From positions 744,001-808,000 of the forward strand of contig NZ_CADDWI010000008.1 in assembly GCF_902809845.1 (NCBI RefSeq): 64,000 bases of DNA. The letters are read 5' to 3'. The notes under the pieces were generated by a model. It was not told the origin of the DNA, did no database searches, and saw nothing but the letters and a program-made list of their open reading frames with translations. This stretch comes from Chelativorans sp. Marseille-P2723. Lineage in GTDB: Bacteria; Pseudomonadota; Alphaproteobacteria; Rhizobiales; Rhizobiaceae. Shown piece by piece: positions 1 to 64,000 of the stretch; position 1 is the first letter of the stretch, and every line of letters begins with the position of its first letter. Position numbers and translations under genes: made by a program.

Positions 1-296
1 GCCTTGACGATTTGCCCTATATCCGTCGCACGCTCATCGATTGCGTGGAGGCGGCCGGCGCCACGCTGCTGCACATCCACCTTCATCCCTTCGAGCCTAA
101 TGGCGGGGTGAGCGGTGTCGCCGTGCTGGCGGAAAGCCATATCTCAATTCATTCCTGGCCGGAGCGGGGCTACGCCGCGCTCGACATCTTCATGTGCGGG
201 GATGCCGAGCCCGACCGCTGCATCGACGTTCTCAAGAACGCTTTCCATCCCGGCCGCATGGAGGTTAAGGAGCTGCTGCGGGGAGAAAGCGTATGA
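1..296 (+). CDS. speD: S-adenosylmethionine decarboxylase proenzyme, 5'-truncated by window edge
   Basis: The reading frame is open from base 3 to the stop at 294-296, so the gene starts before the window. The product makes decarboxylated S-adenosylmethionine, the aminopropyl donor for spermidine. The visible C-terminal part carries the segment AESHISIHSWPE. In the prokaryotic AdoMetDC family the proenzyme cleaves itself before the Ser of ESH, and that Ser becomes the pyruvoyl cofactor. The upstream HIHLHPFEPNGGVSGVAV segment is also typical of the family. The stop overlaps the speE start (ATGA), so the two genes are translationally coupled in one polyamine operon. The missing N-terminus cannot be judged. 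Confidence 0.93.
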   Translation, partial: LDDLPYIRRTLIDCVEAAGATLLHIHLHPFEPNGGVSGVAVLAESHISIHSWPERGYAALDIFMCGDAEPDRCIDVLKNAFHPGRMEVKELLRGESV

Positions 297-1156
297 GCGG
301 CCGGACGACCTTTTCCGAGACCCTTCATGGGGATGTGCTGCTCTCCTTTACCGCGGACGAGGTCCTGCATGAAGAGGCGACGGAGCATCACCGGCTTGAG
401 CTGATCCGCAACGCGGTGTTCGGCAAGGTCCTCTTGCTCGACGGCGCGGTACAGGTCACCAGCGCCGACGAGTTCATGTATCACGAGATGATGGCGCATG
501 TGCCTCTTGCGTCCCACCCCGACCCTGCAGATGTGCTTATCATCGGTGGCGGGGATTGCGGATTGGCGGAGGAGGTGCTGAAGCACAACCGGGTCAAGTC
601 GCTGACACAGGTGGAAATCGATCAATCCGTGCTCGACTTTTCGCGCCGGCATTTCTCCGAGTTCAACGCGCCCGTCTTTGAAGATCCCCGCTTTGAAGTA
701 CGGATCGCCGATGGTGCGGCATTTGCGGCGCAAACGGAGGATCGATTCGACGTGGCAATTGTGGACTCCACCGATCCCACCGGCCCCGGCGCAGCGCTTT
801 TCGCTCCTTCTTTCTATGCTAATTTGAAGCGCATTCTCAAACCCGGCGGCATTGCGGTTACGCAGAACGGCGTTCCTTTTCTTCAGCGGGACGAATACTT
901 GGCGGCATTTGGTGCATTGGCTACGGTGTTCCGGCACGTCCAAAGCTACCTGGTCACCGTGCCTACCTATTTCGGTGGGCACATGACGCTCGGATGGGCA
1001 AGTGAGGATGTCGATCCGGCCAATGTCGATGAGGCGGTGTTGGCCAAAAGAACGAAGGATATTTCCACGCACTATTATACGCCGGCCCATCATCGGGCAG
1101 CGTTCGTGCTGCCGCGCTACATCCAGGAGCTTCTGGATGAGGCAAAGGCTCGATGA
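293..1156 (+). CDS. speE: Polyamine aminopropyltransferase (spermidine synthase)
   Basis: This 287-residue cytosolic enzyme transfers the aminopropyl group from decarboxylated SAM to putrescine. Length and layout fit the family: an N-terminal beta domain followed by a Rossmann methyltransferase-like fold. The nucleotide-binding glycine motif is GGGDCG at residues 85-90, where most homologues have GGGDGG. The catalytic-loop segment DSTDPTGPG lies at 158-166. The N-terminal DGAVQVTSADEFMYHEM block is also a family signature. The ATG at 293 overlaps the speD stop, so this start is well supported. It is the last gene of the speDE unit. Substrate range (spermidine versus longer polyamines) cannot be told from sequence. 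Confidence 0.95.
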   Translation: MSGRTTFSETLHGDVLLSFTADEVLHEEATEHHRLELIRNAVFGKVLLLDGAVQVTSADEFMYHEMMAHVPLASHPDPADVLIIGGGDCGLAEEVLKHNRVKSLTQVEIDQSVLDFSRRHFSEFNAPVFEDPRFEVRIADGAAFAAQTEDRFDVAIVDSTDPTGPGAALFAPSFYANLKRILKPGGIAVTQNGVPFLQRDEYLAAFGALATVFRHVQSYLVTVPTYFGGHMTLGWASEDVDPANVDEAVLAKRTKDISTHYYTPAHHRAAFVLPRYIQELLDEAKAR

Positions 1157-1495
1157 AGCCTGACTATGCGCTTGCCTGGCTCTTTGCTAAGAAACTGCGG
1201 AGGGCGGGTATCTTGGCTGCAAGTTCCATATAGCGCCCGGCGCTGCGCCGGCAGGCGGAACCATCCGTCGTGGGGCGATATAGTCGTGAAGACTGCCACC
1301 GGCAGAAGCTTTGCCACATTCATCGTGAAATGGATGCCGCTCCCCAAGATCACATAGCCAGGGTAAAACGATCGCGGGCGCGGGCCTTCTGACAGCTTCC
1401 AGTCAGGAGGCAGTGACCCGGTCTAGCCGGATCCTCACCATCACATGGTGTTGGTAATCGCCCCCTCAGGGAATCAGATTGGTAATCGCCCCCCT
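1157..1495. other. Intergenic region between speE and qor
   Basis: About 340 bases lie between the convergent ends of speE and qor. I see no convincing gene, tRNA or strong terminator hairpin. Short open frames here lack a ribosome binding site and resemble nothing I recognise. The qor-proximal end holds a direct repeat, described separately. Confidence 0.6.
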
Positions 1496-1508
1496 TTAGG
1501 GAATCAGA
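1451..1508. repeat. Imperfect tandem duplication of the qor 3' end
   Basis: Two adjacent copies share TTGGTAATCGCCCCC and then AGGGAATCAGA: copy 1 at 1451-1478 (28 bases) and copy 2 at 1479-1508 (30 bases). They differ only by a few bases in the centre. Copy 2 contains the qor stop codon and last codons (complement of TTAGGGAATCAGA), so copy 1 looks like a short slippage duplicate of the gene's 3' end lying just downstream of it. Confidence 0.8.
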
Positions 1509-2470
1509 ACGGTGGCTCCAGTCGTACGGCGCTCTTCAAGATCCTGATGTGCCCGCGCCGCTTCCGCAAGCCGGTAGCGTTGGTTGATCGTGCTCTTCAC
1601 CACCCCGGAACGGATTGCCGAGAACAGCGCCGCAGCCGCCGCCTCAAGGTCCTTTCTTTCCGCAATATAGGTGAAGAGCATCGGCCGTGTGGCAAAAAGC
1701 GAGCCTTTCTGGGCCAGTAGACCTAGATTGAACGTTGGTACGATACCGGATGACTGGCCGAAGCTTACGAACATGCCAAGCGCCCGCAGGCAGTCAAGCG
1801 ATCCCGGAAACGTGTCCTTGCCAACGGAATCATAGACAACGTCGCACATCCGCCCTTCGGTGATTTCCCGCACCGCGGTTACGAAATCGTCTTTCCTGTA
1901 GTCGATCACATGGTCAAAACCATGCGCGAGGGCGCGTTTCACTTTCTCCGGTCCCCCTGCCGTTCCGATCACAGTTGCGCCAAGATGCTTTGCCCATTGC
2001 CCGATGATGAGCCCGACCCCACCTGCTGCCGCGTGGCAGAGGATCGTATCACCCGGCTTTACTGGAAAGGTACGGTGCAGCAGATACCAGGCCGTCATGC
2101 CCTTCAGCATGATGCTTGCAGCCTGTTCGTCGGACACGTCCTCAGGCAGCTTGACCAATTGGTCGGCGGGGATTAGGCGCTCCTCGCAGTAAGCCCCGCC
2201 GCCGGCGATACAATAGGCGACGCGGTCGCCCGGCTTCAGCGTCTCGATCCCTTCCCCTACCTCCAGAACGAGGCCGGCGGCCTCCCCGCCGGGCGTAAAG
2301 GGAATGGGCATCGGATAAAGGCCGGTGCGTTGATAGATATCGATAAAATTAACGCCGATCGCCCGCTGTCTTATGAGTGCCTGCCCGGCGCCAGCGCTGC
2401 CTGGCTTTATATCTTCCAGGCGGAGAACCTCAGGTCCGCCCGTCTGGTGCACGCGTATCGCCTTTGCCAT
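1496..2470 (-). CDS. qor: NADPH:quinone oxidoreductase, MDR superfamily
   Basis: A 324-residue cytosolic enzyme of the zinc-independent quinone oxidoreductase branch of the medium-chain dehydrogenase superfamily. It reduces quinones with NADPH. The N-terminal GroES-like domain contains GVNFIDIYQRTGLYP, a signature of this branch. The Rossmann part has AAAGGVG at about residues 147-153, the NADPH-binding motif. No catalytic zinc-ligand pattern is visible. The ATG at 2470 lies 3 bases after the pcs stop and has a GAGGA-type site inside the end of pcs, so the two genes are probably cotranscribed. The gene ends inside a short tandem duplication. Confidence 0.9.
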   Translation of the reverse strand: MAKAIRVHQTGGPEVLRLEDIKPGSAGAGQALIRQRAIGVNFIDIYQRTGLYPMPIPFTPGGEAAGLVLEVGEGIETLKPGDRVAYCIAGGGAYCEERLIPADQLVKLPEDVSDEQAASIMLKGMTAWYLLHRTFPVKPGDTILCHAAAGGVGLIIGQWAKHLGATVIGTAGGPEKVKRALAHGFDHVIDYRKDDFVTAVREITEGRMCDVVYDSVGKDTFPGSLDCLRALGMFVSFGQSSGIVPTFNLGLLAQKGSLFATRPMLFTYIAERKDLEAAAAALFSAIRSGVVKSTINQRYRLAEAARAHQDLEERRTTGATVLIP

Positions 2471-2473
2471 GCT

Positions 2474-3196
2474 TCACATCCTCTTCCGTCCCAGTTGGGG
2501 AAACGCCTGCATCACAGCGCCGATGCCATAAAGATATAAGCCCGACACGCCGATCCCCGCTTTCACGAGCGCGTGGACCTGCATGTCCTGCAGGAGCGCC
2601 ATGCCCCCCAGCGCGCACCAGGCAAGGAAGACGCTAAAATTGAGCACCCGCAACCGCTTGACGCGGACAGGATGCAGAAAATGAACAGGCAAGAAGGTGA
2701 AGACCGCCGAGATCATCACCACGGCGAACGAGAAATATTCCCCCGGCTCAATGACAAAGAGCGTGAATACCACCATGTTCCAGACGACGGGGAAACCCTT
2801 GAAGAAGTTCTCCTTCGTCTTCATGCCCGTGTCGGCATAATAGATTGCGCTCGACACCACTATGACGGCAGCGGAAAGGAAGGAAAGCCCCTCCCCCATG
2901 AAGCCGCTCTGGTAGAGGGCGAAGGCAGGGATGAGCACGTAGGTGACATAATCGATGATGTTGTCCAGCATGTCGCCGGACCAGGTGGGCAGCACGTCCT
3001 TTACCTGCAGCCTGCGTGCAATCGGGCCGTCGATTCCGTCAACCAGAAGGGCAAGCCCCAGCCACCAGAACATCGCCGTCCAGCGTTCCTCGCTCGCCGC
3101 CACCAAGGAAAGAAAGGCAAGGAACGAGCCGGACGCAGTAAGCAGATGAACAGAGAAGGCCTTTGCCTGAGGCGCAGTGACTTTTTTCCTCGTCAT
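2474..3196 (-). CDS. pcs: Phosphatidylcholine synthase
   Basis: This 240-residue integral membrane protein condenses CDP-diacylglycerol with choline to give phosphatidylcholine, a route known mainly from rhizobia, Brucella and relatives. It has the CDP-alcohol phosphatidyltransferase motif: DG-x2-AR at about residues 56-61, followed by G-x3-D-x3-D at 74-82. Several hydrophobic segments follow (for example FFKGFPVVWNMVVFTLFVI), consistent with about eight membrane helices. The frame stays open 62 codons further upstream, but the ATG at 3196 gives the usual family length and N-terminus (MTRKKVTAPQAKAFSVHLLT). It is the first gene of a pcs-qor pair. Confidence 0.93.
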   Translation of the reverse strand: MTRKKVTAPQAKAFSVHLLTASGSFLAFLSLVAASEERWTAMFWWLGLALLVDGIDGPIARRLQVKDVLPTWSGDMLDNIIDYVTYVLIPAFALYQSGFMGEGLSFLSAAVIVVSSAIYYADTGMKTKENFFKGFPVVWNMVVFTLFVIEPGEYFSFAVVMISAVFTFLPVHFLHPVRVKRLRVLNFSVFLAWCALGGMALLQDMQVHALVKAGIGVSGLYLYGIGAVMQAFPQLGRKRM

Positions 3197-3501
3197 CGAA
3201 ACTGCTGGTCCCGTACGCTTGCAGTGCGCCCATTCTCGCGCTTTCCCGGATAGGCGCTCCAGCCTGGTTCGTCCCGCACCGCTCCTCTTCCTGCAAGCAT
3301 TGTCTTTCCTTTTCACCATAACGTCGGCACACGTCTTTATCACGCTCCGGCGAAACTGCTCAGTACTACAGCCCTGTCGCATGTGGAAAAGCCAATTCGC
3401 CCTTCTGACCGCTTTCGGACCGAATGCCGCCTTGATTAGGGCGGATCGCTGCTATACTTCATCCGGCCGTGCGCCGCGCAAGGAGGCGGTTGTCCGGCCC
3501 A
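3197..3501. other. Divergent intergenic region, pcs / UbiH-like gene
   Basis: About 305 bases separate two divergent genes and must hold promoters for both. No gene is visible. A weak candidate promoter for the rightward gene is described separately. No operator or riboswitch was recognised. Confidence 0.6.
3431..3458 (+). promoter_or_regulatory. Weak candidate sigma-70 promoter for the UbiH-like gene
   Basis: CTTGAT at 3431-3436 could act as the -35 box and CTATAC/TATACT at 3452-3458 as the -10 box. The spacing is 15-16 bases, shorter than ideal. It sits about 45 bases before the ATG. This is pattern matching only. Confidence 0.3.
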
Positions 3502-4722
3502 ATGAATGAAGTGAAGCAGAAAATCCTCGTCGCAGGCACAGGGCCAGCCGGAATGGCTGCGGCTCTGGCGCTCGCTAAGATGGGTCGCAAGGTCTTTCTT
3601 GTTGGCCCTGGCCCGAATATCCAAGACAAACGTACAACCGCATTAATGCGCCCGGCGCTGGATTTTCTTGGCCGGCTGGGCCTTGCGGAGCAGATCGATC
3701 GTGTCGCCGCTCCCCTGAGGACAATGCGAATCATCGATGCCACCCAGCGTCTCATCCGCAGCCCCGTGGTCACGTTCCACGCCGCCGAGATCGGCCAGGA
3801 GGCGTTCGGCCTCAATATTCCAAATGCAGAGCTCAATGCCACCTTGGCCGGGATTGTGCGCCAATGTCCCGAAATCACATGGCACGACAGCCTCGTGGCA
3901 CATTGGGACCTGACCGCCGATCACGCAGAGGCGCAGCTTGCGGACGGCACCGTCCTTAGAGCCTCGTTGGCCGTTGCCGCCGATGGCCGCAATTCTCCCG
4001 CACGGGCGGCTGCGGGAATCACGGTGACTACGCGCAAGCTTCCGCAAAGCGCGTTGGTTTTAAACTTTGCGCATGCGCGCCATCACGGCTTCTCCTCGAC
4101 GGAGTTTCACACGGAGTATGGACCCTGCACGCAGGTTCCCCTGCCAGGCGGCTTCCGGTCCAGCCTCGTCTGGGTGACCCGGCCAAATCACGCCAATGAG
4201 CTTGCCGCGCTCGACGACGATACTCTCTCCCGGCGTATTGAGGAGCGACAGCAATCCTTTCTGGGAAAAGCTACGGTCGAGCCCAACCGGCAGGTTTTTC
4301 CCCTTTCGACTGCTATGCCTGCCCGTTTTGCCAGCCGCAGGGTGGCGCTTGTCGGTGAGGCCGCCCATGTCTTTCCGCCAATAACCGCGCAGGGGCTCAA
4401 TCTAAGCCTACGGGATGTCATGGATCTTGCCCAGGTGGCCAGCGCTTACGCTTCCGACCCAGGTGCGACCGAACCACTCCGGCACTATGATGCGCGCCGC
4501 CGTCCGGATGTGCTGGCGCGAAGCAGCGCCGTCAATCTGGTCAACGCGTCGCTTCTTTCCGACCTCTTGCCGGCTCAGCTTGCAAGGAGCGCCGGCCTGG
4601 GGCTTCTGGGAAGCCTTCCGCACCTGCGAGGCTTCTTCATGCGGGAGGGCATGTACCCGGGCAGCGGCTTCGCGGCCCTTCTGCCGGATTTTCTACGTCC
4701 CTCCCGGGAACTGCTTCCCTAG
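3502..4722 (+). CDS. UbiH/UbiF-family FAD-dependent hydroxylase
   Basis: A 406-residue FAD monooxygenase related to the ubiquinone-biosynthesis hydroxylases. The N-terminal dinucleotide fold shows GTGPAGMAAALALAKMG near residues 12-28. The second FAD-binding signature is VALVGEAAHVFPPITAQGLNLSLRD, given here as the pair GEAAHVFPP and QGLNLSLRD about two thirds through. These match the GD(A/E)AH...P..GQG(L/M)N.G..D pattern of the family. I chose the ATG at 3502. An AGGAGG lies at 3481-3486, rather far from that ATG, so the in-frame TTG at 3490 is an alternative. The gene stands alone, so the ring position it hydroxylates, or another substrate, cannot be inferred. Confidence 0.85.
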   Translation: MNEVKQKILVAGTGPAGMAAALALAKMGRKVFLVGPGPNIQDKRTTALMRPALDFLGRLGLAEQIDRVAAPLRTMRIIDATQRLIRSPVVTFHAAEIGQEAFGLNIPNAELNATLAGIVRQCPEITWHDSLVAHWDLTADHAEAQLADGTVLRASLAVAADGRNSPARAAAGITVTTRKLPQSALVLNFAHARHHGFSSTEFHTEYGPCTQVPLPGGFRSSLVWVTRPNHANELAALDDDTLSRRIEERQQSFLGKATVEPNRQVFPLSTAMPARFASRRVALVGEAAHVFPPITAQGLNLSLRDVMDLAQVASAYASDPGATEPLRHYDARRRPDVLARSSAVNLVNASLLSDLLPAQLARSAGLGLLGSLPHLRGFFMREGMYPGSGFAALLPDFLRPSRELLP

Positions 4723-4806
4723 AGTCTCCCGTGGCCAAGATGGCGGCAACGAATCCTGTCATTGAACCATTTCTATCATCCGGCGTCACCTTCACGAAGG
4801 GACGGG

Positions 4807-4835
4807 TTGAACTGTGACGAAAACAACGTCACATA
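4807..4835 (+). promoter_or_regulatory. Candidate hspQ promoter overlapping a 21-bp dyad
   Basis: TTGAAC at 4807-4812 and CACATA at 4830-4835 are separated by 17 bases, a plausible -35/-10 pair 20 bases upstream of the hspQ ATG. Between them lies a perfect interrupted palindrome TGTGACG-N7-CGTCACA at 4813-4833. A protein bound there would cover the promoter, so it may be an operator. Neither element has been tested. Confidence 0.45.
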
Positions 4836-4854
4836 AGAGCGAAGGCAGGAAGCG

Positions 4855-5187
4855 ATGCAAAAGATCAGAAAAGCAAAATTCGCGATCGGCCAGGTGGTCC
4901 GCCACCGGCTCTTTCCCTTTCGGGGCGTAGTCTTCGATGTCGATCCCGAATTCAACAACACCGAGGAGTGGTACCAGGCCATACCGGCAGAGATTCGACC
5001 ATCCAAGGATCAGCCCTTCTATCATCTGCTGGCGGAAAACGAAGAAACCCAGTACGTCGCGTATGTTTCCGAGCAAAATCTTCTGGAAGATGAGTCAGGC
5101 GAGCCGGTGAGCCATCCCCAGCTATCGGAATTTTTTGTGCGCATGGCAAATGGCAAATACATGCCGCACCAAAAGCACACGCACTAG
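4855..5187 (+). CDS. hspQ: Heat shock protein HspQ (hemimethylated-DNA-binding YccV family)
   Basis: A 110-residue protein of the HspQ/YccV family. Visible landmarks are FAIGQVVRHRLFPFRGVVFDVDP at the N-terminus (a small SH3-like beta fold) and the centre WYQAIP...KDQPFYHLLAEN, with QYVAYVSEQNL following; all are strongly conserved in the family. In enterobacteria HspQ binds hemimethylated oriC DNA and also acts as a specificity factor for Lon protease. The same roles here are by family only. Length is normal. The ATG at 4855 has AGGAAG a few bases upstream. The gene is monocistronic, and its promoter area contains a 21-bp dyad. Confidence 0.93.
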   Translation: MQKIRKAKFAIGQVVRHRLFPFRGVVFDVDPEFNNTEEWYQAIPAEIRPSKDQPFYHLLAENEETQYVAYVSEQNLLEDESGEPVSHPQLSEFFVRMANGKYMPHQKHTH

Positions 5188-5245
5188 AGGAACCTGAGGA
5201 AAACTGGATACTGGTTACCTCCCGGAACTCTGAAAAACAAGAGCT

Positions 5246-5285
5246 TAAGCCATTGCAGCGTTTCGATGGATGCTGCGATGGCTTA
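5246..5285 (-). terminator. Stem-loop between convergent hspQ and ialB-like gene
   Basis: Arms at 5246-5259 (TAAGCCATTGCAGC) and 5272-5285 (GCTGCGATGGCTTA) pair over 14 bases with a single G:U and a 12-base loop. Read leftward, from the IalB-family gene, the stem is followed by CTCTTGTTTTTC. This fits an intrinsic terminator for that gene better than for hspQ. Confidence 0.55.
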
Positions 5286-5418
5286 CTCGTTCACGCTAGC
5301 CCAATCGCTGGTCGATTCTGAGCCGCCGCCTGAAGCAGATGCTCGTATCGGAAAGCCATGGCAGGATCGCCATGACTCGACCGAGTAACTGTCGACCCAC
5401 GGAACCGTTTCGAGCAGC

Positions 5419-6057
5419 TTATTGCGACTGCTGCTTTGCCTGCTCCTGAGCCTGCTTCAGCTTATCGACAAATTCCTGGTTGTTCTTGCTTACGAACTCT
5501 TCGAGCCTCTTCTGGCGCTCGTCGAGGTCGCTCTGCTGCAACGGCTCGCCGTCAAAGGCGTTGGTGAAGCCCTGAAGCGTGACCTTGATCGGATTCGGCT
5601 GGTTCTGGAAATTGACGGAGGTGAGCGTCAGTTCAGAGCCGCGTTTGAAGGCTGAGACCACCTGGTCTGTAAGGGGTGCTTCAGCTACGCAGCGATCCGG
5701 AACGCAGATGGCATATTCAATCTTCTGTGTCGTGCCGCCGTCGACCTGAAGCCCAATTCCCGGTGGTATGAGACGTCCCGACGGCACCGCGATCTGCAGC
5801 ACGCTGCGATTCACCTTGCCTTTCACTTCTATCAAATTCACGCTGGTCAGAAGCTGACCTGTTTCAGCGCGACGAAGAAACTGAACGTTGCAGACGTCCA
5901 CGTCTTCCTGCTTCGTGCACGCCTTGAACCAGCCCTGCGGCGGCTCCTGCTGTGCCTGCTGCGCCAGCGCCTGACCGCTGCCCCCGATGCCAACCATGCA
6001 CAGCGCGCCGAACAAGGCGGCCGGCAAACGGTATGCTTTCGCATTTTGGCCTATCAT
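5419..6057 (-). CDS. Invasion-associated locus B (IalB) family periplasmic protein
   Basis: A 212-residue exported protein. The N-terminus has a basic start, a hydrophobic stretch (about residues 11-25) and a likely signal-peptidase site after ALA near residue 32. The mature part has the IalB signatures WFKACTK, a VCNVQ segment and the paired-cysteine stretch CVPDRC. The C-terminus after about residue 170 is charged and glutamine-rich (DERQKRLEEFVSKNN, then QAQEQAKQQSQ) and predicted helical or coiled. Members are named after the Bartonella erythrocyte-invasion protein, but in free-living rhizobia the role is unknown. It is transcribed alone with a probable terminator at 5246-5285. Confidence 0.85.
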   Translation of the reverse strand: MIGQNAKAYRLPAALFGALCMVGIGGSGQALAQQAQQEPPQGWFKACTKQEDVDVCNVQFLRRAETGQLLTSVNLIEVKGKVNRSVLQIAVPSGRLIPPGIGLQVDGGTTQKIEYAICVPDRCVAEAPLTDQVVSAFKRGSELTLTSVNFQNQPNPIKVTLQGFTNAFDGEPLQQSDLDERQKRLEEFVSKNNQEFVDKLKQAQEQAKQQSQ

Positions 6058-6303
6058 TGATACCTTCCTCTTGAAATCCCACCGGCAGCTACGCCATTAC
6101 GACGCATTCCCTTGCCATCGAATGCGGCGACAGCAAGGCTTGCGCGCGTGTTACACTGCATATGGCCGCGAATCCAGTGTTCATCCCCAAGGCTCCAGTG
6201 TTTTCGCATGCGATTGGCGCGAACTGCAGGATCGGGCAAGACACCCGCCTTATTGTGAACTGTTTGAAGCGTGAGACACTCGAAGTTTGAGATGAGGTCT
6301 TTG

Positions 6304-8133
6304 ATGATTCGTACCTTCCTGATTCTGGCGCTTGCCCTGGGGCTTGCCTGCGCAGCACCGGTACAGGCGCAGGACATCCCCGCACATGGAATTGCCATGA
6401 ATGGCAAACCAGGCATGCCTGCCGGGTACACGCATTTTCCCTATGCCAATCCTGAAGCTCCGAAGGGGGGCGAAATCACCTATTGCGTCGTAGGCACCTT
6501 CGACAACCTGAATCCCTTCATTCTGAAAAGCATGCGCACAACGGCCCGCGGGGTAACCGACGCGATCTTCGGTAATCTGGTCTTCGAGCCGCTGATGCGC
6601 CGGAGCCGGGCAGAGCCGTTTTCCCTCTACGGTCTGCTGGCCAAATCGGTTGTGATGGACGAAGGCCGCACCTATGCGGAATTTCACCTCGATCCCGACG
6701 CCCGATGGTCGGACGGCAAGCCAGTCACGCCCGAGGACGTCATCTTTACCTATGAAACCTTCGCCGAGAAGGGCCGCCCGCCCTACAGCACCCGCATGGA
6801 CCGGATCGCAAAGCTAGAGAAGATCGGCGAGCACATCGTACGGTTCACCTTCAACGAAAAATCGGATCGCGAATTTCCGCTTATCGTGGCGCTTACACCT
6901 ATCATACCAGCACACGCTTTCGAGCGCGAGGCGTTCGACCAATCCACGCTCAAGCCTTTGATCGGCAGTGGCCCTTACACCATAGAAGCGGTTGATCCCG
7001 GCCGCCGCATCGTCTACCGGCGCAATCCCGAATATTGGGCGGCGGATAAACCCTCCATGCGCGGATTTCACAACTATGACCGCATCCGCGTCGACTATTT
7101 CCTGAACAGCAACTCCCAGTTCGAGGCCTTCAAGAAAGGGCTTTGCTCAGCCTATGGCGGGCCGGTCTATACCGGGCTCGATCCGAACCACGTGGCGCGC
7201 GATTTCAACTTTCCCGCCGCGCAGAGAGGCGATGTAGTCGTCGAATCCTTTGAGTCGAAAATTCCCCCGGTGGTCGTCGGCTTCGTCTTCAACACACGTC
7301 AGGAAAAGTTCTCCGATCCCAGAGTGCGCCGCGCGCTCTCGATGCTCTACGATTTCGAATGGGTGAACAGAAACGTTTATGACGGGAAATACCGCCGGAC
7401 GCTGAGCTACTGGCAGAACTCGGAGCTTTCAGCGCTCGGCAGGCCGGCGAACGAGATTGAACGGAAGCTTCTTGCACCATACGTGGACAAAGTCCTGCCC
7501 TCAGTTATGGACGGCACCTACGGCGTGGATGGCAAAGACGGTCTTGACCGGGAGATGATGCGCGAGGCGCTCGCCTTGTTAAGAACGGCCGGATACAGCC
7601 TGAAGAACGGCGTTCTACAGGATGCATCCGGGAGGGGCCTGGCCTTCGAGATCCTCATCGTTCCCGGAGAGCAGGAGCGTATTGCGAGCGTCTATCAGCG
7701 TGCGCTTGCCCGGATCGGCGTTCAGGTTTCCCTGCGGGTGCTCGATGATTCCCAGATGCAGCAGCGAAAGCAAGCTTTCCAGTTCGACATGCTGATTGCA
7801 GGCGTAGGCTTTTCCGGCTCGCTTTCCCCCGGCATCGAGCAGGTCGGCCGCTGGGGCTCCGAGTCCGCCAATGCCGAAGGTTCCTTCAATCTGGCCGGCG
7901 TTGCCGATCCCGCAGTCGACGCCATGATCGAGGCAATGCTCAATGCGCGCGACCAGGAGACTTATGTTGCCGCAGTGCGCGCACTCGACCGGCTTCTAAT
8001 CTCCGGGGCCTATATGGTCCCAACCCAGCACAATACGCTGCAGTGGATCGCCTACTGGAACTATCTCGATCATCCGGACGTAAACCCACTGGACGGGTTT
8101 GACCTGTCTGCCTGGTGGCGCAAGCCCCAGTAA
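6304..8133 (+). CDS. Extracellular solute-binding protein, family 5 (oligopeptide/YejA-like)
   Basis: A 609-residue periplasmic binding protein of an ABC importer for peptides or related solutes. The signal peptide is MIRTFLILALALGLACAAP followed by VQAQD. The mature part starts with the block Y-x-NPEAPKGGEITY. The family-5 signature region has LFHLDPDARWSDGKPVTPEDV-type sequence, seen as DPDARWSDGKPVTPEDVIFTYE at about 140-160. I chose the ATG at 6304 because it starts directly on the signal peptide and has TGAGGT five bases upstream; earlier in-frame ATGs at 6271 and 6292 add polar residues. No permease or ATPase gene is adjacent, so it is an orphan binding protein here. It resembles the YejA subgroup most. 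The next gene follows after 13 bases. Confidence 0.88.
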   Translation: MIRTFLILALALGLACAAPVQAQDIPAHGIAMNGKPGMPAGYTHFPYANPEAPKGGEITYCVVGTFDNLNPFILKSMRTTARGVTDAIFGNLVFEPLMRRSRAEPFSLYGLLAKSVVMDEGRTYAEFHLDPDARWSDGKPVTPEDVIFTYETFAEKGRPPYSTRMDRIAKLEKIGEHIVRFTFNEKSDREFPLIVALTPIIPAHAFEREAFDQSTLKPLIGSGPYTIEAVDPGRRIVYRRNPEYWAADKPSMRGFHNYDRIRVDYFLNSNSQFEAFKKGLCSAYGGPVYTGLDPNHVARDFNFPAAQRGDVVVESFESKIPPVVVGFVFNTRQEKFSDPRVRRALSMLYDFEWVNRNVYDGKYRRTLSYWQNSELSALGRPANEIERKLLAPYVDKVLPSVMDGTYGVDGKDGLDREMMREALALLRTAGYSLKNGVLQDASGRGLAFEILIVPGEQERIASVYQRALARIGVQVSLRVLDDSQMQQRKQAFQFDMLIAGVGFSGSLSPGIEQVGRWGSESANAEGSFNLAGVADPAVDAMIEAMLNARDQETYVAAVRALDRLLISGAYMVPTQHNTLQWIAYWNYLDHPDVNPLDGFDLSAWWRKPQ

Positions 8134-8146
8134 GAAAGGGAGAGAT

Positions 8147-8830
8147 GTGGAAAAAGAACCCGCAATCGTCATCGACGTCGTATCGGACGTCGTCTGCCCT
8201 TGGTGCTACCTTGGCAAGCGTTATCTGGAACGCGCACTTGAAAGCCTGCCAGAGCTGTCCAGATCTGTGCGCTGGCGGCCTTTCCAGCTCGATCCTTCGA
8301 TCCCGCGGGAAGGGCTGGAACGGGAGAGCTACATGCTCGCAAAATTTGGCAATCGTGAGCGGATCGATGCTGCCCATGAGCGTTTGCGCGAGCTTGGGGC
8401 GGCGGCAGGCATCCCCTTCGATTTTTCTGCGATCAGGATTGCGCCCAACACGCTTGACTCGCACCGGGTGATCCGCTGGGCCGGGACCCTCAGCGAGGAT
8501 GTGCAATCACGGCTCGTCTCCCGGCTTTTCGGCCTCTATTTTGAGGAAGGGGCGAATATAGGCGACCACGCCGTACTGTCTGATGCTGCGCGTCATGCAG
8601 GCATGGACGCCGACTCTGTTATGAAGCTCCTCGCCACCAATGCCGGCCGGACGGAGGTTGAGGCGGAGATTGCAGCGTCGAACCGCATGGGCATCACGGG
8701 GGTACCCTGCTTTCTCCTTGAAGGCCGCTATGTGCTGACAGGCGCCCAGCCGCCCGAGACGCTCGCCGATGCGGTTTCGAAGGTGGCAGAGGCCAAGGCG
8801 AAGGGCCTGCTCGACCAGAACGAGGCTTGA
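8147..8830 (+). CDS. FrnE-like DsbA-family oxidoreductase
   Basis: A 227-residue cytosolic thioredoxin-fold protein of the DsbA/FrnE (2-hydroxychromene-2-carboxylate isomerase-like) family. The active site CPWC sits near residue 18 in DVVCPWCYLG. The cis-proline loop appears as GITGVPCFLLEG near residue 180, and a helical insert lies between. No signal peptide is present. The GTG at 8147 is chosen because it is preceded by AGGGAGA at good spacing; upstream in-frame ATG codons lie inside the preceding gene. In FrnE relatives the protein acts as a disulfide isomerase linked to oxidative stress, but the substrate here is unknown. It is probably cotranscribed with the upstream binding protein. 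Confidence 0.87.
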   Translation: MEKEPAIVIDVVSDVVCPWCYLGKRYLERALESLPELSRSVRWRPFQLDPSIPREGLERESYMLAKFGNRERIDAAHERLRELGAAAGIPFDFSAIRIAPNTLDSHRVIRWAGTLSEDVQSRLVSRLFGLYFEEGANIGDHAVLSDAARHAGMDADSVMKLLATNAGRTEVEAEIAASNRMGITGVPCFLLEGRYVLTGAQPPETLADAVSKVAEAKAKGLLDQNEA

Positions 8831-8859
8831 TCCTGCGAAGGCACCTGGCTTGGCAGCAT

Positions 8860-8874
8860 GACGGCACCGCCGTC
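8860..8874. terminator. Short hairpin between frnE-like gene and mfd
   Basis: GACGGC-ACC-GCCGTC lies between the two convergent genes and is followed rightward by CCTTTAT. The stem is only 6 bases, so this is a weak call. Confidence 0.3.
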
Positions 8875-8877
8875 CCT

Positions 8878-11800
8878 TTATGCTGCCTGTCTTTCCGCAA
8901 GCCGTACCAGTTGCGTCATGATCACCGCTGCTCCGGAAAGGCGCTTCTCCGGCGTTGGCCAGTCGCGGATGAACACCACGCTCTGATCCGGCCTGATCTT
9001 GGCAAGCTGCCCCTGCTCGCCAATGAAGCGCACAAGGCCGGCTGGCTCGGGAAAAGCCTGGTTGCGGAAGTGGAGCACCACGCCCTTCGGACCAGCATCC
9101 AGCTTCTCCACATTCGCCCGGCGGCAAAGCGCCTTGATGAACACCACTTTCAGGAGGTGCTCCACCTCCACCGGCAGAGGGCCGAAGCGGTCGATCAGCT
9201 CCGCCCCAAAAGCGTCGATCTCTTCCGTTGTCGTCAACTCGCCAAGACGCCGGTAAAGGCCCAGGCGAAGCTGGAGATCAGGTACGTAGCTTTCCGGGAT
9301 CATGACGGCGGTGCCGACGGTGATCTGCGGCGACCAGCCGGTGTCTAGCGCCTCGCCTCCGCCGCGCAGTTCTGCGACCGCTTCTTCCAGCATCTGCTGG
9401 TAGAGCTCGTAACCCACTTCCCTGATATGCCCAGACTGCTCCTCTCCAAGAAGATTTCCCGCACCGCGAATGTCGAGATCATGACTTGCCAGCTGGAACC
9501 CCGCGCCCAGCGTATCCAGCGATTGCAGCACTTTAAGACGCCTTTCCGCCGTTGGCGTCAGCGTCTTGTTGGCCGGCAATGTGAAGAGCGCATAGGCCCG
9601 CACCTTGGAGCGGCCTACACGCCCGCGAAGCTGGTAAAGCTGCGCAAGCCCGAACATGTCTGCCCGATGCACGATCAGCGTGTTGGCCGTTGGTATATCC
9701 AGGCCCGATTCCACAATCGTGGTGGAAAGCAGTACATCATACTTGCCCTCATAGAAGGCATTCATGATGTCGTCGAGCTCGCCCGCCGGAAGCTGCCCGT
9801 GGGCCGTAGCCACCTTCAGCTCCGGGACTTCCTGGGCCAGGAACTCCTTCACCTCTTCCAGGTCGGAAACACGCGGTACGACGTAAAAGCTTTGGCCGCC
9901 GCGATAGCGTTCGCGCAGCAGCGTCTCGCGGATCACCAGCGGGTCGAACGGTGAGATGAACGTCCGTACCGCGAGCCTGTCGACCGGCGGCGTAGCAATC
10001 AATGACAATTCGCGCACGCCCGTTAGCGCCAGTTGCAATGTGCGGGGAATGGGCGTTGCCGAGAGCGTGAGCACATGCACGTCCGACTTCAGTTCCTTCA
10101 GCCGCTCCTTGTGCTTTACGCCGAAATGCTGCTCCTCGTCGATGATCAGCAGTCCCAAATTCTTGAACGTAACGGAGTTGCCCAGAAGCGCATGGGTGCC
10201 AATGACGATATCCACCGTACCCTCAGCTATCCCCCTCTTTGTCTGCGCGAGTTCCTTGGAGCCGACGAGGCGCGAGGCTTGGCGCACCGATATAGGCAGG
10301 CCCATGAAACGCTCGCGGAAGGTCTTGAAGTGCTGGCGTGCGAGCAGCGTCGTGGGCACCACCACGGCAACCTGAACACCCTCCATGGCGGCGATAAAGG
10401 CAGCCCTTAAGGCAACCTCGGTCTTCCCAAACCCGACGTCACCACAGACGAGACGGTCCATGGGACGGCCGGAGGTGAGATCTTCGATCACTGCCTCAAT
10501 AGCGTTTTGCTGGTCATCCGTCTCGTCATAAGGAAAACGGGCCGCAAACTCGCCATAAAGGCCTTCGGGCGGTGCAAGCTTGGCCGCAGGACGCATCTGT
10601 CTTTCGGCCGCAAGCTTGATCAGGTCGCCCGCCATCTCAAGCAGCCGCTTCTTAAGCTTCGCCTTGCGCGACTGCCAGGCAACGCCTCCGAGCTTGTCGA
10701 GCACCGCTTCCGCGGCATCGGAGCCGTAGCGGGAAAGAAGCTCGATATTCTCAACCGGCAGGAACAGCCGGTCGTCGCCTGCGTAGCGGATCTCCAGACA
10801 CTCGTGCGGCGCTCCTACGGCCTCAATGGACTTGAGCCCCACGAAGCGGCCAATGCCATGATCAGCATGGACGACGATATCCCCGGCAGAAAGTGCATTT
10901 ACTTCCGAAATAAAATCAGAGGCTTTGCGCCTTCTCTTCGTGCGCCGGATCAGGCGGTCGCCCAGAATGTCCTGCTCAGCGACGACGGTGAATGAAGCCG
11001 TCTCGAAACCAGCTTCGAGCGGCAGAACGCCGAGCCCGGCCTTACCTTTAGGCAGCCTCTCAAGATCGGCAAGGCTTTCCACCCGTTGAAAGCCCTCAAG
11101 CCCATGCTCGGCCAGGATCTGGCCGAGCCGCTCGGTCGATCCCTGGCTCCAGCCGGCAACCAGCACCTTCTTACCCTCCGCCCTCAGCGTGCCGATATGC
11201 CTTGCCACATGCTCGAAGACATTCGCCTTCGGATCTGCTCTTTCCTCGGCAAAGCTGCGTCCTCCCTGCGCGCCAGCATGGGCGACCTCTTTGGCGCTCT
11301 CCCCCGGGGTGGCGAAGGGCGTGAAGCGAAAGAAGTGCCGACCTTCCGCAGCCTCCGAGACCTCTTCAGGGCTTAGGTAAAGCCGCTGCGGCTCGACGGG
11401 CTTGTAGGGTACCGCCTCGCCGATACCCGCTCCTTCGGAAGCCTGCCGCATGCGCGCTTCGTAATGATCGGTGATCAGCGCGAATCTCTCACGGATAGCT
11501 TCATGAGCCAGATGATCGAGCACCAGAGGCGCATCGGGCAGATAGTCGAACACCGTCTCCAGCCGGTCATAAAACAGCGGCAGCCAGTGCTCCATGCCCG
11601 CAAAACGCCGTCCTTCGGAAACCGCCGCATAAAGAGCGTCGTCACGAGACGGCGCTCCGAAAGCCTCGATATAATTGCGGCGGAAGCGGCTGATCGTTTC
11701 AGGCGTTAGCGACACCTCGCTCATCGCTTGAAGCGAAATCTCGTTCTGTTGTCCGGTCGTACGCTGCGTCGCCACGTCGAAGGCGCGAATCGATTCCAGC

Positions 11801-12387
11801 GTATCGCCAAAGAAATCAAGACGCACGGCCTCCTCCCAGCCGGGAGCGAAGAGATCGAGAATGCCACCGCGCACAGCATATTGCCCGATGTCGCGCACAG
11901 TGGGGACGCGCTCGAAGCCGCTCTTTTCCAACCGCGCCGTAAGTTCTTCCATATCCACCTGGTTGCCAGGCCGTGCACGGAAGCCCTGCGCGGCAATACT
12001 GGATGCAGGCGGCATGCGCTGGATGAGCGCATTGGCACTGACCAGCACAAGGGCCCTGTGCGGGTTTTTCTGGAGCGCAGCCATGGCGGCAAGCGCATCC
12101 AGACGTCGAGCCGCCGCGTCCGCTCCGGGCGAGACACGGTCATAGGGCAGGCAGTCCCAGGCGGGCAGTTCCAGAAGCGGAAGGCCGGGCGCAGCAAAGC
12201 GCAGAACGTCTCCAATCAGCGGAAGACGCTGGCCATCGCGCACCACGAAAATCATGGGCCCATCAGGCGCGATTTCGGAAGAAAGCTGCGCCAGGGCAAA
12301 AGCTTCGTAGCCATCGGCAACGCCGTCGACAATCACCGACCGCTTCCGGTTACCAGCAAGGCCGGTAGTCTTGATCAGTTTATTCAT
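8878..12387 (-). CDS. mfd: Transcription-repair coupling factor
   Basis: A 1169-residue ATPase that removes RNA polymerase stalled at DNA lesions and recruits UvrA. The order of domains is standard: an N-terminal UvrB-like module (LPLLELPAWDCLPYDRVSP), the RNA-polymerase-interacting domain (DIVVHADHGIGRFVGL), then the RecG-like translocase with Walker A GDVGFGKTE, the DEEQ box in IIDEEQHFGVKHKE and motif III TLSATPIPRTL. The TRG motif region QLRGRVGRSKVRAYAL follows, and the C-terminal inhibitory domain is last. The frame opens 18 codons earlier, but the ATG at 12387 gives the family N-terminus and lies 13 bases after the sdhE stop. sdhE-mfd form an operon divergent from recG. Confidence 0.96.
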   Translation of the reverse strand: MNKLIKTTGLAGNRKRSVIVDGVADGYEAFALAQLSSEIAPDGPMIFVVRDGQRLPLIGDVLRFAAPGLPLLELPAWDCLPYDRVSPGADAAARRLDALAAMAALQKNPHRALVLVSANALIQRMPPASSIAAQGFRARPGNQVDMEELTARLEKSGFERVPTVRDIGQYAVRGGILDLFAPGWEEAVRLDFFGDTLESIRAFDVATQRTTGQQNEISLQAMSEVSLTPETISRFRRNYIEAFGAPSRDDALYAAVSEGRRFAGMEHWLPLFYDRLETVFDYLPDAPLVLDHLAHEAIRERFALITDHYEARMRQASEGAGIGEAVPYKPVEPQRLYLSPEEVSEAAEGRHFFRFTPFATPGESAKEVAHAGAQGGRSFAEERADPKANVFEHVARHIGTLRAEGKKVLVAGWSQGSTERLGQILAEHGLEGFQRVESLADLERLPKGKAGLGVLPLEAGFETASFTVVAEQDILGDRLIRRTKRRRKASDFISEVNALSAGDIVVHADHGIGRFVGLKSIEAVGAPHECLEIRYAGDDRLFLPVENIELLSRYGSDAAEAVLDKLGGVAWQSRKAKLKKRLLEMAGDLIKLAAERQMRPAAKLAPPEGLYGEFAARFPYDETDDQQNAIEAVIEDLTSGRPMDRLVCGDVGFGKTEVALRAAFIAAMEGVQVAVVVPTTLLARQHFKTFRERFMGLPISVRQASRLVGSKELAQTKRGIAEGTVDIVIGTHALLGNSVTFKNLGLLIIDEEQHFGVKHKERLKELKSDVHVLTLSATPIPRTLQLALTGVRELSLIATPPVDRLAVRTFISPFDPLVIRETLLRERYRGGQSFYVVPRVSDLEEVKEFLAQEVPELKVATAHGQLPAGELDDIMNAFYEGKYDVLLSTTIVESGLDIPTANTLIVHRADMFGLAQLYQLRGRVGRSKVRAYALFTLPANKTLTPTAERRLKVLQSLDTLGAGFQLASHDLDIRGAGNLLGEEQSGHIREVGYELYQQMLEEAVAELRGGGEALDTGWSPQITVGTAVMIPESYVPDLQLRLGLYRRLGELTTTEEIDAFGAELIDRFGPLPVEVEHLLKVVFIKALCRRANVEKLDAGPKGVVLHFRNQAFPEPAGLVRFIGEQGQLAKIRPDQSVVFIRDWPTPEKRLSGAAVIMTQLVRLAERQAA

Positions 12388-12400
12388 GACAGTCGTTGTG

Positions 12401-12688
12401 TCAGACAGCACTTGTCCTGCAAGTCGCCCGAATGCGTTCAAAAAGGGGCGTATCGTGCGGCGGCTTCACAGTTGCCTCACCTGTTATCCATGAAAGAAGC
12501 GTCACATCCGGCACTTCCAGCAATGCCTCGAAGGCAGCAAGCTCTTCTTCCGTAAGCGAGTCGAGGTAAGTATCTGCAAAGCCGCCCAAGACAAGATCCA
12601 TCTCGCGCATGCCGCGGCGCCAGGCTCTGATGAGCGAGCGGCGCCTGCGCGGAGCGAGATCGGCGCTGGAGCGTGTGGTTCCGGTCAT
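12401..12688 (-). CDS. sdhE: Succinate dehydrogenase assembly factor SdhE (DUF339)
   Basis: A 95-residue cytosolic protein that helps insert covalent FAD into the succinate dehydrogenase flavoprotein. The family motif RGMREMD is present (RRGMREMDLVLGGFAD, about residues 25-40), followed by the acidic helix LTEEELAAFEALLEVPD and then DVTLLSWITGE, as expected for the five-helix fold. The frame extends 29 codons upstream, but the ATG at 12688 has AAAGG eight bases before it and gives normal length. It lies 13 bases before mfd and divergently from recG. Confidence 0.9.
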   Translation of the reverse strand: MTGTTRSSADLAPRRRRSLIRAWRRGMREMDLVLGGFADTYLDSLTEEELAAFEALLEVPDVTLLSWITGEATVKPPHDTPLFERIRATCRTSAV

Positions 12689-12792
12689 TTTGGTGCCTTT
12701 CACGATGAGAAAGCGCATATAGCGTCTCGTAACCAGAATGTCAGCCTGTGCGGAGGATTTCCTCCGCCGCTTCATCCATCTAAGTTGCCGTC

Positions 12793-14901
12793 ATGCGTCC
12801 TTCAGTCCTTGATCCCCTTTTTGCACCTGCAACTACGCTGGAAGGCATCGGTACTCGGCTCGCCGGCTTGATCTCCAATGTCGTTCCCGCAGACCTCACT
12901 GGCCGCCCGCTTCGCGTGCGCGATCTTCTGTTTGTGCTTCCTCACGCGCTGATCGACCGGAGCAACCGGCCCGGCGTTGCGCGTGCTCCGCAAGGCGCAA
13001 TCGTCACTCTCTCGCTCACCGTCGCCGGTCATCAACCCGCACCGCGCGGCCGCAAGAATGTTCCATACCGCGTATTCGCTTTTGATGAGACGGGGGAGAT
13101 CGCGCTTACCTTCTTCCACGCGCAGGCTGCTTACTTGGAGAAGGTGCTGCCGATCGGGGCGAAGGTACTGGTTTCCGGCCGAATGGACTGGTTCAACGGC
13201 CGGCCCTCCATGGTACATCCCGATCATATAGTTCCTGCCTCGGATGCTGCCTCGCTTCCCTCCTTCGAGCCGGTTTATCCGCTAACCGCAGGGCTTTCGC
13301 CAAAGGTTCTGCGAAGGGCTATCAGCCATGCAGTGGCACGCCTTCCAGAGCTGCCTGAATGGCAGGACGAAAGCTTGCGAGCCAAACTCGATATGCCCTC
13401 CTTCAAAAACGCGCTCCAGCGCCTTCACGATCCGCAATGCGCCCAGGATGTTTCTCCCGAAGGAAAGTGGTGGCGGCGCGTTGCCTATGACGAGTTTCTG
13501 GCAAGTCAGCTTTCGCTCGCCCTTGTGCGGGCGCGCACCCGCCGGCTTGCCGGAAGGCCGCTTCTGGGTGACGGAACCCTTGCCGCCCGCATCAGGGCTG
13601 CACTGCCTTACAGACTCACGCCCTCGCAGGAGCAGGCGGTGGCCGACATCTTTGCCGATCTTGGCCGGGAAGAACGCATGCTGCGCATGCTGCAAGGCGA
13701 TGTCGGCGCAGGCAAGACAGTGGTGGCGCTCATGGCCATGGCCCGCGCGGCCGAAGCTGGGGGGCAATCTGCCCTCATGGCACCGACGGAACTTCTTGCC
13801 CGCCAGCACCTGGCAACCATCGCCCCCTTGGCTGAGGCAGCAGGCCTCAAGGCCGCCCTTCTGACCGGTCGCGAAAAGAGCCGCGAGCGCCAGGCCGTTC
13901 TCGAAGGTATCGCCTCAAGCGAGATCGCTTTCGTTGTTGGAACCCATGCGCTTTTCCAGGAACAGGTGCGCTTCCGCGACCTGGTGCTTACGGTCATAGA
14001 CGAGCAGCACCGTTTCGGCGTGCACCAGCGCCTTGCCCTCAGCGCCAAGGGAGCTGCCCCGGACATGCTGGTGATGACGGCAACGCCGATCCCGCGCACT
14101 CTGGTGCTGTCCGCCTTCGGCGACATGGATGTCTCCCGCCTTACAGAGAAGCCGGCCGGCCGCAAGCCAATCCGCACAGTCACCATGCCGGCGGAGCGCC
14201 AGGGGGAACTGATCGAAAGGCTGAAGGGCGCGATTGCGGAGGGCCAGAAGGTTTACTGGATTTGCCCGCTCGTGGAGGAATCGGAAGAACTGGACGTTAC
14301 CTCCGCGGAAGATCGGGCCGCTGCGTTGAAACAGGTCCTGGGCGGAAAGGTCGGGCTTGTTCACGGGCGCATGGCAGCGCGCGAGAAGGATGAGGCCATG
14401 AGCGCCTTCCGTTCAGGAGAGACCCGTCTTCTCGTCGGCACCACCGTAGTGGAGGTGGGAGTCGACGTGCCCGATGCCACCATCATCGTCATCGAGCACG
14501 CCGAGCGCTTCGGGCTTGCACAGCTTCACCAACTCAGGGGCCGTGTGGGGCGCGGGGATAGGCCCTCTTCCTGCGTCCTTCTCTACAAGCCGCCCCTGAA
14601 TGATATGGCAAAGCGCAGGCTTGCGGTGCTGCGTGAGACGGAAGACGGATTCCTGATCGCTGAGGAAGATTTGAGGCTGCGCGGCGAAGGAGACCTTCTC
14701 GGCACGCGCCAATCCGGCACGCCAGGCTTCCAAGTGGCAAGGTTGGAGTTCCACGCCGATCTTCTAGCGACCGCGCGAGACGACGCGCGGCTCATCCTCG
14801 CCCGCGATCCGGAGCTTGCTTCCCCACGCGGCGAGGCGCTGCGGCTCCTGCTTTATCTTTTCGGCAGGGACGAGGCGGTGCGCCTTCTACGCGCCGGATG
14901 A
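12793..14901 (+). CDS. recG: ATP-dependent DNA helicase RecG
   Basis: A 702-residue helicase that remodels stalled replication forks and branched recombination intermediates. The N-terminal wedge/OB-fold region spans about residues 50-160 (VPYRVFAFDETGEIALTFF). The motor domains carry Walker A GDVGAGKTVVALMAM near residue 305, the DEQH box (VIDEQHRFGVHQR) and motif III MTATPIPRTL. The C-terminal helicase half has VGTTVVEVGVDVPDA and QLHQLRGRVGRG. Length is typical. The divergent arrangement with sdhE-mfd implies promoters in the ~100 bases before the ATG at 12793. Confidence 0.96.
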   Translation: MRPSVLDPLFAPATTLEGIGTRLAGLISNVVPADLTGRPLRVRDLLFVLPHALIDRSNRPGVARAPQGAIVTLSLTVAGHQPAPRGRKNVPYRVFAFDETGEIALTFFHAQAAYLEKVLPIGAKVLVSGRMDWFNGRPSMVHPDHIVPASDAASLPSFEPVYPLTAGLSPKVLRRAISHAVARLPELPEWQDESLRAKLDMPSFKNALQRLHDPQCAQDVSPEGKWWRRVAYDEFLASQLSLALVRARTRRLAGRPLLGDGTLAARIRAALPYRLTPSQEQAVADIFADLGREERMLRMLQGDVGAGKTVVALMAMARAAEAGGQSALMAPTELLARQHLATIAPLAEAAGLKAALLTGREKSRERQAVLEGIASSEIAFVVGTHALFQEQVRFRDLVLTVIDEQHRFGVHQRLALSAKGAAPDMLVMTATPIPRTLVLSAFGDMDVSRLTEKPAGRKPIRTVTMPAERQGELIERLKGAIAEGQKVYWICPLVEESEELDVTSAEDRAAALKQVLGGKVGLVHGRMAAREKDEAMSAFRSGETRLLVGTTVVEVGVDVPDATIIVIEHAERFGLAQLHQLRGRVGRGDRPSSCVLLYKPPLNDMAKRRLAVLRETEDGFLIAEEDLRLRGEGDLLGTRQSGTPGFQVARLEFHADLLATARDDARLILARDPELASPRGEALRLLLYLFGRDEAVRLLRAG

Positions 14902-14939
14902 CGTTCCTGCATGCAGCTTCGCAGCTAGCCGCCAGATCG

Positions 14940-16763
14940 CTACTCCACCGTCACGGATTTTGCCAGGTTGCGGGGTTGATCGACGTCCGTCCCCATCACG
15001 ACAGCCGTGTGATAGGCTAACATCTGAATCGGAAGCGCATAGACGATCGGCGCAATGAACTCCGGCATCGTTGGCATCACAATGGTCTCGGCGCCATCTA
15101 GGGCAGCGCCGGCCGCGCCTTCCTCATCGGTAATGAGAATGATGCGCCCTCCCCGCGCCGCGACCTCCTGCATGTTGGAGACAGTTTTCTCGAAGATACG
15201 ATCATGCGGGGCGATAACAATCACCGGCATGGTTTCGTCGATGAGCGCGATCGGGCCGTGCTTCAACTCGCCCGCGGCATAACCTTCAGCATGGATATAG
15301 GAGATTTCCTTGAGCTTGAGCGCTCCTTCCAGCGCCAATGGATAACTGGTGTCACGGCCCAGATAGAGCACATGACGCACCTGGGAAAGCTCCCGCGCAA
15401 TTTTCTCGATCCGCTCTTCCAGCCGCAGAGCCTGGCTTGCATAGCGCGGCGCTTCCGAAAGCGAGCGAACCATCGCGCGCGCCTCATCCTGCGTAAGCGT
15501 TCCGCGCTCAAGACCTGCGCGCACAGCAAGCGAGGCAAAAATCGAAAGCTGGCATGTGAAAGCCTTTGTGGACGCGACCCCGATTTCCGGCCCGGCAAGC
15601 GTCGGGAAGATGCCGTCGCTCTCGCGCGCTATCGTAGAATCGCGCACATTCACGATGGAAGCGATGGGCACGCCTTCAGCACGGCAATAGCGAAGTGAAG
15701 CAAGCGTGTCGGCTGTCTCGCCCGACTGGGAGACAAAGAGCGCGGCCGAAGCGTTTGATAAGGGCATCTCGCGGTACCGGAACTCCGAAGCTATGTCGAT
15801 GTCCACGGGGATGCGCGCATAGCGCTCCAGCCAGTACTTGCCGATGAGGCCAGCAAGGTATGCCGTGCCGCAGGCAGAGATTGCGAGCCGGTCTATCTCT
15901 GCAAAGTTGAAGGGTGTCTCAAAGGGCTTCACGCTGCCATTCGTAAAATCGAGATAGTGTGCCAGTGTATGCGCGATAACCTCCGGCTGCTCATGAATTT
16001 CCTTTTCCATGAAGTGCCGGTGATTTCCCTTGTCAACAAGGAAGCTCGTCCCCACCGATTGCTGCTGCTGCCGCTGGACCGTCCGTCCCTCCATGTCGAA
16101 GATCTCTGCACCGGAGCGCCGCACCACCGTCCAATCTCCGTCTTCCAGATAGGTAATGGCCTCTGTGAAGGGAGCTAGCGCGATGGCGTCGGAGCCAAGA
16201 TACATCTCGCCTTCACCATGGCCGATCGCAAGCGGCGGGCCGTTTCGGGCTCCTACGATAAGATCCTCGTCACCGCGAAACAGCAGGGCGAGGGCAAAAG
16301 CCCCTTGTAGCCGCTTCAGCGCAGCAAAGGCGGCATCCTTTGGCGCGGCTCCCCGCATCAATTCGCGCGCTATCAGATGCGCGACGACCTCCGTATCGGT
16401 CTGAGAGGCAAAGACGAAGCCATCGGCCACCAGCTCGGCGCGCAATTCGGAAAAGTTCTCAATGATGCCGTTATGGACGATCGCCACATTTTCCGAGAAG
16501 TGCGGATGCGCATTCACCTCGTTGGGCACGCCGTGCGTGGCCCAACGGGTATGACCAATACCGATCAGGCCGCCCAGCGGCTCCTCGGCCAGCTTCCTTT
16601 CCAGATTGATGAGCTTGCCCTCGGCGCGCCTGCGCGCCAGCCTACCGTCCTCGATGGTGGCGACACCCGCTGAGTCATAACCGCGATATTCAAGCCGCTT
16701 CAAGGCATCGACGATCAAAGGTGCAACTGGGTTATGCCCTACAATGCCGACGATTCCGCACAT
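14940..16763 (-). CDS. glmS: Glutamine--fructose-6-phosphate aminotransferase (isomerizing)
   Basis: A 607-residue cytosolic enzyme that makes glucosamine-6-phosphate for peptidoglycan and lipopolysaccharide. The N-terminal class II glutaminase domain begins MCGIVGIVG with Cys1 as nucleophile after Met removal. The glutamine site is seen in GHTRWATHG and HNGIIENF. Two SIS sugar-isomerase domains follow, with ACGTAYLAGLIGKYWLE, SQSGETADTLASL and the C-terminal PRNLAKSVTVE. Length is as expected. The ATG at 16763 has GGAGAGGG upstream. No ribozyme-like element is visible ahead of it; glmS ribozymes are known from Firmicutes. The usual glmU neighbour is absent here. Confidence 0.96.
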   Translation of the reverse strand: MCGIVGIVGHNPVAPLIVDALKRLEYRGYDSAGVATIEDGRLARRRAEGKLINLERKLAEEPLGGLIGIGHTRWATHGVPNEVNAHPHFSENVAIVHNGIIENFSELRAELVADGFVFASQTDTEVVAHLIARELMRGAAPKDAAFAALKRLQGAFALALLFRGDEDLIVGARNGPPLAIGHGEGEMYLGSDAIALAPFTEAITYLEDGDWTVVRRSGAEIFDMEGRTVQRQQQQSVGTSFLVDKGNHRHFMEKEIHEQPEVIAHTLAHYLDFTNGSVKPFETPFNFAEIDRLAISACGTAYLAGLIGKYWLERYARIPVDIDIASEFRYREMPLSNASAALFVSQSGETADTLASLRYCRAEGVPIASIVNVRDSTIARESDGIFPTLAGPEIGVASTKAFTCQLSIFASLAVRAGLERGTLTQDEARAMVRSLSEAPRYASQALRLEERIEKIARELSQVRHVLYLGRDTSYPLALEGALKLKEISYIHAEGYAAGELKHGPIALIDETMPVIVIAPHDRIFEKTVSNMQEVAARGGRIILITDEEGAAGAALDGAETIVMPTMPEFIAPIVYALPIQMLAYHTAVVMGTDVDQPRNLAKSVTVE

Positions 16764-16937
16764 AACACCCTCTCCGGTTGAGACTTCTTAAAACAAAACC
16801 GGTCCGATGCGGGGGCAAGAACCTGCTGGTCCGCGCGGGCCAGCATCATCTATACCGCCTAATCGGCGCGCAGGCACTTCACAAATGCGGAAGTGGCCGC
16901 GCGACGGCAGGTCGCTGCGGCCCGGCAGACCGTTGCT

Positions 16938-18069
16938 CTAGTCGATATCAGCCACCTCGACCCCCGCGCTGCCCTCCACGCGCTGGGAAAGCGATGCCTT
17001 CATGAACTCGTCCAGATCGCCGTCCAGAACGTCCTGGGGGCTTGGGTTCTCCACCGCCGTGCGCAAGTCCTTCACCAACTGGTAGGGTTGCAGCACGTAG
17101 GAGCGGATCTGGTGTCCCCAGCCAATGTCCCCCTTGGTAGCTTCATTGGCATTTGCCGCTTCCTCACGCCTCTGCAACTCAAGTTCGTAAAGCCTGGCGC
17201 GCAACATCTCCCATGCCTTTGCCCTGTTCTTGTGCTGAGAGCGTTCCTGTTGGCACGCAACCGCGATGCCTGTTGGCAAGTGGGTGATGCGCACTGCGGA
17301 GTCGGTGGTGTTGACGTGCTGGCCGCCTGCTCCGGAAGACCGGTAAGTATCTATGCGAACATCGGACTCGGGAATGTCTATCTCGATCGAGTCATCGATC
17401 ACCGGATAAACCCAGACGCTTGCGAAGGAGGTGTGCCTTCTTGCGTTGCTATCGAAAGGAGAGATGCGCACCAGCCGGTGCACGCCCGATTCCGTCTTCA
17501 GCCAGCCATAGGCATTCTGCCCCTTGATGAGGATGGTCGCCGATTTGATACCTGCTTCCTCACCGTCATGCATCTCCAGCACTTCGACCTTCATCCCCCG
17601 CCGCTCGGCCCAGCGCGTATACATGCGCAGCAGCATCGAGGCCCAGTCCTGGCTCTCGGTACCGCCAGCGCCGGCGTGGATTTCCAGATAGCTATCGTTC
17701 GCGTCCGCCTCGCCCGAAAGCAACATCTCCACCTGCCGCGACGCAATCTCGCCACGAAGGTTGCGGATCGCGCTCTCGGCTTCTTTGACGATCTGCTCTT
17801 CACCTTCTTCTTCGCCAAGCGCGATGAGTTCGATGTTGTCCTCAAGGGTCTGGACGAAACCGTTTACCGCGTTGATGCTGTCTTCCAGCGTTTGGCGTTC
17901 CCGCATCAGCTTCTGCGCCTCCTGCGGGTTTTCCCACAGGTCCGCATCCTCTGCACGCGCGTTCAGATAGTCGAGACGTTTTACTGCCTCATCCCAGTCA
18001 AAGATACCTCCTCAGCAGGCTTATGGCCTGCCTGATTTCATCGACCAAAGACGCGGTTTCCGTACGCAT
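16938..18069 (-). CDS. prfB: Peptide chain release factor 2, expressed by +1 programmed frameshift
   Basis: RF2 terminates translation at UGA and UAA. The gene is in two frames: 18069-18001 (23 codons, ATG start) then, after skipping the T at 18000, 17999-16938, giving 376 residues. The shift site on the minus strand is AGGAGG-TAT-CTT-TGA-C (17997-18012), nearly identical to the E. coli RF2 site: an internal Shine-Dalgarno three bases before CUU and a UGA in frame. When RF2 is scarce the ribosome slips and makes more. Anticodon-like SPF falls at about residues 203-205 and GGQ at 248-250, the usual positions. Gene finders that ignore the shift would start wrongly at 17906. It is downstream of amiC-mrcA, as in many alphaproteobacteria. 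Confidence 0.96.
17997..18012 (-). promoter_or_regulatory. RF2 programmed +1 frameshift signal
   Basis: Minus-strand AGGAGGTATCTTTGAC: an internal Shine-Dalgarno-like hexamer, three spacer bases, slippery CUU and an in-frame UGA followed by C. This is the autoregulatory recoding signal of prfB. The downstream frame resumes as [14 protein letters not shown], the conserved RF2 N-terminal sequence. Confidence 0.95.
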
Positions 18070-18418
18070 GCACTTCTTTCCTGACTCGTTCCTGAATGCG
18101 GTGTTTTGCTGTTGGACGGAACTTATGGAGCGGGACCCCGCCTGTAAAGCTGGATGAAGGATGGATTTCTGCGGAGTGTGAACAAACGAGAAACCGGCTC
18201 CCATCTACGATCCATAGGGCTCCGATTGCCCAAGGATGGTTCAGTTAGGAACCGGCACGTTTATAAGTACAGTCTCACCACGATGGTTTCAAGGTGCCGG
18301 CATAGGTCAAGGTCATCAGCGCCCTCGCTGATGGTTCCCGCCAACAGGAGACCGCCCGCCGCCATCAGCCGATCAACCTGGAAGCGTCCTGTTCCTTTTG
18401 AGCAGGCATCTGCCCTGG
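18070..18418. other. Intergenic region, mrcA to prfB
   Basis: About 350 bases between two codirectional genes on the minus strand. No gene is recognised. A perfect 8-bp hairpin with a 4-base loop (CATCAGCG-CCCT-CGCTGATG, 18314-18333) is present but lacks a T tract. GGTTC-N6-GAACC near 18239-18254 is another small dyad. The prfB promoter must lie here or the genes are cotranscribed. Confidence 0.5.
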
Positions 18419-20872
18419 TCAGAACAGCCCGCCGGCGCCGCTGGTAATGGCTCTATTGGCCTGAGGCGAGATGTTCCTTGCGCGCTCGGTTCCAAGCTCG
18501 TCCATGCCTATCACCCAATAGGCATCAGCAGGGCCGGTGCCGGGTTTGAAGGCTTCCATGATAACGCCGGGCTGTCCCGGTGCAGCCTGCATTCCCGTGT
18601 GGCGGTCGATTGCGACTAGCTTCATGCCTTCGGGAACCTGGAAGTCCACGGGACGCATGTCCTTCAATGCTTCTGCCATGAAGTCCTTGAATATCGGCGC
18701 TGCCAGTCCGCCGCCAGTAGAGCCCTTGCCCATCGAGCGTGGCTGATCGTAGCCCATGAAGACGCCCACGACGAGATCCGGCGTGTAGCCAATAAACCAG
18801 GCATCCTTCTCGTCATTGGTCGTCCCCGTCTTGCCGGCAATGGGACGGCCGAGTTCGGATATGGATACGGCTGTTCCTCTCTTGACCACTCCTTCCATCA
18901 TGGAGGTGATCTGGTAGGCGGTCATCGGGTCGAGCACCTGCTCGCGATTGTCGATGAGTTCGGCTTCCGGCTGGCCATTCCAATCCTGTGCCGTGCAACC
19001 CACGCATTCGCGGTTGTCGTGCTTGTAAACCGTCTTGCCATAACGATCCTGGATGCGATCGATCAGCGAAGGCTGGATATATTTGCCGCCATTCGCCATG
19101 ACCGCGTAGGCGGAGACCATGCGCATCACCGTTGTCTCTCCCGAGCCGAGGGACATGGCCAGATGGGGCGGCATCCTATCGTAAATGCCGAAGCGCTCGG
19201 CATACTCGGCGACAAGATCCATGCCCATGTCCTGGGCCAGGCGCACCGTCATGAGGTTGCGCGACCGCTCGATGCCCATGCGCAGCGTGGAGGGGCCGGC
19301 GAAATCGCCACCATAATTCTTCGGTTCCCAAACCTGGTTACCGATATGGATCGTGACTGGGGCGTCCATCACAACGGACGCGGGCGTATAGCCATTGTCA
19401 AGTGCAGCCGCATAGACAATCGGCTTGAAGGAAGAGCCGGGCTGACGATAGGCCTGTGTGGCGCGGTTGAACTCGGACGCAGCATAGGAGAAGCCCCCCG
19501 CCATGGCGAGGACGCGGCCGGTATGTGGGTCCATGGCAACCAGCGCTCCGCCGATTTCCGGCACCTGGCGCAGCAGGTAGTTGCTACCGTCCTCTTTCTT
19601 GGGCTCGACATAGACGACGTCGCCCGGTTTCAGCACTTCGGCAGGGGAACTGGCCCTTACACTACGTCCGTCCACAATGTGGCGCAGCGCCCATTTCATA
19701 TCGTCTACGTGAATGGTGCCGGTTTCGCGTTCGGTCGACAATGCGCCAGAGACCTCACGTCCCGGTCTCAAGCCGATTTTGACCTCGCTGCCGGAAGCTT
19801 CCAGAACGACGGCAAGACGCCATTCGGGCACGTCGCTCAGGCCCTGGATCTCGCCGAGACCCTCACCCCAGTCTTCCGACGCATCGATCCGGCTCACCGG
19901 CCCGCGAAAGCCGCGCAACGTGTCGTAACGGATCAGGCCTTTCTGCAACGCGCTGCGGGCATGAAGCTGCAATTTGGGGTCCAGCGTGGTGCGGACATAG
20001 AGCCCGCCCTCATAAAGCGCATCCTCACCGTAACGGGCGATGATCTCGCGCCGGACCTCTTCGGTAAAGTAATCGGCGGCAAAGAGATAGCTGCCCCGCG
20101 GGCGCGGGCTGACGTTCAGATCCGTTGCCTTCGCCTTTTCCGCCTCCTCGACCGTAATGTAACCGTTCGCCAGCATCTGATCGATTACCCAGTTGCGGCG
20201 TTCAATTGCGCGCTCGGTATGCCGGAACGGATGATAGTTGGAAGGTCCCTTGGGCAGCGCGGCAAGGTAGGCCGCTTCCGCGATCGTCAGGTCCTCCACC
20301 GTCTTATCGTAATAAGCAAGCGCGGCACCTGCCACGCCATAGGAGCCGAGGCCAAAGAAGATCTCATTGAGATAGAGTTCGAATATCCGGTCCTTGGAGT
20401 AGGCCTGCTCGATTCGGAAGGCCAGCATCATCTCCTTGATCTTGCGCTGTATCGTCTGGTCGGAGGTAAGCAGGAAATTTTTTGCAACCTGCTGGGTGAT
20501 GGTCGAAGCGCCGACTGGCCTGCGGCCCGATCCTAAATTCTGAACATTGGTAACTACGGCGCGAACCAGGCTGAGAAGGTCGATACCGGGGTGGGTGTAG
20601 AAATTCTTGTCCTCGGCAGAAAGGAAGGCGGCCTTTACGCGATCGGGAATCGCCTGAATGGGCAGGTAAAGGCGCCGCTCGCGCGCAAACTCGGCCATCA
20701 GCGCACCGTCAGAGGCATGCACGCGCGTCGTCACGGGCGGCTCGTAGCGGGCGAGAACCTCATAGTCCGGGAGGTCCCTAGTGAGATCGCCCACATAAAT
20801 GGCCACCCCGGCCGCGGCCAGCAACGCGAAAATAATCCCGATGCCAAAGAAATACCCTAAGAGACGTACCAT
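18419..20872 (-). CDS. mrcA: Penicillin-binding protein 1A (bifunctional)
   Basis: An 817-residue class A PBP anchored in the inner membrane, with glycosyltransferase and transpeptidase activity for peptidoglycan synthesis. The N-terminal membrane helix is LLGYFFGIGIIFALLAAAGV. The GT51 domain follows with the catalytic-Glu motif SAEDKNFYTHPGID and GASTITQQVAKNF. The transpeptidase domain has the SxxK box in GSSFKP, the SxN box as SRN in IERSRNLMTVRLA and the KTG box in AGKTGTTNDEKDAWF. I chose the ATG at 20872 with GGAG six bases before it; the frame stays open 59 codons further, but that stretch is basic, cysteine-rich and unlike the family. Part of the amiC-mrcA-prfB neighbourhood. Confidence 0.95.
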   Translation of the reverse strand: MVRLLGYFFGIGIIFALLAAAGVAIYVGDLTRDLPDYEVLARYEPPVTTRVHASDGALMAEFARERRLYLPIQAIPDRVKAAFLSAEDKNFYTHPGIDLLSLVRAVVTNVQNLGSGRRPVGASTITQQVAKNFLLTSDQTIQRKIKEMMLAFRIEQAYSKDRIFELYLNEIFFGLGSYGVAGAALAYYDKTVEDLTIAEAAYLAALPKGPSNYHPFRHTERAIERRNWVIDQMLANGYITVEEAEKAKATDLNVSPRPRGSYLFAADYFTEEVRREIIARYGEDALYEGGLYVRTTLDPKLQLHARSALQKGLIRYDTLRGFRGPVSRIDASEDWGEGLGEIQGLSDVPEWRLAVVLEASGSEVKIGLRPGREVSGALSTERETGTIHVDDMKWALRHIVDGRSVRASSPAEVLKPGDVVYVEPKKEDGSNYLLRQVPEIGGALVAMDPHTGRVLAMAGGFSYAASEFNRATQAYRQPGSSFKPIVYAAALDNGYTPASVVMDAPVTIHIGNQVWEPKNYGGDFAGPSTLRMGIERSRNLMTVRLAQDMGMDLVAEYAERFGIYDRMPPHLAMSLGSGETTVMRMVSAYAVMANGGKYIQPSLIDRIQDRYGKTVYKHDNRECVGCTAQDWNGQPEAELIDNREQVLDPMTAYQITSMMEGVVKRGTAVSISELGRPIAGKTGTTNDEKDAWFIGYTPDLVVGVFMGYDQPRSMGKGSTGGGLAAPIFKDFMAEALKDMRPVDFQVPEGMKLVAIDRHTGMQAAPGQPGVIMEAFKPGTGPADAYWVIGMDELGTERARNISPQANRAITSGAGGLF

Positions 20873-21187
20873 GCCTGCTCCACTATGACCGCCGATCCGG
20901 TGGCATCTTGCGCGCCAGCACCGCGCAACAATAACATCATTACAAACGCGATGGAAAAACCTTGGCGCTTTCTTGTGAGGAAAATGGGGCGGAGCCTCGG
21001 AGCTGCGAGATACCTTACGATTAAGCTGGCCAGCGTTGTCAGATTGCAACGGTTACCGCATCCTCGTGCCCATGCCCGCGAGCCGGATGCACCGATAATC
21101 CCGGCATTGCAAGACAAGAACGGATAATTCCCACTTAGCAAGACAAGAACAGACGAACGAATCACCTTGCCTAATGCATGGAGGCGG
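20873..21187. other. Intergenic region, amiC to mrcA
   Basis: About 315 bases between two codirectional minus-strand genes. Open frames in it are extensions or shadows with no family resemblance. I see no clear hairpin terminator. It probably holds the mrcA promoter. Confidence 0.5.
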
Positions 21188-22450
21188 TTAGCCGCCTGTC
21201 TTCGCAGCCGCGAAGGCGGCAATAGCCTCAACGATTCGATCCGCGGCCTTCCCGCGCCACTCCGGATCGCGCATCAAGGCTTCATCCTCAGGATTGGACA
21301 GGTAACCGAGTTCCAGAAGAACCGAAGGCACATCCGGCGCCTTCAGGACGAGAAAACCGGCCGAGCGCAGCGGCGTTCCCACAAGCTGAACGGTATCGCT
21401 CAGCTTCCCGATCAATGTGCGGGCGAACTGAATGGAAAAGGCGTGCGTCTCCCGGCGTATGAGGTCTATCAATATGTCAGCAACCTCATCCTCGCTTTCT
21501 TCAATGACCATTCCGGCAATCTCGTCGGAAAGGTTTTCGCGCGCCGCGGTGGCGGCAGCCTGCGCATCCGAGGCTTGATCTGAGAGCGTATAGACGGTCG
21601 CGCCCCGAAAATCACGCATGCGGATTGCGTCGGCATGGATGGAAATAAAAAGGTCTGCGCTGCTCTCACGGGCGATGCGCACGCGCTCGTCAAGGCGCAG
21701 GAAAACATCGCTGTCACGCGTGAGGACGACATTATACTTGCCGGTGTCTTCCAGCTTCTTTCTCAATTCGAGCGCAAAGGCTAGCGTGATCGTTTTCTCG
21801 AAAATTCCGTTTGCCCCTTGCGCCCCCCCATCGATGCCCCCATGTCCCGCGTCAAGAGCTACTGTGAACCGCTCGCTTGTCATCCTGCCGCTGTCCGAAG
21901 TCGGGTGACCCGTACCGGCATCTGGAATCGAATCGATGCGCTCACGCATGGCGGCCTCGAAAGCTTCCTCGGAGGCAGAGGCAATATCGATTACGAGGCG
22001 ATAGCCGCGCGACGTCTCGTTCTGAAGGATGGAAAGGTCATCAAGCGTGAAAGGGCTGCGCATGGTGAAGATCATGCGGGAATGCTCCGGGCCCATGCGG
22101 CCATACCGCACCTTGGCGACCATGCCGCTTGCCTCGGCAGCCCCCGCTTCAAAAGCGAATTTGGTTTCCGGTAGGTCGATGACGAGCCGGTGGGGACCGC
22201 GCAGAAAGAACCAATCCGCCTCTGGTTCCTGGTCGAAATACACGATCATGCGCGTGCGGTTTGCATCGCCGGCCATGCGGTACTCATAAGCAACGAGCGC
22301 TTCTTCTGCCTCGGATGCCGCCATACCGGGAAGGAGCATGAAAAAGGACAAGGCAAGAAGGAGAAAGCGTAAGAGTCCAGAACAAGCGTTCCTGCCTGCC
22401 CGACCAGCGTTGCGCCTCCGTGCGGCTCCCGTTCTATGCTGCTTCCCCAC
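21188..22450 (-). CDS. amiC: N-acetylmuramoyl-L-alanine amidase, AmiC type
   Basis: A 420-residue periplasmic zinc amidase that cleaves the stem peptide from peptidoglycan during daughter-cell separation. The signal segment is LLRFLLLALSFFMLLPG after a very basic N-terminus. An AMIN domain (about residues 50-155) follows for septal localisation. The Amidase_3 domain begins TVALDAGHGGIDGGAQG, with the first zinc His in DAGHGG; zinc Glu lies in GIFEKTITLAFA, and ISIHADA carries the next His. The catalytic-Glu segment is VLLELGYLSNPEDE. An extra helical stretch rich in Glu and Asp lies before it, as in AmiC where it blocks the active site. The start is GTG at 22450. It is divergent from rne. Confidence 0.92.
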   Translation of the reverse strand: MGKQHRTGAARRRNAGRAGRNACSGLLRFLLLALSFFMLLPGMAASEAEEALVAYEYRMAGDANRTRMIVYFDQEPEADWFFLRGPHRLVIDLPETKFAFEAGAAEASGMVAKVRYGRMGPEHSRMIFTMRSPFTLDDLSILQNETSRGYRLVIDIASASEEAFEAAMRERIDSIPDAGTGHPTSDSGRMTSERFTVALDAGHGGIDGGAQGANGIFEKTITLAFALELRKKLEDTGKYNVVLTRDSDVFLRLDERVRIARESSADLFISIHADAIRMRDFRGATVYTLSDQASDAQAAATAARENLSDEIAGMVIEESEDEVADILIDLIRRETHAFSIQFARTLIGKLSDTVQLVGTPLRSAGFLVLKAPDVPSVLLELGYLSNPEDEALMRDPEWRGKAADRIVEAIAAFAAAKTGG

Positions 22451-23026
22451 GGCTTCCTATTCTTCTGCATGCATTCGATGCTGACCGCAGCTAAACAATG
22501 CTTTCAGCCGCATCAAGACCCAAGGAGCATAATTGGAAAGATGAATTCAGGGTTGCCATGTGATGTATCAAATCATAAAAGCAGCAACTGAACCATCGAA
22601 GTGCCCTTATGCGGATGCCGTTGCAAAATCCGCAACGCGGGTCCAGGGCGCGGTCCTTTCTAATCCGATGCGCGGGGCGAGGACGGTGGATCAGACGAAT
22701 TTCTTCGAGGTGTTTGCGGCGGAGCCGGAACCCTCAACCAGAGGAAAACGGCCGGGCAAATGGCTCGGCTCGTGATGAGCAATGTACCGGGTCCCGATCA
22801 TGGACCCTTGTTGAAACGGTCGTGCCAGGCGGTGCAATGGCCTTGAACGCAGTTAAGAGTTCCTCCCACATTCTCCGCAGACCATCCGCGGCAGGCAGGT
22901 ATTCTGCGCTCTTTGGCGCCCGATCGGCACACCTCAAATTATCCGGCACAAGATTCGTAAGTACGGCTTCCGCACAAAGAGATGCGTATGCCCGGACGAA
23001 GAATCGCGCCGGGGAGACTAGATTTA
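22451..23026. other. Divergent intergenic region and probable long rne 5' leader
   Basis: About 575 bases separate amiC and rne. No protein gene is supported. The 180 bases before rne contain several small possible stems (for example CCGC-N-GCGG around 22883-22900 and GCGC-N6-GGCGC around 22908-22922). This fits a structured 5' untranslated region; in other bacteria RNase E controls its own mRNA through such a leader. That this leader does so is inference. Confidence 0.45.
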
Positions 23027-25801
23027 ATGCCCAACAAGATGCTGATAGACGCCTCCCACCCGGAGGAAACACGCGTAGTCGTCGTACGCGGTAACCGAAT
23101 CGAAGAGTTCGATTTCGAATCCCAGGACAAGAAGCAACTCAGAGGTAACATATATCTGGCGCGGGTGACGCGCGTTGAACCCTCACTCCAAGCGGCTTTC
23201 GTCGAATATGGCGGTAACCGGCACGGCTTCCTGGCCTTCAGTGAAATCCATCCTGATTACTATCAGATCCCCGTTGCTGACAGGCAGGCGCTTCTGAAAG
23301 CGGAAGCTGAGGAGGCAAAGGCCGCCGACGAAGAGGCCGATGAACACGATTCGGGCCGCAGCAAGCGCCGCCGCCGTAACGGAAAGCGCAGCACAGCCAA
23401 GGAAGATGCAGCCACGCCGGCGGAGGAGTTTTCGGAGAATGGCCACCAGCCTGCCGTGGCCGAAGAGGTGCATGACAATGTCATCTCCGAGAAGGCTCCT
23501 CCGGCGAATGGAAACGGGGCTAATGGAAACGGGCTCGATGACGACGAGAACGGCGAGATCGACATCGTCGGCGCAGGCGATGCTCTTGACGAGGCGCAGG
23601 TGCGCCGCCGGCCTGTCCGGCGCGACTACAAGATCCAGGAAGTCATCAAGCGGCGCCAGATCCTGCTCGTACAGGTCGTAAAGGAGGAGCGCGGCAGCAA
23701 GGGCGCTGCCCTTACAACCTATCTTTCGCTTGCCGGGCGCTATTCTGTGCTGATGCCCAACACGGCGCGGGGTGGGGGCATATCGCGCAAGATCACCAAT
23801 CCTGCCGACCGCAAACGGCTCAAGGAAATCGTCAAGAGCCTCAATGTCCCGGAAGGGATGGGCGTCATATTGCGCACCGCCGGCGCCAACCGCACCAAGG
23901 CGGAAATCAAGCGCGACTACGACTATCTGATGCGCCTGTGGGAACGGGTACGTAGCGTAACCCTCGAATCCATCGCTCCATCGCTCGTCTACGAAGAAGG
24001 CAGCCTTATCAAGCGCTCCGTGCGCGACCTTTATAACAGGGAAATCAACCAGATCCTGGTGGCCGGCGAGGAAGGATACCGCGAGGCCAAGGATTTCATG
24101 CGGATGCTGATGCCGAGCCACGCGAAGGTCGTGCAACCCTATCGCGACTCGGTTCCCATCTTCGCCCGCAACGGCATCGAGGCACAACTCGACAAGATGC
24201 TGCAGCCTCAGGTGACGCTAAAGTCAGGTGGCTACATCATCATCAACCAAACCGAGGCGTTGGTCGCTATCGACGTCAACTCCGGGCGGTCGACCAAGGA
24301 ACACTCCATTGAGGACACTGCGCTCCAGACCAATCTGGAGGCGGCGGAGGAAGTGGCCCGGCAACTCAGGCTGCGCGATCTTGCGGGCCTGATCGTCATC
24401 GACTTCATCGATATGGAGGAGAGCCGCAACAACCGTGCAGTGGAGAAGCGCCTCAAGGAATGTCTGAAGAATGACCGTGCGCGCATTCAAGTGGGCCGCA
24501 TCTCCCATTTCGGGCTCCTGGAGATGTCGCGTCAGCGCATCCGCTCCAGCGTTCTGGAAAGCACGATGCAGCCCTGCGCGCATTGCGGCGGGACCGGCTA
24601 CCAGCGGTCCGATTCCTCGGTAGCGCTGATGGTGGTGCGCGCCATAGAGGAACATCTTCTTAAGGAGTCGCGCTACGACATCACCGTGCGCACTTCGTCA
24701 TCCGCCGCGCTCTACCTGCTTAACCAGAAACGCTCGACGTTGATGGACCTGGAAAATCGTTTCGGAGTTGCCGTCACCATCGAGGCCGATGAGCATCTGA
24801 GCGGGCAGCACTATTCAATCGTGAAGGGTTTACCCTCCACCCATATCTCCGCTGCAAAATCGGCCAGTTTGCCCGAGAAAACTCCCGAGACGGCAGAAAC
24901 GGAAGACACATCTTCGGAAGATGAGTTGGACGGCGATCACGAAGCTGCTGCTTCCGAGGAGGAGAACGGCGGTGCGGGCCGCAAGCGCAGGCGCAAGCGT
25001 CGCAGGCGCGGCGGACGTGACAAGAACGGCGAACTGGGTGCCGATGCAGCCAGCGATGATCTGATGGCTGACGAGGCGGAAGAGCCTTCCCCCACCGAGG
25101 AAGCCGCAGCCGCCCCGCGAGATGAAGCCGAACCACGAAAGAAGCGCCATCGGGGCAAACGCGGCGGGAAGCGCAACCGGCGTGAGGGGGCCGGTGCGGA
25201 AGAGGAAAGCGCGGCTGAGGTCACGTCCGTTTCATCAGAGCGCCCTGATGAGGATGCTCGTGCATCACAGCTAAGCGAATCGCCCGCCGAATCAGAGGCG
25301 TCTCCAGCGATCGCTGAGAGCGTGGCGCAGGATATTTCCGAGCCTGCTGCTACAGATGCCTCCGAGCCTGCGGCGACCGATCTCCCCGAACCTGCTGCGG
25401 CTGCCGCCGACTCTGGACCTGCGGCCGTGGTTTCCTCTGAACCTGCTGCCGGCGAAACAAGCGAGTTGGAGAAGGCGGAACCAGCGCCGAAGCCGCGGCG
25501 GAGAACGCGCGCCCGCAAGGAAGTGCAGGAAGTCAGCCAGGAAGATAAGGCGGGCGAGGCCCCTTCGGAAGCCGACGCCGGCCAGGTCTCTTCATCGGAG
25601 CAGGTTCAGGCTTCTGTTTCCGCGGAGGACGCCGAACAGCCAGCAGCAAAACCCGGCAGGCGCCGGCCGCGCGAGGAAAAAGTTGAAGAGAAGGAGCCCG
25701 TCGCCTCCTCCACTCAGGAACCTGTCGTTTCTTCCCTGCAGGAAGGCGAAGAGCCGCTACAGCGCAGAACCGGCTGGTGGCAGCGCAAGAGCTTCTTTTA
25801 G
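23027..25801 (+). CDS. rne: Ribonuclease E
   Basis: A 924-residue endoribonuclease and scaffold of the RNA degradosome. The N-terminus starts the S1 RNA-binding domain (NIYLARVTRVEPSLQAAFVEYG, then GNRHGFL). That domain is interrupted by a charged insert at about residues 85-198 rich in Glu, Lys/Arg and Gly-Asn repeats, then resumes at YKIQEVIKRRQILLVQVVKE. The DNase I-like catalytic core has VAIDVNSGRST and VIDFIDMEESRNN with the magnesium-binding aspartates. The zinc-link cysteines appear as CAHCGGTGY. After about residue 600 the protein is disordered, alternating acidic and arginine-rich blocks and Ser/Glu/Pro-Ala repeats, ending WWQRKSFF. The start MPNKMLIDASHPEETR matches the family; upstream ATG at 22982 is unlikely. 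Confidence 0.95.
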   Translation: MPNKMLIDASHPEETRVVVVRGNRIEEFDFESQDKKQLRGNIYLARVTRVEPSLQAAFVEYGGNRHGFLAFSEIHPDYYQIPVADRQALLKAEAEEAKAADEEADEHDSGRSKRRRRNGKRSTAKEDAATPAEEFSENGHQPAVAEEVHDNVISEKAPPANGNGANGNGLDDDENGEIDIVGAGDALDEAQVRRRPVRRDYKIQEVIKRRQILLVQVVKEERGSKGAALTTYLSLAGRYSVLMPNTARGGGISRKITNPADRKRLKEIVKSLNVPEGMGVILRTAGANRTKAEIKRDYDYLMRLWERVRSVTLESIAPSLVYEEGSLIKRSVRDLYNREINQILVAGEEGYREAKDFMRMLMPSHAKVVQPYRDSVPIFARNGIEAQLDKMLQPQVTLKSGGYIIINQTEALVAIDVNSGRSTKEHSIEDTALQTNLEAAEEVARQLRLRDLAGLIVIDFIDMEESRNNRAVEKRLKECLKNDRARIQVGRISHFGLLEMSRQRIRSSVLESTMQPCAHCGGTGYQRSDSSVALMVVRAIEEHLLKESRYDITVRTSSSAALYLLNQKRSTLMDLENRFGVAVTIEADEHLSGQHYSIVKGLPSTHISAAKSASLPEKTPETAETEDTSSEDELDGDHEAAASEEENGGAGRKRRRKRRRRGGRDKNGELGADAASDDLMADEAEEPSPTEEAAAAPRDEAEPRKKRHRGKRGGKRNRREGAGAEEESAAEVTSVSSERPDEDARASQLSESPAESEASPAIAESVAQDISEPAATDASEPAATDLPEPAAAAADSGPAAVVSSEPAAGETSELEKAEPAPKPRRRTRARKEVQEVSQEDKAGEAPSEADAGQVSSSEQVQASVSAEDAEQPAAKPGRRRPREEKVEEKEPVASSTQEPVVSSLQEGEEPLQRRTGWWQRKSFF

Positions 25802-25815
25802 ACTTCCAGGGCATT

Positions 25816-25850
25816 CCGGCCGGCCGTAATCTTCAATGCGCTCCGGCCGG
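25816..25850 (+). terminator. Possible hairpin after rne
   Basis: CCGGCCGG occurs at 25816-25823 and again at 25843-25850. They can pair across a 19-base loop, 15 bases after the rne stop. There is no T tract, and each copy is also self-complementary, so the call is weak. Confidence 0.3.
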
Positions 25851-25989
25851 ACAGCACAGGAACCGGGCAAGCTCGCGACAGCAGCCGCATTGATTCGGGC
25901 GAGGAGAGCGTTTCGCCTTGCATCAAAAGAACTTGAAGCCGCTTTTGCGTCTTTTCATCGCCATGATGCTCGGCTAACCATTCCGTGCC

Positions 25990-26580
25990 ATGATGAACTT
26001 TCCTGAGCGTTTTCTTACCGCCATTGCCCATATCGCCGCAGTGGCCCTTGTCCTGGCCAGTGCCTTGGTGATGACGTTAGCTGCGGTTCAGGCACAAGGG
26101 CGCGTGCCGGTCGTACGGGATGCGGAGATCGAAGCTCTCGTTAGCGAATATGCACGCCCGATCTTGCAGGCGGCCGGACTTTCGCGCTCAGGAATCGAGA
26201 TTATTCTCGTCAACGATCATCGTTTCAACGCCTTTGTGGCTGGCCGGCGCATCTTCATCCATACCGGCGCGCTGCTCACATCTGAAACGCCCAACGAGAT
26301 CATTGGCGTTATCGCACACGAGGCAGGACATATCGCCGGCGGCCATCATCATCGGCGAGGATCTCGGTGTTGTGCCGGATGGCTTTCGGGAAGAGATGGA
26401 CCGCGCCAACCTGCTTGGTTACCGCATCTTCTATTTCGAGAGGAGCGAGCAGGGCTTCATTCCTCCCGATCGTTGGCCTCGTTCAGCCCTTGCCTGTGTT
26501 GGCAGCCACGACACGAGCACCCTTGCCGGATGGTGGACCGGCAGCGACATCGACCTTCGCGAGCGAATTGGGCTTTATGA
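25990..26580 (+). pseudogene. M48-family metalloprotease, C-terminus replaced by out-of-frame malQ sequence
   Basis: The first ~118 codons encode a clear M48 (Zn-dependent, BepA-like) protease N-terminus: signal segment AALALVLASALVMTL-like (IAAVALVLASALVMTLAAV), a VSEYARPILQAAGL helix, the block FNAFVAGRRIFIHTGAL and the zinc motif HEAGHIAGGH at residues 110-119. After codon 118-119 (base ~26344) the frame runs into malQ DNA in the wrong frame and ends after 77 unrelated residues. Homologues are usually over 450 residues with a TPR tail, so the third zinc ligand and the rest are missing and the product is surely inactive. The position next to rne is the usual one for this gene in Hyphomicrobiales, which points to a deletion. 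Confidence 0.85.
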
Positions 26581-26920
26581 TACGGAAGGTGCGGACGGGC
26601 AGCGCAAGCTGCGCGCCCGCCAGAAACAGCAGGCGATAAACTTGCTCGACTCGATGAGTATGACGGGTGTGAGCAAGGAGTTCAACGAGACAACCTGTGC
26701 CGCCATCCACCGGCTTGTGGCAAAGACACCCTCAAGGCTTGCCGCTGCCCAAATGGAGGATCTGCTGGGCGTCGCCGGGCAGGCCAATATTCCCGGCACG
26801 GTCGATCAGCATCCGAATTGGCAACGAAAACTGCCCGTGCCTATCGAGGAACTGGAAGCCTCGCAGATGTTCGGCGCCGTTATCGAGGCCATAGTGCAGG
26901 AAAGGCCGCGCCTTTCATGA
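26345..26920 (+). pseudogene. malQ: 4-alpha-glucanotransferase (malQ), C-terminal fragment only
   Basis: From base ~26345 the sequence encodes the last ~190 residues of a GH77 amylomaltase: IIGEDLGVVPDGFREEM, VGSHDTSTLAGWWTG, a linker, and GQANIPGTVDQHPNWQRKLP near the end. The catalytic HD of the SHDTSTLAGWW block is present, but the N-terminal ~two thirds including the nucleophile region are gone. The fragment's frame has no start of its own at the junction. Its TGA overlaps the treY ATG, so the original operon order malQ-treY is preserved at this end. The junction falls in a CATCATCATC run shared by both partners. Confidence 0.87.
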
Positions 26921-29493
26921 TTGTTCCGCGTGCCACTTACCGCCTTCAGTTTCGAGAGGGTATGACCTTCGAGAAAGCGGCCGAGATCGTCCCCTATCTT
27001 GCCAAGCTTGGAATCAGCCATTTCTACGCTTCGCCGATATTCATCGCGGCGCCCGGCTCAAGCCACGGATACGACGTTGCCGATCCTCAGGCGCTCGACC
27101 CGGAGCTTGGCGGCGAGATAGGCTTTGTCACCCTTGCCAAGGCACTTAAGGAACATGGGCTTGGCTTGATACTCGATATCGTTCCCAACCACATGGCCGT
27201 TTCCACGGCCAATCCGTGGTGGAGGGACGTGTTGAAACACGGGCGCGAAAGCCGGTTCTCGCGGCATTTCGATATAGACTGGCAAGCCCCGAAACTGCTT
27301 CTGCCGCTGCTGGGCGAGCCGTATGGTGAGGCTCTTTCACAGGGGTTGTTCCAAATAAGGATCGAGGATGATACCGGCGAACCGGTATTGGGATATCATG
27401 AACTGTCGCTTCCCCTCACTCCGTCCTCTATCGCGCGGATTTTCGGGAAGGGCGTTGATCCCGCGGCGCTTGATCCCGCCGCGCGGCAGCAACTGCTTGC
27501 GAAGGTCAATGCGGACAAGAAGCTCCTCCACCGGGTGCATGAAGCGCAAGTATGGCAGCTCGGTTATTGGCGGCTGGCGCGAGAAGCGCTGACCTATAGG
27601 CGCTTTTTCGAGATTTCCGATCTAGTCGGTGTCCGGGTCGAGGATGCCGCTGTTTTCGCGGACGTCCATCAGCTTTCACTTCGGCTTGTCCGTGAAGGGG
27701 TTGTCGAGGGCTTGCGCATCGACCATGTGGACGGGCTGGCAGATCCCAAGGCTTATCTGGCTGCGCTACGCGAATCGTCCGGGCCACATTATGTGGTGGT
27801 GGAAAAGATTCTTGGTGCTGGAGAGGACCTGCGCGGCGACTGGCTGTGCGCTGGGACGACGGGCTATGAGGTATCGCGGCTGATTACTGCTGTGCAGGTT
27901 GAGCCGTCAAACCGCGCTGCCATGACGTATGAATGGTGCCGCTTCACGGGCGATGATCCAAATTTTCATCGTCAGGTGCTACACGCCAAGCGGCGTATCC
28001 TTACCGTAAACCTTGCCGGGGAACTCGATGCGCTCGTGCGGCTTGCACGCGCAGTCGCTGTAGAAGATATCGCAACCCGCGATTTCGGCTTTGATGCGCT
28101 GCGGTTGGCGATTGTGGAACTGGCGGCGGTGCTTCCGGTCTACCGGACCTACATCGACAGCGGAGGGGCTTCCCAAGAAGACCGGGAACTGATCGGCAGC
28201 GCGGTCGGGCGCGTCGAGCGGGGCCGCGAGGTGGAAGACGATCGGGTTTTGGATTTCATCGCATCCTTGTTACTGGAGCCGGCGCAGGGTTCATCCGCGC
28301 GCACTACCTTCATCGCCCGGTTCCAACAGACGACTGGGCCCTTGATGGCCAAGGCGGTCGAAGACACCGTCTTCTATCGCTACAATCGCTTGATTGCACT
28401 TAACGAGGTCGGCGCGGAACCCGATGAATTCGGGCTCGATCCTGGCACCTTCCATATTGCTATGAAGAAGCGCGCGGAAAGGTGGCCACACGCCCTATCG
28501 GCCACCGCTACGCACGACACGAAACGCGGCGAGGATGCCCGCGCCCGGCTGGCCGTGTTGAGTGAGATGCCGCAGGAGTGGGCTGCAGCGGTTTCCCGCT
28601 GGCACGAAGCAGCGGCGGAGATGCGCACTGCGCTGCCTCGGGGTGCTGCACCGTCCCCCAGTACGGAGTGGCTGTTCTATCAGGCGCTGACGGGAGCCTG
28701 GCCGGCTGACCTTTCCCTGCAAGACGAGGAAGGATTGCAAGAGCTCGCCCGGCGGCTTGCCGCCTTCATGACAAAGGCACTGCGCGAGGCGAAAAGGCAT
28801 ACGAGCTGGACCGACCAGAACGTGCCCTATGAGAAGGCGGTGGAAGAGTATATCAGTGCTGTCTTTACTCCGCGTCGGAGAAGCTTCCTGCGAGAGGTGC
28901 GGGCGCTGGTGGCAGCACTCGAACCCGCCGGCATTGTCAACAGCCTTGCCCAACTGGCCTTGAAGCTCACGCTTCCCGGCGTTCCCGACATTTACCAGGG
29001 TTGCGAGCTTCTGGACTACAGTCTGGTCGATCCCGACAACCGCCGCCCGGTGGATTTTGCATTGCGGCATCGCCTTCTAGATGAAGTTCGGCGTATGTCG
29101 GCAGCGGAAGCCATGGGACGGTGGCAGGAGGGCGTGCCGAAGATGTGGCTGCTGCATCGGCTTCTGCACCTGCGCGCTGCGCAAGCGCGGCTTTTCAGCC
29201 ATGGGGATTACGATGAGGTTTCAGTCATTGGCAACGAAGCATACCATGTTGTTGCCTTCACGCGTTCGCTGGGCCGGGCGAGGATCGTAGTTGCCGTGCC
29301 GAGAATCGTCCTGCGGCACTGCGAACCTTGGCGGCAATCCTGGATATCCAGTGCCTTCGCTCGGACGGTCCTGCGTCTTCCGGCCAGCTCAGGCGGATAC
29401 CGCAGCCTGACCGGTATTCCAGTGGAAGGTCCTGAGGTTCCGCTTTCCGGACTCTGGAACGACATGCCTGTGGCGGTGCTGGAGGCACGGTAG
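26917..29493 (+). CDS. treY: Malto-oligosyltrehalose synthase
   Basis: An 858-residue GH13 enzyme that isomerises the reducing-end alpha-1,4 bond of maltodextrins to alpha,alpha-1,1, forming maltooligosyltrehalose; TreZ then releases trehalose. The N-terminus MIVPRATYRLQFREGMTF is the family start. GH13 motifs are DIVPNHMAV, the nucleophile region GLRIDHVDGLADP and VVEKILGAGEDL with the acid Glu. The C-terminal signature is GVPDIYQGCELLDYSLVDPDNRRPV. The start at 26917 overlaps the malQ stop (ATGA); a longer open frame from 26818 lies inside malQ. The gene appears intact, but the upstream part of its operon was removed and treZ is not in view. Expression may now depend on reading through the M48 remnant. 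Confidence 0.92.
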   Translation: MIVPRATYRLQFREGMTFEKAAEIVPYLAKLGISHFYASPIFIAAPGSSHGYDVADPQALDPELGGEIGFVTLAKALKEHGLGLILDIVPNHMAVSTANPWWRDVLKHGRESRFSRHFDIDWQAPKLLLPLLGEPYGEALSQGLFQIRIEDDTGEPVLGYHELSLPLTPSSIARIFGKGVDPAALDPAARQQLLAKVNADKKLLHRVHEAQVWQLGYWRLAREALTYRRFFEISDLVGVRVEDAAVFADVHQLSLRLVREGVVEGLRIDHVDGLADPKAYLAALRESSGPHYVVVEKILGAGEDLRGDWLCAGTTGYEVSRLITAVQVEPSNRAAMTYEWCRFTGDDPNFHRQVLHAKRRILTVNLAGELDALVRLARAVAVEDIATRDFGFDALRLAIVELAAVLPVYRTYIDSGGASQEDRELIGSAVGRVERGREVEDDRVLDFIASLLLEPAQGSSARTTFIARFQQTTGPLMAKAVEDTVFYRYNRLIALNEVGAEPDEFGLDPGTFHIAMKKRAERWPHALSATATHDTKRGEDARARLAVLSEMPQEWAAAVSRWHEAAAEMRTALPRGAAPSPSTEWLFYQALTGAWPADLSLQDEEGLQELARRLAAFMTKALREAKRHTSWTDQNVPYEKAVEEYISAVFTPRRRSFLREVRALVAALEPAGIVNSLAQLALKLTLPGVPDIYQGCELLDYSLVDPDNRRPVDFALRHRLLDEVRRMSAAEAMGRWQEGVPKMWLLHRLLHLRAAQARLFSHGDYDEVSVIGNEAYHVVAFTRSLGRARIVVAVPRIVLRHCEPWRQSWISSAFARTVLRLPASSGGYRSLTGIPVEGPEVPLSGLWNDMPVAVLEAR

Positions 29494-29505
29494 TTCTCTC
29501 GCCGC

Positions 29506-29778
29506 CTATTTTCTTGTGTTTCTGGCTGCTTCTTCCTCTTGCTCGCCCGTGCTGCCGGGCATTGCCTTTGCGGATTTCCGGCGTCCCGGGTTCTGGCTTG
29601 AGGCGTGGATGTTAACTGCATCCCGACCGTTATCGGTTTCCGCGGAATTGGGGGCACTTTCGGCCTCGATCTCCTGGGAAGCGCGTGCCCAATGTTCTGC
29701 CTCCCGGCCTTCTGGGCGGCCCTCTGCTTCCCATATCTCGTAAGCGCGCTGTCTTATCTTTTCATCCCGTTCGGACAT
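29506..29778 (-). CDS. DUF2934 domain small protein
   Basis: A 90-residue soluble, highly charged protein. The N-terminal half matches DUF2934: IRQRAYEIWEAEGRPEGREAEHW at about residues 8-30. The C-terminal half is low complexity (Ser, Glu, Asn, Lys) and ends in EEEAARNTRK, likely disordered. The domain has no known function and is common in rhizobia. The ATG at 29778 is preceded by AAAGGAGGG, a strong ribosome site, so the longer frame up to 29964 is not used. It is convergent with treY (12-base gap) and has no operon partner. Confidence 0.8.
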   Translation of the reverse strand: MSERDEKIRQRAYEIWEAEGRPEGREAEHWARASQEIEAESAPNSAETDNGRDAVNIHASSQNPGRRKSAKAMPGSTGEQEEEAARNTRK

Positions 29779-29998
29779 GAGCGTCCCTCCTTTCTCCAGA
29801 AACTTCCTGGCCTGCGGCAAGGTTCCGCAACAAAGAGGAGGAACGAAGCTTCGCCCCGGTGACAAGGATGATGGTACCGCGGCCGGCGGTCGCACAACAA
29901 AGCTTTTCCGGATGTGCCAGTCACCAGGCAAGCTGGCTGCAGGACAGCCAAACTCCCTCCTCATAGAGCCTTCGCTCTGCTATCCTTCAGCCTATTGT

Positions 29999-30029
29999 GA
30001 GTGGACGCTTTACTTGCAAGCGTCCACTC
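29999..30029. promoter_or_regulatory. Perfect 12-bp inverted repeat upstream of DUF6152 gene
   Basis: GAGTGGACGCTT (29999-30010) and AAGCGTCCACTC (30018-30029) are perfectly complementary around a 7-base loop TACTTGC. It ends 42 bases before the ATG of the next gene and has no T tract. It could be an operator or an RNA stem in the leader. Confidence 0.6.
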
Positions 30030-30071
30030 TGAACGGCGGGGATTGCGGCGTCAACATTGAGGAAGTTTGCC

Positions 30072-30449
30072 ATGGCACTGAACCCGCAAACCATTATTGC
30101 TGCCTTCTACGCTTCAGCCCTATTTGCGACAGCAGCATTGGCCCACCACGGCTGGAGCTGGGCCGAAGGTGAACTGAGCGAGCTGAACGGAACGATCCAG
30201 GAGATTTCGTTTGCGCCGCCTCATCCTTCCCTTGTGGTTGATGTCGATGGCCAGATCTGGCAGGTCGACCTGGCCAATCCTGCCCAGACCAAGCGCTCCG
30301 GTTTTGTACCGGGATCGGCTGAGGTTGGGGATGAGGTCACCGTTCTGGGCAATCGTTCGCTTGATAAAAGCAAGAACCTGATCAAGGCAGTCCGCATCAC
30401 GATAAGCGGCAAGAACTACGATCTGTATCCTGACCGGATCACGAATTGA
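30072..30449 (+). CDS. DUF6152-type exported protein
   Basis: A 125-residue small secreted protein. The signal peptide covers about residues 1-24 (MALNPQTIIAAFYASALFA, then TAALA), with cleavage expected just before HHGWSW, so the mature N-terminus would be His-His-Gly-Trp. The rest looks like one small beta-barrel: LNGTIQEISFAPPHPSLVVDVDG, EVGDEVTVLGNRS, then KAVRITISGKNYDLYPDR. This matches the DUF6152 group, whose function is unknown. The ATG at 30072 has TTGAGGAAG upstream; the frame extends to 30057 but that start is poorer. Eight bases later a DUF6644 membrane protein gene begins, and the two are probably cotranscribed. Confidence 0.75.
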   Translation: MALNPQTIIAAFYASALFATAALAHHGWSWAEGELSELNGTIQEISFAPPHPSLVVDVDGQIWQVDLANPAQTKRSGFVPGSAEVGDEVTVLGNRSLDKSKNLIKAVRITISGKNYDLYPDRITN

Positions 30450-30456
30450 CGATGAT

Positions 30457-30930
30457 GTGCTGAACTTGTTCGACTGGCTGTCAGGCAGCACGCTTGCTCA
30501 GGCACTGATAGCATCGCCAACGCTCTACATGTTCGTCAATGCGGCGCACATCATATCAATTGGGATTCTGATCGGCGCGATCATTCCGCTCGACTTGCGT
30601 CTGCTTGGATTTTTCCGGCACGTTCCTCTCGATGTCATAGGCCCCTTCCTCTCGCGCGCTGCGATGATTGGTAGCCTCCTGGCAATTGCATTCGGCGTGG
30701 TGCTCTTCACCGTGCGGGCCAAAGAGTATGCTGGGAACCCGGCATTTATTACTAAGATGGTGCTTCTTGGCCTCGGCATCACAAATGCATTGCTATTCCG
30801 GACCATTGCTCCCTGGCGCCACACATCAACTGACGACAGCGCATCTCCATTGGTCAGGCCCATGGCTGGCCTGTCTCTTGTCATCTGGATCGCTGCTGTC
30901 ATTGCGGGACGCTGGATAGGGTTTGTTTAA
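30457..30930 (+). CDS. DUF6644-type inner membrane protein
   Basis: A 157-residue hydrophobic protein starting at GTG (30457); neighbouring ATG codons are in another frame. I count about four membrane segments, around residues 18-40 (LYMFVNAAHIISIGILIGAII), 62-84, 98-115 and 132-152. A His in the first segment (NAAHIISIG) could bind haem or metal. It resembles the DUF6644 family, commonly paired with DUF6152 proteins. It follows the DUF6152 gene by 7 bases, suggesting a periplasmic-plus-membrane pair. No enzymatic motif is visible. Confidence 0.72.
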   Translation: MLNLFDWLSGSTLAQALIASPTLYMFVNAAHIISIGILIGAIIPLDLRLLGFFRHVPLDVIGPFLSRAAMIGSLLAIAFGVVLFTVRAKEYAGNPAFITKMVLLGLGITNALLFRTIAPWRHTSTDDSASPLVRPMAGLSLVIWIAAVIAGRWIGFV

Positions 30931-30959
30931 CCTAGGCCGCACCGCTTGGATAGTTTCGG

Positions 30960-32684
30960 TTATGCAGCTTTCTCTGTCGAGCTATCGTCTCCAACGATGG
31001 AGGATAGTGCGCATTTCACCCTGCAAGTGAAGCCTTCGGCCGGGAAGCTGAGGTCGGTGCTGGCCGATAACTCCGCTGCCAAAGCTCGTTCTATCATCCG
31101 AGTCCCAAAGCCGGGTCTTTCCGGGGGCGAAACCGGTAGGCCGCCTCGTTCGGTCCATGTAAAGATAAAACCGTCCTTACCGGGTTCCACCATCCATTTT
31201 ACCGCGACATGGCCGGCATCGGTCCGAAGCGCCCCGTACTTTACCGCATTGGTGCAAAGCTCGTGGACCGCCAGTGAGAGAGCGAGTGCGGCCCGGGCAC
31301 GAATCATCATCGGGGGACCGCTTAGCGAAAAGCGCGGCCGGCCCTCTTCGTTGAACGGCTTGATCGCCGTCTCGATGATCTTGCAAATCTCTGCGGTGGC
31401 CCAATTGTCCTTCATGAGCATGTCGTGCGTACTGGCCATGGCGGCAAGTCGGCCGGTGAATACCTCGAATGCCTGCGAGCGTTCATTCCGGAAGGACTGG
31501 GTTGCAATCGCCTGTACCGTCGCCAGAATGTTCTTCACGCGATGGTCGAGTTCCCTGACGAGCAGATTTCTGTGCTCTTCGGCGCGCCGCCGCGCCACCC
31601 GGTCTGCCGAAAGCTTGTCCATATACTCGTCGATGGCGGCCGCCAGCGAAGCAATCTCGCTGCCGTCGTCCACGATGCCGGTCCGGGCCGTGTCATTCCC
31701 CCTCCGCCAGGCGGATATCGTATCAAGGAGTTTTCTGATCGGCCTACGGAAAAGCTGTTCGCCAACCATCCATGCAATGACAAAGACTGCGGCGGCCCCG
31801 ATGACTGCAATGGCGATGCTCTTGTAGGTGGAAGCGTTGATTTCCCGGAACGCGCTTTCCGTTGACAGCGCGACACTGATGAAAAGCCCGGTACCGGCGA
31901 ATGCCGGGGGATAGTAGCCAAGGACGCTGCGTGTGCCGTCTTGGTCGTCGAGCAGGAGGCTGCCGGGACGAAACGCGCCTACCAGCTTCAGGAAATGCTC
32001 CGGGACGCTGGTCCCGACGAACCGCTCGGGAAACGGCTCACGGGCAATAATGACGCCGCTCCGGTCGGTGACGGTAATGGAACTGCCCTCGGTAAGATTT
32101 CGCTCTTCCAGACGGCCGCGGAGCCAGTCCGGGTTGATCTCGGTCATGATGACGCCGATTACGTTGCCCGCGCCATCTTTCATCGCCAGCGCGAGGGGGA
32201 GGGAAGATAGTTCACCGAATTTGGAGCGTGAGAATTCGCCGACGACGAAGCCGCCTGTTTCAACCGCTTCCTGGAAATAGGGCCGGTCGCGGATTTGCAG
32301 AGGCTCCATTACCGTGGTGGAGGCGCATCGCACGGTGCCCTCGCTATCTGCCACTGCAAAGCCAAGGAAGCGGGCCAGCTCTGCCTGAACGGCAGCGAGG
32401 TAGCGTTCACAATCCTGTGACTCGAACTCCTGGATGGTCGATGAAAGCTTCAGCGAAAGCAGGAGGCCTTCCGCACCGGAAATGATTCGCTCCATTTCCA
32501 GGCTCACCATCTGGGCCTGCTGCAGAGCAAGCGTATGCACCTCCCGCTCCTTCTGCTGGTGAAGCGAAGCGATGTAGAAGATCACCACTGCCACGGCTGG
32601 CAGCATTGCGAGCGCAGTCAGGGCAATAAGACGCTGGGTGATCGTCAGATTGCGTGGATGCCAGGATATTTCGTTTCCGCCCAT
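30960..32684 (-). CDS. HWE-type sensor histidine kinase with extracellular Cache domain
   Basis: A 574-residue inner-membrane sensor. The first membrane helix is about residues 17-40 and the second 288-308; between them lies a ~245-residue periplasmic double-Cache region (VADSEGTVRCAS, RDRPYFQEAVETGGFVVGEF). A HAMP-like linker follows. The kinase domain has the phosphoacceptor His381 in RNLLVRELDHRVKNILATVQ and the N box HELCTNAVKYGAL, then TWTERGGLPV and GFGTRMIERAL. The HRVKN/HELCTNA/WxE pattern is the HWE/HisKA_2 class, which in alphaproteobacteria includes general-stress (PhyR) and light sensors. No response regulator gene is adjacent, so the partner is unknown. Confidence 0.9.
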   Translation of the reverse strand: MGGNEISWHPRNLTITQRLIALTALAMLPAVAVVIFYIASLHQQKEREVHTLALQQAQMVSLEMERIISGAEGLLLSLKLSSTIQEFESQDCERYLAAVQAELARFLGFAVADSEGTVRCASTTVMEPLQIRDRPYFQEAVETGGFVVGEFSRSKFGELSSLPLALAMKDGAGNVIGVIMTEINPDWLRGRLEERNLTEGSSITVTDRSGVIIAREPFPERFVGTSVPEHFLKLVGAFRPGSLLLDDQDGTRSVLGYYPPAFAGTGLFISVALSTESAFREINASTYKSIAIAVIGAAAVFVIAWMVGEQLFRRPIRKLLDTISAWRRGNDTARTGIVDDGSEIASLAAAIDEYMDKLSADRVARRRAEEHRNLLVRELDHRVKNILATVQAIATQSFRNERSQAFEVFTGRLAAMASTHDMLMKDNWATAEICKIIETAIKPFNEEGRPRFSLSGPPMMIRARAALALSLAVHELCTNAVKYGALRTDAGHVAVKWMVEPGKDGFIFTWTERGGLPVSPPERPGFGTRMIERALAAELSASTDLSFPAEGFTCRVKCALSSIVGDDSSTEKAA

Positions 32685-32924
32685 TTTTCAGACTATGCAA
32701 TGTTGCGGTATTTCGGGCAAGCAGCCTCTTGCCGTGGTGTAACCAAGGTGAAACAGCACGGCTGAGGCAGAATGATGCTCGTCGAAGGAAAACTTCTTAC
32801 CTCCCGGATCCTGTCGAACGAAAGCAAGATACTTGACGACGCCGCCGAGTCGATGAAGGCTCGACCCTGGTATGGCTCAGTGTCTGTACCGCCGTGTGAT
32901 TTTGTCCTGCAGGAGTAGCAGCCG

Positions 32925-34052
32925 ATGAAGACCCGCGCCGCCGTCGCCGTCGCCGCCGGAAAGCCACTGGAGATCATGGAGGTAAACCTTGAAGGCCCCC
33001 GCGAAGGCGAGGTCCTTGTCGAGATCAAGGCCACGGGCATCTGCCACACCGATGACTTCACGCTCTCTGGGGCCGATCCGGAGGGAATTTTTCCTGCTAT
33101 CCTCGGCCATGAGGGCGCAGGTGTGGTGGTCGATGTCGGCCCTGGTGTGACGAGCGTCCGCAAGGGCGATCACGTTATCCCGCTTTACACGCCAGAGTGC
33201 CGCCAGTGCCCCTCCTGCCTGTCGCGCAAAACCAACCTTTGCACCGCCATTCGCGCTACCCAGGGGCAGGGGCTCATGCCGGATGGAACCTCGCGCTTCT
33301 CCGTCGGGGGCGAACGGCTTTTTCACTACATGGGCTGCTCGACATTCTCGAATTTCACCGTGCTGCCTGAGATTGCGGTGGCCAAGGTTCATCCGGACGC
33401 ACCGTTCGACAAGATCTGCTATATCGGTTGCGGCGTGACGACCGGCATTGGCGCCGTCATCAACACGGCGAAGGTGGAAATCGGCTCCACAGCCATCGTC
33501 TTCGGCCTGGGCGGGATCGGGCTCAATGTTATTCAGGGACTTCGCCTTGCCGGAGCCGACATGATCATCGGCGTTGACATCAACAATGCGAAGAAGGAAT
33601 GGGGCGAGCGCTTCGGTATGACGCATTTCGTCAATCCGAAGGAGGTCGAAGGCGAACTGGTCCCTTATCTTATCGATTTGACCAAGCGCGGAGCTGATAC
33701 GATCGGCGGGGCCGACTACACATTTGACTGTACCGGCAACGTGACCGTGATGCGGCAGGCACTGGAATCGGCACATCGCGGCTGGGGCGAGTCCATCATC
33801 ATCGGCGTTGCGGGGGCGGGCGAGGAGATTTCCACGCGACCGTTCCAGCTTGTCACCGGACGTGTTTGGAAGGGAACTGCCTTTGGCGGCGCGCGCGGGC
33901 GCACGGACGTGCCGAAGATCGTCGACTGGTATATGGAAGGCAAGATCGAGATAGACCCGATGATCACTCACACGCTGACGCTGGATGAAATCAACAAGGG
34001 CTTCGACCTGATGCGCCAGGGCGAGAGCATCAGGAGCGTGGTGGTTTTCTAA
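32925..34052 (+). CDS. frmA: S-(hydroxymethyl)glutathione dehydrogenase / class III alcohol dehydrogenase
   Basis: A 375-residue zinc- and NAD-dependent enzyme that oxidises S-hydroxymethylglutathione, the adduct of formaldehyde and glutathione, and also reduces S-nitrosoglutathione. Catalytic zinc ligands appear in ATGICHTDD and GHEGAG, with the third Cys in [10 protein letters not shown]. The structural zinc cluster is [15 protein letters not shown]. The Rossmann motif is [13 protein letters not shown]. The class III signature region [18 protein letters not shown] is conserved. The ATG at 32925 has CAGGAG upstream. It appears to stand alone, and its stop codon lies in a 14-bp palindrome. 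Confidence 0.95.
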
Positions 34053-34062
34053 GACGTCTTAG
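34049..34062. other. 14-bp perfect palindrome at the frmA stop codon
   Basis: CTAAGACGTCTTAG spans the TAA stop. With no loop it is a poor terminator, and there is no T tract. A second small stem (CAGGCGC-N9-GCGCCTG, 34115-34137) follows. Either may mark the end of the frmA transcript. Confidence 0.4.
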
Positions 34063-34357
34063 CGTCTACGGGCATTTAGCCGATGCTTCAAACTCCGGCC
34101 AGTAAGGAGTCTTTCAGGCGCTTTTACCGTGCGCCTGGACGCGCTTCCAGCGTGTTTGGACCCTGGTGCAAAGGCTGGTCTTCATCCACCATGACGGAAG
34201 CGGTGCCACATCTTCGCTGATGCGTGAGAAGAAGCCGTTACCAAGAGAAACGACTAGATAGAGGAAGCCGCAGAAGATATTTTAGGCTTGAAATATATCT
34301 TGCTGGGTGCGATCCTGCCTCAATGCGACCGAAGGCAATTCCAGAGAAGGTAAGCCC
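34053..34357. other. Intergenic region upstream of the anthraniloyl-CoA operon
   Basis: About 305 bases with no gene. The last 90 bases are AT-richer than the rest and hold a candidate regulatory motif. The region presumably contains the promoter of the eight-gene rightward operon. Confidence 0.55.
34274..34300 (+). promoter_or_regulatory. Candidate operator of the anthraniloyl-CoA operon
   Basis: ATATTT-N8-AAATAT (34277-34296) is an interrupted dyad about 60 bases before the first gene. The 19 bases at 34281-34299 (TTTAGGCTTGAAATATATC) match 16 of 19 positions with the minus-strand sequence at 49383-49401, in front of the CoA ligase gene. A MarR gene in this operon is a natural candidate to bind both. 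CTTGAA inside the motif could alternatively be a shared -35 box. Confidence 0.45.
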
Positions 34358-36649
34358 ATGAAGGTAGCGATCCTTGGCGGTGGTCCGGCCGGACTTTACT
34401 TCGCGATCTCGATGAAGCTGCGGGATGCAACTCATGAGGTCACGGTTTACGAACGCAACCGTCCGGACGATACTTTCGGCTGGGGTGTGGTGCTCTCGGA
34501 CGAGACGCTCACGCATCTGGAAGCGAACGACCCGATAAGCGCCTCTGCCGTGCGGGCGAATTTTGCCTATTGGGACGATATTTCCGTGCATTATCGAGGT
34601 ACACGGACGGTATCGAGCGGCCATGGCTTTTGCGGCATCGGCCGCCAAAAGCTGCTTCTGCTCCTGCAGGAGCGGGCACGCGAGCTGGGTGTCGAACTGC
34701 GGTTCCAGACGGAGATCGACGATCCTCGCCCCTTCATGAAAACCCATGACGTGGTGATCGCTGCGGACGGCCTGAACTCTAAGTCACGGGCTGTTTTCGC
34801 CGATGTTTTCCGGCCGGATATCGACGTGCGCAAGTGCAAATTTGTATGGCTTGGCACGCACCAGAAATTCGATGATGCCTTCACATTCATATTCGAGGAG
34901 ACGGAGCACGGCTGGGTATGGGCGCACGCCTACCAGTTCGACACGGATACGGCCACCTTCATCGTCGAATGCGCGCCGGAAACCTGGGAAAGGTTCGGCT
35001 TCGGCGATATGACGAAGGAAGAGTCGATCGCCACCTGCGAGCGTATTTTTGCCAAGTATCTGGGCGGTCACAGCCTCATGTCCAATGCCAACCACATCCG
35101 TGGTTCGGCCTGGATCAATTTCCCGCGCGTGCTTTGCGCGCGCTGGTCGCACGAGAATATCGCCTTGATGGGGGATGCGGCGGCGAGCGCTCATTTCTCG
35201 ATCGGATCGGGCACGAAGCTGGCCCTTGAAAGCGCGGTGGCGCTGGCCGATTATCTTCACTCCGAGTCGACTCTTGAAGCTGCCTTTGCGAAGTACGAGC
35301 ACGACCGGCGGACGGAAGTGCTGAAGCTCCAGTCCGCTGCGCGCAACTCGCTCGAATGGTTCGAGGACGTAGAGCGGTATCTTCATCTCGACCCGGTTCA
35401 ATTCAATTACTCGCTGCTGACCCGTTCGCAGCGCATCAGCCACGAGAATCTGCGGGTTCGCGATCCCGAATGGCTCAGTAATGCCGAAGCCTGGTTCCAG
35501 CGTAAGGCGGGCAGCAATGTGAATGGCGCGCGTGCGCCGATGTTCGCGCCCTTCCGGTTGCGGGAGATGCATCTTGTCAACCGCGTTGTTGTTTCTCCGA
35601 TGGCGCAGTATCGGGCTGTCGACGGCTGTCCGACAGAGTGGCACTTCGTCCACTATGCCGAGCGGGCGAAAGGCGGCGCGGGGCTTGTCTATATCGAAAT
35701 GACCTGCGTGACACCGGAAGGGCGCATCACTCCGGGTTGTCCCGGCTTCTACAAGCCGGAACACGAAGCTGCATGGAAGCGCATAGTCGATTTCGTCCAT
35801 CGCGAGACGGAAGCGAAGATCTGTGCTCAGATTGGCCATGCGGGCGCCAAGGCTTCGACGCAGGTCGGCTGGGAGGATGCGGACATGCCGCTTGTCTCCG
35901 GAAACTGGCCCATCATCGCGCCCTCGCCTGTGCCCTGGAGCAAGGCCAATCAGGTGCCGCGCGAGATGACGCGCAAGGACATGGACGAAGTGCGCGATGC
36001 TTTCGTCGCGTCGGCGGAGATGGCGAACCGCTGCGGATTCGACATGCTGGAGCTGCACATGGCGCACGGCTATCTCCTGTCCGCCTTCATTACGCCGCTC
36101 ACCAACAAGCGGACCGACGAATATGGCGGCAGCCTGGAAAACCGCATGCGCTATCCATTGGAGGTTTTCCACGCGGTGCGTTCCGTATGGCCGGCGCAGA
36201 AGCCCATTTCCGTGCGCATTTCTGCCAATGACTGGGTGGGCGATGAGGGCATCCTGCCCGAGGACGCGGTAGATATCGCACGCATGTTGCAGGCAGCCGG
36301 TGTGGATGTTTGCGACGTCTCTGCCGGGCAGACTTCCACCCGCGCGAAGCCGGTCTATGGCCGGATGTTCCAGACACCGTTCTCGGACCGCATCCGTAAC
36401 GAGACTGGAATGGCGACGATGGCGGTCGGCAATATCTACGAACCGGATCATGTAAACTCCATCCTGATGGCCGGTCGCGCGGATCTGGTGTGTCTTGCCC
36501 GGCCGCATCTTGCCGATCCTTATTGGACATTGCACGCGGCGGTGGATCTCGGCGACCGTCACGTTAAATGGCCGAATCCCTATCTACCGGGCCGCGAACA
36601 AGCCTACCGTCTTGCCGAGCGACGTGACGCAATGCTCGGAAGAGTGTGA
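34358..36649 (+). CDS. Anthraniloyl-CoA monooxygenase/reductase (bifunctional flavoprotein)
   Basis: A 763-residue two-domain flavoprotein. Residues 1 to ~380 are a class A FAD monooxygenase related to salicylate hydroxylase, with GGGPAG at 7-12 and [20 protein letters not shown] as second FAD motif. Residues ~392-760 are an old-yellow-enzyme/2,4-dienoyl-CoA reductase-like FMN barrel ([37 protein letters not shown]). This fusion is characteristic of 2-aminobenzoyl-CoA monooxygenase/reductase, which hydroxylates the ring and then reduces it to a non-aromatic 5-oxocyclohexene CoA ester with NADPH. Salicylyl-CoA 5-hydroxylases share the fold, but the kynurenine-pathway neighbours favour anthraniloyl-CoA. 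ATG at 34358 gives the family N-terminus [12 protein letters not shown]. First gene of a tight operon. Confidence 0.9.
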
Positions 36650-36702
36650 TAATGCAGCCCAACCCTTCATCGAATGTTACGCATCATCCGGAAGGATTTG
36701 CC

Positions 36703-37461
36703 ATGACGGGCCTGCGACACGCGCTGGTCACGGGTGGCGGCTCGGGTGTTGGCCGGGCGATTGCCCATGCGCTAGCCGATGCGGGAATGGAGGTGACGAT
36801 CTGCGGACGGGGCATGGAGGCGCTGGAGGCTGCCGCTAAAGAATATTCGCGGCTTCATCCGATTGCTGCCGATGTCACTGACGCAGCATCTATTGCATCC
36901 CTTTACAAACAGGCTGAGCTGGAGCGTGGAGCGATCGACGTTGTCGTCGCCAATGCAGGAATTGCCATCAGCGCACCGGCAGCCAAGGTCTCGCTCGAAG
37001 ACTGGAAGAGGACGTTGGACGTCAATCTGACCGGAGCTTTCCTGACGGTTCAGCCAGCTCTTTCTGGAATGATGGCGCGCAGGAGCGGCCGGATCGTCTT
37101 TATCGCGTCCACGGCGGGCCTCAAAGGGTACGGTTATGTTGCACCCTATGTGGCTTCCAAACATGGTGTGATTGGCCTCATGCGCGCGCTTGCCGCCGAG
37201 CTTGCCCGCACCGGCGTGACGGTCAACGCGGTCTGCCCCGGCTACGTCGAAACAGAGATGCTGGAACGATCGGTCGAGCGGATCGTGGAGAAGACGGGGC
37301 GCACGCCTGATGAGGCGCGCGCGGGCTTGATGGCATGCAATCCCCAGGGAAGGTTCATACAGCCGGAGGAGGTCGGGTCTGTTGTGCGGTGGCTTTGCAG
37401 CGACGGTTCTGCCTCGGTGACCGGGCAAGCATTGTCAATCTCTGGGGGAGAGACATGGTGA
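36703..37461 (+). CDS. SDR-family oxidoreductase of the anthraniloyl-CoA operon
   Basis: A 252-residue NAD(P)-dependent short-chain dehydrogenase. The cofactor motif is TGGGSGVG near residue 9, NAG appears in VVANAGIA, the catalytic Ser in FIASTAG and YxxxK as YVASK in VAPYVASKHGVIGLM. The C-terminal SISGGETW is typical of classical SDRs. The ATG at 36703 has GGAAGG seven bases before it; an earlier in-frame GTG at 36646 overlaps the preceding stop but adds a non-family leader. It probably oxidises or reduces a hydroxy/oxo group on the dearomatised ring or on a later acyl-CoA; which step is not shown by sequence. Its stop overlaps the MarR start. Confidence 0.88.
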   Translation: MTGLRHALVTGGGSGVGRAIAHALADAGMEVTICGRGMEALEAAAKEYSRLHPIAADVTDAASIASLYKQAELERGAIDVVVANAGIAISAPAAKVSLEDWKRTLDVNLTGAFLTVQPALSGMMARRSGRIVFIASTAGLKGYGYVAPYVASKHGVIGLMRALAAELARTGVTVNAVCPGYVETEMLERSVERIVEKTGRTPDEARAGLMACNPQGRFIQPEEVGSVVRWLCSDGSASVTGQALSISGGETW

Positions 37462-37931
37462 GCGTGCCGCTTTCTCTGGTTGAGGAGGGCACAGGTAACA
37501 AGGAACGCCTTCGCCTTTGGATCAGGCTCTTGCGTATGACGCGCATTGTCGAGGCGGAGTTGCGGGAGCGGCTGAAGCGCGACTTCGATTCGACCCTTCC
37601 ACGATTCGATGTGATGTCGGCGCTGCATCGGCAGCCGGAAGGCATGCTGATGAGCGATCTTTCGCGGTTCCTTCTGGTTTCGAATGGCAATGTTACCGGC
37701 ATTGTCGACCGGTTGGTCAGGGACGGCTATTTGACGCGCACGCGGCGAGAAGGGGACAAGCGCACCTCGGTGGTGCGGCTGACCGAGGCTGGCGCTGCCT
37801 TTTTCGAGAAGATGGCGGCAGCACACGAGCAGTGGATCGCGGAACTGCTTCCGGGGATCGACACGGCAGAGGTGCATGAGCTTTCGAAGCTGCTTTATGC
37901 ATTTCGTAGCAATTGGGAGAATGAACATTGA
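37455..37931 (+). CDS. MarR-family transcriptional regulator inside the anthraniloyl-CoA operon
   Basis: A 158-residue winged-helix regulator. The DNA-binding core runs [40 protein letters not shown]; key parts are MSDLSRFL (helix 2), NVTGIVDRL (recognition helix) and [20 protein letters not shown] (wing with the DKR signature). Flanking helices form the dimer. The ATG at 37455 lies within the SDR stop region (ATGGTGA), and the downstream hydratase gene overlaps its stop, so it is fully embedded. MarR proteins near CoA-ligase pathways usually repress and are released by an aromatic CoA ester; anthraniloyl-CoA as effector is inference. Candidate sites are at 34274-34300 and 49383-49401. Confidence 0.88.
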
Positions 37932-38746
37932 AAGCGGTTGAAATGGCTGGTCTGGAGCCGAAACATTTTCTCTGGCGCATGGAGGGCCGGGTTGCAATCA
38001 TCCAGCTCAACCGCCCTGATCGCAAAAACCCGCTCACCTTCGATTCCTATGCGGAACTGCGGGATACATTCCGCAGCCTCGCCTATGCCGAAGACGTGGA
38101 CGCAGTCGTTCTTCTGCCAAATGGCGGCAATTTCTGCTCCGGTGGCGATGTTCATGACATCATTGGTCCGCTGGTCAAGATGGACATGAAGGAGCTTCTG
38201 TCGTTCACCCGTATGACGGGCGACCTGGTCAAGGCAATGCTCAATTGCGGCAAGCCGATCATCTCAGCCGTCGATGGGGTGGCGGTCGGCGCTGGTGCCA
38301 TCCTTGCCATGGCTTCCGATCTTCGCATCGCGACCCCGGCGGCAAAGACGGCATTTCTCTTCACTCGGGTGGGGCTTGCCGGTTGCGACATGGGCGCTTG
38401 CGCGATCCTGCCGCGTATCATCGGGCAGGGTAGGGCAGCGGAACTCCTTTATACTGGCCGCACCATGAGTGCCGAAGAGGGAGAGCGCTGGGGCTTCTAC
38501 AACCGGCTGGCTCCGGCGGAGGAACTGGAGGCGGAGGCGCTGGCCCTTGCCGGGCGCATAGTTTCGGGCCCGACCTTTGCCCATGGCATCACCAAGACAC
38601 AGCTCAACCAGGAATGGTCCATGAGCCTTGAACAGGCGATCGAAGCCGAGGCGCAGGCTCAGGCAATCTGCATGCAGACCCGCGACTTCGAGCGCGCCTA
38701 CAATGCCTTCGTGGCGAAGGAAAAGCCCGTTTTCGAGGGCAATTGA
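37928..38746 (+). CDS. Enoyl-CoA hydratase/isomerase family protein
   Basis: A 272-residue crotonase-fold enzyme. CoA-binding and oxyanion-hole blocks are [11 protein letters not shown] and [20 protein letters not shown]. The helix [20 protein letters not shown] carries the second active-site region; the acid residues of classical hydratases (two Glu) are not both in the usual places, so the exact reaction is uncertain. The TTG at 37928 overlaps the MarR stop and has GGGAG seven bases upstream; ATG at 37943 is an alternative. It shares the operon with the ring-reducing flavoprotein, so hydration or ring-opening hydrolysis of an alicyclic CoA ester is likely. Its stop TGA shares one base with the next ATG. 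Confidence 0.85.
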
Positions 38747-39903
38747 TGGTGGACCGCTCTTTCCTTTGCTGGCCTTTCTTCGAGGATCGCCATCGCGACT
38801 TTGCGGAGCGGCTGGAAACGTGGTGCGCGCGAAACCTGCCCGTCGCCCATGATGACGTCGATGCCGCTTGCCGTGAACTCGTCACGAAGCTAGGGCGCGA
38901 CGGCTGGCTGAAGCCCACGGCAGTTGATCCTGCCGTTCCCGCAGCGCTCGATGTGCGGACGCTGTGCCTTGCGCGCGAGACGCTGGCCCGGCATGACGGG
39001 CTTGCCGATTTCGCCTTTGCCATGCAAGGGCTCGGCACCGGAGCGATCAGCCTTTACGGCACGCCGGAGCAGAAGCAATGGCTGGAAAGGACGCGCGCGG
39101 GCGACGCGATCTCCGCTTTTGCGCTTTCAGAGCCACGTTCCGGCTCCGACGTGGCCAATATGGACATGGCAGCAGAACGTGACGGCGATTTCTATGTGGT
39201 CAATGGCGAGAAGACCTGGATTTCCAACGGCGGCATAGCTGATTTCTATGTGGTCTTCGCCAGGACAGGAGAAGGTCCCGGCGCCAGGGGAATTTCCGCC
39301 TTCCTCGTTCCGGCGGATATAAAGGGGCTGAATATTGCCGAGCGGCTGGAGGTGATCGCGCCGCATCCCTTGGCGCGTCTTTCCTTTGAAGATGTGCGCC
39401 TGCCAGCCTCAGCGATGATCGGCAAGCCGGGCGAGGGCTTTCGCATCGCCATGTCGGTGCTCGACGTATTCCGCTCTACGGTTGGCGCGGCGGCTTTGGG
39501 TTTTGCGCGGCGAGCGCTTCAGGAAAGCGTAAAGCGCGCCGGCGAGCGGAAACTTTTCGGCGCGCCGATGGCTGAGTTGCAGATGGTCCAGGGGCATCTT
39601 GCCGATATGGCACTCGATGTCGACGCTGCCGCGCTCCTCATTTACCGAGCGGCTTGGACCAAGGACAATGGGGCCGAACGGGTTACGCGCGAGGCGGCGA
39701 TGGCAAAGCTCTTTGCGACCGACCGCGCTCAGGACGTGATCGATAGGGCGGTCCAGCTCCATGGCGGCGACGGCGTTCGAAGCGGGCACATCGTGGAACG
39801 CCTATACCGTGAAATACGCGCCTTGCGCATCTATGAGGGTGCGTCCGACGTACAGAAAGTGGTGATCGCGCGGCAGGTGCTGTCGGCAGCAAGAAAAGAC
39901 TGA
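38746..39903 (+). CDS. Acyl-CoA dehydrogenase
   Basis: A 385-residue FAD enzyme of the acyl-CoA dehydrogenase family. Signatures are [17 protein letters not shown] (FAD/substrate loop, about residues 124-140), [19 protein letters not shown] and the C-terminal [20 protein letters not shown] followed by [22 protein letters not shown]. The catalytic base Glu of short/medium-chain enzymes is consistent with IYEGASDVQ. The ATG at 38746 overlaps the preceding stop by one base. In context it probably introduces a double bond into an alicyclic or ring-opened CoA ester from anthraniloyl-CoA. Electron acceptor would be ETF, whose genes are not in view. Confidence 0.9.
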
Positions 39904-39950
39904 CGAAAGATCGCCTCCATAATTCCATCGTTGCTTGAGCGGAGAATTGA

Positions 39951-40346
39951 ATGCACACCATTTTGCAGCCCGAGGGTTGGGCAAAACCTGTCGGCTATTC
40001 GAATGGCATTGCGGCGCGTGGTACACTCGTTTTCGTTGGAGGCCAGGTTGGCTGGAACGGTGATTACGAGTTCGAGAGCGACGATTTCGTCGATCAGGTG
40101 CGGCAGACGCTCCAGAATGTCGTTGCCGTGCTTGCCGAGGCGGGTGCCGGCCCCGAGCACATTACCTCGATGACCTGGTATTTCACTGACAAGGCCGAAT
40201 ATCTTGCCAATCTCAAGGGGATTGGCGCAGCATATCGCGAGGTGATCGGCCGTCATTTTCCCACAATGGCCGCCGTCCAGGTTGCGGCACTGATAGAGGA
40301 CCGTGCCAAGGTGGAAATCCAGGCAATGGCCGTCGTGCCGGATTGA
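39951..40346 (+). CDS. RidA/YjgF-family protein
   Basis: A 131-residue trimeric-fold RidA-superfamily protein. Family landmarks are YSNGIAARGTLVFVGGQVGWN, QVRQTLQNVVAVLAEAGAGPEHI and the end segment AAVQVAALIEDRAKVEIQAMAVV. RidA enzymes hydrolyse reactive enamine/imine intermediates to ketones and ammonia. The canonical Arg near residue 105 that binds carboxylates is not evident here (A-A-L-I follows QV), so it may belong to a RidA-like subgroup. It sits 47 bases after the acyl-CoA dehydrogenase with GGAGA before its ATG. The dearomatised product of anthraniloyl-CoA is an enamine, so deamination is a plausible role. Confidence 0.87.
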   Translation: MHTILQPEGWAKPVGYSNGIAARGTLVFVGGQVGWNGDYEFESDDFVDQVRQTLQNVVAVLAEAGAGPEHITSMTWYFTDKAEYLANLKGIGAAYREVIGRHFPTMAAVQVAALIEDRAKVEIQAMAVVPD

Positions 40347-40352
40347 GCAGCA

Positions 40353-40925
40353 ATGCAGATAGCAAACTTTCTTGACACCGAGCTGCCTGCTTTCTTTTCC
40401 CGGCCGGCACCGGAGGTGGCAAGGGAGCTCATCGGCGCGGAGCTGCTGGTGGGAGAAACCGGTGGCGTGATCGTGGAAACGGAGGCATATGATCGCGACG
40501 ATCCTGCCTCTCACAGCTATCGGGGCCCTACTTCACGCAATAGTTCCATGTTCGGGGCGCCCGCCCACGCCTATGTCTATCGCTCCTATGGCATCCATTG
40601 GTGCCTCAACTTCGTTTGCCTTCCCGGTAGCGCTGTCCTGATCCGTGCTCTTGAGCCTTCGGCTGGAATTGAAACCATGCAGAAGCGGCGCGGAACGCAA
40701 TCTCCGCGCCTGCTCTGCGCGGGCCCCGGCCGCCTCTCCCAAGCGCTCGGTATCGATGGCTCAATGGACGGCGCTCCCCTTTTCGCACCGCCTTTTCAGC
40801 TGACGCTGCCGGAACAGCACTTTCCCGTCATGGTTGGCACGCGCATTGGTATATCGCGAGGCATCACCACTCCATGGCGCTTCGGGCTAAGAGCCTCGCC
40901 CTATGTCAGCCGCAGGTTTGCCTGA
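40353..40925 (+). CDS. mpg: 3-methyladenine DNA glycosylase (AAG/MPG family)
   Basis: A 190-residue base-excision repair enzyme of the alkyladenine glycosylase family. Signatures are [11 protein letters not shown] near residue 23, the catalytic segment [19 protein letters not shown] with its Glu, then [23 protein letters not shown] and [16 protein letters not shown]. Length is typical for bacterial members. It starts 6 bases after the ridA stop and ends 16 bases before the kynU ATG, so it is transcribed with the catabolic genes although its task is DNA repair. There is no sequence sign of decay. Confidence 0.92.
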
Positions 40926-40941
40926 GCGTCGGAGGATAGCC

Positions 40942-42189
40942 ATGTTCCAAGTGCCGGATCTCGCCGCTGTTAATGTCATGGATTCTGCCGACCCTTTGAG
41001 GGCGCTTCGGCACGAGTTCTCCTTGCCCGAAGGGATCGTCTATCTCGATGGCAACTCTCTAGGCCCTGCCTCGCACTCCGTTCTTGCCGATCTGGAAAGC
41101 GCCGCCAGAAAGGAGTGGGCCGAGGGATTGATCCGCAGTTGGAACGGCGCGGGCTGGTTTACTTTGCCCCTTACCTTGGGGGATTGTATCGGTAGGCTGG
41201 TGGGAGCTGCGCCTGGCCAGACGGCCGTATGCGATACCACCTCGATCAACATCTACAAAGCTCTCCATGCCGCCATGGTCCTTAGGCCTGGCCGGCCTGT
41301 TATCGTTGCAGAAGGTGACAGCTTCCCTACCGATCTTTACGTGGCAGAGGGGGTGGTATCCACGCATAACGGGGCGAGCCTTCGGCTTGAAGGCGTAGAC
41401 GCGCCCACGATCGAGGAGCTGATTGACGATCAGGTCGCGGCCGTCCTCGTTAACCATGTCAACTACAGGACGGGTGCGCTTCGCGACATGACGGCGCTCA
41501 CCCGCAGGGCGCATGAGGCGGGCGCGCTCACCGTGTGGGATCTCTGTCACTCCGCGGGTGCGCTGCCCGTCGAGCTGGATAAGGCGGAAGCTGATTTAGC
41601 TGTCGGCTGCACCTACAAATATCTCAACGGCGGCCCCGGCGCACCCGCCTTCATCTATGTGGCACAGCGTCATCATGCACAGGCGCAGCAACCCCTCAGC
41701 GGCTGGTGGGGACACGCACGTCCTTTCGCCTTCGAGCAGAGCTTTTCCGGCGCCGAAGGCATCGCCAAGTTCCAATGCGGAACGCAACCCATCCTGTCGC
41801 TAAGGGCGCTGAAGGCCGCGCTCGACATCTGGGATGGAGTGGATATGGAACTGGTAAGGCAAAAGAGCATTGCCTTGACCGATCTGTTCATCGGGCTGGT
41901 GGAGGCAAGATGCAGCGCTTTTGGTCTGACGCTGGAAAGCCCGCGCGAAGGACATCGGCGCGGCAGCCAGGTCGCATTCGCGCATCAGAACGCCTATGAG
42001 ATTATGCAGGCGTTGATTTTTTGTGGCGTCATTGGAGACTTTCGCGCTCCCTCTACGCTGCGCTTCGGCTTCTCCCCGCTATATATCGGGTTCGCCGATG
42101 TGTGGCATGCAGTCGAGGTGCTGGAAGAAGTGCTGCGTACCGGATTATGGAAGGAAGCACGTTTCGCTCACCGCACCATGGTGACATGA
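40942..42189 (+). CDS. kynU: Kynureninase
   Basis: A 415-residue PLP enzyme that cleaves L-kynurenine to anthranilate and L-alanine. The N-terminal YLDGNSLGPAS block is a family mark. The cofactor region is VWDLCHSAGALPVELDKAEADLAVGC with the aspartate and His, and the Schiff-base Lys is in GCTYKYLNGGPGAPAF. FQCGTQPILSLRALKAALDI and the C-terminal RFGFSPLYIGFADVWHAVEVL complete the fold. The ATG at 40942 is preceded by GGAGG; a longer frame from 40903 lies inside mpg. Last gene of the rightward operon; its stop is 7 bases from the livF stop on the other strand. It supplies anthranilate to the CoA ligase encoded at 47615-49255. Confidence 0.94.
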   Translation: MFQVPDLAAVNVMDSADPLRALRHEFSLPEGIVYLDGNSLGPASHSVLADLESAARKEWAEGLIRSWNGAGWFTLPLTLGDCIGRLVGAAPGQTAVCDTTSINIYKALHAAMVLRPGRPVIVAEGDSFPTDLYVAEGVVSTHNGASLRLEGVDAPTIEELIDDQVAAVLVNHVNYRTGALRDMTALTRRAHEAGALTVWDLCHSAGALPVELDKAEADLAVGCTYKYLNGGPGAPAFIYVAQRHHAQAQQPLSGWWGHARPFAFEQSFSGAEGIAKFQCGTQPILSLRALKAALDIWDGVDMELVRQKSIALTDLFIGLVEARCSAFGLTLESPREGHRRGSQVAFAHQNAYEIMQALIFCGVIGDFRAPSTLRFGFSPLYIGFADVWHAVEVLEEVLRTGLWKEARFAHRTMVT

Positions 42190-42196
42190 ACGCTCA

Positions 42197-42883
42197 TCAG
42201 ACGCCCAGATAACGGTCCTGAAGGTCAGGTGTGAGCGCCTCCGGGGTTCCTTCGAAAACGGTTTTGCCTTTCTCCAGGATGTAGCAACGGTCGGCCACCC
42301 GCAAAAGTTCTGACAGCGTCTTGTCGACGACGAGGATGGTCTGGCCGCTGGCTTTCAGCTTCGAAAGGGCGCGCCAGATGTCCTGCCGGATCACGGGCGC
42401 CAATCCTTCCGTGGCCTCGTCCAGCACCAGAAGCTTCGGATTTGTCATGAGGGCGCGACCAATCGCCAGCATCTGCTGCTCGCCGCCCGAAAGCGTGTTG
42501 GCATATTGTTCGCTGCGTTCTTCAAGTCGGGGAAAGAGCCCGAACACCTTCTCCAGCGTCCATTCGCCCCCCCGTGCCGCTGCCGTCAAATTCTCGAAAA
42601 CGGTGAGGTTGGGGAAGCAGCGTCTGCCCTCCGGCACCAGCCCCAGGCCAAGTCTTGCGATACGATGCGGTCGCCTGCCGGCAATTTCGGCGCCTTCGAA
42701 ACGGATCGAGCCGCTGCGGGGACGGATCAGGCCAAAAACAGATCTGATCGTCGTTGTCTTGCCCATGCCATTGCGGCCCATGAGAGCGACCATCTCGCCT
42801 TCGTCCAGCGTAAGGCTGACTCCGTATAGTGCTTGCGAGGCACCATAGAAGGATTCGACATCGGCCAGTTCCAGGAGTCTCAC
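42197..42883 (-). CDS. livF: Branched-chain-type amino acid ABC transporter ATPase, LivF
   Basis: A 228-residue ATPase subunit. Walker A is GRNGMGKTT near residue 36, the ABC signature NTLSGGEQQMLAIGRALM, Walker B LLVLDEATEGLAP, and the H loop segment ILVVDKTL lacks the usual His (VDKTL where many LivF have VEQN). The GTG start at 42883 overlaps the livG stop (GTGA). It is the last gene of the leftward operon and energises import together with LivG. Confidence 0.93.
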   Translation of the reverse strand: MRLLELADVESFYGASQALYGVSLTLDEGEMVALMGRNGMGKTTTIRSVFGLIRPRSGSIRFEGAEIAGRRPHRIARLGLGLVPEGRRCFPNLTVFENLTAAARGGEWTLEKVFGLFPRLEERSEQYANTLSGGEQQMLAIGRALMTNPKLLVLDEATEGLAPVIRQDIWRALSKLKASGQTILVVDKTLSELLRVADRCYILEKGKTVFEGTPEALTPDLQDRYLGV

Positions 42884-43629
42884 TGGCTTTCTCCAAGATA
42901 GGCACGGCGGACTTCGGGGTGGTTGCGGATTTCGTCCACTTTCCCGCTGGCGATCACACGGCCATAGACGAGAACCGAGATGCGATCGGCAAGCGCGAAA
43001 ACGGCATCCATATCGTGTTCGACCAGGAGGATCGGCGCCTCCTTGCGTAGGCCGTCCAGGAACTCTGTAAGGCTCCGAGTACCCTCCGGCCCCATTCCGG
43101 CCATGGGCTCGTCAAGCAGAAAGGCCTTAGGGCCAAGGGCGAGCGCGATGGCGATTTCGAGCTGCCTTCGCTCGCCATGGGAAAGCTCGGCGGCCGGCAC
43201 ATGGGCGCGATCCGCAAGATCCACCTTCTCCAGCATTTCCATGGAAGGCTCGATGAGGCTGCGGTCGCGCATGACCGGCCGGAAGAAGCGCAGGCTGGAC
43301 CCCTGCCTCGCCTGAATGGCAAGCATCACGTTACGCAGTGCGGAGAATTCCTGTGCGAGCGAGGAGGTCTGGAAACTCCGGGCAAGTCCAAGCCGTGCTC
43401 GCGCCGCCATGTTGAGGCCGTTCATGTCCTTACCCAGAAAGCGGATCGTGCCGTGATCGGGCGCAAGCGAACCGGAGATCAGGTGTATGAGCGTGCTTTT
43501 CCCCGCACCATTCGGACCGATAAGCGCATGGATCTCACCTGGCACGAGATCGAGATTTACTCCGTCCGTCGCCTTCAGGGCACCGAAACTCTTCCGCAAC
43601 TCGCGAATTTCAAGGACTGGATCAGCCAT
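42880..43629 (-). CDS. livG: Branched-chain-type amino acid ABC transporter ATPase, LivG
   Basis: A 249-residue ATPase subunit. Walker A is GPNGAGKSTLIHLISG near residue 37, the signature region is AELSHGERRQLEIAIAL, Walker B FLLDEPMAGMGPEG and the H loop LLVEHDMDAVF. The typical LivG insertion between Walker A and signature is present (ARLGLARSFQTSSL). The ATG at 43629 overlaps the end of livM by 8 bases; the frame extends far upstream inside livM but that is shadow. It pairs with LivF. Confidence 0.93.
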   Translation of the reverse strand: MADPVLEIRELRKSFGALKATDGVNLDLVPGEIHALIGPNGAGKSTLIHLISGSLAPDHGTIRFLGKDMNGLNMAARARLGLARSFQTSSLAQEFSALRNVMLAIQARQGSSLRFFRPVMRDRSLIEPSMEMLEKVDLADRAHVPAAELSHGERRQLEIAIALALGPKAFLLDEPMAGMGPEGTRSLTEFLDGLRKEAPILLVEHDMDAVFALADRISVLVYGRVIASGKVDEIRNHPEVRRAYLGESQ

Positions 43630-44605
43630 GTCGCTCCCGTCCTGCGATGAGCCCGAGAAGCCCGCCCCGCGCAAACAAGACGACGCCGAGCAGGATAAGT
43701 CCGAGGAAAAGTTGCCAGCGTTCCGTGTAGCTGCCGAGTGCATATTCGAAAAGAACATAGAGCATGGCTCCAGCCACGGGGCCGAAGAGCCTTCCCTTTC
43801 CGCCAAGTATGATCAGCACGATGAGCTCGCCGGACATGTGCCAGGAAAGCATGGAAGGGCTGACGAACCGGTTCAGGTCAGCCAGGAGCGCGCCTGCCAC
43901 GCCAGTGATCATTGCCGAGATGACGAAGGCGACGAGGCGGATTTGAAATGGCGCGATGCCGACGGCGGAAAGTCGCGTCGCATTCTGCCGCGCTGCCTGT
44001 AGCGCCGCGCCGAACCGCGAGTCGCGCAGGAAGCGAAACAGCACCAGCCCGAGGATAAGCATCCCATAGCACAGCAGGAAATAGGAAAGGGGCGTTGCGG
44101 TGTTGATCCCAGGGAAGCTGTTGCGCACATAGATCGGCAAGCCGTCCTCGCCGCCATAGGCCGGCCAGGAAATGGCGAAATAATAGATCATCTGCGCGAA
44201 GGCCAGCGTGATCATGATAAAATAGACGCCCGTCGTGCGCAGGCTCACCGCGCCGATGGGCAGGGCAGCGACCCCGCAGGCCAGCGCAGCCACCAGCCAT
44301 ATCACGGGCATGGAGGTGCTGGCTTCAAGCCCGAAGAGCAAGGGCTCGCTGTTGAATGCATGGGTAGCCATGATGCCTGCGGCATAGCCTCCAAGCCCGA
44401 AGAAGGCTGCGTGACCGAAGGAGACAAGGCCGCCAAGGCCAAGGGCGATATTCAGCCCCACGGCAGCTAGCGCAAGCAATGCGATGCGGGTTGCCAATGT
44501 CACGTAGAATGTCTGTCCAGCCGCGCTCGCGGCAAGCGGAATTGCCAGCAGAAGAAGCGCAAGGACAGCGTTGACGGTTGCTTCGCGGGACAAGGCTGGC
44601 CTCAT
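43622..44605 (-). CDS. livM: Branched-chain-type ABC transporter permease, LivM
   Basis: A 327-residue inner-membrane permease with about nine hydrophobic segments. Family marks are GLNIALGLGGLVSFGHAAFFGLGGY (given as the pair GLGGLVSFGH and AAFFGLGGYAAG), the cytosolic coupling loop ARQNATRLSAVGI and the segment LIVLIILGGKGRLFGPVAGA. Its ATG overlaps the livH stop (ATGA) and its end overlaps livG, so the operon is translationally coupled throughout. Confidence 0.92.
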   Translation of the reverse strand: MRPALSREATVNAVLALLLLAIPLAASAAGQTFYVTLATRIALLALAAVGLNIALGLGGLVSFGHAAFFGLGGYAAGIMATHAFNSEPLLFGLEASTSMPVIWLVAALACGVAALPIGAVSLRTTGVYFIMITLAFAQMIYYFAISWPAYGGEDGLPIYVRNSFPGINTATPLSYFLLCYGMLILGLVLFRFLRDSRFGAALQAARQNATRLSAVGIAPFQIRLVAFVISAMITGVAGALLADLNRFVSPSMLSWHMSGELIVLIILGGKGRLFGPVAGAMLYVLFEYALGSYTERWQLFLGLILLGVVLFARGGLLGLIAGRERHG

Positions 44606-45522
44606 GAGTGTGCCGCAAAAAGGCCGCGCGGGCGGAAAGCAAGAATGAGCGCCATCACGATATAGATGAGCATGGAGGCCAGCGCGCCGCCTACCAATGC
44701 CGCCTGTGAAGGCGGCAGCATGAAAAGCAGCGCCTGCGGCAGGAGAAAGCGCCCCATCGTGTCCACAACGCCGACGAGGATCGCGCCAAAAAGTGCCCCC
44801 TTGATCGAACCGATGCCTCCGATGACGATAACCACAAAGGCGAGGATGAGAACAGGCTCACCCATGCCGACCTGAACCGACTGCAACGCGCCTACCAGAG
44901 CGCCGGCAAGCCCGGCCATTCCCGCGCCCAGCGCAAAGACGACGGTGTAGAGGGTGGAGATATCAATGCCCAGCGCGGCGATCATCTCGCGGTCCGACTC
45001 GCCCGCGCGGATGCGCATTCCGAGCCGCGTGCGCGCGATCATAAGATAGAGGCCGACCGCCACCACAACGCCGACGCCGATTATAGCCAGGCGATAGAGC
45101 TGATATTGCCCGCCCCCCGGCAGCGGCACCGCGCCCTGGAGCAATGGGGGAATGTCGAGATAGAGCGGAAAGGAGCCGAACAGCCAGCGCGTGCCTTCGG
45201 AAAAGATCAGTATGAGGGCGAAGGTCGCGAGCACCTGGTCGAGGTGGTCCCGCTCATAAAGCCGGCGAATGACAAGGATTTCGACGATGGCTCCCGCCAA
45301 TGCCGCCGCCGCCAGGCTCGCTGCAAGGCCGATCCAGAAGGAGCCGGTTGCCGCCGCAACGGTGGCGCAGGCGAAGGCACCCACCATGTAAAGCGATCCA
45401 TGGGCCAGATTGATGAGCCCCATCACGCCGAAAATCAGCGTCAGGCCCGCGGCCATCAGGAACAGCATGACTCCGAGCTGAAGGCCGTTGAGAAGTTGCT
45501 CGATCAGAAGTGCCGTGGACAA
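44602..45522 (-). CDS. livH: Branched-chain-type ABC transporter permease, LivH
   Basis: A 306-residue inner-membrane permease with about eight membrane segments. It starts at TTG (45522) with MSTALLIEQLLNGLQLGV; no in-frame ATG or GTG lies nearby upstream. Family marks are FGVMGLINLAHGSLYM near residue 32, the coupling loop IRAGESDREMIAALGID and VVIVIGGIGSIKGALFGA. A strong hairpin separates it from livJ upstream, which may reduce its expression relative to the binding protein. Confidence 0.91.
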   Translation of the reverse strand: MSTALLIEQLLNGLQLGVMLFLMAAGLTLIFGVMGLINLAHGSLYMVGAFACATVAAATGSFWIGLAASLAAAALAGAIVEILVIRRLYERDHLDQVLATFALILIFSEGTRWLFGSFPLYLDIPPLLQGAVPLPGGGQYQLYRLAIIGVGVVVAVGLYLMIARTRLGMRIRAGESDREMIAALGIDISTLYTVVFALGAGMAGLAGALVGALQSVQVGMGEPVLILAFVVIVIGGIGSIKGALFGAILVGVVDTMGRFLLPQALLFMLPPSQAALVGGALASMLIYIVMALILAFRPRGLFAAHS

Positions 45523-45585
45523 GGATTGCCATCCGGATGGATTTTGAAAAGCCGAAAGGGATCCGCCGGAAGGGCGGGCGGAACA

Positions 45586-45612
45586 CCGGGACCCGGCTAC
45601 TCCGGGTCCCGG
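45586..45612 (-). terminator. GC-rich hairpin between livJ and livH
   Basis: CCGGGACCCGG (45586-45596) and CCGGGTCCCGG (45602-45612) form a perfect 11-bp stem with a 5-base loop, 23 bases after the livJ stop. There is no T tract. Such stems after binding-protein genes usually protect or attenuate the upstream transcript so that more binding protein than permease is made. Confidence 0.7.
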
Positions 45613-45634
45613 AAAGAGGAACGGGCTGCGCCGC

Positions 45635-46768
45635 TTACATGGGGCAATCCTTGGCGTAGGCGTCCGAATGATCTTCGAAGGCTGTGCCGATGATGCGGTT
45701 GGTCAGCACGTCGCCCTCCTTGATGACCTCGCGGACATAGATGTTCTGGACCGGATGGTTGTTATTGTTAAAGGAGAACTCCCCGCGTACCGATTCGAAA
45801 TCGGCCTCCTTGAGTGCGGCGCGGAATGCTTCCTTATCCTTCACGCTCGCCTTGGAGAGCGCCGAGAGAATGAGATTGGCCGTGTCCCAGCTCTGAGCCG
45901 CATAGACCGAGGGAAGGCGTCCGAACTCGGCCTCGAATGCCTCGACGAACCGCTTGTTCGCTTCATTGTCGAGGTCCTTCGACCAGCTTGCGGAGTTCTT
46001 CACGCCGAGCGCCGCATCTCCCACAGCCGGCAGCACGTCCTGGCTGAAGGAAAAGCCGGGCCCCATGACAGGAATGTCAACGCCGGACTGGGCGTATTGC
46101 TTCATGAAGGCAATGCCCATGCCCCCCGGAAGGAAGAAGAAGACCGAATCGGCGCCCGAAGCGCGGATCTGCGCGATTTCGGCCGCATAATCGGTCTGGC
46201 CGACTTGCGTATAGATCTCGCCTGCAAGCTCTCCGGTATAGAAGCGCTTGAAGCCCGTAAGCGAATCCTTGCCCGCCGGATAGTTGGGCGCAAGAATGAA
46301 GGTGTTCTTGTAATTCTGCGCGGCGTACTGCCCCATCGCCTCGTGGAAATTGTCATTCTGGTAGGCGACGTTGAAGTAATTGGGATGGCAGTTTGCCCCT
46401 GCCAGCGCCGACGGGCCGGCGTTGGGAGAAAGATAGATGATGTCCTGGGCAACCGTATTCGGCACCACGGCCATGGCAAGGTTGGACCATATTATGCCGG
46501 TCATGAGATCAACCTGGTCGCTCTGGATCATCTTTTCAGCGATCTGAACGGCAAGTTCCGGCTTCTGCCCGTCATCTTCGATGACAAGCTCGATCTCCTC
46601 GTTTCCGGACTGCTCGACGGCCAGTACGAAGGCGTCGCGCACATCGATGCCAAGCCCGGCACCGCCGCCCGAAAGCGTGGTGATGATGCCGATCTTGACT
46701 GGCTCCGCCAGGGCGGTGCTCGACAGAGCGAGCGCCGCGCTGAATATTCCTGCTGCGATAAGTTTCAT
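45635..46768 (-). CDS. livJ: ABC transporter substrate-binding protein of the Liv/aromatic-acid type
   Basis: A 377-residue periplasmic binding protein (family Peripla_BP_6). The signal peptide is MKLIAAGIFSAALALSSTALA with mature start EPVKIGIITTLSGGGAGLG. The last residues (YAKDCPM) and a single Cys near residue 129 could form a disulfide. The ATG at 46768 has GGAGGGG five bases upstream. It is transcribed 26 bases after kynA, so the importer is tied to tryptophan degradation; the ligand is likely tryptophan, kynurenine or anthranilate rather than leucine, by context only. Confidence 0.9.
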   Translation of the reverse strand: MKLIAAGIFSAALALSSTALAEPVKIGIITTLSGGGAGLGIDVRDAFVLAVEQSGNEEIELVIEDDGQKPELAVQIAEKMIQSDQVDLMTGIIWSNLAMAVVPNTVAQDIIYLSPNAGPSALAGANCHPNYFNVAYQNDNFHEAMGQYAAQNYKNTFILAPNYPAGKDSLTGFKRFYTGELAGEIYTQVGQTDYAAEIAQIRASGADSVFFFLPGGMGIAFMKQYAQSGVDIPVMGPGFSFSQDVLPAVGDAALGVKNSASWSKDLDNEANKRFVEAFEAEFGRLPSVYAAQSWDTANLILSALSKASVKDKEAFRAALKEADFESVRGEFSFNNNNHPVQNIYVREVIKEGDVLTNRIIGTAFEDHSDAYAKDCPM

Positions 46769-46794
46769 TTTCCCCTCCTGCGATTGCCGTTGCG

Positions 46795-47628
46795 TCAGAG
46801 CTTTGTGCGTACTTTCCAGAGTTCGGGAAACAGTTCAACCTCCAGCATCTTCTTCAGATACGAAACGCCGGAAGTACCGCCTGTTCCACGCTTTAGCCCG
46901 ATGATCCGCTCCACTGTCGTAACATGATTGAAGCGCCAGCGGCGGAAGTAATCCTCGAAATCGACCAGCTTCTCGGCCAGTTCATAGAACATCCAATGCC
47001 GCTGGGGATCGTTGTAAACTGCCTGCCATGCTGCAAGCACTTCCTCGCTCTGCATCCTTGTCTCGCGCCAGCTCGTGCGGCTGGCGTCCATCCCGACGTC
47101 AAATCCGTTGCGGGAAAGAAGGAGGATGGCCTCCTCGTAAAGGGAGGGCCGGTCGAGAATTGCCTCCAGTTTCGCCAACAGATCCGGCCTGTGCGCGTGA
47201 GGGCGCAACATGGCAAGATTCCTGTTCCCTGCCATGAATTCGATGGCGCGGTACTGCCAGGATTGGAAGCCGGAAGATTGGCCAAGAGCGTGCCGGAATT
47301 GCGTGTACTCGCTGGGCGTCATGGTCCGCAGGACGTCCCAGGCATTGTTCAACTGCTCGAAGATCCGCGCCACACGCGTCAGCATCTTGAAGGAAGGCTC
47401 CAGCTTGTCCTGGCGGATCATCTGCATGGCCGCGCCGATTTCATGGAGCGCCAGCTTCATCCATAGTTCCGACGTCTGATGCTGGATGATGAACAGCATT
47501 TCATCATGGGCAAATGAAAGCGGTACCTGTGCGTCAAGCACACGGTCAAGACAGAGATAGTCGCTGTAGGACATCCGATCCTTAAACGACATCTCGGCTC
47601 CTTCGGTGGCAGGGTCAGGCGCTTTCAT
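46795..47628 (-). CDS. kynA: Tryptophan 2,3-dioxygenase
   Basis: A 277-residue haem enzyme that opens the indole ring of tryptophan to N-formylkynurenine. Family marks are [19 protein letters not shown] near residue 19, the substrate-site block [35 protein letters not shown] and the haem-ligand His in [18 protein letters not shown], then [15 protein letters not shown]. The ATG at 47628 overlaps the CoA ligase end by 14 bases and gives the EGAEMSF-type leader seen in relatives; ATG at 47592 has a better ribosome site (GAAGGAG) and would give 265 residues. It lies between the ligase and livJ. Confidence 0.95.
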
Positions 47629-49255
47629 CGTAACGATACTCCGCCCTTAGCCGAAAGCGCTGGAGCTTGCCCGTCGGCGTCTTGGGTAACGCGTCGGTAA
47701 ATCTGATCGAGCGCGGATATTTATACGGCGCGATTGCCGCCTTCACATGCTCCTGAAGCCGCCGGATGCATGCTTCGTCGCGCTCCACGCCTTCGACGAG
47801 CACTATATGTGCCTCCACGATCTGGCCTCGATCCGGATCGGGGGCGCCAATCACGGCGCATTCAGCGACATCCGGGTGCGTCAACAGGGCGGCTTCAACT
47901 TCCGGCCCTGCGATATTGTAGCCGGCGCTGATGATCATGTCGTCGGAGCGGGCAACGAAATGGAAAAAGCCTTCTTCGTCCTGGAGGAAAGTGTCACCGG
48001 TGACGTTCCAGCCCTCTCGCACATAGTCGCGCTGTCGGTCGTCGGCGAGGTAGCGGCAGCCGGTCGGGCCGCGCACTGCGAGCTTGCCGGGCGTACCGCG
48101 CGGAACCTCGCGCATCTCGTCATCCACGATGCGCGCCTCGTAGCCGCCGACGGCCCTTCCGGTCGACCCGGGCTTCAGGTCCTCGAAACGGTTGGAGATG
48201 AAGATGTGAAGCATCTCGGTGGAGCCGATGCCGTCGAGGATCGGCTTTCCGGTTTTCTTCATCCATTCCTCGAAAACCGGCGCCGGCAAAGTCTCACCTG
48301 CGGAGACTGCCGCGCGCAGGGACGAAAGATCGGCGCCCTGCTCCATGGCCTTCAGCATGGCCCGATAAGCCGTCGGAGCGGTGAAACAGACCGTTGCGCG
48401 GTAGGTCTCTATGATCTCGATCATGTTGGCCGGGGTTGCTTGCTCCAAAAGGGCCGCCGCAGCGCCAAAGCGGAGCGGAAAGACGGCAAGCCCGCCAAGC
48501 CCAAATGTGAAGGCGAGCGGCGGTGAGCCGACAAAGACATCCTCCGGCCTGACCTTCAGCACCTCCTTTGCATAGGAATCCGCGATGATCAGAAGGTCGC
48601 GGTGGAAGTGCATCGTGGCCTTCGGAATGCCGGTAGTACCCGAGGTAAATCCCAGTAACGCCACATCGTCCCGGCCAGTTTTAACCGCCTCGAACGTCAC
48701 CGGCTTGTCGAGGGCAGCACGATCGAGCTCCGCGTCGTGGTTCGCCGTGCCGTCGAAGCCGACTACCTGCTTCATAAAGCGGCTTTCCTTGGCACAGGCG
48801 ATCATCTCGTCCATCAGCCGCGTATCACAGAGGGCAAGCGAGATTTCGGCCTTGTCAACAATCTTCGCAAGTTCGGCGGCACGCAGCATAGGCATGGTGT
48901 TGACGACCACCGCTCCCGCCTTTGTGGCAGCCAGCCAGCACGCCACCATAGCGGGATTGTTTGCAGCGCGAATCAGCACGCGATTGCCCGGCTTGACGCC
49001 GTAATTTTCTACCAATGCGCGGGCGAGGCGGTTGGTCCAGTCGGAAAGCTCCTTGTAGGTGCGCCGTCTGCCGTGGCCGATCAGGGCCGTGTGATCACCC
49101 AGACCTTGTTCTACCTGCCTGTCGGTGAGTTCCACCGCAGCGTTGCAGTATTCAGGATATTCAAAACCATCGAGCAGGAATGCCGGCCACTGTTCCCGCG
49201 GCGGTAGATTGTCGCGAGCAAAAGTATCGATATGCGCTGTCGGTCCCAACATCAT
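47615..49255 (-). CDS. 2-aminobenzoate (anthranilate)--CoA ligase, benzoate-CoA ligase family
   Basis: A 546-residue adenylate-forming enzyme. The P-loop is [21 protein letters not shown] (TSGTTGIPK core), motif A5 is [13 protein letters not shown]7/A8 appear as [23 protein letters not shown] and [13 protein letters not shown], and the C-terminal catalytic Lys is in [24 protein letters not shown] is typical of benzoate and aminobenzoate CoA ligases. Start at the ATG pair 49255/49252, preceded at a distance by GGAGGAGGT; the open frame runs to 49354 but the extra leader is not conserved. Position beside kynA and the dearomatising flavoprotein makes anthranilate the probable substrate. First gene of the leftward operon. 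Confidence 0.9.
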
Positions 49256-49382
49256 CGGGTGACGTTTTACCTCCTCCGCAAGCCGGCGGCGTGGCTGCTG
49301 CGGGGCAGTGCTCCCACCTTGCCCAATCCATCGCGCAGACGCCGTGGCTGTCATTTCCCTAACTCAGCATGACACCGCTCCG

Positions 49383-49401
49383 GAATTACTTCAAGCATAA
49401 A
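49383..49401 (-). promoter_or_regulatory. Motif shared with the anthraniloyl-CoA operon leader
   Basis: Minus-strand TTTATGCTTGAAGTAATTC matches TTTAGGCTTGAAATATATC at 34281-34299 in 16 of 19 positions, and both lie 60-130 bases before the first gene of a pathway operon. It sits between the divergent CoA ligase and arylformamidase genes. A MarR operator or shared promoter box are both possible. Confidence 0.45.
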
Positions 49402-49481
49402 GCTTTTCGTTTTGCATATTGACATCGACCATTTTCCTTCGTCCCTGTGTGGTGTTTCACGGCGGCAGGGAGCGCTTGGTG

Positions 49482-50312
49482 ATGCTGGAGCGGATGATCT
49501 CGGACTGGGATGATGCCTATGCGAACGGGCCGAACATCCCGGATGCCCAACGCTGGCCGGGGGCATGGGTGGAACCGGCGCGTGCATTTCGTAAACACAT
49601 GGAGGAGAAGAAGCGGGCAAGGCTCGATATCGCCTATGGCCAGGCACCTCGTAACCGGCTCGATCTCTTCCTGCCGGACGGGACTCCGAAGGGCTTGGTG
49701 GTGTTTGTCCATGGCGGCTATTGGCTGAAGCTCGACAAGAGCTGCTGGTCCCATCTGGCCGGTGGCAGCGTGGAATTGGGCTACGCCGTGGCAATGCCTT
49801 CCTATACGCTCTGTCCTGACATCCGCATTTCAGGCATCGTGGATGAAATTGCTGCCTCAATCGTCAAGGCGGCCGGCCTCGTGAAAGGGCCGGTAATGCT
49901 TGCCGGGCATTCCGCCGGCGGGCATCTGGTGAGCCGCATGATCGCTCGTGCATCCCCATTGTCGGATGAGCTGAGGTGGCGTATCCACCGCGTTGTCTCC
50001 ATTTCAGGGCTGCACGATCTGCGCCCGCTCATGCGCACCGCAATGAATGAACAGCTTCGTATCGACGAGGACGAAGCGGTTGCGCAAAGTCCGGCCCTCC
50101 TGCAGCCGGTGGAGGGTGCGCGGGTTGTCTGCTGGGTCGGCGGTAGCGAGAGGGCGGAGTTCTTGCGACAGAGCGCGCTTCTTGCCAATATCTGGACCGG
50201 CCTTGGGGCGGTGACCGCTTCTGTAGTGGAACCGGACCGCCATCATTTCAACGTTATCGAGGGACTTGCCGACGCAAGTCATCCTTTGACCGAAGCTCTA
50301 TGCGAAGGATAG
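49482..50312 (+). CDS. Alpha/beta-hydrolase arylformamidase (kynurenine formamidase)
   Basis: A 276-residue alpha/beta hydrolase. The oxyanion motif HGGYW is in VVFVHGGYWLKLDKSCW, the nucleophile Ser in MLAGHSAGGHLVSR and the likely catalytic His in EPDRHHFNVIEGL. HGGxW plus this layout is typical of kynurenine formamidase of the eukaryotic AFMID/BNA7 type, distinct from the metal-dependent bacterial KynB. It hydrolyses N-formylkynurenine to kynurenine and formate, filling the step between kynA and kynU. ATG at 49482 has GGGAG ten bases upstream; ATG at 49494 is possible. It is divergent from the ligase-kynA operon. A general esterase role cannot be excluded by sequence alone. Confidence 0.85.
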   Translation: MLERMISDWDDAYANGPNIPDAQRWPGAWVEPARAFRKHMEEKKRARLDIAYGQAPRNRLDLFLPDGTPKGLVVFVHGGYWLKLDKSCWSHLAGGSVELGYAVAMPSYTLCPDIRISGIVDEIAASIVKAAGLVKGPVMLAGHSAGGHLVSRMIARASPLSDELRWRIHRVVSISGLHDLRPLMRTAMNEQLRIDEDEAVAQSPALLQPVEGARVVCWVGGSERAEFLRQSALLANIWTGLGAVTASVVEPDRHHFNVIEGLADASHPLTEALCEG

Positions 50313-50313
50313 T

Positions 50314-50332
50314 TTATCGTTTAAGTCGATAA
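50314..50332. promoter_or_regulatory. Interrupted palindrome before the MBL-fold gene
   Basis: TTATCG-N7-CGATAA lies directly after the arylformamidase stop and touches the proposed ATG of the next gene. Its TTTATnnTTnAAGT core partly resembles the shared motif at 49383-49401. It may be an operator, in which case the true start of the next gene may be further in. Confidence 0.35.
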
Positions 50333-51483
50333 TGTCTTTGCGGTTCCGGTTTCGTATTAATCGGGCCACCCGCTTCTATCTCCAACAAGACAGGCAACTT
50401 TTGACCTTGAGTTTCAGCAATAAAATTCTTTCCCTCGCCTCCCGTGCTGCGGATTTGTCAGATACTGAGGTGCTGGTCGAGTCCCCACCGGAATGGGGGG
50501 CCCCGGTGGAGGTCGCCGATGGCATCCTCTGGGTTCGCCTGCCGCTTCCCTTCGCGCTTGATCATGTCAATGTCTACCTCATAAGGGGACAAGACGGTTG
50601 GGCGCTGCTCGATACCGGCGTCGACGATGCCAGGATTCGTTCGATCTGGGAGGAATTGTTCTCTGGCCCGCTTGCCGGTGAGCGTCTGGAGCGCGTGATT
50701 GTCAGCCACTACCATCCGGACCATGTAGGCCTTGCCGGCTGGCTTGCTGCCAAGTTCAATATTCCGCTGCATATGAGCGCAACCGATTACCTGCTTGCCC
50801 GCGGACTTTCCCATCCTGCCGGCAGCGGGCTGATGCGGTTCAGAAAAGGCTTTCTTGAGTCACACGGGGTCGAACCCGAGTTGGCATCGGTGGTCACCGA
50901 GCGCGGCCAGAGATTCTTGGATATGTGCTCGCCGCTTCCTGGCACGTTCCGCCGGCTGCTTGCCGGCATGTCGCTGCATCTGGGTGGTACCGCGTACGAA
51001 GTATTGACAGGCGGCGGCCACGCGCCGGAACAGGTCATGCTGTACGGTGCGAAATCAGGCGCTTTTTTCTCGACGGATCAGGTGTTGCAGCGGATTTCTC
51101 CCAATGTCGGCATCACGCCACTTGCGCCCGATGACGATACGCTGGATGAGTATCTGCGGTCTCTGGGGGAGATAAGGGAGCGTGTTGCGTCTGACGTACT
51201 CGTTCTGCCTTGCCATGGCCTGCCATTCAAGGGGCTACACCAGCGGATCGACGAGCTTTCCGCGCATCATCACCGCCGCTGCGACCGAATCTTGGAAGCG
51301 GTTGCAGACCGCCCCATGACAGTAGGTGAATTGCTGCCGGTTCTGTTTCCCCGCCCTCTCGATCCTCAACAGCGTAGCTTCGCCTTTGCCGAGGCGCTTG
51401 CCCATGTGAACTACCTGGTCGCACGCGAGCGTTTGCAGCGCCTCGAGTCGGAGGGCATCTACCGCTACTCCGCCAACGGCTAG
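50332..51483 (+). CDS. MBL-fold metallo-hydrolase
   Basis: Up to 383 residues. The metallo-beta-lactamase fold begins about residue 57 (VADGILWVRLPLPFALDHVNVYLI). Metal-binding residues are HYHPDH in VIVSHYHPDHVG, a His in GGGHAPEQ, an Asp in FFSTDQVL and a His in VLPCHGLPF, the full binuclear set. A C-terminal winged-helix extension (GELLPVLFPRPL to YRYSANG) as in LACTB2-like proteins follows. The ATG at 50332 has no good ribosome site and the first ~45 residues are unlike the family, so a start near 50401 is possible. It follows the arylformamidase by 19 bases. A thioesterase or ring-hydrolase role in the pathway is speculation. Confidence 0.83.
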   Translation: MSLRFRFRINRATRFYLQQDRQLLTLSFSNKILSLASRAADLSDTEVLVESPPEWGAPVEVADGILWVRLPLPFALDHVNVYLIRGQDGWALLDTGVDDARIRSIWEELFSGPLAGERLERVIVSHYHPDHVGLAGWLAAKFNIPLHMSATDYLLARGLSHPAGSGLMRFRKGFLESHGVEPELASVVTERGQRFLDMCSPLPGTFRRLLAGMSLHLGGTAYEVLTGGGHAPEQVMLYGAKSGAFFSTDQVLQRISPNVGITPLAPDDDTLDEYLRSLGEIRERVASDVLVLPCHGLPFKGLHQRIDELSAHHHRRCDRILEAVADRPMTVGELLPVLFPRPLDPQQRSFAFAEALAHVNYLVARERLQRLESEGIYRYSANG

Positions 51484-51530
51484 TCTGAAGTGCGGGCCGT
51501 GCCGGCGGGACGAGGGCCGCCGGCGGCTTG

Positions 51531-53591
51531 TCAGGAATGGAAGCCTTTTCCTTCCCGGGCGAGGCTGGCAAGAAGGCCTGCCGGCGCAAGCGACTCGTCC
51601 TTCTGGTCAGTCGAAAGGCGCTCAAGCTCGGCGGCAATGGTAGCAAGCCCCATCTGATCCGCATAATACATTGGACCGCCCCGCCAACGCGGCCAGGCAT
51701 AGCCGTGAAGCCAGATCACATCGATATCGGCAGGACGCTCTGCAATGCCTTCCTCCAGTATGCGCGCACCCTCATTGATCATGGGATAGATGAGGCGTTG
51801 GAGGATCTCCTGGCGGGAAATCGTGCGTCTTGCGATGCCTTCGCGCTCGGCTGCCGCCTGAATGATCGTCTCGGCTTCAGGGTCGGGGACACCTTTGCGG
51901 GAAGCATCGGGATAAAGATAATAGCCTCTTCCCGTCTTCTGGCCCAGTCGACCGGCTTCGCACAACGCATCGGCTGCAGGTGCCCTTCTGCCGGTCGCCT
52001 TGCGCATGCGCCAGCTAATGTCCAGTCCGGCAAGATCGCCCATTGCGCACGGTCCCATCTTAAAACCGAACTCGGTCAGCGCCGCATCAATTTCGCTTGG
52101 CGAGGCTCCCTCAAGCAGCAGCCGGTCCACCTGCTCGGAGCGTCGCGCCAGCATGCGGTTACCGACAAAGCCATGGCCGACGCCGACGACCACGGGCGTC
52201 TTCTGCAGCATCTTTGCAGTTGCAATGGCAGTCAGCAGGGTCTCGTCGGAGGTGGCGCTTGCCCGGACGACTTCAACAAGCTGCATGATGTTGGCCGGGC
52301 TGAAGAAGTGCATACCAAGCACGTCTTCCGGCCTGGCGGTGGCGGCGGCAATCTCGTTCACGTCAAGATATGAGGTGTTGGTCGCAAGAACCGCGCGGGG
52401 CTTTGCGATCCGGTCGAGCGTTGAAAATATTTCGCGCTTCACCGCCATGTCTTCGAAGGCTGCTTCCACCACGAGATCCGCCTGGCCAACCTTGTCCAGA
52501 CCTACCTCGGTCTTCAGCAGGGAAAGACGATCCTCCTTCTGCTCCGCGGAAATCCTTCCGCGGTCGACGGCGGACTGGTAATTGCCCGAGATGCGCTCGG
52601 CCGCGCGGGATGCGCCTGCCTCATCGGTTTCGATGACGGTGGTGGCTATGCCTGCGTCGAGAAAGGCGATGGCGATGCCGCTGCCCATTGTGCCGCCGCC
52701 AATAATTGCTACCTGCTTCACGGGGCGTGGCGCGGCTCCCTCGGCAACCTGCGGCTTGCGTGCCGCCTCACGCTCAGCAAAGAAGGCATAACGGAGGGCC
52801 TTCGAACGCTCATTTTCCTTCAGTTGCAGAAAGAGTTCCCGTTCTAACCGCGTTGCATCCTTGAAGCTTTCCTCGAAAGCGGCGCGCACGCATCGGACGA
52901 TCGCTTCCACCTGGGGCTCGCCCGCCCGCTTTTTCAGGATCTTGGTGGCCGCTTCCTCCACTGCTGCACGCTCCGCTGATGCAGGTGTACGCTCGCTCAG
53001 GCGCCGCTTGGCGCCTTCTGCTGCGCGCTGCCTTGCAAAGGTGACCGCCACGTCGAGCAGGTTCTCTGCCGGAATGATTTCATCGACAATGCCAAGCCTC
53101 GCAGCAGCCTCGGCCGTTTTCGGATTGCCCTCTGCCATCATGGAGAGTGCCGCGGCCGGATCGATTAGGCGCGGAAGGCGCTGCGTGCCGCCAGCACCGG
53201 GAATAAGTCCCAGCTTGACCTCCGGCAGGCCCAAGGTCGAGGCCGGCGTCGCCAGCCGGAAGTCACAGGTGAGCGCCACTTCCAGTCCGCCCCCAAGCGC
53301 TGCGCCGTCAATTGCCGCCACAAAAGGCTTTTTGCAGGCGTCTATCGCGGCGAGCAGTTCAGGAAGTGAAGGCGGCTGCGGTGGCGCGTTGAATTCCTTG
53401 ATGTCCGCACCTGCGATGAAGGTTTTGCCTGCCGACGCGATCACGATGGCTTCAACCGTTCCGTCGGCTTCCGCTGCCCTGATGCTTTCTGCAAGGCCGG
53501 CACGGACCGCGTGTCCAAGCGCGTTAACGGGCGGGTTATCGATAATCAGAAGCGCTATCCCATTGCGCTTCTCAAGCGTTACTGGGGGCAA
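51531..53591 (-). CDS. Bifunctional enoyl-CoA hydratase / 3-hydroxyacyl-CoA dehydrogenase
   Basis: A 686-residue FadJ/peroxisomal-type multifunctional enzyme. The N-terminal crotonase domain (about 1-190) has KTFIAGADIKEF and AIDGAALGGGLEVAL with the catalytic Glu region LPEVKLGLIPGAGGTQRL. The NAD domain starts at VAIIGGGTMGSGIAIAF near residue 295, with VVEAAFEDMAVKREIF, the catalytic-His signature LGMHFFSPANIMQLVEVV and GFVGNRML. Two C-terminal helical domains follow. The start is TTG at 53591, preceded by AAAGGAGGAG. It would complete beta-oxidation of the ring-derived acyl-CoA, and no thiolase gene is in view. It is transcribed toward the MBL-fold gene. Confidence 0.92.
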   Translation of the reverse strand: MPPVTLEKRNGIALLIIDNPPVNALGHAVRAGLAESIRAAEADGTVEAIVIASAGKTFIAGADIKEFNAPPQPPSLPELLAAIDACKKPFVAAIDGAALGGGLEVALTCDFRLATPASTLGLPEVKLGLIPGAGGTQRLPRLIDPAAALSMMAEGNPKTAEAAARLGIVDEIIPAENLLDVAVTFARQRAAEGAKRRLSERTPASAERAAVEEAATKILKKRAGEPQVEAIVRCVRAAFEESFKDATRLERELFLQLKENERSKALRYAFFAEREAARKPQVAEGAAPRPVKQVAIIGGGTMGSGIAIAFLDAGIATTVIETDEAGASRAAERISGNYQSAVDRGRISAEQKEDRLSLLKTEVGLDKVGQADLVVEAAFEDMAVKREIFSTLDRIAKPRAVLATNTSYLDVNEIAAATARPEDVLGMHFFSPANIMQLVEVVRASATSDETLLTAIATAKMLQKTPVVVGVGHGFVGNRMLARRSEQVDRLLLEGASPSEIDAALTEFGFKMGPCAMGDLAGLDISWRMRKATGRRAPAADALCEAGRLGQKTGRGYYLYPDASRKGVPDPEAETIIQAAAEREGIARRTISRQEILQRLIYPMINEGARILEEGIAERPADIDVIWLHGYAWPRWRGGPMYYADQMGLATIAAELERLSTDQKDESLAPAGLLASLAREGKGFHS

Positions 53592-53710
53592 AACCCTTCT
53601 CCTCCTTTTGTATTTTATAAGTAGTGCAATCGTTATTACGAAGGAGATCTGCTTTCAAGCAAAGGGTCGGAATGTGTGGGATGGGTGCAACCTTTGCTTG
53701 CCGTTCTTGG

Positions 53711-54265
53711 TCAGAGCTTACTCCCGGAATCTTGCGGCGGCTCCGTGCAGCTGCGGGACGAAGCTGAAACGGGGGCGTTGCCGCGGGACAGGAGTTGCGC
53801 AAGTGTCGTTACACCTTCGATGATCCTGCGTCTTTCCTCGGCTTCGATTCGAGCGAAGTGCTCTGCGAACGCCTCGCCCAGGGAAGCCGGCGCTTTCTGC
53901 ACTAATGCTTCACCTGCTTCCGTAAGCTTCGTATGGACGATCCTCCGGTCTTTCGTCGAGCGATAGCGTTGGACAAGCTGCCGCTCCTCCAGATTGTCGA
54001 GAACGGTGACCACTGTGGCGGGACTGATATCTGCATAGGCTGAAAGGGCGATTGATGTCACTTCCCCGAGTTCAGCAATGCCGCTCATCAAGACAAGCTG
54101 CGCCGAAGTCAATCCGGTGGTCTTTAAGAGTTCCCGCGATTGTTGGTTGTACGCTCGCACAAGCTCGCGAATGGCTTTTTCCGCAATGCGCAACTCCTGA
54201 TTACGCAACCTTCTACTCGATGATGCGTTGTCCACGGGCGCTGAAGAATCCGGCTTATCCGGCAT
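53711..54265 (-). CDS. MarR-family transcriptional regulator beside the NAGGN locus
   Basis: A 184-residue winged-helix regulator. Core elements are LTSAQLVLMSGIAELGEVTSIALSAY (helices 1-2 region), ISPATVVTVLDNLEERQLVQR (recognition helix) and STKDRRIVHTKLTEAGEAL (wing with DRR signature). N- and C-terminal tails are polar. The gene is divergent from the NAGGN amidotransferase gene with 82 bases between, which contain a dyad; MarR genes beside this osmoprotectant operon suggest it controls the operon. It is also upstream of the hydratase-dehydrogenase gene on the same strand (119-base gap), so control of that gene is an alternative. Confidence 0.87.
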   Translation of the reverse strand: MPDKPDSSAPVDNASSSRRLRNQELRIAEKAIRELVRAYNQQSRELLKTTGLTSAQLVLMSGIAELGEVTSIALSAYADISPATVVTVLDNLEERQLVQRYRSTKDRRIVHTKLTEAGEALVQKAPASLGEAFAEHFARIEAEERRRIIEGVTTLAQLLSRGNAPVSASSRSCTEPPQDSGSKL

Positions 54266-54273
54266 GGATTAAT

Positions 54274-54308
54274 TTGACAATCGAATGATATTAAACCAAA
54301 TCATATCA
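54274..54308. promoter_or_regulatory. Candidate promoter and MarR operator for the NAGGN operon
   Basis: TTGACA at 54274-54279 is a perfect -35 box for rightward transcription. Just after it lie nested dyads TGATAT-N11-ATATCA (54286-54308) and ATGAT-N10-ATCAT (54285-54304). A MarR dimer bound there would block both divergent promoters. No good -10 box is seen at ideal spacing. Confidence 0.45.
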
Positions 54309-54347
54309 CCTTCGACGTAAAAAGAAACGGAGGGCCCGGCCAGAATC

Positions 54348-56123
54348 GTGTGTGGAATTTGCGGCGAAATACGCTTCGATGGCGCGCAGCCATCAGCACT
54401 TGTTCAAACCAGGATGATGGAAGCGCTCAACCCGCGCGGCCCCGATGGCGCAGGCATGATCATGCACGGCAATGCCGCGCTGTCGCACCGGCGGCTGAAG
54501 ATCATCGATCTTTCCGACAAATCCCGCCAGCCGATGGTGGACGAGGAACTTGGACTGACGATCGCGTTCAACGGATGTATCTACAACTATCCGGAACTGC
54601 GCAGCGAACTGCAGGAGCGGGGATACCGCTTTTTCTCCGATGGCGATACGGAGGTCGTGCTTAAGGCTTATCATGCCTGGGGAAAGGAGTGCGTTGACCG
54701 GTTCCTCGGCATGTTCGCCTTCGCCATTCACGAGCGCGACACGGGCCGGCTGATCATGGTGCGGGACCGGCTGGGCATCAAGCCTCTCTATTATACCCAA
54801 AATGCGGCGGGCCTGCGTTTTGCCTCAAGCCTGCCAGCGCTCCTGAAGGCAGGTGACGTCGATACCTCAATAGACCGTTACGCGCTCCACAACTATCTTA
54901 CCTTCCATGCCGTGGTGCCCCCGCCGCGCACGATCATCAAAGGCATCAAGAAGCTTCCGCCAGCCACGATACGGGTAGTTGAGGCCGATGGGCGGATTTC
55001 TGACACGCTTTACTGGAATCCGCGCTACGAGCGGGATCCTGCGCTTTCGGGACTAAGTTCGGAAGAGTGGCGCGATCGCGTGCTTGATCTGCTGCGCACG
55101 GCGATAAGGCGGCGCATGGTGGCGGATGTGCCCGTTGGTGTGCTGCTTTCCGGCGGTGTCGATTCCAGTCTCATCGTTGGGCTGCTGGCCGAGCAGGGTC
55201 AGCACGAGCTGATGACCTTCTCCGTCGGATTCGAGGAAGCTCACGGCGAGAAGGGAGACGAGTTCGCCTATTCCGATCTCATCGCGAAGCATTACGGCAC
55301 CGACCACCACAAGATCTCCGTGTCTTCGAAACGGCTGCTGGATGCGCTGCCCGGGACCTTCGCGGCCATGTCCGAGCCGATGGTTTCCTACGACAATGTC
55401 GGTTTTTATCTCCTGTCGCAGGAGGTCTCGAAGCACATCAAGGTGGTGCAGTCGGGGCAGGGGGCGGACGAGGTGTTTGGCGGCTATCACTGGTACCCAC
55501 CGCTAGCCAGTTCCAATGACGTGGTGGCCGATTATGCCCGCGTCTTCTTCGACCGTTCGCATGAACGTCTTGCCGAACAGACCAATCCGGAATGGCTGGT
55601 TGACGAGGATTTCAGCCGTAATCTGGTGGCTGCATATTTGAACCAACCAGGGGCAGATACTCCCGTGGATGCCGCCCTTCGTCTCGACACGCACGTCATG
55701 TTGGTCGATGATCCGGTGAAGCGGGTAGACAACATGACAATGGCCTGGGGCCTGGAGGCCCGGGTTCCCTTCCTCGATCACGAACTGGTCGAACTGGCGG
55801 CCAAAATCCCGCCTGAGGAAAAGCTGAAACATGGCGGCAAGGGCGTCCTTAAGGATGCGGCCCGACTGGTGATCCCGAGCGAGGTGATCGACCGGAAAAA
55901 GGGCTATTTCCCGGTACCGCAACTCAAATACATCGACGGACCGTATCTTGAGATGGTGCGCGATGCGCTGTCAGCACGCCCTGCTCGCGAGCGGGCGATC
56001 CTGCGCCAGGATTACCAGGAGCGGCTCCTTTCCGATCCGACAGCATATCTGACGCCGCTGCGCGGATCGGAGCTCTGGCAGGTGGGGCTGCTGGAACTCT
56101 GGTTGCAGACCCACGGTATCTGA
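54348..56123 (+). CDS. N-acetylglutaminylglutamine amidotransferase
   Basis: A 591-residue asparagine-synthetase-like enzyme that amidates the osmoprotectant dipeptide to N-acetylglutaminylglutamine amide (NAGGN). It starts with GTG at 54348, giving MCGICGEIRFDG with Cys2 as glutaminase nucleophile. NPRGPDGAGM and FNGCIYNY mark the glutaminase domain. The synthetase domain has the PP-loop VLLSGGVDSSLIVGL near residue 268 and the subgroup block QSGQGADEVFGGYHWYPP. ARVPFLDHELVELA follows. The length and QSGQGADEVFGGYHWY pattern separate it from ordinary AsnB. It is followed after 3 bases by the synthetase gene. Homologues in Sinorhizobium are induced by high osmolarity. Confidence 0.93.
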   Translation: MCGICGEIRFDGAQPSALVQTRMMEALNPRGPDGAGMIMHGNAALSHRRLKIIDLSDKSRQPMVDEELGLTIAFNGCIYNYPELRSELQERGYRFFSDGDTEVVLKAYHAWGKECVDRFLGMFAFAIHERDTGRLIMVRDRLGIKPLYYTQNAAGLRFASSLPALLKAGDVDTSIDRYALHNYLTFHAVVPPPRTIIKGIKKLPPATIRVVEADGRISDTLYWNPRYERDPALSGLSSEEWRDRVLDLLRTAIRRRMVADVPVGVLLSGGVDSSLIVGLLAEQGQHELMTFSVGFEEAHGEKGDEFAYSDLIAKHYGTDHHKISVSSKRLLDALPGTFAAMSEPMVSYDNVGFYLLSQEVSKHIKVVQSGQGADEVFGGYHWYPPLASSNDVVADYARVFFDRSHERLAEQTNPEWLVDEDFSRNLVAAYLNQPGADTPVDAALRLDTHVMLVDDPVKRVDNMTMAWGLEARVPFLDHELVELAAKIPPEEKLKHGGKGVLKDAARLVIPSEVIDRKKGYFPVPQLKYIDGPYLEMVRDALSARPARERAILRQDYQERLLSDPTAYLTPLRGSELWQVGLLELWLQTHGI

Positions 56124-56126
56124 TCC

Positions 56127-57929
56127 ATGACGAAGAAGTCGCCGAGGGATGAGAGGAAAAGCCATATGCGGCATGACAAGGCACTCGCGCACCGGCTCAA
56201 GCGGCTGCGGCATGATTCCATGAAGCCGCCCGTTGAAATGCCCGATCAGGAGCAAGGAAATGCGGTGGCCCTGGATTGCGGCTGGGGCCGCCTCATCTTC
56301 GCGCAGACCTTCGACAATAACGAGGAAATCGTGGAAGCCCTGCGCGAGGAAGGTCCCGCCAGCCGCGACATTGCCTTCTATGTTCGCGATCCGCACGTTC
56401 TGCTGTCGCTTGCGCCCCAGGAGGTCTTTCTCGACCCCTCACACACCTACAGGCTGGACCTATCTACCTACAGGTCCAGCCGCCGCCAGCCCAGAGGCTT
56501 CTTTATCCGCCGGCTTTCCTCCGAGGCGGATGCCCAGGCGGTGAATACCATTTACGCATCGCGGGGAATGGTGACGGTGCGCCCGGATTTTTTCTGGTCC
56601 AACCGGCATATTCGCGCCATTACCTATCTGGTGGCCGAAGACAATTCCTCCGGCGAGATCATCGGCACGGTAACCGGCATCGACCATCGGCGGGCGTTCA
56701 ACGATCCGGAAAACGGCAGTTCGCTGTGGTGCCTTGCAGTATCCCCGCAAGCCCGCCAGCCGGGTATCGGGGAAATGCTCGTGCGGCGCCTGGCAGAATT
56801 GTTTAAGGCGCGTGGCGCAAGCCACATGGACCTATCGGTAATGCACGATAACGAGCAGGCGATTGCGCTCTATGAAAAGCTCGGATTTCGGCGTGTTCCT
56901 GTTTTCGCGGTGAAACGCAAGAACACTATCAACGAAAAGCTCTTTGCCCGTCCTGTGGAAGAGTATGACGCGCTCAATCCCTACGCTCGGATCATCGTTG
57001 ATGAAGCACTCCGGCGCGGCATCCACGTAGATGTTACCGATGCTCAAAGCGGTTTCTTTCGTCTGTCGCAGGGGGGCCGTTCCATTCATTGCCGTGAAAG
57101 TCTATCGGACCTTACATCGGCGGTCGCAATGTCGATCTGTGACGATAAGGCTGTGACGCGCAGGATAGTGGAAAATGCCGGGCTGAAAGTGCCTGAACAG
57201 ATGGTCGTCGGCGACGATGATGAACCATTGCAAAGCTTTATTGCCAGGCATAAGCGCGTGGTGGTGAAGCCAGCCCGTGGGGAGCAAGGCAACGGTGTTG
57301 CCGTTGGTCTCGACAACATCGAGGACGTTCGGCGTGCAATCGCCGCTGCGCGCACGGTTTCCGATCGTGTGCTGGTCGAAGCCTGTTTCGATGGCGAGGA
57401 TCTGCGGCTCGTCGTGATCGACTTCAAGCTGGTGGCGGCGGCGGTACGCCGTCCTCCGTCGGTCTTGGGGGACGGGCGCAGCGATATCCGAAGCCTGATT
57501 GAAAGCCAATCTCGCAGAAGGGCCGCCGCTACCGGAGGCGAGAGCACCATCCCTATCGACGGCGAGACGGAACGCTGCCTTGCGGCTTTGGGCTATAAGC
57601 TGGATAGCGTGCCGGAAGAGGGGGAGGAGATCCTGGTGCGCAAGACGGCGAACCTGCATACGGGCGGGTCAATCCACGACGTGACCGGCATCGTGCATTC
57701 CCGGCTTGTTGAAGCGGCTTGCAAGGCGGCTAGGGCGATCGACATTCCTGTGGTCGGTATCGATTTCATGGTTCGCAGCCCGACCGAGCCGGACTATGTT
57801 TTCATCGAAGCGAATGAGAGGCCGGGCCTCGCCAATCACGAGCCCCAGCCGACCGCGGAGCGCTTTGTCGATCTTCTGTTTCCCCTTTCGGGCCAGAAAT
57901 CGGCGGCGCTGGCGCTCGGCAGGCTTTGA
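56127..57929 (+). CDS. ngg: N-acetylglutaminylglutamine synthetase
   Basis: A 600-residue fusion. An N-terminal polar leader (about 1-110) precedes a GNAT acetyltransferase domain (about 110-270) with LWCLAVSPQARQPGIGEMLVRRL as acetyl-CoA loop and NEQAIALYEKLGFRRVPVF. An ATP-grasp ligase domain (about 310-590) shows VVVKPARGEQGNGVAVGL, GEDLRLVVIDFKLVAAAVRR and the metal site FIEANERPGLANHE. Together they acetylate glutamine and join it to a second glutamine, making the dipeptide that the upstream enzyme amidates. The ATG at 56127 follows by 3 bases; M32-type internal starts are less likely. Confidence 0.93.
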   Translation: MTKKSPRDERKSHMRHDKALAHRLKRLRHDSMKPPVEMPDQEQGNAVALDCGWGRLIFAQTFDNNEEIVEALREEGPASRDIAFYVRDPHVLLSLAPQEVFLDPSHTYRLDLSTYRSSRRQPRGFFIRRLSSEADAQAVNTIYASRGMVTVRPDFFWSNRHIRAITYLVAEDNSSGEIIGTVTGIDHRRAFNDPENGSSLWCLAVSPQARQPGIGEMLVRRLAELFKARGASHMDLSVMHDNEQAIALYEKLGFRRVPVFAVKRKNTINEKLFARPVEEYDALNPYARIIVDEALRRGIHVDVTDAQSGFFRLSQGGRSIHCRESLSDLTSAVAMSICDDKAVTRRIVENAGLKVPEQMVVGDDDEPLQSFIARHKRVVVKPARGEQGNGVAVGLDNIEDVRRAIAAARTVSDRVLVEACFDGEDLRLVVIDFKLVAAAVRRPPSVLGDGRSDIRSLIESQSRRRAAATGGESTIPIDGETERCLAALGYKLDSVPEEGEEILVRKTANLHTGGSIHDVTGIVHSRLVEAACKAARAIDIPVVGIDFMVRSPTEPDYVFIEANERPGLANHEPQPTAERFVDLLFPLSGQKSAALALGRL

Positions 57930-57947
57930 AGACAGTCGGGAGCGAGC

Positions 57948-59138
57948 ATGGTGGGCGGGCCGGAGTTGAAGATCGATCAAGCCTACCTGCTACGGCAACT
58001 CGCGGGACTACTCGCAATCCCCAGCCCGACAGGCTACACGGACCAGATCGTCCGCTACTGCACGGAAGAGTTGGAGCGGCTAGGCCTTGAGCCGGAATTG
58101 ACGCGGCGCGGCGCCATACGCGCCTTGCGGCGCGGGCGTCACCGGCTGGGCGCACGGGCGATCATCACCCATCTCGACACGATCGGCGCGCAGGTGAAGC
58201 TGGTAAAGGAGAATGGACGGCTGGAACTCGTGCCCATCGGCCATTGGTCGGCGCGCTTTGCCGAAGGGGCGCGTGTCACTCTCTTCACAGAGCAGGGCAG
58301 TTTCCGCGGCACGATCCTCCCATTGAAAGCATCAGGCCATACATTCAACGAGGAAGTAGACGAACTCCCCGTTGGCTGGACCCAAGTGGAACTGCGCGTA
58401 GACGCGGTAACGCAATCCGGGGAGGAAACAAAAGCGCTGGGCATCGATGTGGGCGATTTTGTCGCCATCGACCCTAAGCCTGAATTTCTTGACAACGGCT
58501 TCATTGTTTCACGCCATCTTGACGACAAGGCCGGTGTGGCGATTGCGCTCGCGGTGATCGAAGCCATTCAGCGAGCGAACTTGACGGCACCGGTCGATAT
58601 CCACTGGCTTTTCACCATCGCTGAAGAGGTGGGCGTCGGAGCCGCTTCCATCGTGACACCGGAAATAGCCTCGATGCTGACTATCGATAATGGCACCACT
58701 GCGCCGGGACAGAACTCGTCCGAATTTGGCGCCACGATTGCCATGGCCGATCAGTCTGGACCGTTTGATTACCATCTGACGAAAAAACTCATAGATCTTT
58801 GCCGTCAGCACGCAATTCCTTTCCAGAAGGACATATTTCGATATTACCGCTCGGATTCGGCCTCCGCCGTCGAGGCGGGCCATGATGTACGCACCGCGCT
58901 GGTCGCGTTCGGCGTTGATGCGAGCCACGGTTATGAGCGCATTCATGTTCACGCGCTTTGTTCCGTGGCGGAGCTTGTCGGGCGCTACATCGCCAGCCCG
59001 TTGGAGATAACGCGCGACGTCAGGGAACTGGCTTCAGGTCTCAAGGGCTTCACCGAGCAGCCGACCGAGGAAGCCGAGCAGCCGGAATTCGACCAATCGC
59101 TTAACCCGCCCACACCGGTTACGGGTAGAAGCGTCTGA
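57948..59138 (+). CDS. M42-family peptidase of the NAGGN osmoprotectant system
   Basis: A 396-residue dinuclear-metal aminopeptidase-like protein. Metal ligands are seen in ARAIITHLDTIGAQVK (first His-Asp), SRHLDDKAGVAIALAVIEAI (bridging Asp), TIAEEVGVGAA (catalytic and metal Glu), MLTIDNGTTAPGQN and DASHGYERIHVHAL (last His). A beta-rich insert domain lies at about 95-165. It follows the synthetase by 18 bases, and members in this position are thought to recycle or break down the dipeptide when osmolarity drops; that role is inference from context. The last ~30 residues are acidic and disordered. Confidence 0.9.
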   Translation: MVGGPELKIDQAYLLRQLAGLLAIPSPTGYTDQIVRYCTEELERLGLEPELTRRGAIRALRRGRHRLGARAIITHLDTIGAQVKLVKENGRLELVPIGHWSARFAEGARVTLFTEQGSFRGTILPLKASGHTFNEEVDELPVGWTQVELRVDAVTQSGEETKALGIDVGDFVAIDPKPEFLDNGFIVSRHLDDKAGVAIALAVIEAIQRANLTAPVDIHWLFTIAEEVGVGAASIVTPEIASMLTIDNGTTAPGQNSSEFGATIAMADQSGPFDYHLTKKLIDLCRQHAIPFQKDIFRYYRSDSASAVEAGHDVRTALVAFGVDASHGYERIHVHALCSVAELVGRYIASPLEITRDVRELASGLKGFTEQPTEEAEQPEFDQSLNPPTPVTGRSV

Positions 59139-59217
59139 CTGTTGCCAGTTGCGCCGGAACTTGGCCGGTCCTACATCGGGCATGCCGGTTACATACTCCA
59201 TCTCTTCAAGGGTTTTC

Positions 59218-61275
59218 ATGGTGATGAGCCAAGCTTCAGTCGATCTCGCAACACATCCGCTAACCGCCTGGAACGGGCCGCTTGGTCTGCCGGAATTCGG
59301 GCTCTTAAAGGATGAGGATTTTGCGCCCGTGTTCGATGCGGCATTCGCTGCCCATGAGGCCGAAATCGCGGGCATCACCGGTCAGGATGAGCCTGCAACG
59401 GTGGAGAATACGCTGGGCGCGCTGGAGCTTTCCGGCAAGGCGCTGTCGCGAGTCTCTGCAATCTTCTGGTGCCGGGCGGGCGCGCATACGAATGCCCAAA
59501 TACAGAAGCTTGAGCGGGAGCTCTCGCCGCGCCTGGCACGCCACCATTCGAACATTTTCATGAATGCGGCGCTTTTTCAGCGTATCGACGATCTTTACAG
59601 GCGGCGGGAGGAACTGGGCCTCGACAAGGAAACTTTGCGCGTTCTGGAAAAGACTTGGAAACGTTTTGTGCGCGGCGGTGCCAGGCTGGATGAATCGGGG
59701 AAAACGCGGCTGGCAGAGATCAATGAGCAGCTTGCCGAGCTTGGAGCCCGGTTCGGCCAGAATGTGCTCAAGGATGAGAGCGAGTGGGTTCTCTTCCTCG
59801 ATGAGGAAGATCTTGCCGGCCTTCCATCCTCCCTGAAAAGTGCCATGGCCGAAGCGGCCGAATCCCGTGGGCAGCCGGCGCGGTACGCCGTCACCCTGTC
59901 GCGTTCGATTGCCGAGCCGTTTCTTTCCTTCTCCAGCCGTCGTGATCTGCGCGAGAAGGTGCTGCGGGCTTTCATTGGCCGTGGCGACAATGGAGGGGAG
60001 GCGCACAATGCCGGAATCGTGAGGCAGACGCTGCAATTACGTGCAGAGAAGGCAAGGCTGCTGGGCTACCCTAACTACGCTGCCTACAAGCTCGATGACA
60101 CGATGGCAAAGACCCCTGAAGCCGTGATGCAGCTCTTGCAGCCTGTTTGGCAGAAGGCTCGGGAAAGGGCCGCGGCCGACGAGAAGGAGTTGCAGCGTCT
60201 TGCTGCTGTGGGCGGGCGCAATCATCCGATTGCTGCCTGGGACTGGCGATATTACGCCGAGAAGCTGAGAGCCGAACGTTTTGCGTTCGATGAGGGTGCG
60301 CTGGAGCCATACCTTGCGCTGGACAATGTTATTGCGGCTGCCTTCGACGTTGCCGGCCGTCTTTTCGGCCTCACTTTCGAGGAGCAGGAGAAGATTGCTG
60401 CCTGGCACGAGGATGTGCGCGTGTTTGTGGTGAGGGATGCGGATGGGTCAGAGCGGGGGCTCTTCCTTGCCGACTATTTCAACCGACCCTCCAAACGCTC
60501 GGGCGCCTGGATGAGCGCCTTGCAGTCCGGTTACAAGCTCGGGGGCGGGCAGATGCCGATCATCTACAATGTGATGAATTTTGCCAAGCCGCCCAAGGAC
60601 AAGCCCGCTCTCCTATCGGTGGACGATGCGCGCACTCTTTTTCATGAATTCGGTCACGCCCTGCACGGCCTCCTATCCGACGTCACCTGGCCTTCGATTG
60701 CCGGCACCTCGGTAGCACGCGACTTCGTGGAGCTTCCCTCGCAGCTTTATGAGCATTGGTTCACCGTGCCGGAGGTGCTTTCCAGACACGCGCGCCATGT
60801 GGAAACAGGCGAGCCGATGCCGGCCGAGCTTCTTCAGAAGATGCGAGATGCCCGCAACTTCGACGCGGGCTTCGCCACGGTCGAGTTCACCGCTTCGGCG
60901 CTTGTAGATATGGCTTTTCACGCCCGGGCGGAAGCGCCGGAAGATCCGCTGCGCTTTGAAGCGGAAGTGCTGGAGGAGTTGAGGAAGCCGGAAGCGATTC
61001 CGATGCGCCACCGCACGCCGCACTTCCTGCACGTCTTCTCCGGCGATGGTTATTCGGCAGGATATTACTCATACATGTGGTCGGAAGTTCTCGATGCGGA
61101 CGCCTTCCGTGCCTTCGAGGAGGCGGGCGATCCCTTCCATCCGGAAGTGGCTGCGAAGCTGCGGCAGCATATTTATGCGGCCGGTGGGTCCGCCGATCCG
61201 GAAGACCTTTACAAGGCGTTCCGCGGGCGGTTACCAAGCCCTGAAGCGATGATGGAGAAGAAGGGCCTCATCTGA
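59218..61275 (+). CDS. M3-family peptidyl-dipeptidase (Dcp-like)
   Basis: A 685-residue zinc metallopeptidase that trims peptides. The zinc site HEFGH is at residues 476-480 in LFHEFGHALHGLLSD, with third ligand Glu in ARDFVELPSQLYEHW. The active-site lid segment GDGYSAGYYSYMWSEVLDADAF near the C-terminus supplies the Tyr/His residues typical of M3. LARHHSNIFMNAALFQRID and a long helical N-terminal half are as expected. The DFVELPSQ and GYYSYMWSEVLDAD blocks fit Dcp better than oligopeptidase A. ATG at 59218 has AAGGG five bases upstream; the frame is open to 59149. It is probably separate from the NAGGN operon (79-base gap). Confidence 0.92.
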   Translation: MVMSQASVDLATHPLTAWNGPLGLPEFGLLKDEDFAPVFDAAFAAHEAEIAGITGQDEPATVENTLGALELSGKALSRVSAIFWCRAGAHTNAQIQKLERELSPRLARHHSNIFMNAALFQRIDDLYRRREELGLDKETLRVLEKTWKRFVRGGARLDESGKTRLAEINEQLAELGARFGQNVLKDESEWVLFLDEEDLAGLPSSLKSAMAEAAESRGQPARYAVTLSRSIAEPFLSFSSRRDLREKVLRAFIGRGDNGGEAHNAGIVRQTLQLRAEKARLLGYPNYAAYKLDDTMAKTPEAVMQLLQPVWQKARERAAADEKELQRLAAVGGRNHPIAAWDWRYYAEKLRAERFAFDEGALEPYLALDNVIAAAFDVAGRLFGLTFEEQEKIAAWHEDVRVFVVRDADGSERGLFLADYFNRPSKRSGAWMSALQSGYKLGGGQMPIIYNVMNFAKPPKDKPALLSVDDARTLFHEFGHALHGLLSDVTWPSIAGTSVARDFVELPSQLYEHWFTVPEVLSRHARHVETGEPMPAELLQKMRDARNFDAGFATVEFTASALVDMAFHARAEAPEDPLRFEAEVLEELRKPEAIPMRHRTPHFLHVFSGDGYSAGYYSYMWSEVLDADAFRAFEEAGDPFHPEVAAKLRQHIYAAGGSADPEDLYKAFRGRLPSPEAMMEKKGLI

Positions 61276-61280
61276 GGCCC
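61263..61280 (+). terminator. Hairpin at the end of the M3 peptidase gene
   Basis: GGGCCTC-ATCT-GAGGCCC overlaps the last codons and stop, followed by AACCTTTCTC. The 7-8 bp GC-rich stem with a pyrimidine-rich tail suits an intrinsic terminator. Confidence 0.6.
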
Positions 61281-61521
61281 AACCTTTCTCTGCGGGCTGT
61301 AACCTCCGCTCGTTCTTTGCCGATTGCCGTTCAGTCAGCGGGGACAGGAATGGGTTCGCCCTTGGCGGAAGGCAGCGCGTTGCCGCCGGTTGCCTTTCCG
61401 CCATGGCGAAAAATATCCCCGCCAATCGACGCCGCATTAGCATCGGCCTGTCAGAAGGTCGTCTCGGGCTTGCTCGAAGGCGCGAGAGCACGTCGAAAGG
61501 CGTTGCCGCAGGAGGTGCAAT

Positions 61522-61836
61522 ATGTCCAAATCCAGTCCGGTTCAGGTCACCTATGGAAGCTGCATAGACTTCGATCTCGTTTTCAGGGATGAGAACGGCG
61601 ATCCGGAGGACCTTACAAACCAGACCTTCACGGTTCACTCCGCAAATCCGGAAAGCCCGTTTGCCGAAGCCGTCCTGATAAAGACGGACCCCGTCAACGG
61701 CACGGTGCATTTCCATCTGCCGAAGGAGGCGGCGGCTCAGCTCAACCTTGGAAATCTCAACTACCTGAGAATTGCGCGGACCTTTCCGGATGGCTGCGTG
61801 AAGACCACCGATGAAATCTGGATCGCCACGCGATGA
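61522..61836 (+). CDS. Small beta-rich protein, phage-structural-like, unknown function
   Basis: A 104-residue protein with no signal peptide. The pattern (VTYGSCIDFDLVFRDENGDPEDLTN, then FTVHSANPESPFAE, KTDPVNGTVHFHLPKEAAAQL, YLRIARTFPDGCVKTTDEIWIATR) looks like a single Ig-like beta sandwich as found in small phage baseplate or tail-accessory proteins; I do not recognise the exact family. The ATG at 61522 has AGGAGGT seven bases upstream, a strong site. Its stop overlaps the next ATG (ATGA), so the two are one translational unit. The upstream 246 bases contain no other gene. Confidence 0.7.
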   Translation: MSKSSPVQVTYGSCIDFDLVFRDENGDPEDLTNQTFTVHSANPESPFAEAVLIKTDPVNGTVHFHLPKEAAAQLNLGNLNYLRIARTFPDGCVKTTDEIWIATR

Positions 61837-62495
61837 GCAAAGTCACGGTCAACAACACCATCCATCCGGTCTCGGTCTTCTCCACCGGCACGCAAGGTCC
61901 AATTGGCCTCAACTGGCAGGAGGAGTGGTCGCCCGGCGTTTCCTACGCCATGCGCGATGCGGTTCTCCATGCCGGCTCTTCCTATCGTTGCACTATGCCT
62001 CATGCCGCTTTCGCTGAAAGCGAACCGGGGAAGGGGACAAACTGGGCAACCTTCTGGACATTGCTGGCAGCGCAGGGTGCGCGTGGCGAACGAGGCCCCC
62101 AGGGTGAAGTGGGGCCGGCCGGTGAGCGAGGTCCGCAAGGTGAGAAGGGTCATACGGGCGACGCCTATGAAAGCTACGGCGTCTCCATCTTCAGGAGCGA
62201 GGGCATCGTGCCCGGGGGGTACTACGCTGATCGCCGTGCCAATGCGGCAAGTGTGCAGGCTTATCTCTATGCCGAGATAATCGACGGCGATCCCGGCAGC
62301 GCTGTCGATCTTTACCTAGAGGTGGGAGGCTCGATGGTTTTAGGGCCTATCATGGTAACGCAAGGCAATCCCCAAGCAATTTCCAGTCTCGACGTGTCGG
62401 TTGCCGAAGGGGATACGGTCAGCTTCGTTGTCGTTTCCATCACCGGAGGCGTCGTTCGCGACCTATTCGTCAAGAGTTACGGAGCCATGACCTAG
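61833..62495 (+). CDS. Collagen-repeat, tail-fibre-like protein
   Basis: A 220-residue protein in three parts. Residues ~25-80 resemble a small carbohydrate-binding module seen in phage fibres and chitinases (WSPGVSYAMRDAVLHAGSSYRC, then GTNWATFWTLLA). Residues 82-109 are nine Gly-X-Y triplets (GARGERGPQGEVGPAGERG and so on), a collagen-like trimerising stalk. Residues ~112-220 form a beta-rich C-terminal domain (VDLYLEVGGSMVLGPIMV, EGDTVSFVVVSITGG). No signal peptide is visible. The coupling to the preceding gene and the stalk-plus-head layout suggest a prophage or tailocin remnant, but no other phage gene lies nearby. Confidence 0.72.
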   Translation: MSKVTVNNTIHPVSVFSTGTQGPIGLNWQEEWSPGVSYAMRDAVLHAGSSYRCTMPHAAFAESEPGKGTNWATFWTLLAAQGARGERGPQGEVGPAGERGPQGEKGHTGDAYESYGVSIFRSEGIVPGGYYADRRANAASVQAYLYAEIIDGDPGSAVDLYLEVGGSMVLGPIMVTQGNPQAISSLDVSVAEGDTVSFVVVSITGGVVRDLFVKSYGAMT

Positions 62496-62595
62496 AGGAA
62501 CTCCAGGAAGCGTCCATATGGCTTTCCCGCGGAATTCCGGGAAAAGAAAAAACTGAGATCCGACGTTCCGGAAACACTGAAACTTGCGGAGCTGC

Positions 62596-62626
62596 ACCGG
62601 GAGAAGCCGGACACGCTTCTCCCGGT
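62596..62626. terminator. 12-bp stem-loop between convergent genes
   Basis: ACCGGGAGAAGC (62596-62607) and GCTTCTCCCGGT (62615-62626) pair perfectly with a 7-base loop. It lies between the collagen-repeat gene and the cotransporter gene, which converge. A smaller dyad TTTCCCG-N8-CGGGAAA is about 80 bases to the left. T tracts are weak, but a bidirectional terminator is the simplest reading. Confidence 0.55.
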
Positions 62627-62673
62627 CGTTCATTGCGGCGAGGTTCACCAGGGGCTGCCTGCCACCCGCTGGC

Positions 62674-64000
62674 TTAGTTATGATGGGGCACGTCCAGACG
62701 CGATGCGCGGAGCAGGCCTTCCTGCTCGAGAACGGGATAGGCGCTCGAAGCAAGCAGTGAGTTGATTTGCTTCAAATCCCTGATCGTGTCGAGGTGCAAC
62801 GAACTGCTTTCCACGCTGACATTCTTACGTTTGCGAAGACGTTCGAAATGCCGGCGGTTGGTCGACTTCTCCAGATCCCGCAGGCGGTCTTTCTCCTGCA
62901 CGAGTTGGCGCGCAGTCTGCTTGTCGCGTGTCACCAGTACATTGAAGGCAAGGCGCGCATTTGCCAGCACTGCCGCATGGAAGGAGCTTACCTCCTCCCA
63001 ACCCTCAGGCGCGAAGGTGAGATTGCGCTCGTGCTTCTTGCGGACATGGACGAGCATGTTGCGCACGATGACGTCGCCAGCCTGTTCCAGCCTTATCGAC
63101 CCGTTGAGAAGCTCCTGCACGCGGCGCGATTCGGCTTCGCTGAGTTCTCGCCGGGCGATTTCCGCGAGATAAAGCTTCACCGCGGCGTGCCGGCGATCGA
63201 TGCGGTCATCCAGGGCGGCAAGAGCTGCTGCAGCTTCTGGGCTGTAATCCTCGTAAAGTCCGATGATGCGCACGAGCATCACTTCGAGAGTTTCGCAAAT
63301 GCGTACAACTTCGCGCGTGGCGTTGGCGATTGCCTCGGCCGGCCTGTCCAGTGCGTCTGGATCGAGGGCGCTTACCTCGAACGGGTCTTCGGTCGGGCCA
63401 TGCGCGGGCGCACCTGTCCTAAGCAGGATCATCTCGGCGGCCCTATAGACGAAAGTGGCAAGCGGCAGGCCAAGGATCACGACGATAAGGTTGAAGCCGA
63501 TATGGGCGTGGATCACTTGTGCTGATGGCTCGCCACCCAGGAATGTGGGCGAGGGATCGAGCAGGACGAAGCCCGTCACGATGAGGATAGAGAAGAGGCC
63601 GCGCAAGGCCAGATTGGCAACGGGTACGGCACGAGCCGAGGCCGGCATCGTTCGTGATAGCGCCGTCGCAATGAGGCCGGCTCCGAGATTTGCGCCAAGC
63701 ACGAGCACGATTCCAAGTTCCGGCGAGATGATACCTCTGGCCGCGAGCGCCACCAGAAGCAGGATTGTGGCGATACTTGAATGAAAGAGCCACGTGATTA
63801 TTGCCGCCAGCAGGAAGGCAATGCCTGGATCGTCTTCCAGATAGGCTGTGATGACCGGCAGCACGGTGCTTTGGCGAAGCGGCTCGGAGGCCCGTCCGAT
63901 CATCTGCAGGGATAAAAGAAGAAGGCCGATGCCGACGAGGATACGTCCGACCTGCCGCCAGTTCCGGCTCTCCGTGGCAAGAAAGATGCTGGTGCCTGCA
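62674..64000 (-). CDS. Na/Pi cotransporter family protein, N-terminus beyond window edge
   Basis: The frame is open to the end of the window (upstream of Met at 63903 it continues as ...GRILVGIGLLLLSLQ), so the start is not seen. The visible ~440 residues begin with the second half of the NptA/PNaS membrane region: TWLFHSSIATILLLVALAARG, a conserved QSSA-like repeat replaced by FHSSIAT, and GANLGAGLIATALSR. A long cytosolic PhoU-like helical domain follows from about 63370 (REVVRICETLEVMLVRIIGLYED, LAEIARRELSEAESRRVQELLNG). The family imports phosphate with sodium in many bacteria, though some members have other anion roles. It is convergent with the collagen-repeat gene. Confidence 0.88.
   Translation of the reverse strand, partial: AGTSIFLATESRNWRQVGRILVGIGLLLLSLQMIGRASEPLRQSTVLPVITAYLEDDPGIAFLLAAIITWLFHSSIATILLLVALAARGIISPELGIVLVLGANLGAGLIATALSRTMPASARAVPVANLALRGLFSILIVTGFVLLDPSPTFLGGEPSAQVIHAHIGFNLIVVILGLPLATFVYRAAEMILLRTGAPAHGPTEDPFEVSALDPDALDRPAEAIANATREVVRICETLEVMLVRIIGLYEDYSPEAAAALAALDDRIDRRHAAVKLYLAEIARRELSEAESRRVQELLNGSIRLEQAGDVIVRNMLVHVRKKHERNLTFAPEGWEEVSSFHAAVLANARLAFNVLVTRDKQTARQLVQEKDRLRDLEKSTNRRHFERLRKRKNVSVESSSLHLDTIRDLKQINSLLASSAYPVLEQEGLLRASRLDVPHHN

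Follow-up and report, generated by a model that had tools for sequence, protein, structure and literature searches.

The aerobic 2-aminobenzoate cluster of Azoarcus (Aromatoleum) evansii was reportedly described by Schuhle and co-workers in 2001. Presumably, it also carries genes for a MarR protein, a RidA-like protein and an ABC solute-binding protein. Its CoA ligase, two-flavin ACMR (anthraniloyl-CoA monooxygenase/reductase) and β-oxidation-type enzymes, known from a review (PMC4539516), have counterparts in the locus studied here. In Arthrobacter sp. Rue61a, anthranilate-CoA ligase activity was reported for a plasmid gene, and anthranilate-grown cells contained anthraniloyl-CoA and a C7H8O4-CoA, which may be cyclohexanedione-carboxyl-CoA and would fit a deamination step, as far as the accessible sections of that paper go (PMC3534580). 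The GapMind authors named tryptophan degradation via ACMR among the pathways left out for lack of knowledge, in the accessible part of their paper (PMC9007349).

We analysed a stretch of 64,000 nucleotides (the window) from Chelativorans sp. Marseille-P2723. All genes named in a sequence-only reading were recovered by family searches at or beside their expected positions (Table 1); the reading had overlooked a methylpurine-DNA glycosylase gene (PF02245) inside the first predicted operon, which occupies the same place in the relatives G007 and G012. The gene order of the island recurs in seven species of the same genus, which is beyond chance, and the neighbouring genes are apparently switched together via a common DNA signal. 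The MBL and terminal FadJ genes, previously counted as parts of the island, probably lie outside it. Neither had a match beside the island in six same-genus genomes followed over a longer stretch, and the MBL gene had no tblastn match (E 1e-8) in the best 80 of 590 named or in 46 relative ACMR loci, over the lengths retrieved. The idea that the MBL protein is a PqsE-like aminobenzoyl thioesterase was dropped, its PqsE match being weak (E 2e-5; best 6ao1) and the gene having turned up beside no other copy of the island.

Table 1. Features of the island and its flank (positions in the window).
Feature	Position	Strand	Basis
Operator-like site 1, upstream of ACMR (core 34281-34292)	34277-34297	+	PWM 32.0 bits, top score of the window
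ACMR, fusion of FAD monooxygenase and Old Yellow Enzyme-type reductase	34358-36649	+	NF006101 1282 bits (cut-off 1078); PF01494, PF00724
SDR oxidoreductase	36703-37461	+	PF00106
MarR-family regulator	37455-37931	+	PF12802/PF01047
Crotonase-fold enzyme (start possibly 37943)	37928-38746	+	NF006107 486 bits (cut-off 330)
Acyl-CoA dehydrogenase	38743-39903	+	PF00441/PF02770
RidA-family protein	39951-40346	+	PF01042
Methylpurine-DNA glycosylase, passenger between RidA and kynureninase	40353-40925	+	PF02245
Kynureninase, KynU	40903-42189	+	TIGR01814 334 bits (cut-off 246)
Importer ATPase, LivF/UrtE-like	42197-42883	-	TIGR03410 213 bits, under cut-off
Importer ATPase, LivG/UrtD-like	42880-43629	-	TIGR03411 210 bits, under cut-off
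Importer permease, LivM/UrtC-like	43622-44605	-	TIGR03408 136 bits, under cut-off
Importer permease, LivH/UrtB-like	44602-45522	-	TIGR03409 192 bits, under cut-off
Importer solute-binding protein	45635-46768	-	nearest solved 4evq 170 bits; 4ey3 151
Tryptophan 2,3-dioxygenase, TDO (ORF reaching 47628)	~46795-47592	-	TIGR03036 418 bits (cut-off 390.7)
CoA ligase, benzoate-CoA-ligase family	47615-49354	-	TIGR02262 377 bits (cut-off 375)
Operator-like site 2, between ligase and hydrolase genes (core 49390-49401)	49385-49405	-	PWM 27.6 bits
Alpha/beta hydrolase (ORF opening at 49419)	~49494-50312	+	4e11 kynurenine formamidase, E 6e-18
MBL hydrolase	~50380-51483	+	
FadJ-like fusion	51531-53591	-	

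We consider it likely that the island forms a regulon of two operons for tryptophan catabolism, and very likely that tryptophan is broken down by way of anthranilate and its CoA ester. TDO would open the indole ring, the alpha/beta hydrolase would probably remove formate, and kynureninase would release anthranilate and alanine. The ligase would then form anthraniloyl-CoA, which ACMR is predicted to hydroxylate and reduce to 2-amino-5-oxocyclohexene-carbonyl-CoA, a reaction known from Azoarcus. The RidA-family protein may deaminate this enamine to dioxocyclohexane-carbonyl-CoA; the SDR, the crotonase and the acyl-CoA dehydrogenase may reduce or isomerise, open and dehydrogenate the ring product, which would then enter β-oxidation. 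The genes with their order and conservation, the motif and the residues are observed; the operons, every substrate, the repression and the sequence of the late steps are inferred. As far as ACMR, this is the route of the sequence-only reading, which rightly treated the anthraniloyl-CoA chemistry as already established; it is supported by the closest solved relative of the ligase, by the KynU residues and by the co-occurrence of ACMR with KynU and TDO. Cupriavidus metallidurans CH34, reported to carry abm and kyn genes yet not to grow on anthranilate in the accessible part of the publication (PMC8879955), counts against it.

The ACMR is a full-length fusion (NF006101 match, residues 1-758) with both Pfam domains. 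The best solved relative of the ligase is the anthranilate-CoA ligase 4wv3, and the enzyme probably has this activity; its true start may lie about 100 bases further in, relatives covering 93% of it. A ligase of this type near ACMR together with β-oxidation genes is the arrangement of the aerobic 2-aminobenzoyl-CoA (abm) route. Among the named ACMR loci (the best 80 of 590 confirmed matches, many on short contigs; matches below 33% identity discarded for nine gene families), the ligase was found near ACMR in 61, the dehydrogenase in 68, the crotonase in 72 and the SDR in 74.

Residues were counted in the best match per locus (identity above 40% for RidA, 50% for crotonase and dehydrogenase, 35% for KynU and 45% for the hydrolase), all copies being distinct sequences. 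KynU, whose best solved relative is 1qz9 (448 bits), has the kynurenine-type Trp/Gly/Thr in 31 of 31 copies (at least 35% identity), and by these residues it is a kynurenine-type kynureninase. We take the three to be Trp64, Gly281 and Thr282 of the Pseudomonas fluorescens enzyme. The dehydrogenase keeps a catalytic-type Glu in 104/104 copies (at least 50% identity). Two enzymes of the predicted late steps depart from their families. In the cluster RidA, Met stands where 2-aminoacrylate deaminases have their catalytic Arg, in 85 of 85 copies (at least 40% identity), whereas TdcF aligned with it has Arg; this position is presumably Arg105 in E. coli. The crotonase lacks the two catalytic Glu of enoyl-CoA hydratases (presumably Glu144 and Glu164 of the rat enzyme; positions located by hand alignment of the motif) and has Ile/Met/Cys and Arg/Lys there, with one invariant Asp, in 109/109 copies (at least 50% identity). 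Foldseek placed it nearest to 3g64 and then to PaaG. Its predicted model (mean pLDDT 82) is weakest at 142-147, in the active-site loop, and therefore we claim no geometry. We tentatively propose that the Met-type RidA serves specifically to deaminate the dearomatised CoA enamine, that the single-Asp crotonase isomerises or hydrolytically opens the diketone ring, and that the island MarR controls the whole tryptophan route via a motif recurring before alphaproteobacterial ACMR genes.

Both operator-like sites contain the exact core TTCAAGCnTAAA. The PWM was trained with site 1 included and site 2 left out. The motif occurs only twice in the window, the next best separate site scoring −0.1 bits, and the top score in 100 Markov-1 control windows was 17.8. 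A site of at least 11 bits lies upstream of 114 of 128 related ACMR genes and was absent from the other 14; among the genes outside the training set the count was 55/69. By comparison, 43 of 2560 stretches drawn at random from these loci had such a site. Ligase-side sites were found in eight other loci, all outside the training set, whereas the separate KynU-TDO genes of the relative G009 have no such site. Since one copy of the motif precedes ACMR and the other separates the ligase gene from the hydrolase gene, the two convergent operons seem to belong to a single regulon. The MarR-family protein, whose gene was matched in 72 of the named loci (best 80 of 590), is the probable reader of the motif, and it would control, probably by repression, the ACMR to KynU and the ligase-TDO-importer operons through one operator before each. 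The solved MarR 3boq proved to be only a relative and not the Ruegeria cluster's own MarR.

KynU was present in 32 of 47 ACMR genomes but in only 3 of 54 without ACMR (own genome and 100 relatives; p = 2e-11), and in 54/71 against 56/327 in the phylum set (p = 2e-21); all p-values given here overstate independence since the genomes are related. Of 33 close relatives, 21 carry a kyn gene no more than 25 kb from ACMR; among the 58 sampled Pseudomonadota with both genes the linked number is 15, a lower bound given contig breaks. Thus the earlier statement that the two steps are usually encoded apart holds for the phylum (no such pair on a single contig in 43 of 58) but not for close relatives, and the predicted kynU-ACMR linkage does exist without being unique to this island. 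Two loci (L074 and L075) were labelled linked by hand on the basis of this 101-genome comparison. Locus L152, one of 25 that are kyn-positive among the named loci (best 80 of 590), was counted on a 30% KynU match, perhaps a paralogue.

The importer has the two ATPases, two permeases and one binding protein of the HAAT/Liv type, and none of the five passes a curated cut-off for a particular substrate. A plain urea transporter was rejected: UrtA-E are the nearest NCBIfam names, all under cut-off, and urea-binding chains match the binding protein with at most 56 bits, far below the 170 bits of 4evq. We take 4evq and 4ey3 to be binders of benzoate derivatives. It is a real possibility, though we lean against it, that the importer and the hydrolase form a separate, perhaps older unit for uptake and hydrolysis of aromatic amides or esters which was taken into the island, the hydrolase then perhaps being no formamidase. 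Of the 29 genomes with a binding protein of at least 65% identity, 9 have the two together but no ACMR at a distance of 25 kb or less, which leaves the previous description of the pathway's "own importer" unproven and its exclusive tie unsupported. Seven loci with the hydrolase away from ACMR (L169-L175) have no operator site of at least 11 bits (best 8.3), and NCBI names the protein hormone-sensitive lipase. On the other hand, the hydrolase (at least 48% identity) is enriched in genomes with full-length TDO, 24/34 against 16/67 (own genome and 100 relatives; p = 1e-5; G011, G024, G062 and G077, with partial TDO matches, not counted as TDO genomes, nor 14 genomes with 34-40% matches as hydrolase genomes). 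It adjoins TDO in G094, G043 and Ruegeria pomeroyi. KynB-family formamidase (TIGR03035) had no match in the own genome and occurred in just 1 of 101 genomes, so the TDO genomes need another formamidase. The alpha/beta hydrolase is the probable candidate. All 35 copies counted (at least 45% identity) retain the HGG motif and the active-site Ser and His looked for in animal-type kynurenine formamidases, and the esterase-named 2pbl matches the protein better than 4e11 does. The arylformamidase noted before is present as this kind of protein, with a putative substrate, and not as KynB.

It is improbable that the CoA module serves salicylate or another benzoate, with the kynurenine genes as metabolically uncoupled neighbours. 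NCBI names NF006101 bifunctional salicylyl-CoA 5-hydroxylase/oxidoreductase, KynU and TDO are both missing from 13 of 71 ACMR genomes in the phylum set, and the ligase scores just above the cut-off of TIGR02262, a broad benzoate family. Against this stand the strong co-occurrence of ACMR with KynU and TDO, the anthranilate-CoA ligase as best solved relative, the single operator type before both gene runs, and the finding of a RidA-family gene, of use where the substrate carries an amino group, in 47 of the best 80 of 590 loci, some of which are short. The presence of KynU in 54 of the 71 sampled ACMR genomes suggests that the salicylyl-CoA name is misleading for many Pseudomonadota members and that ACMR there is mainly tryptophan-degrading. 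Kynureninase in other organisms also serves NAD synthesis via 3-hydroxyanthranilate, but such a role instead of catabolism is very improbable here, as all 31 KynU copies counted are of the kynurenine type and KynU is co-located with the ligase and ACMR; the lack of a 3-hydroxyanthranilate dioxygenase match in the own genome carries no weight, the controls being silent too.

For the tryptophan regulon, the operator makes membership testable by gel shift, and further members can be found by DNA search. The Met-type RidA and the single-Asp crotonase provide two named candidates for the steps past ring reduction. The chemistry is known in outline, while the operator-like switch and some of the altered enzymes look undescribed: the part of the open-access literature surveyed yielded no description of the joint island or the operator, a weak absence, with the Met-type RidA hardly covered.

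Compared by description with the A. evansii cluster, the island adds TDO, kynureninase and the formamidase-like hydrolase in or beside its two gene runs, and all five importer genes. Plasmid pAL1 of Arthrobacter sp. Rue61a (NC_009453) similarly groups ACMR with a ligase gene and a gene for a Met-type RidA, with 49% identity for ACMR and 53% for the AMP-binding ligase beside it. In contrast to the island, a quinaldine upper pathway replaces the kynurenine genes, the regulators are PaaX-like and there is no such operator before ACMR. The kynurenine pathway (anthranilate branch) with KynB shares TDO and kynureninase with the island, which has the alpha/beta hydrolase instead of KynB. Loci on the megaplasmid of Ruegeria pomeroyi DSS-3 (SPO_RS21860-21905) and on plasmid pCSC3H3 of Thalassospira marina likewise combine ACMR, SDR, MarR, crotonase, dehydrogenase, ligase, RidA, TDO and the alpha/beta hydrolase, the Thalassospira locus also with KynU, whereas their gene order is different and the 30 kb covered contain no importer of the island type.

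Family searches confirmed that all the genes listed in the sequence-only reading are present in the window (G000:C8:744001-808000; genome size 3.77 Mb). They form an island of two convergent gene runs, which are probably operons judging from gene spacing and whose ends are separated by seven bases (see table). The closest named loci of the anthraniloyl-CoA monooxygenase/reductase fusion (ACMR), among the best 80 of 590 confirmed matches, are those of Aquibium, Aquamicrobium, a Rhizobiaceae MAG and Mesorhizobium (about 80% identity). The ACMR cluster of a record titled Mesoflavibacter (L144, CP051228.1) is 73% identical to that of the window; Mesoflavibacter is a Bacteroidota name, and the organism label of this record may be wrong.

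Features of the island and its surroundings (forward-strand positions in the window)
Feature	Position	Strand	Remark
Apparent M48-type peptidase start passing into 4-alpha-glucanotransferase end	~25970-26920		PF02446, different frame
Operator-like site	34277-34297	+	upstream of ACMR
ACMR, SDR, MarR, crotonase, acyl-CoA dehydrogenase, RidA, methylpurine-DNA glycosylase, kynureninase (KynU)	34358-42189	+	forward run
Crotonase	37943-38746	+	nearest relative 3g64
Ligase, tryptophan 2,3-dioxygenase (TDO), solute-binding protein (SBP), two importer permeases, two importer ATPases	42197-49354	-	reverse run
Operator-like site	49385-49405	-	between ligase and hydrolase genes
Alpha/beta hydrolase	49494-50312		divergent from ligase; nearest relative 2pbl
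N-acetylglutaminylglutamine amide osmolyte genes	54348-59138		amidotransferase, synthetase, M42 peptidase; directly downstream of island

The arrangement with ACMR-to-KynU facing importer-TDO-ligase is common to seven species of the genus (G000, G001, G002, G003, G006, G007 and G012). The hydrolase gene adjoins the island in six of them and is located elsewhere in the genome in G002. The glycosylase gene was found in the strain's own genome (G000), G007 and G012, and its position is occupied by a FadJ-like gene (47% identical) in G001, G002, G003 and G006. The MBL gene had no match (E 1e-8) in the fetched stretches of 80 named and 46 relatives' ACMR loci, and neither this gene nor the terminal FadJ gene of the window was matched beside the island in six relatives read further. 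Outside the island, the peptidase/glucanotransferase merge, the peptidase part of which was recognized by eye, looks like either the junction left by a deletion or a join made in assembly.

Among 101 genomes (own and 100 relatives), 47 encode a full-length ACMR, 41 of them above the curated cut-off. KynU was found in 32 of these 47 vs 3 of the 54 genomes without ACMR, and full-length TDO in 32/47 vs 2/54. ACMR occurred in 71 of 398 genomes in a phylum sample (own included), with KynU in 54/71 vs 56/327 and TDO in 55/71 vs 40/327; since the sampled genomes are related, p-values on such co-occurrence are only a guide. Among the genomes with both ACMR and a kynurenine gene, KynU or TDO is no more than 25 kb away from ACMR in 21/33 of the own-plus-relatives set and in at least 15/58 of the phylum sample (short contigs make the latter a minimum). 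The claim that the two steps are usually encoded apart is therefore right for the phylum, yet linkage recurs far above chance. KynU or TDO was present in the available stretch of 25 of the 80 named ACMR loci (the best 80 of 590 matches), and 12 of these 25 also carry importer genes. An ACMR tree with 102 rows, 41 of them linked, requires no fewer than 19 changes of linkage state. The KynU of the window groups with six same-genus rows and one G043 row in a starred set of eight, separate from the KynU of the same-genus G005 and G009. These changes and the split KynU groups indicate that the island was assembled or lost repeatedly. In G011, the hydrolase, a 54-residue TDO fragment, the importer and RidA are left in the 20 kb read, in which no ligase was matched; genome-wide searches found neither full-length ACMR nor KynU, which looks like a loss of the island.

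The core TTCAAGCnTAAA was found by eye to be common to both promoter regions. It has exactly two exact matches in the window and no further one with one mismatch allowed; shuffled windows contained 0.57 such matches on average and two or more in 10 of 100 cases, so the 12-mer by itself is no more than suggestive. Sixty ACMR upstream stretches, including that of the window, were used to train a 21-bp weight matrix. It gave a score of 32.0 to the site upstream of ACMR and 27.6 to the one beside the ligase, which was not in the training set; the next best separate site scored −0.1, and the maximum over 100 Markov-1 windows was 17.8. Sites scoring at least 11 bits lie upstream of 114 of the 128 related ACMR genes with 250 bases of upstream sequence, and of 55 of the 69 held out of training, vs in 43 of 2560 random stretches from the same loci, some of which may contain true sites. 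Eight further loci, all outside the training set, likewise have a site in front of the ligase. The MarR protein, encoded in 72 of the 80 named ACMR loci (best 80 of 590), is the likely reader of these sites; in the available stretch, 12 of the 114 site-bearing loci lacked a MarR match and 8 of the 14 loci lacking a site had one. Where the hydrolase lies apart from ACMR (L169-L175), and at the stand-alone KynU-TDO locus of G009 (L166), no score exceeded 8.3.

The best structural match of the window's KynU was Pseudomonas 1qz9 (448 bits); the human structures 7s3v and 3e9k scored far lower, at 129 and 116. The kynurenine-type residues Trp, Gly and Thr are kept in all 31 KynU copies. For the ligase, the best solved chain was anthranilate-CoA ligase 4wv3 (299 bits vs 252 or less for benzoate ligases). 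The AMP-binding ligase adjoining ACMR on Arthrobacter plasmid pAL1 shares 53% identity with it; a gene of this plasmid was reported to have anthranilate-CoA ligase activity (PMC3534580).

The nearest solved structures of SBP are 4evq and 4ey3. Because these are binders of benzoate derivatives, the likeness favours anthranilate over tryptophan as the probable cargo. In the 29 phylum-sample genomes with SBP of 65% or more identity, its gene has ACMR within 25 kb in 15, the hydrolase in 21, the hydrolase but not ACMR in 9 and neither in 5; importer and hydrolase are thus linked to each other besides the pathway. Such pairs without ACMR are found at L169-L173 (G011, G010, G013, G015 and G045). In favour of a formamidase role of the hydrolase are its association with TDO (24/34 TDO genomes vs 16/67 others among the 101), the near absence of KynB (1/101 genomes) and its resemblance to kynurenine formamidase 4e11; its occurrence where TDO is missing argues against its having just one role.

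Alignment to TdcF, an Arg-bearing RidA-family reference, places Met at the Arg position in the island RidA and in all 85 distinct copies; the 38% identical pAL1 RidA, not among the 85, also has Met there. The crotonase lacks both hydratase glutamates and keeps one Asp in 109/109 distinct copies, and the nearest folds to its predicted model are 3g64 and the PaaG isomerase. The solved structures 3g64 (43-44% identical to the crotonase) and 2pbl (a putative esterase) are named only as putative proteins and may be useful templates for two island enzymes. We propose that RidA would act first and SDR, crotonase and dehydrogenase after it. Anthraniloyl-CoA and a CoA ester, possibly cyclohexanedione-carboxyl-CoA, described for anthranilate-grown Arthrobacter Rue61a (PMC3534580), would fit amino-group loss ahead of ring opening. 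A cupin-domain gene occurs within the ACMR clusters of Ruegeria pomeroyi (L177, SPO_RS21870) and pAL1 (L180, ARUE_RS22895) and was not seen in the window's cluster; acyl-CoA thioesterase genes occur in the Paracoccus, Thalassospira and pAL1 clusters.

No description of the joint island or of the operator was found among the open-access matches examined. The anthraniloyl-CoA pathway is already described (PMC4539516, PMC6221969). The island's chemistry is ordinary as far as is known; its regulation and two enzymes of the lower pathway are the informative parts. The annotated records of Ruegeria pomeroyi and Thalassospira marina have TDO or KynU beside ACMR.
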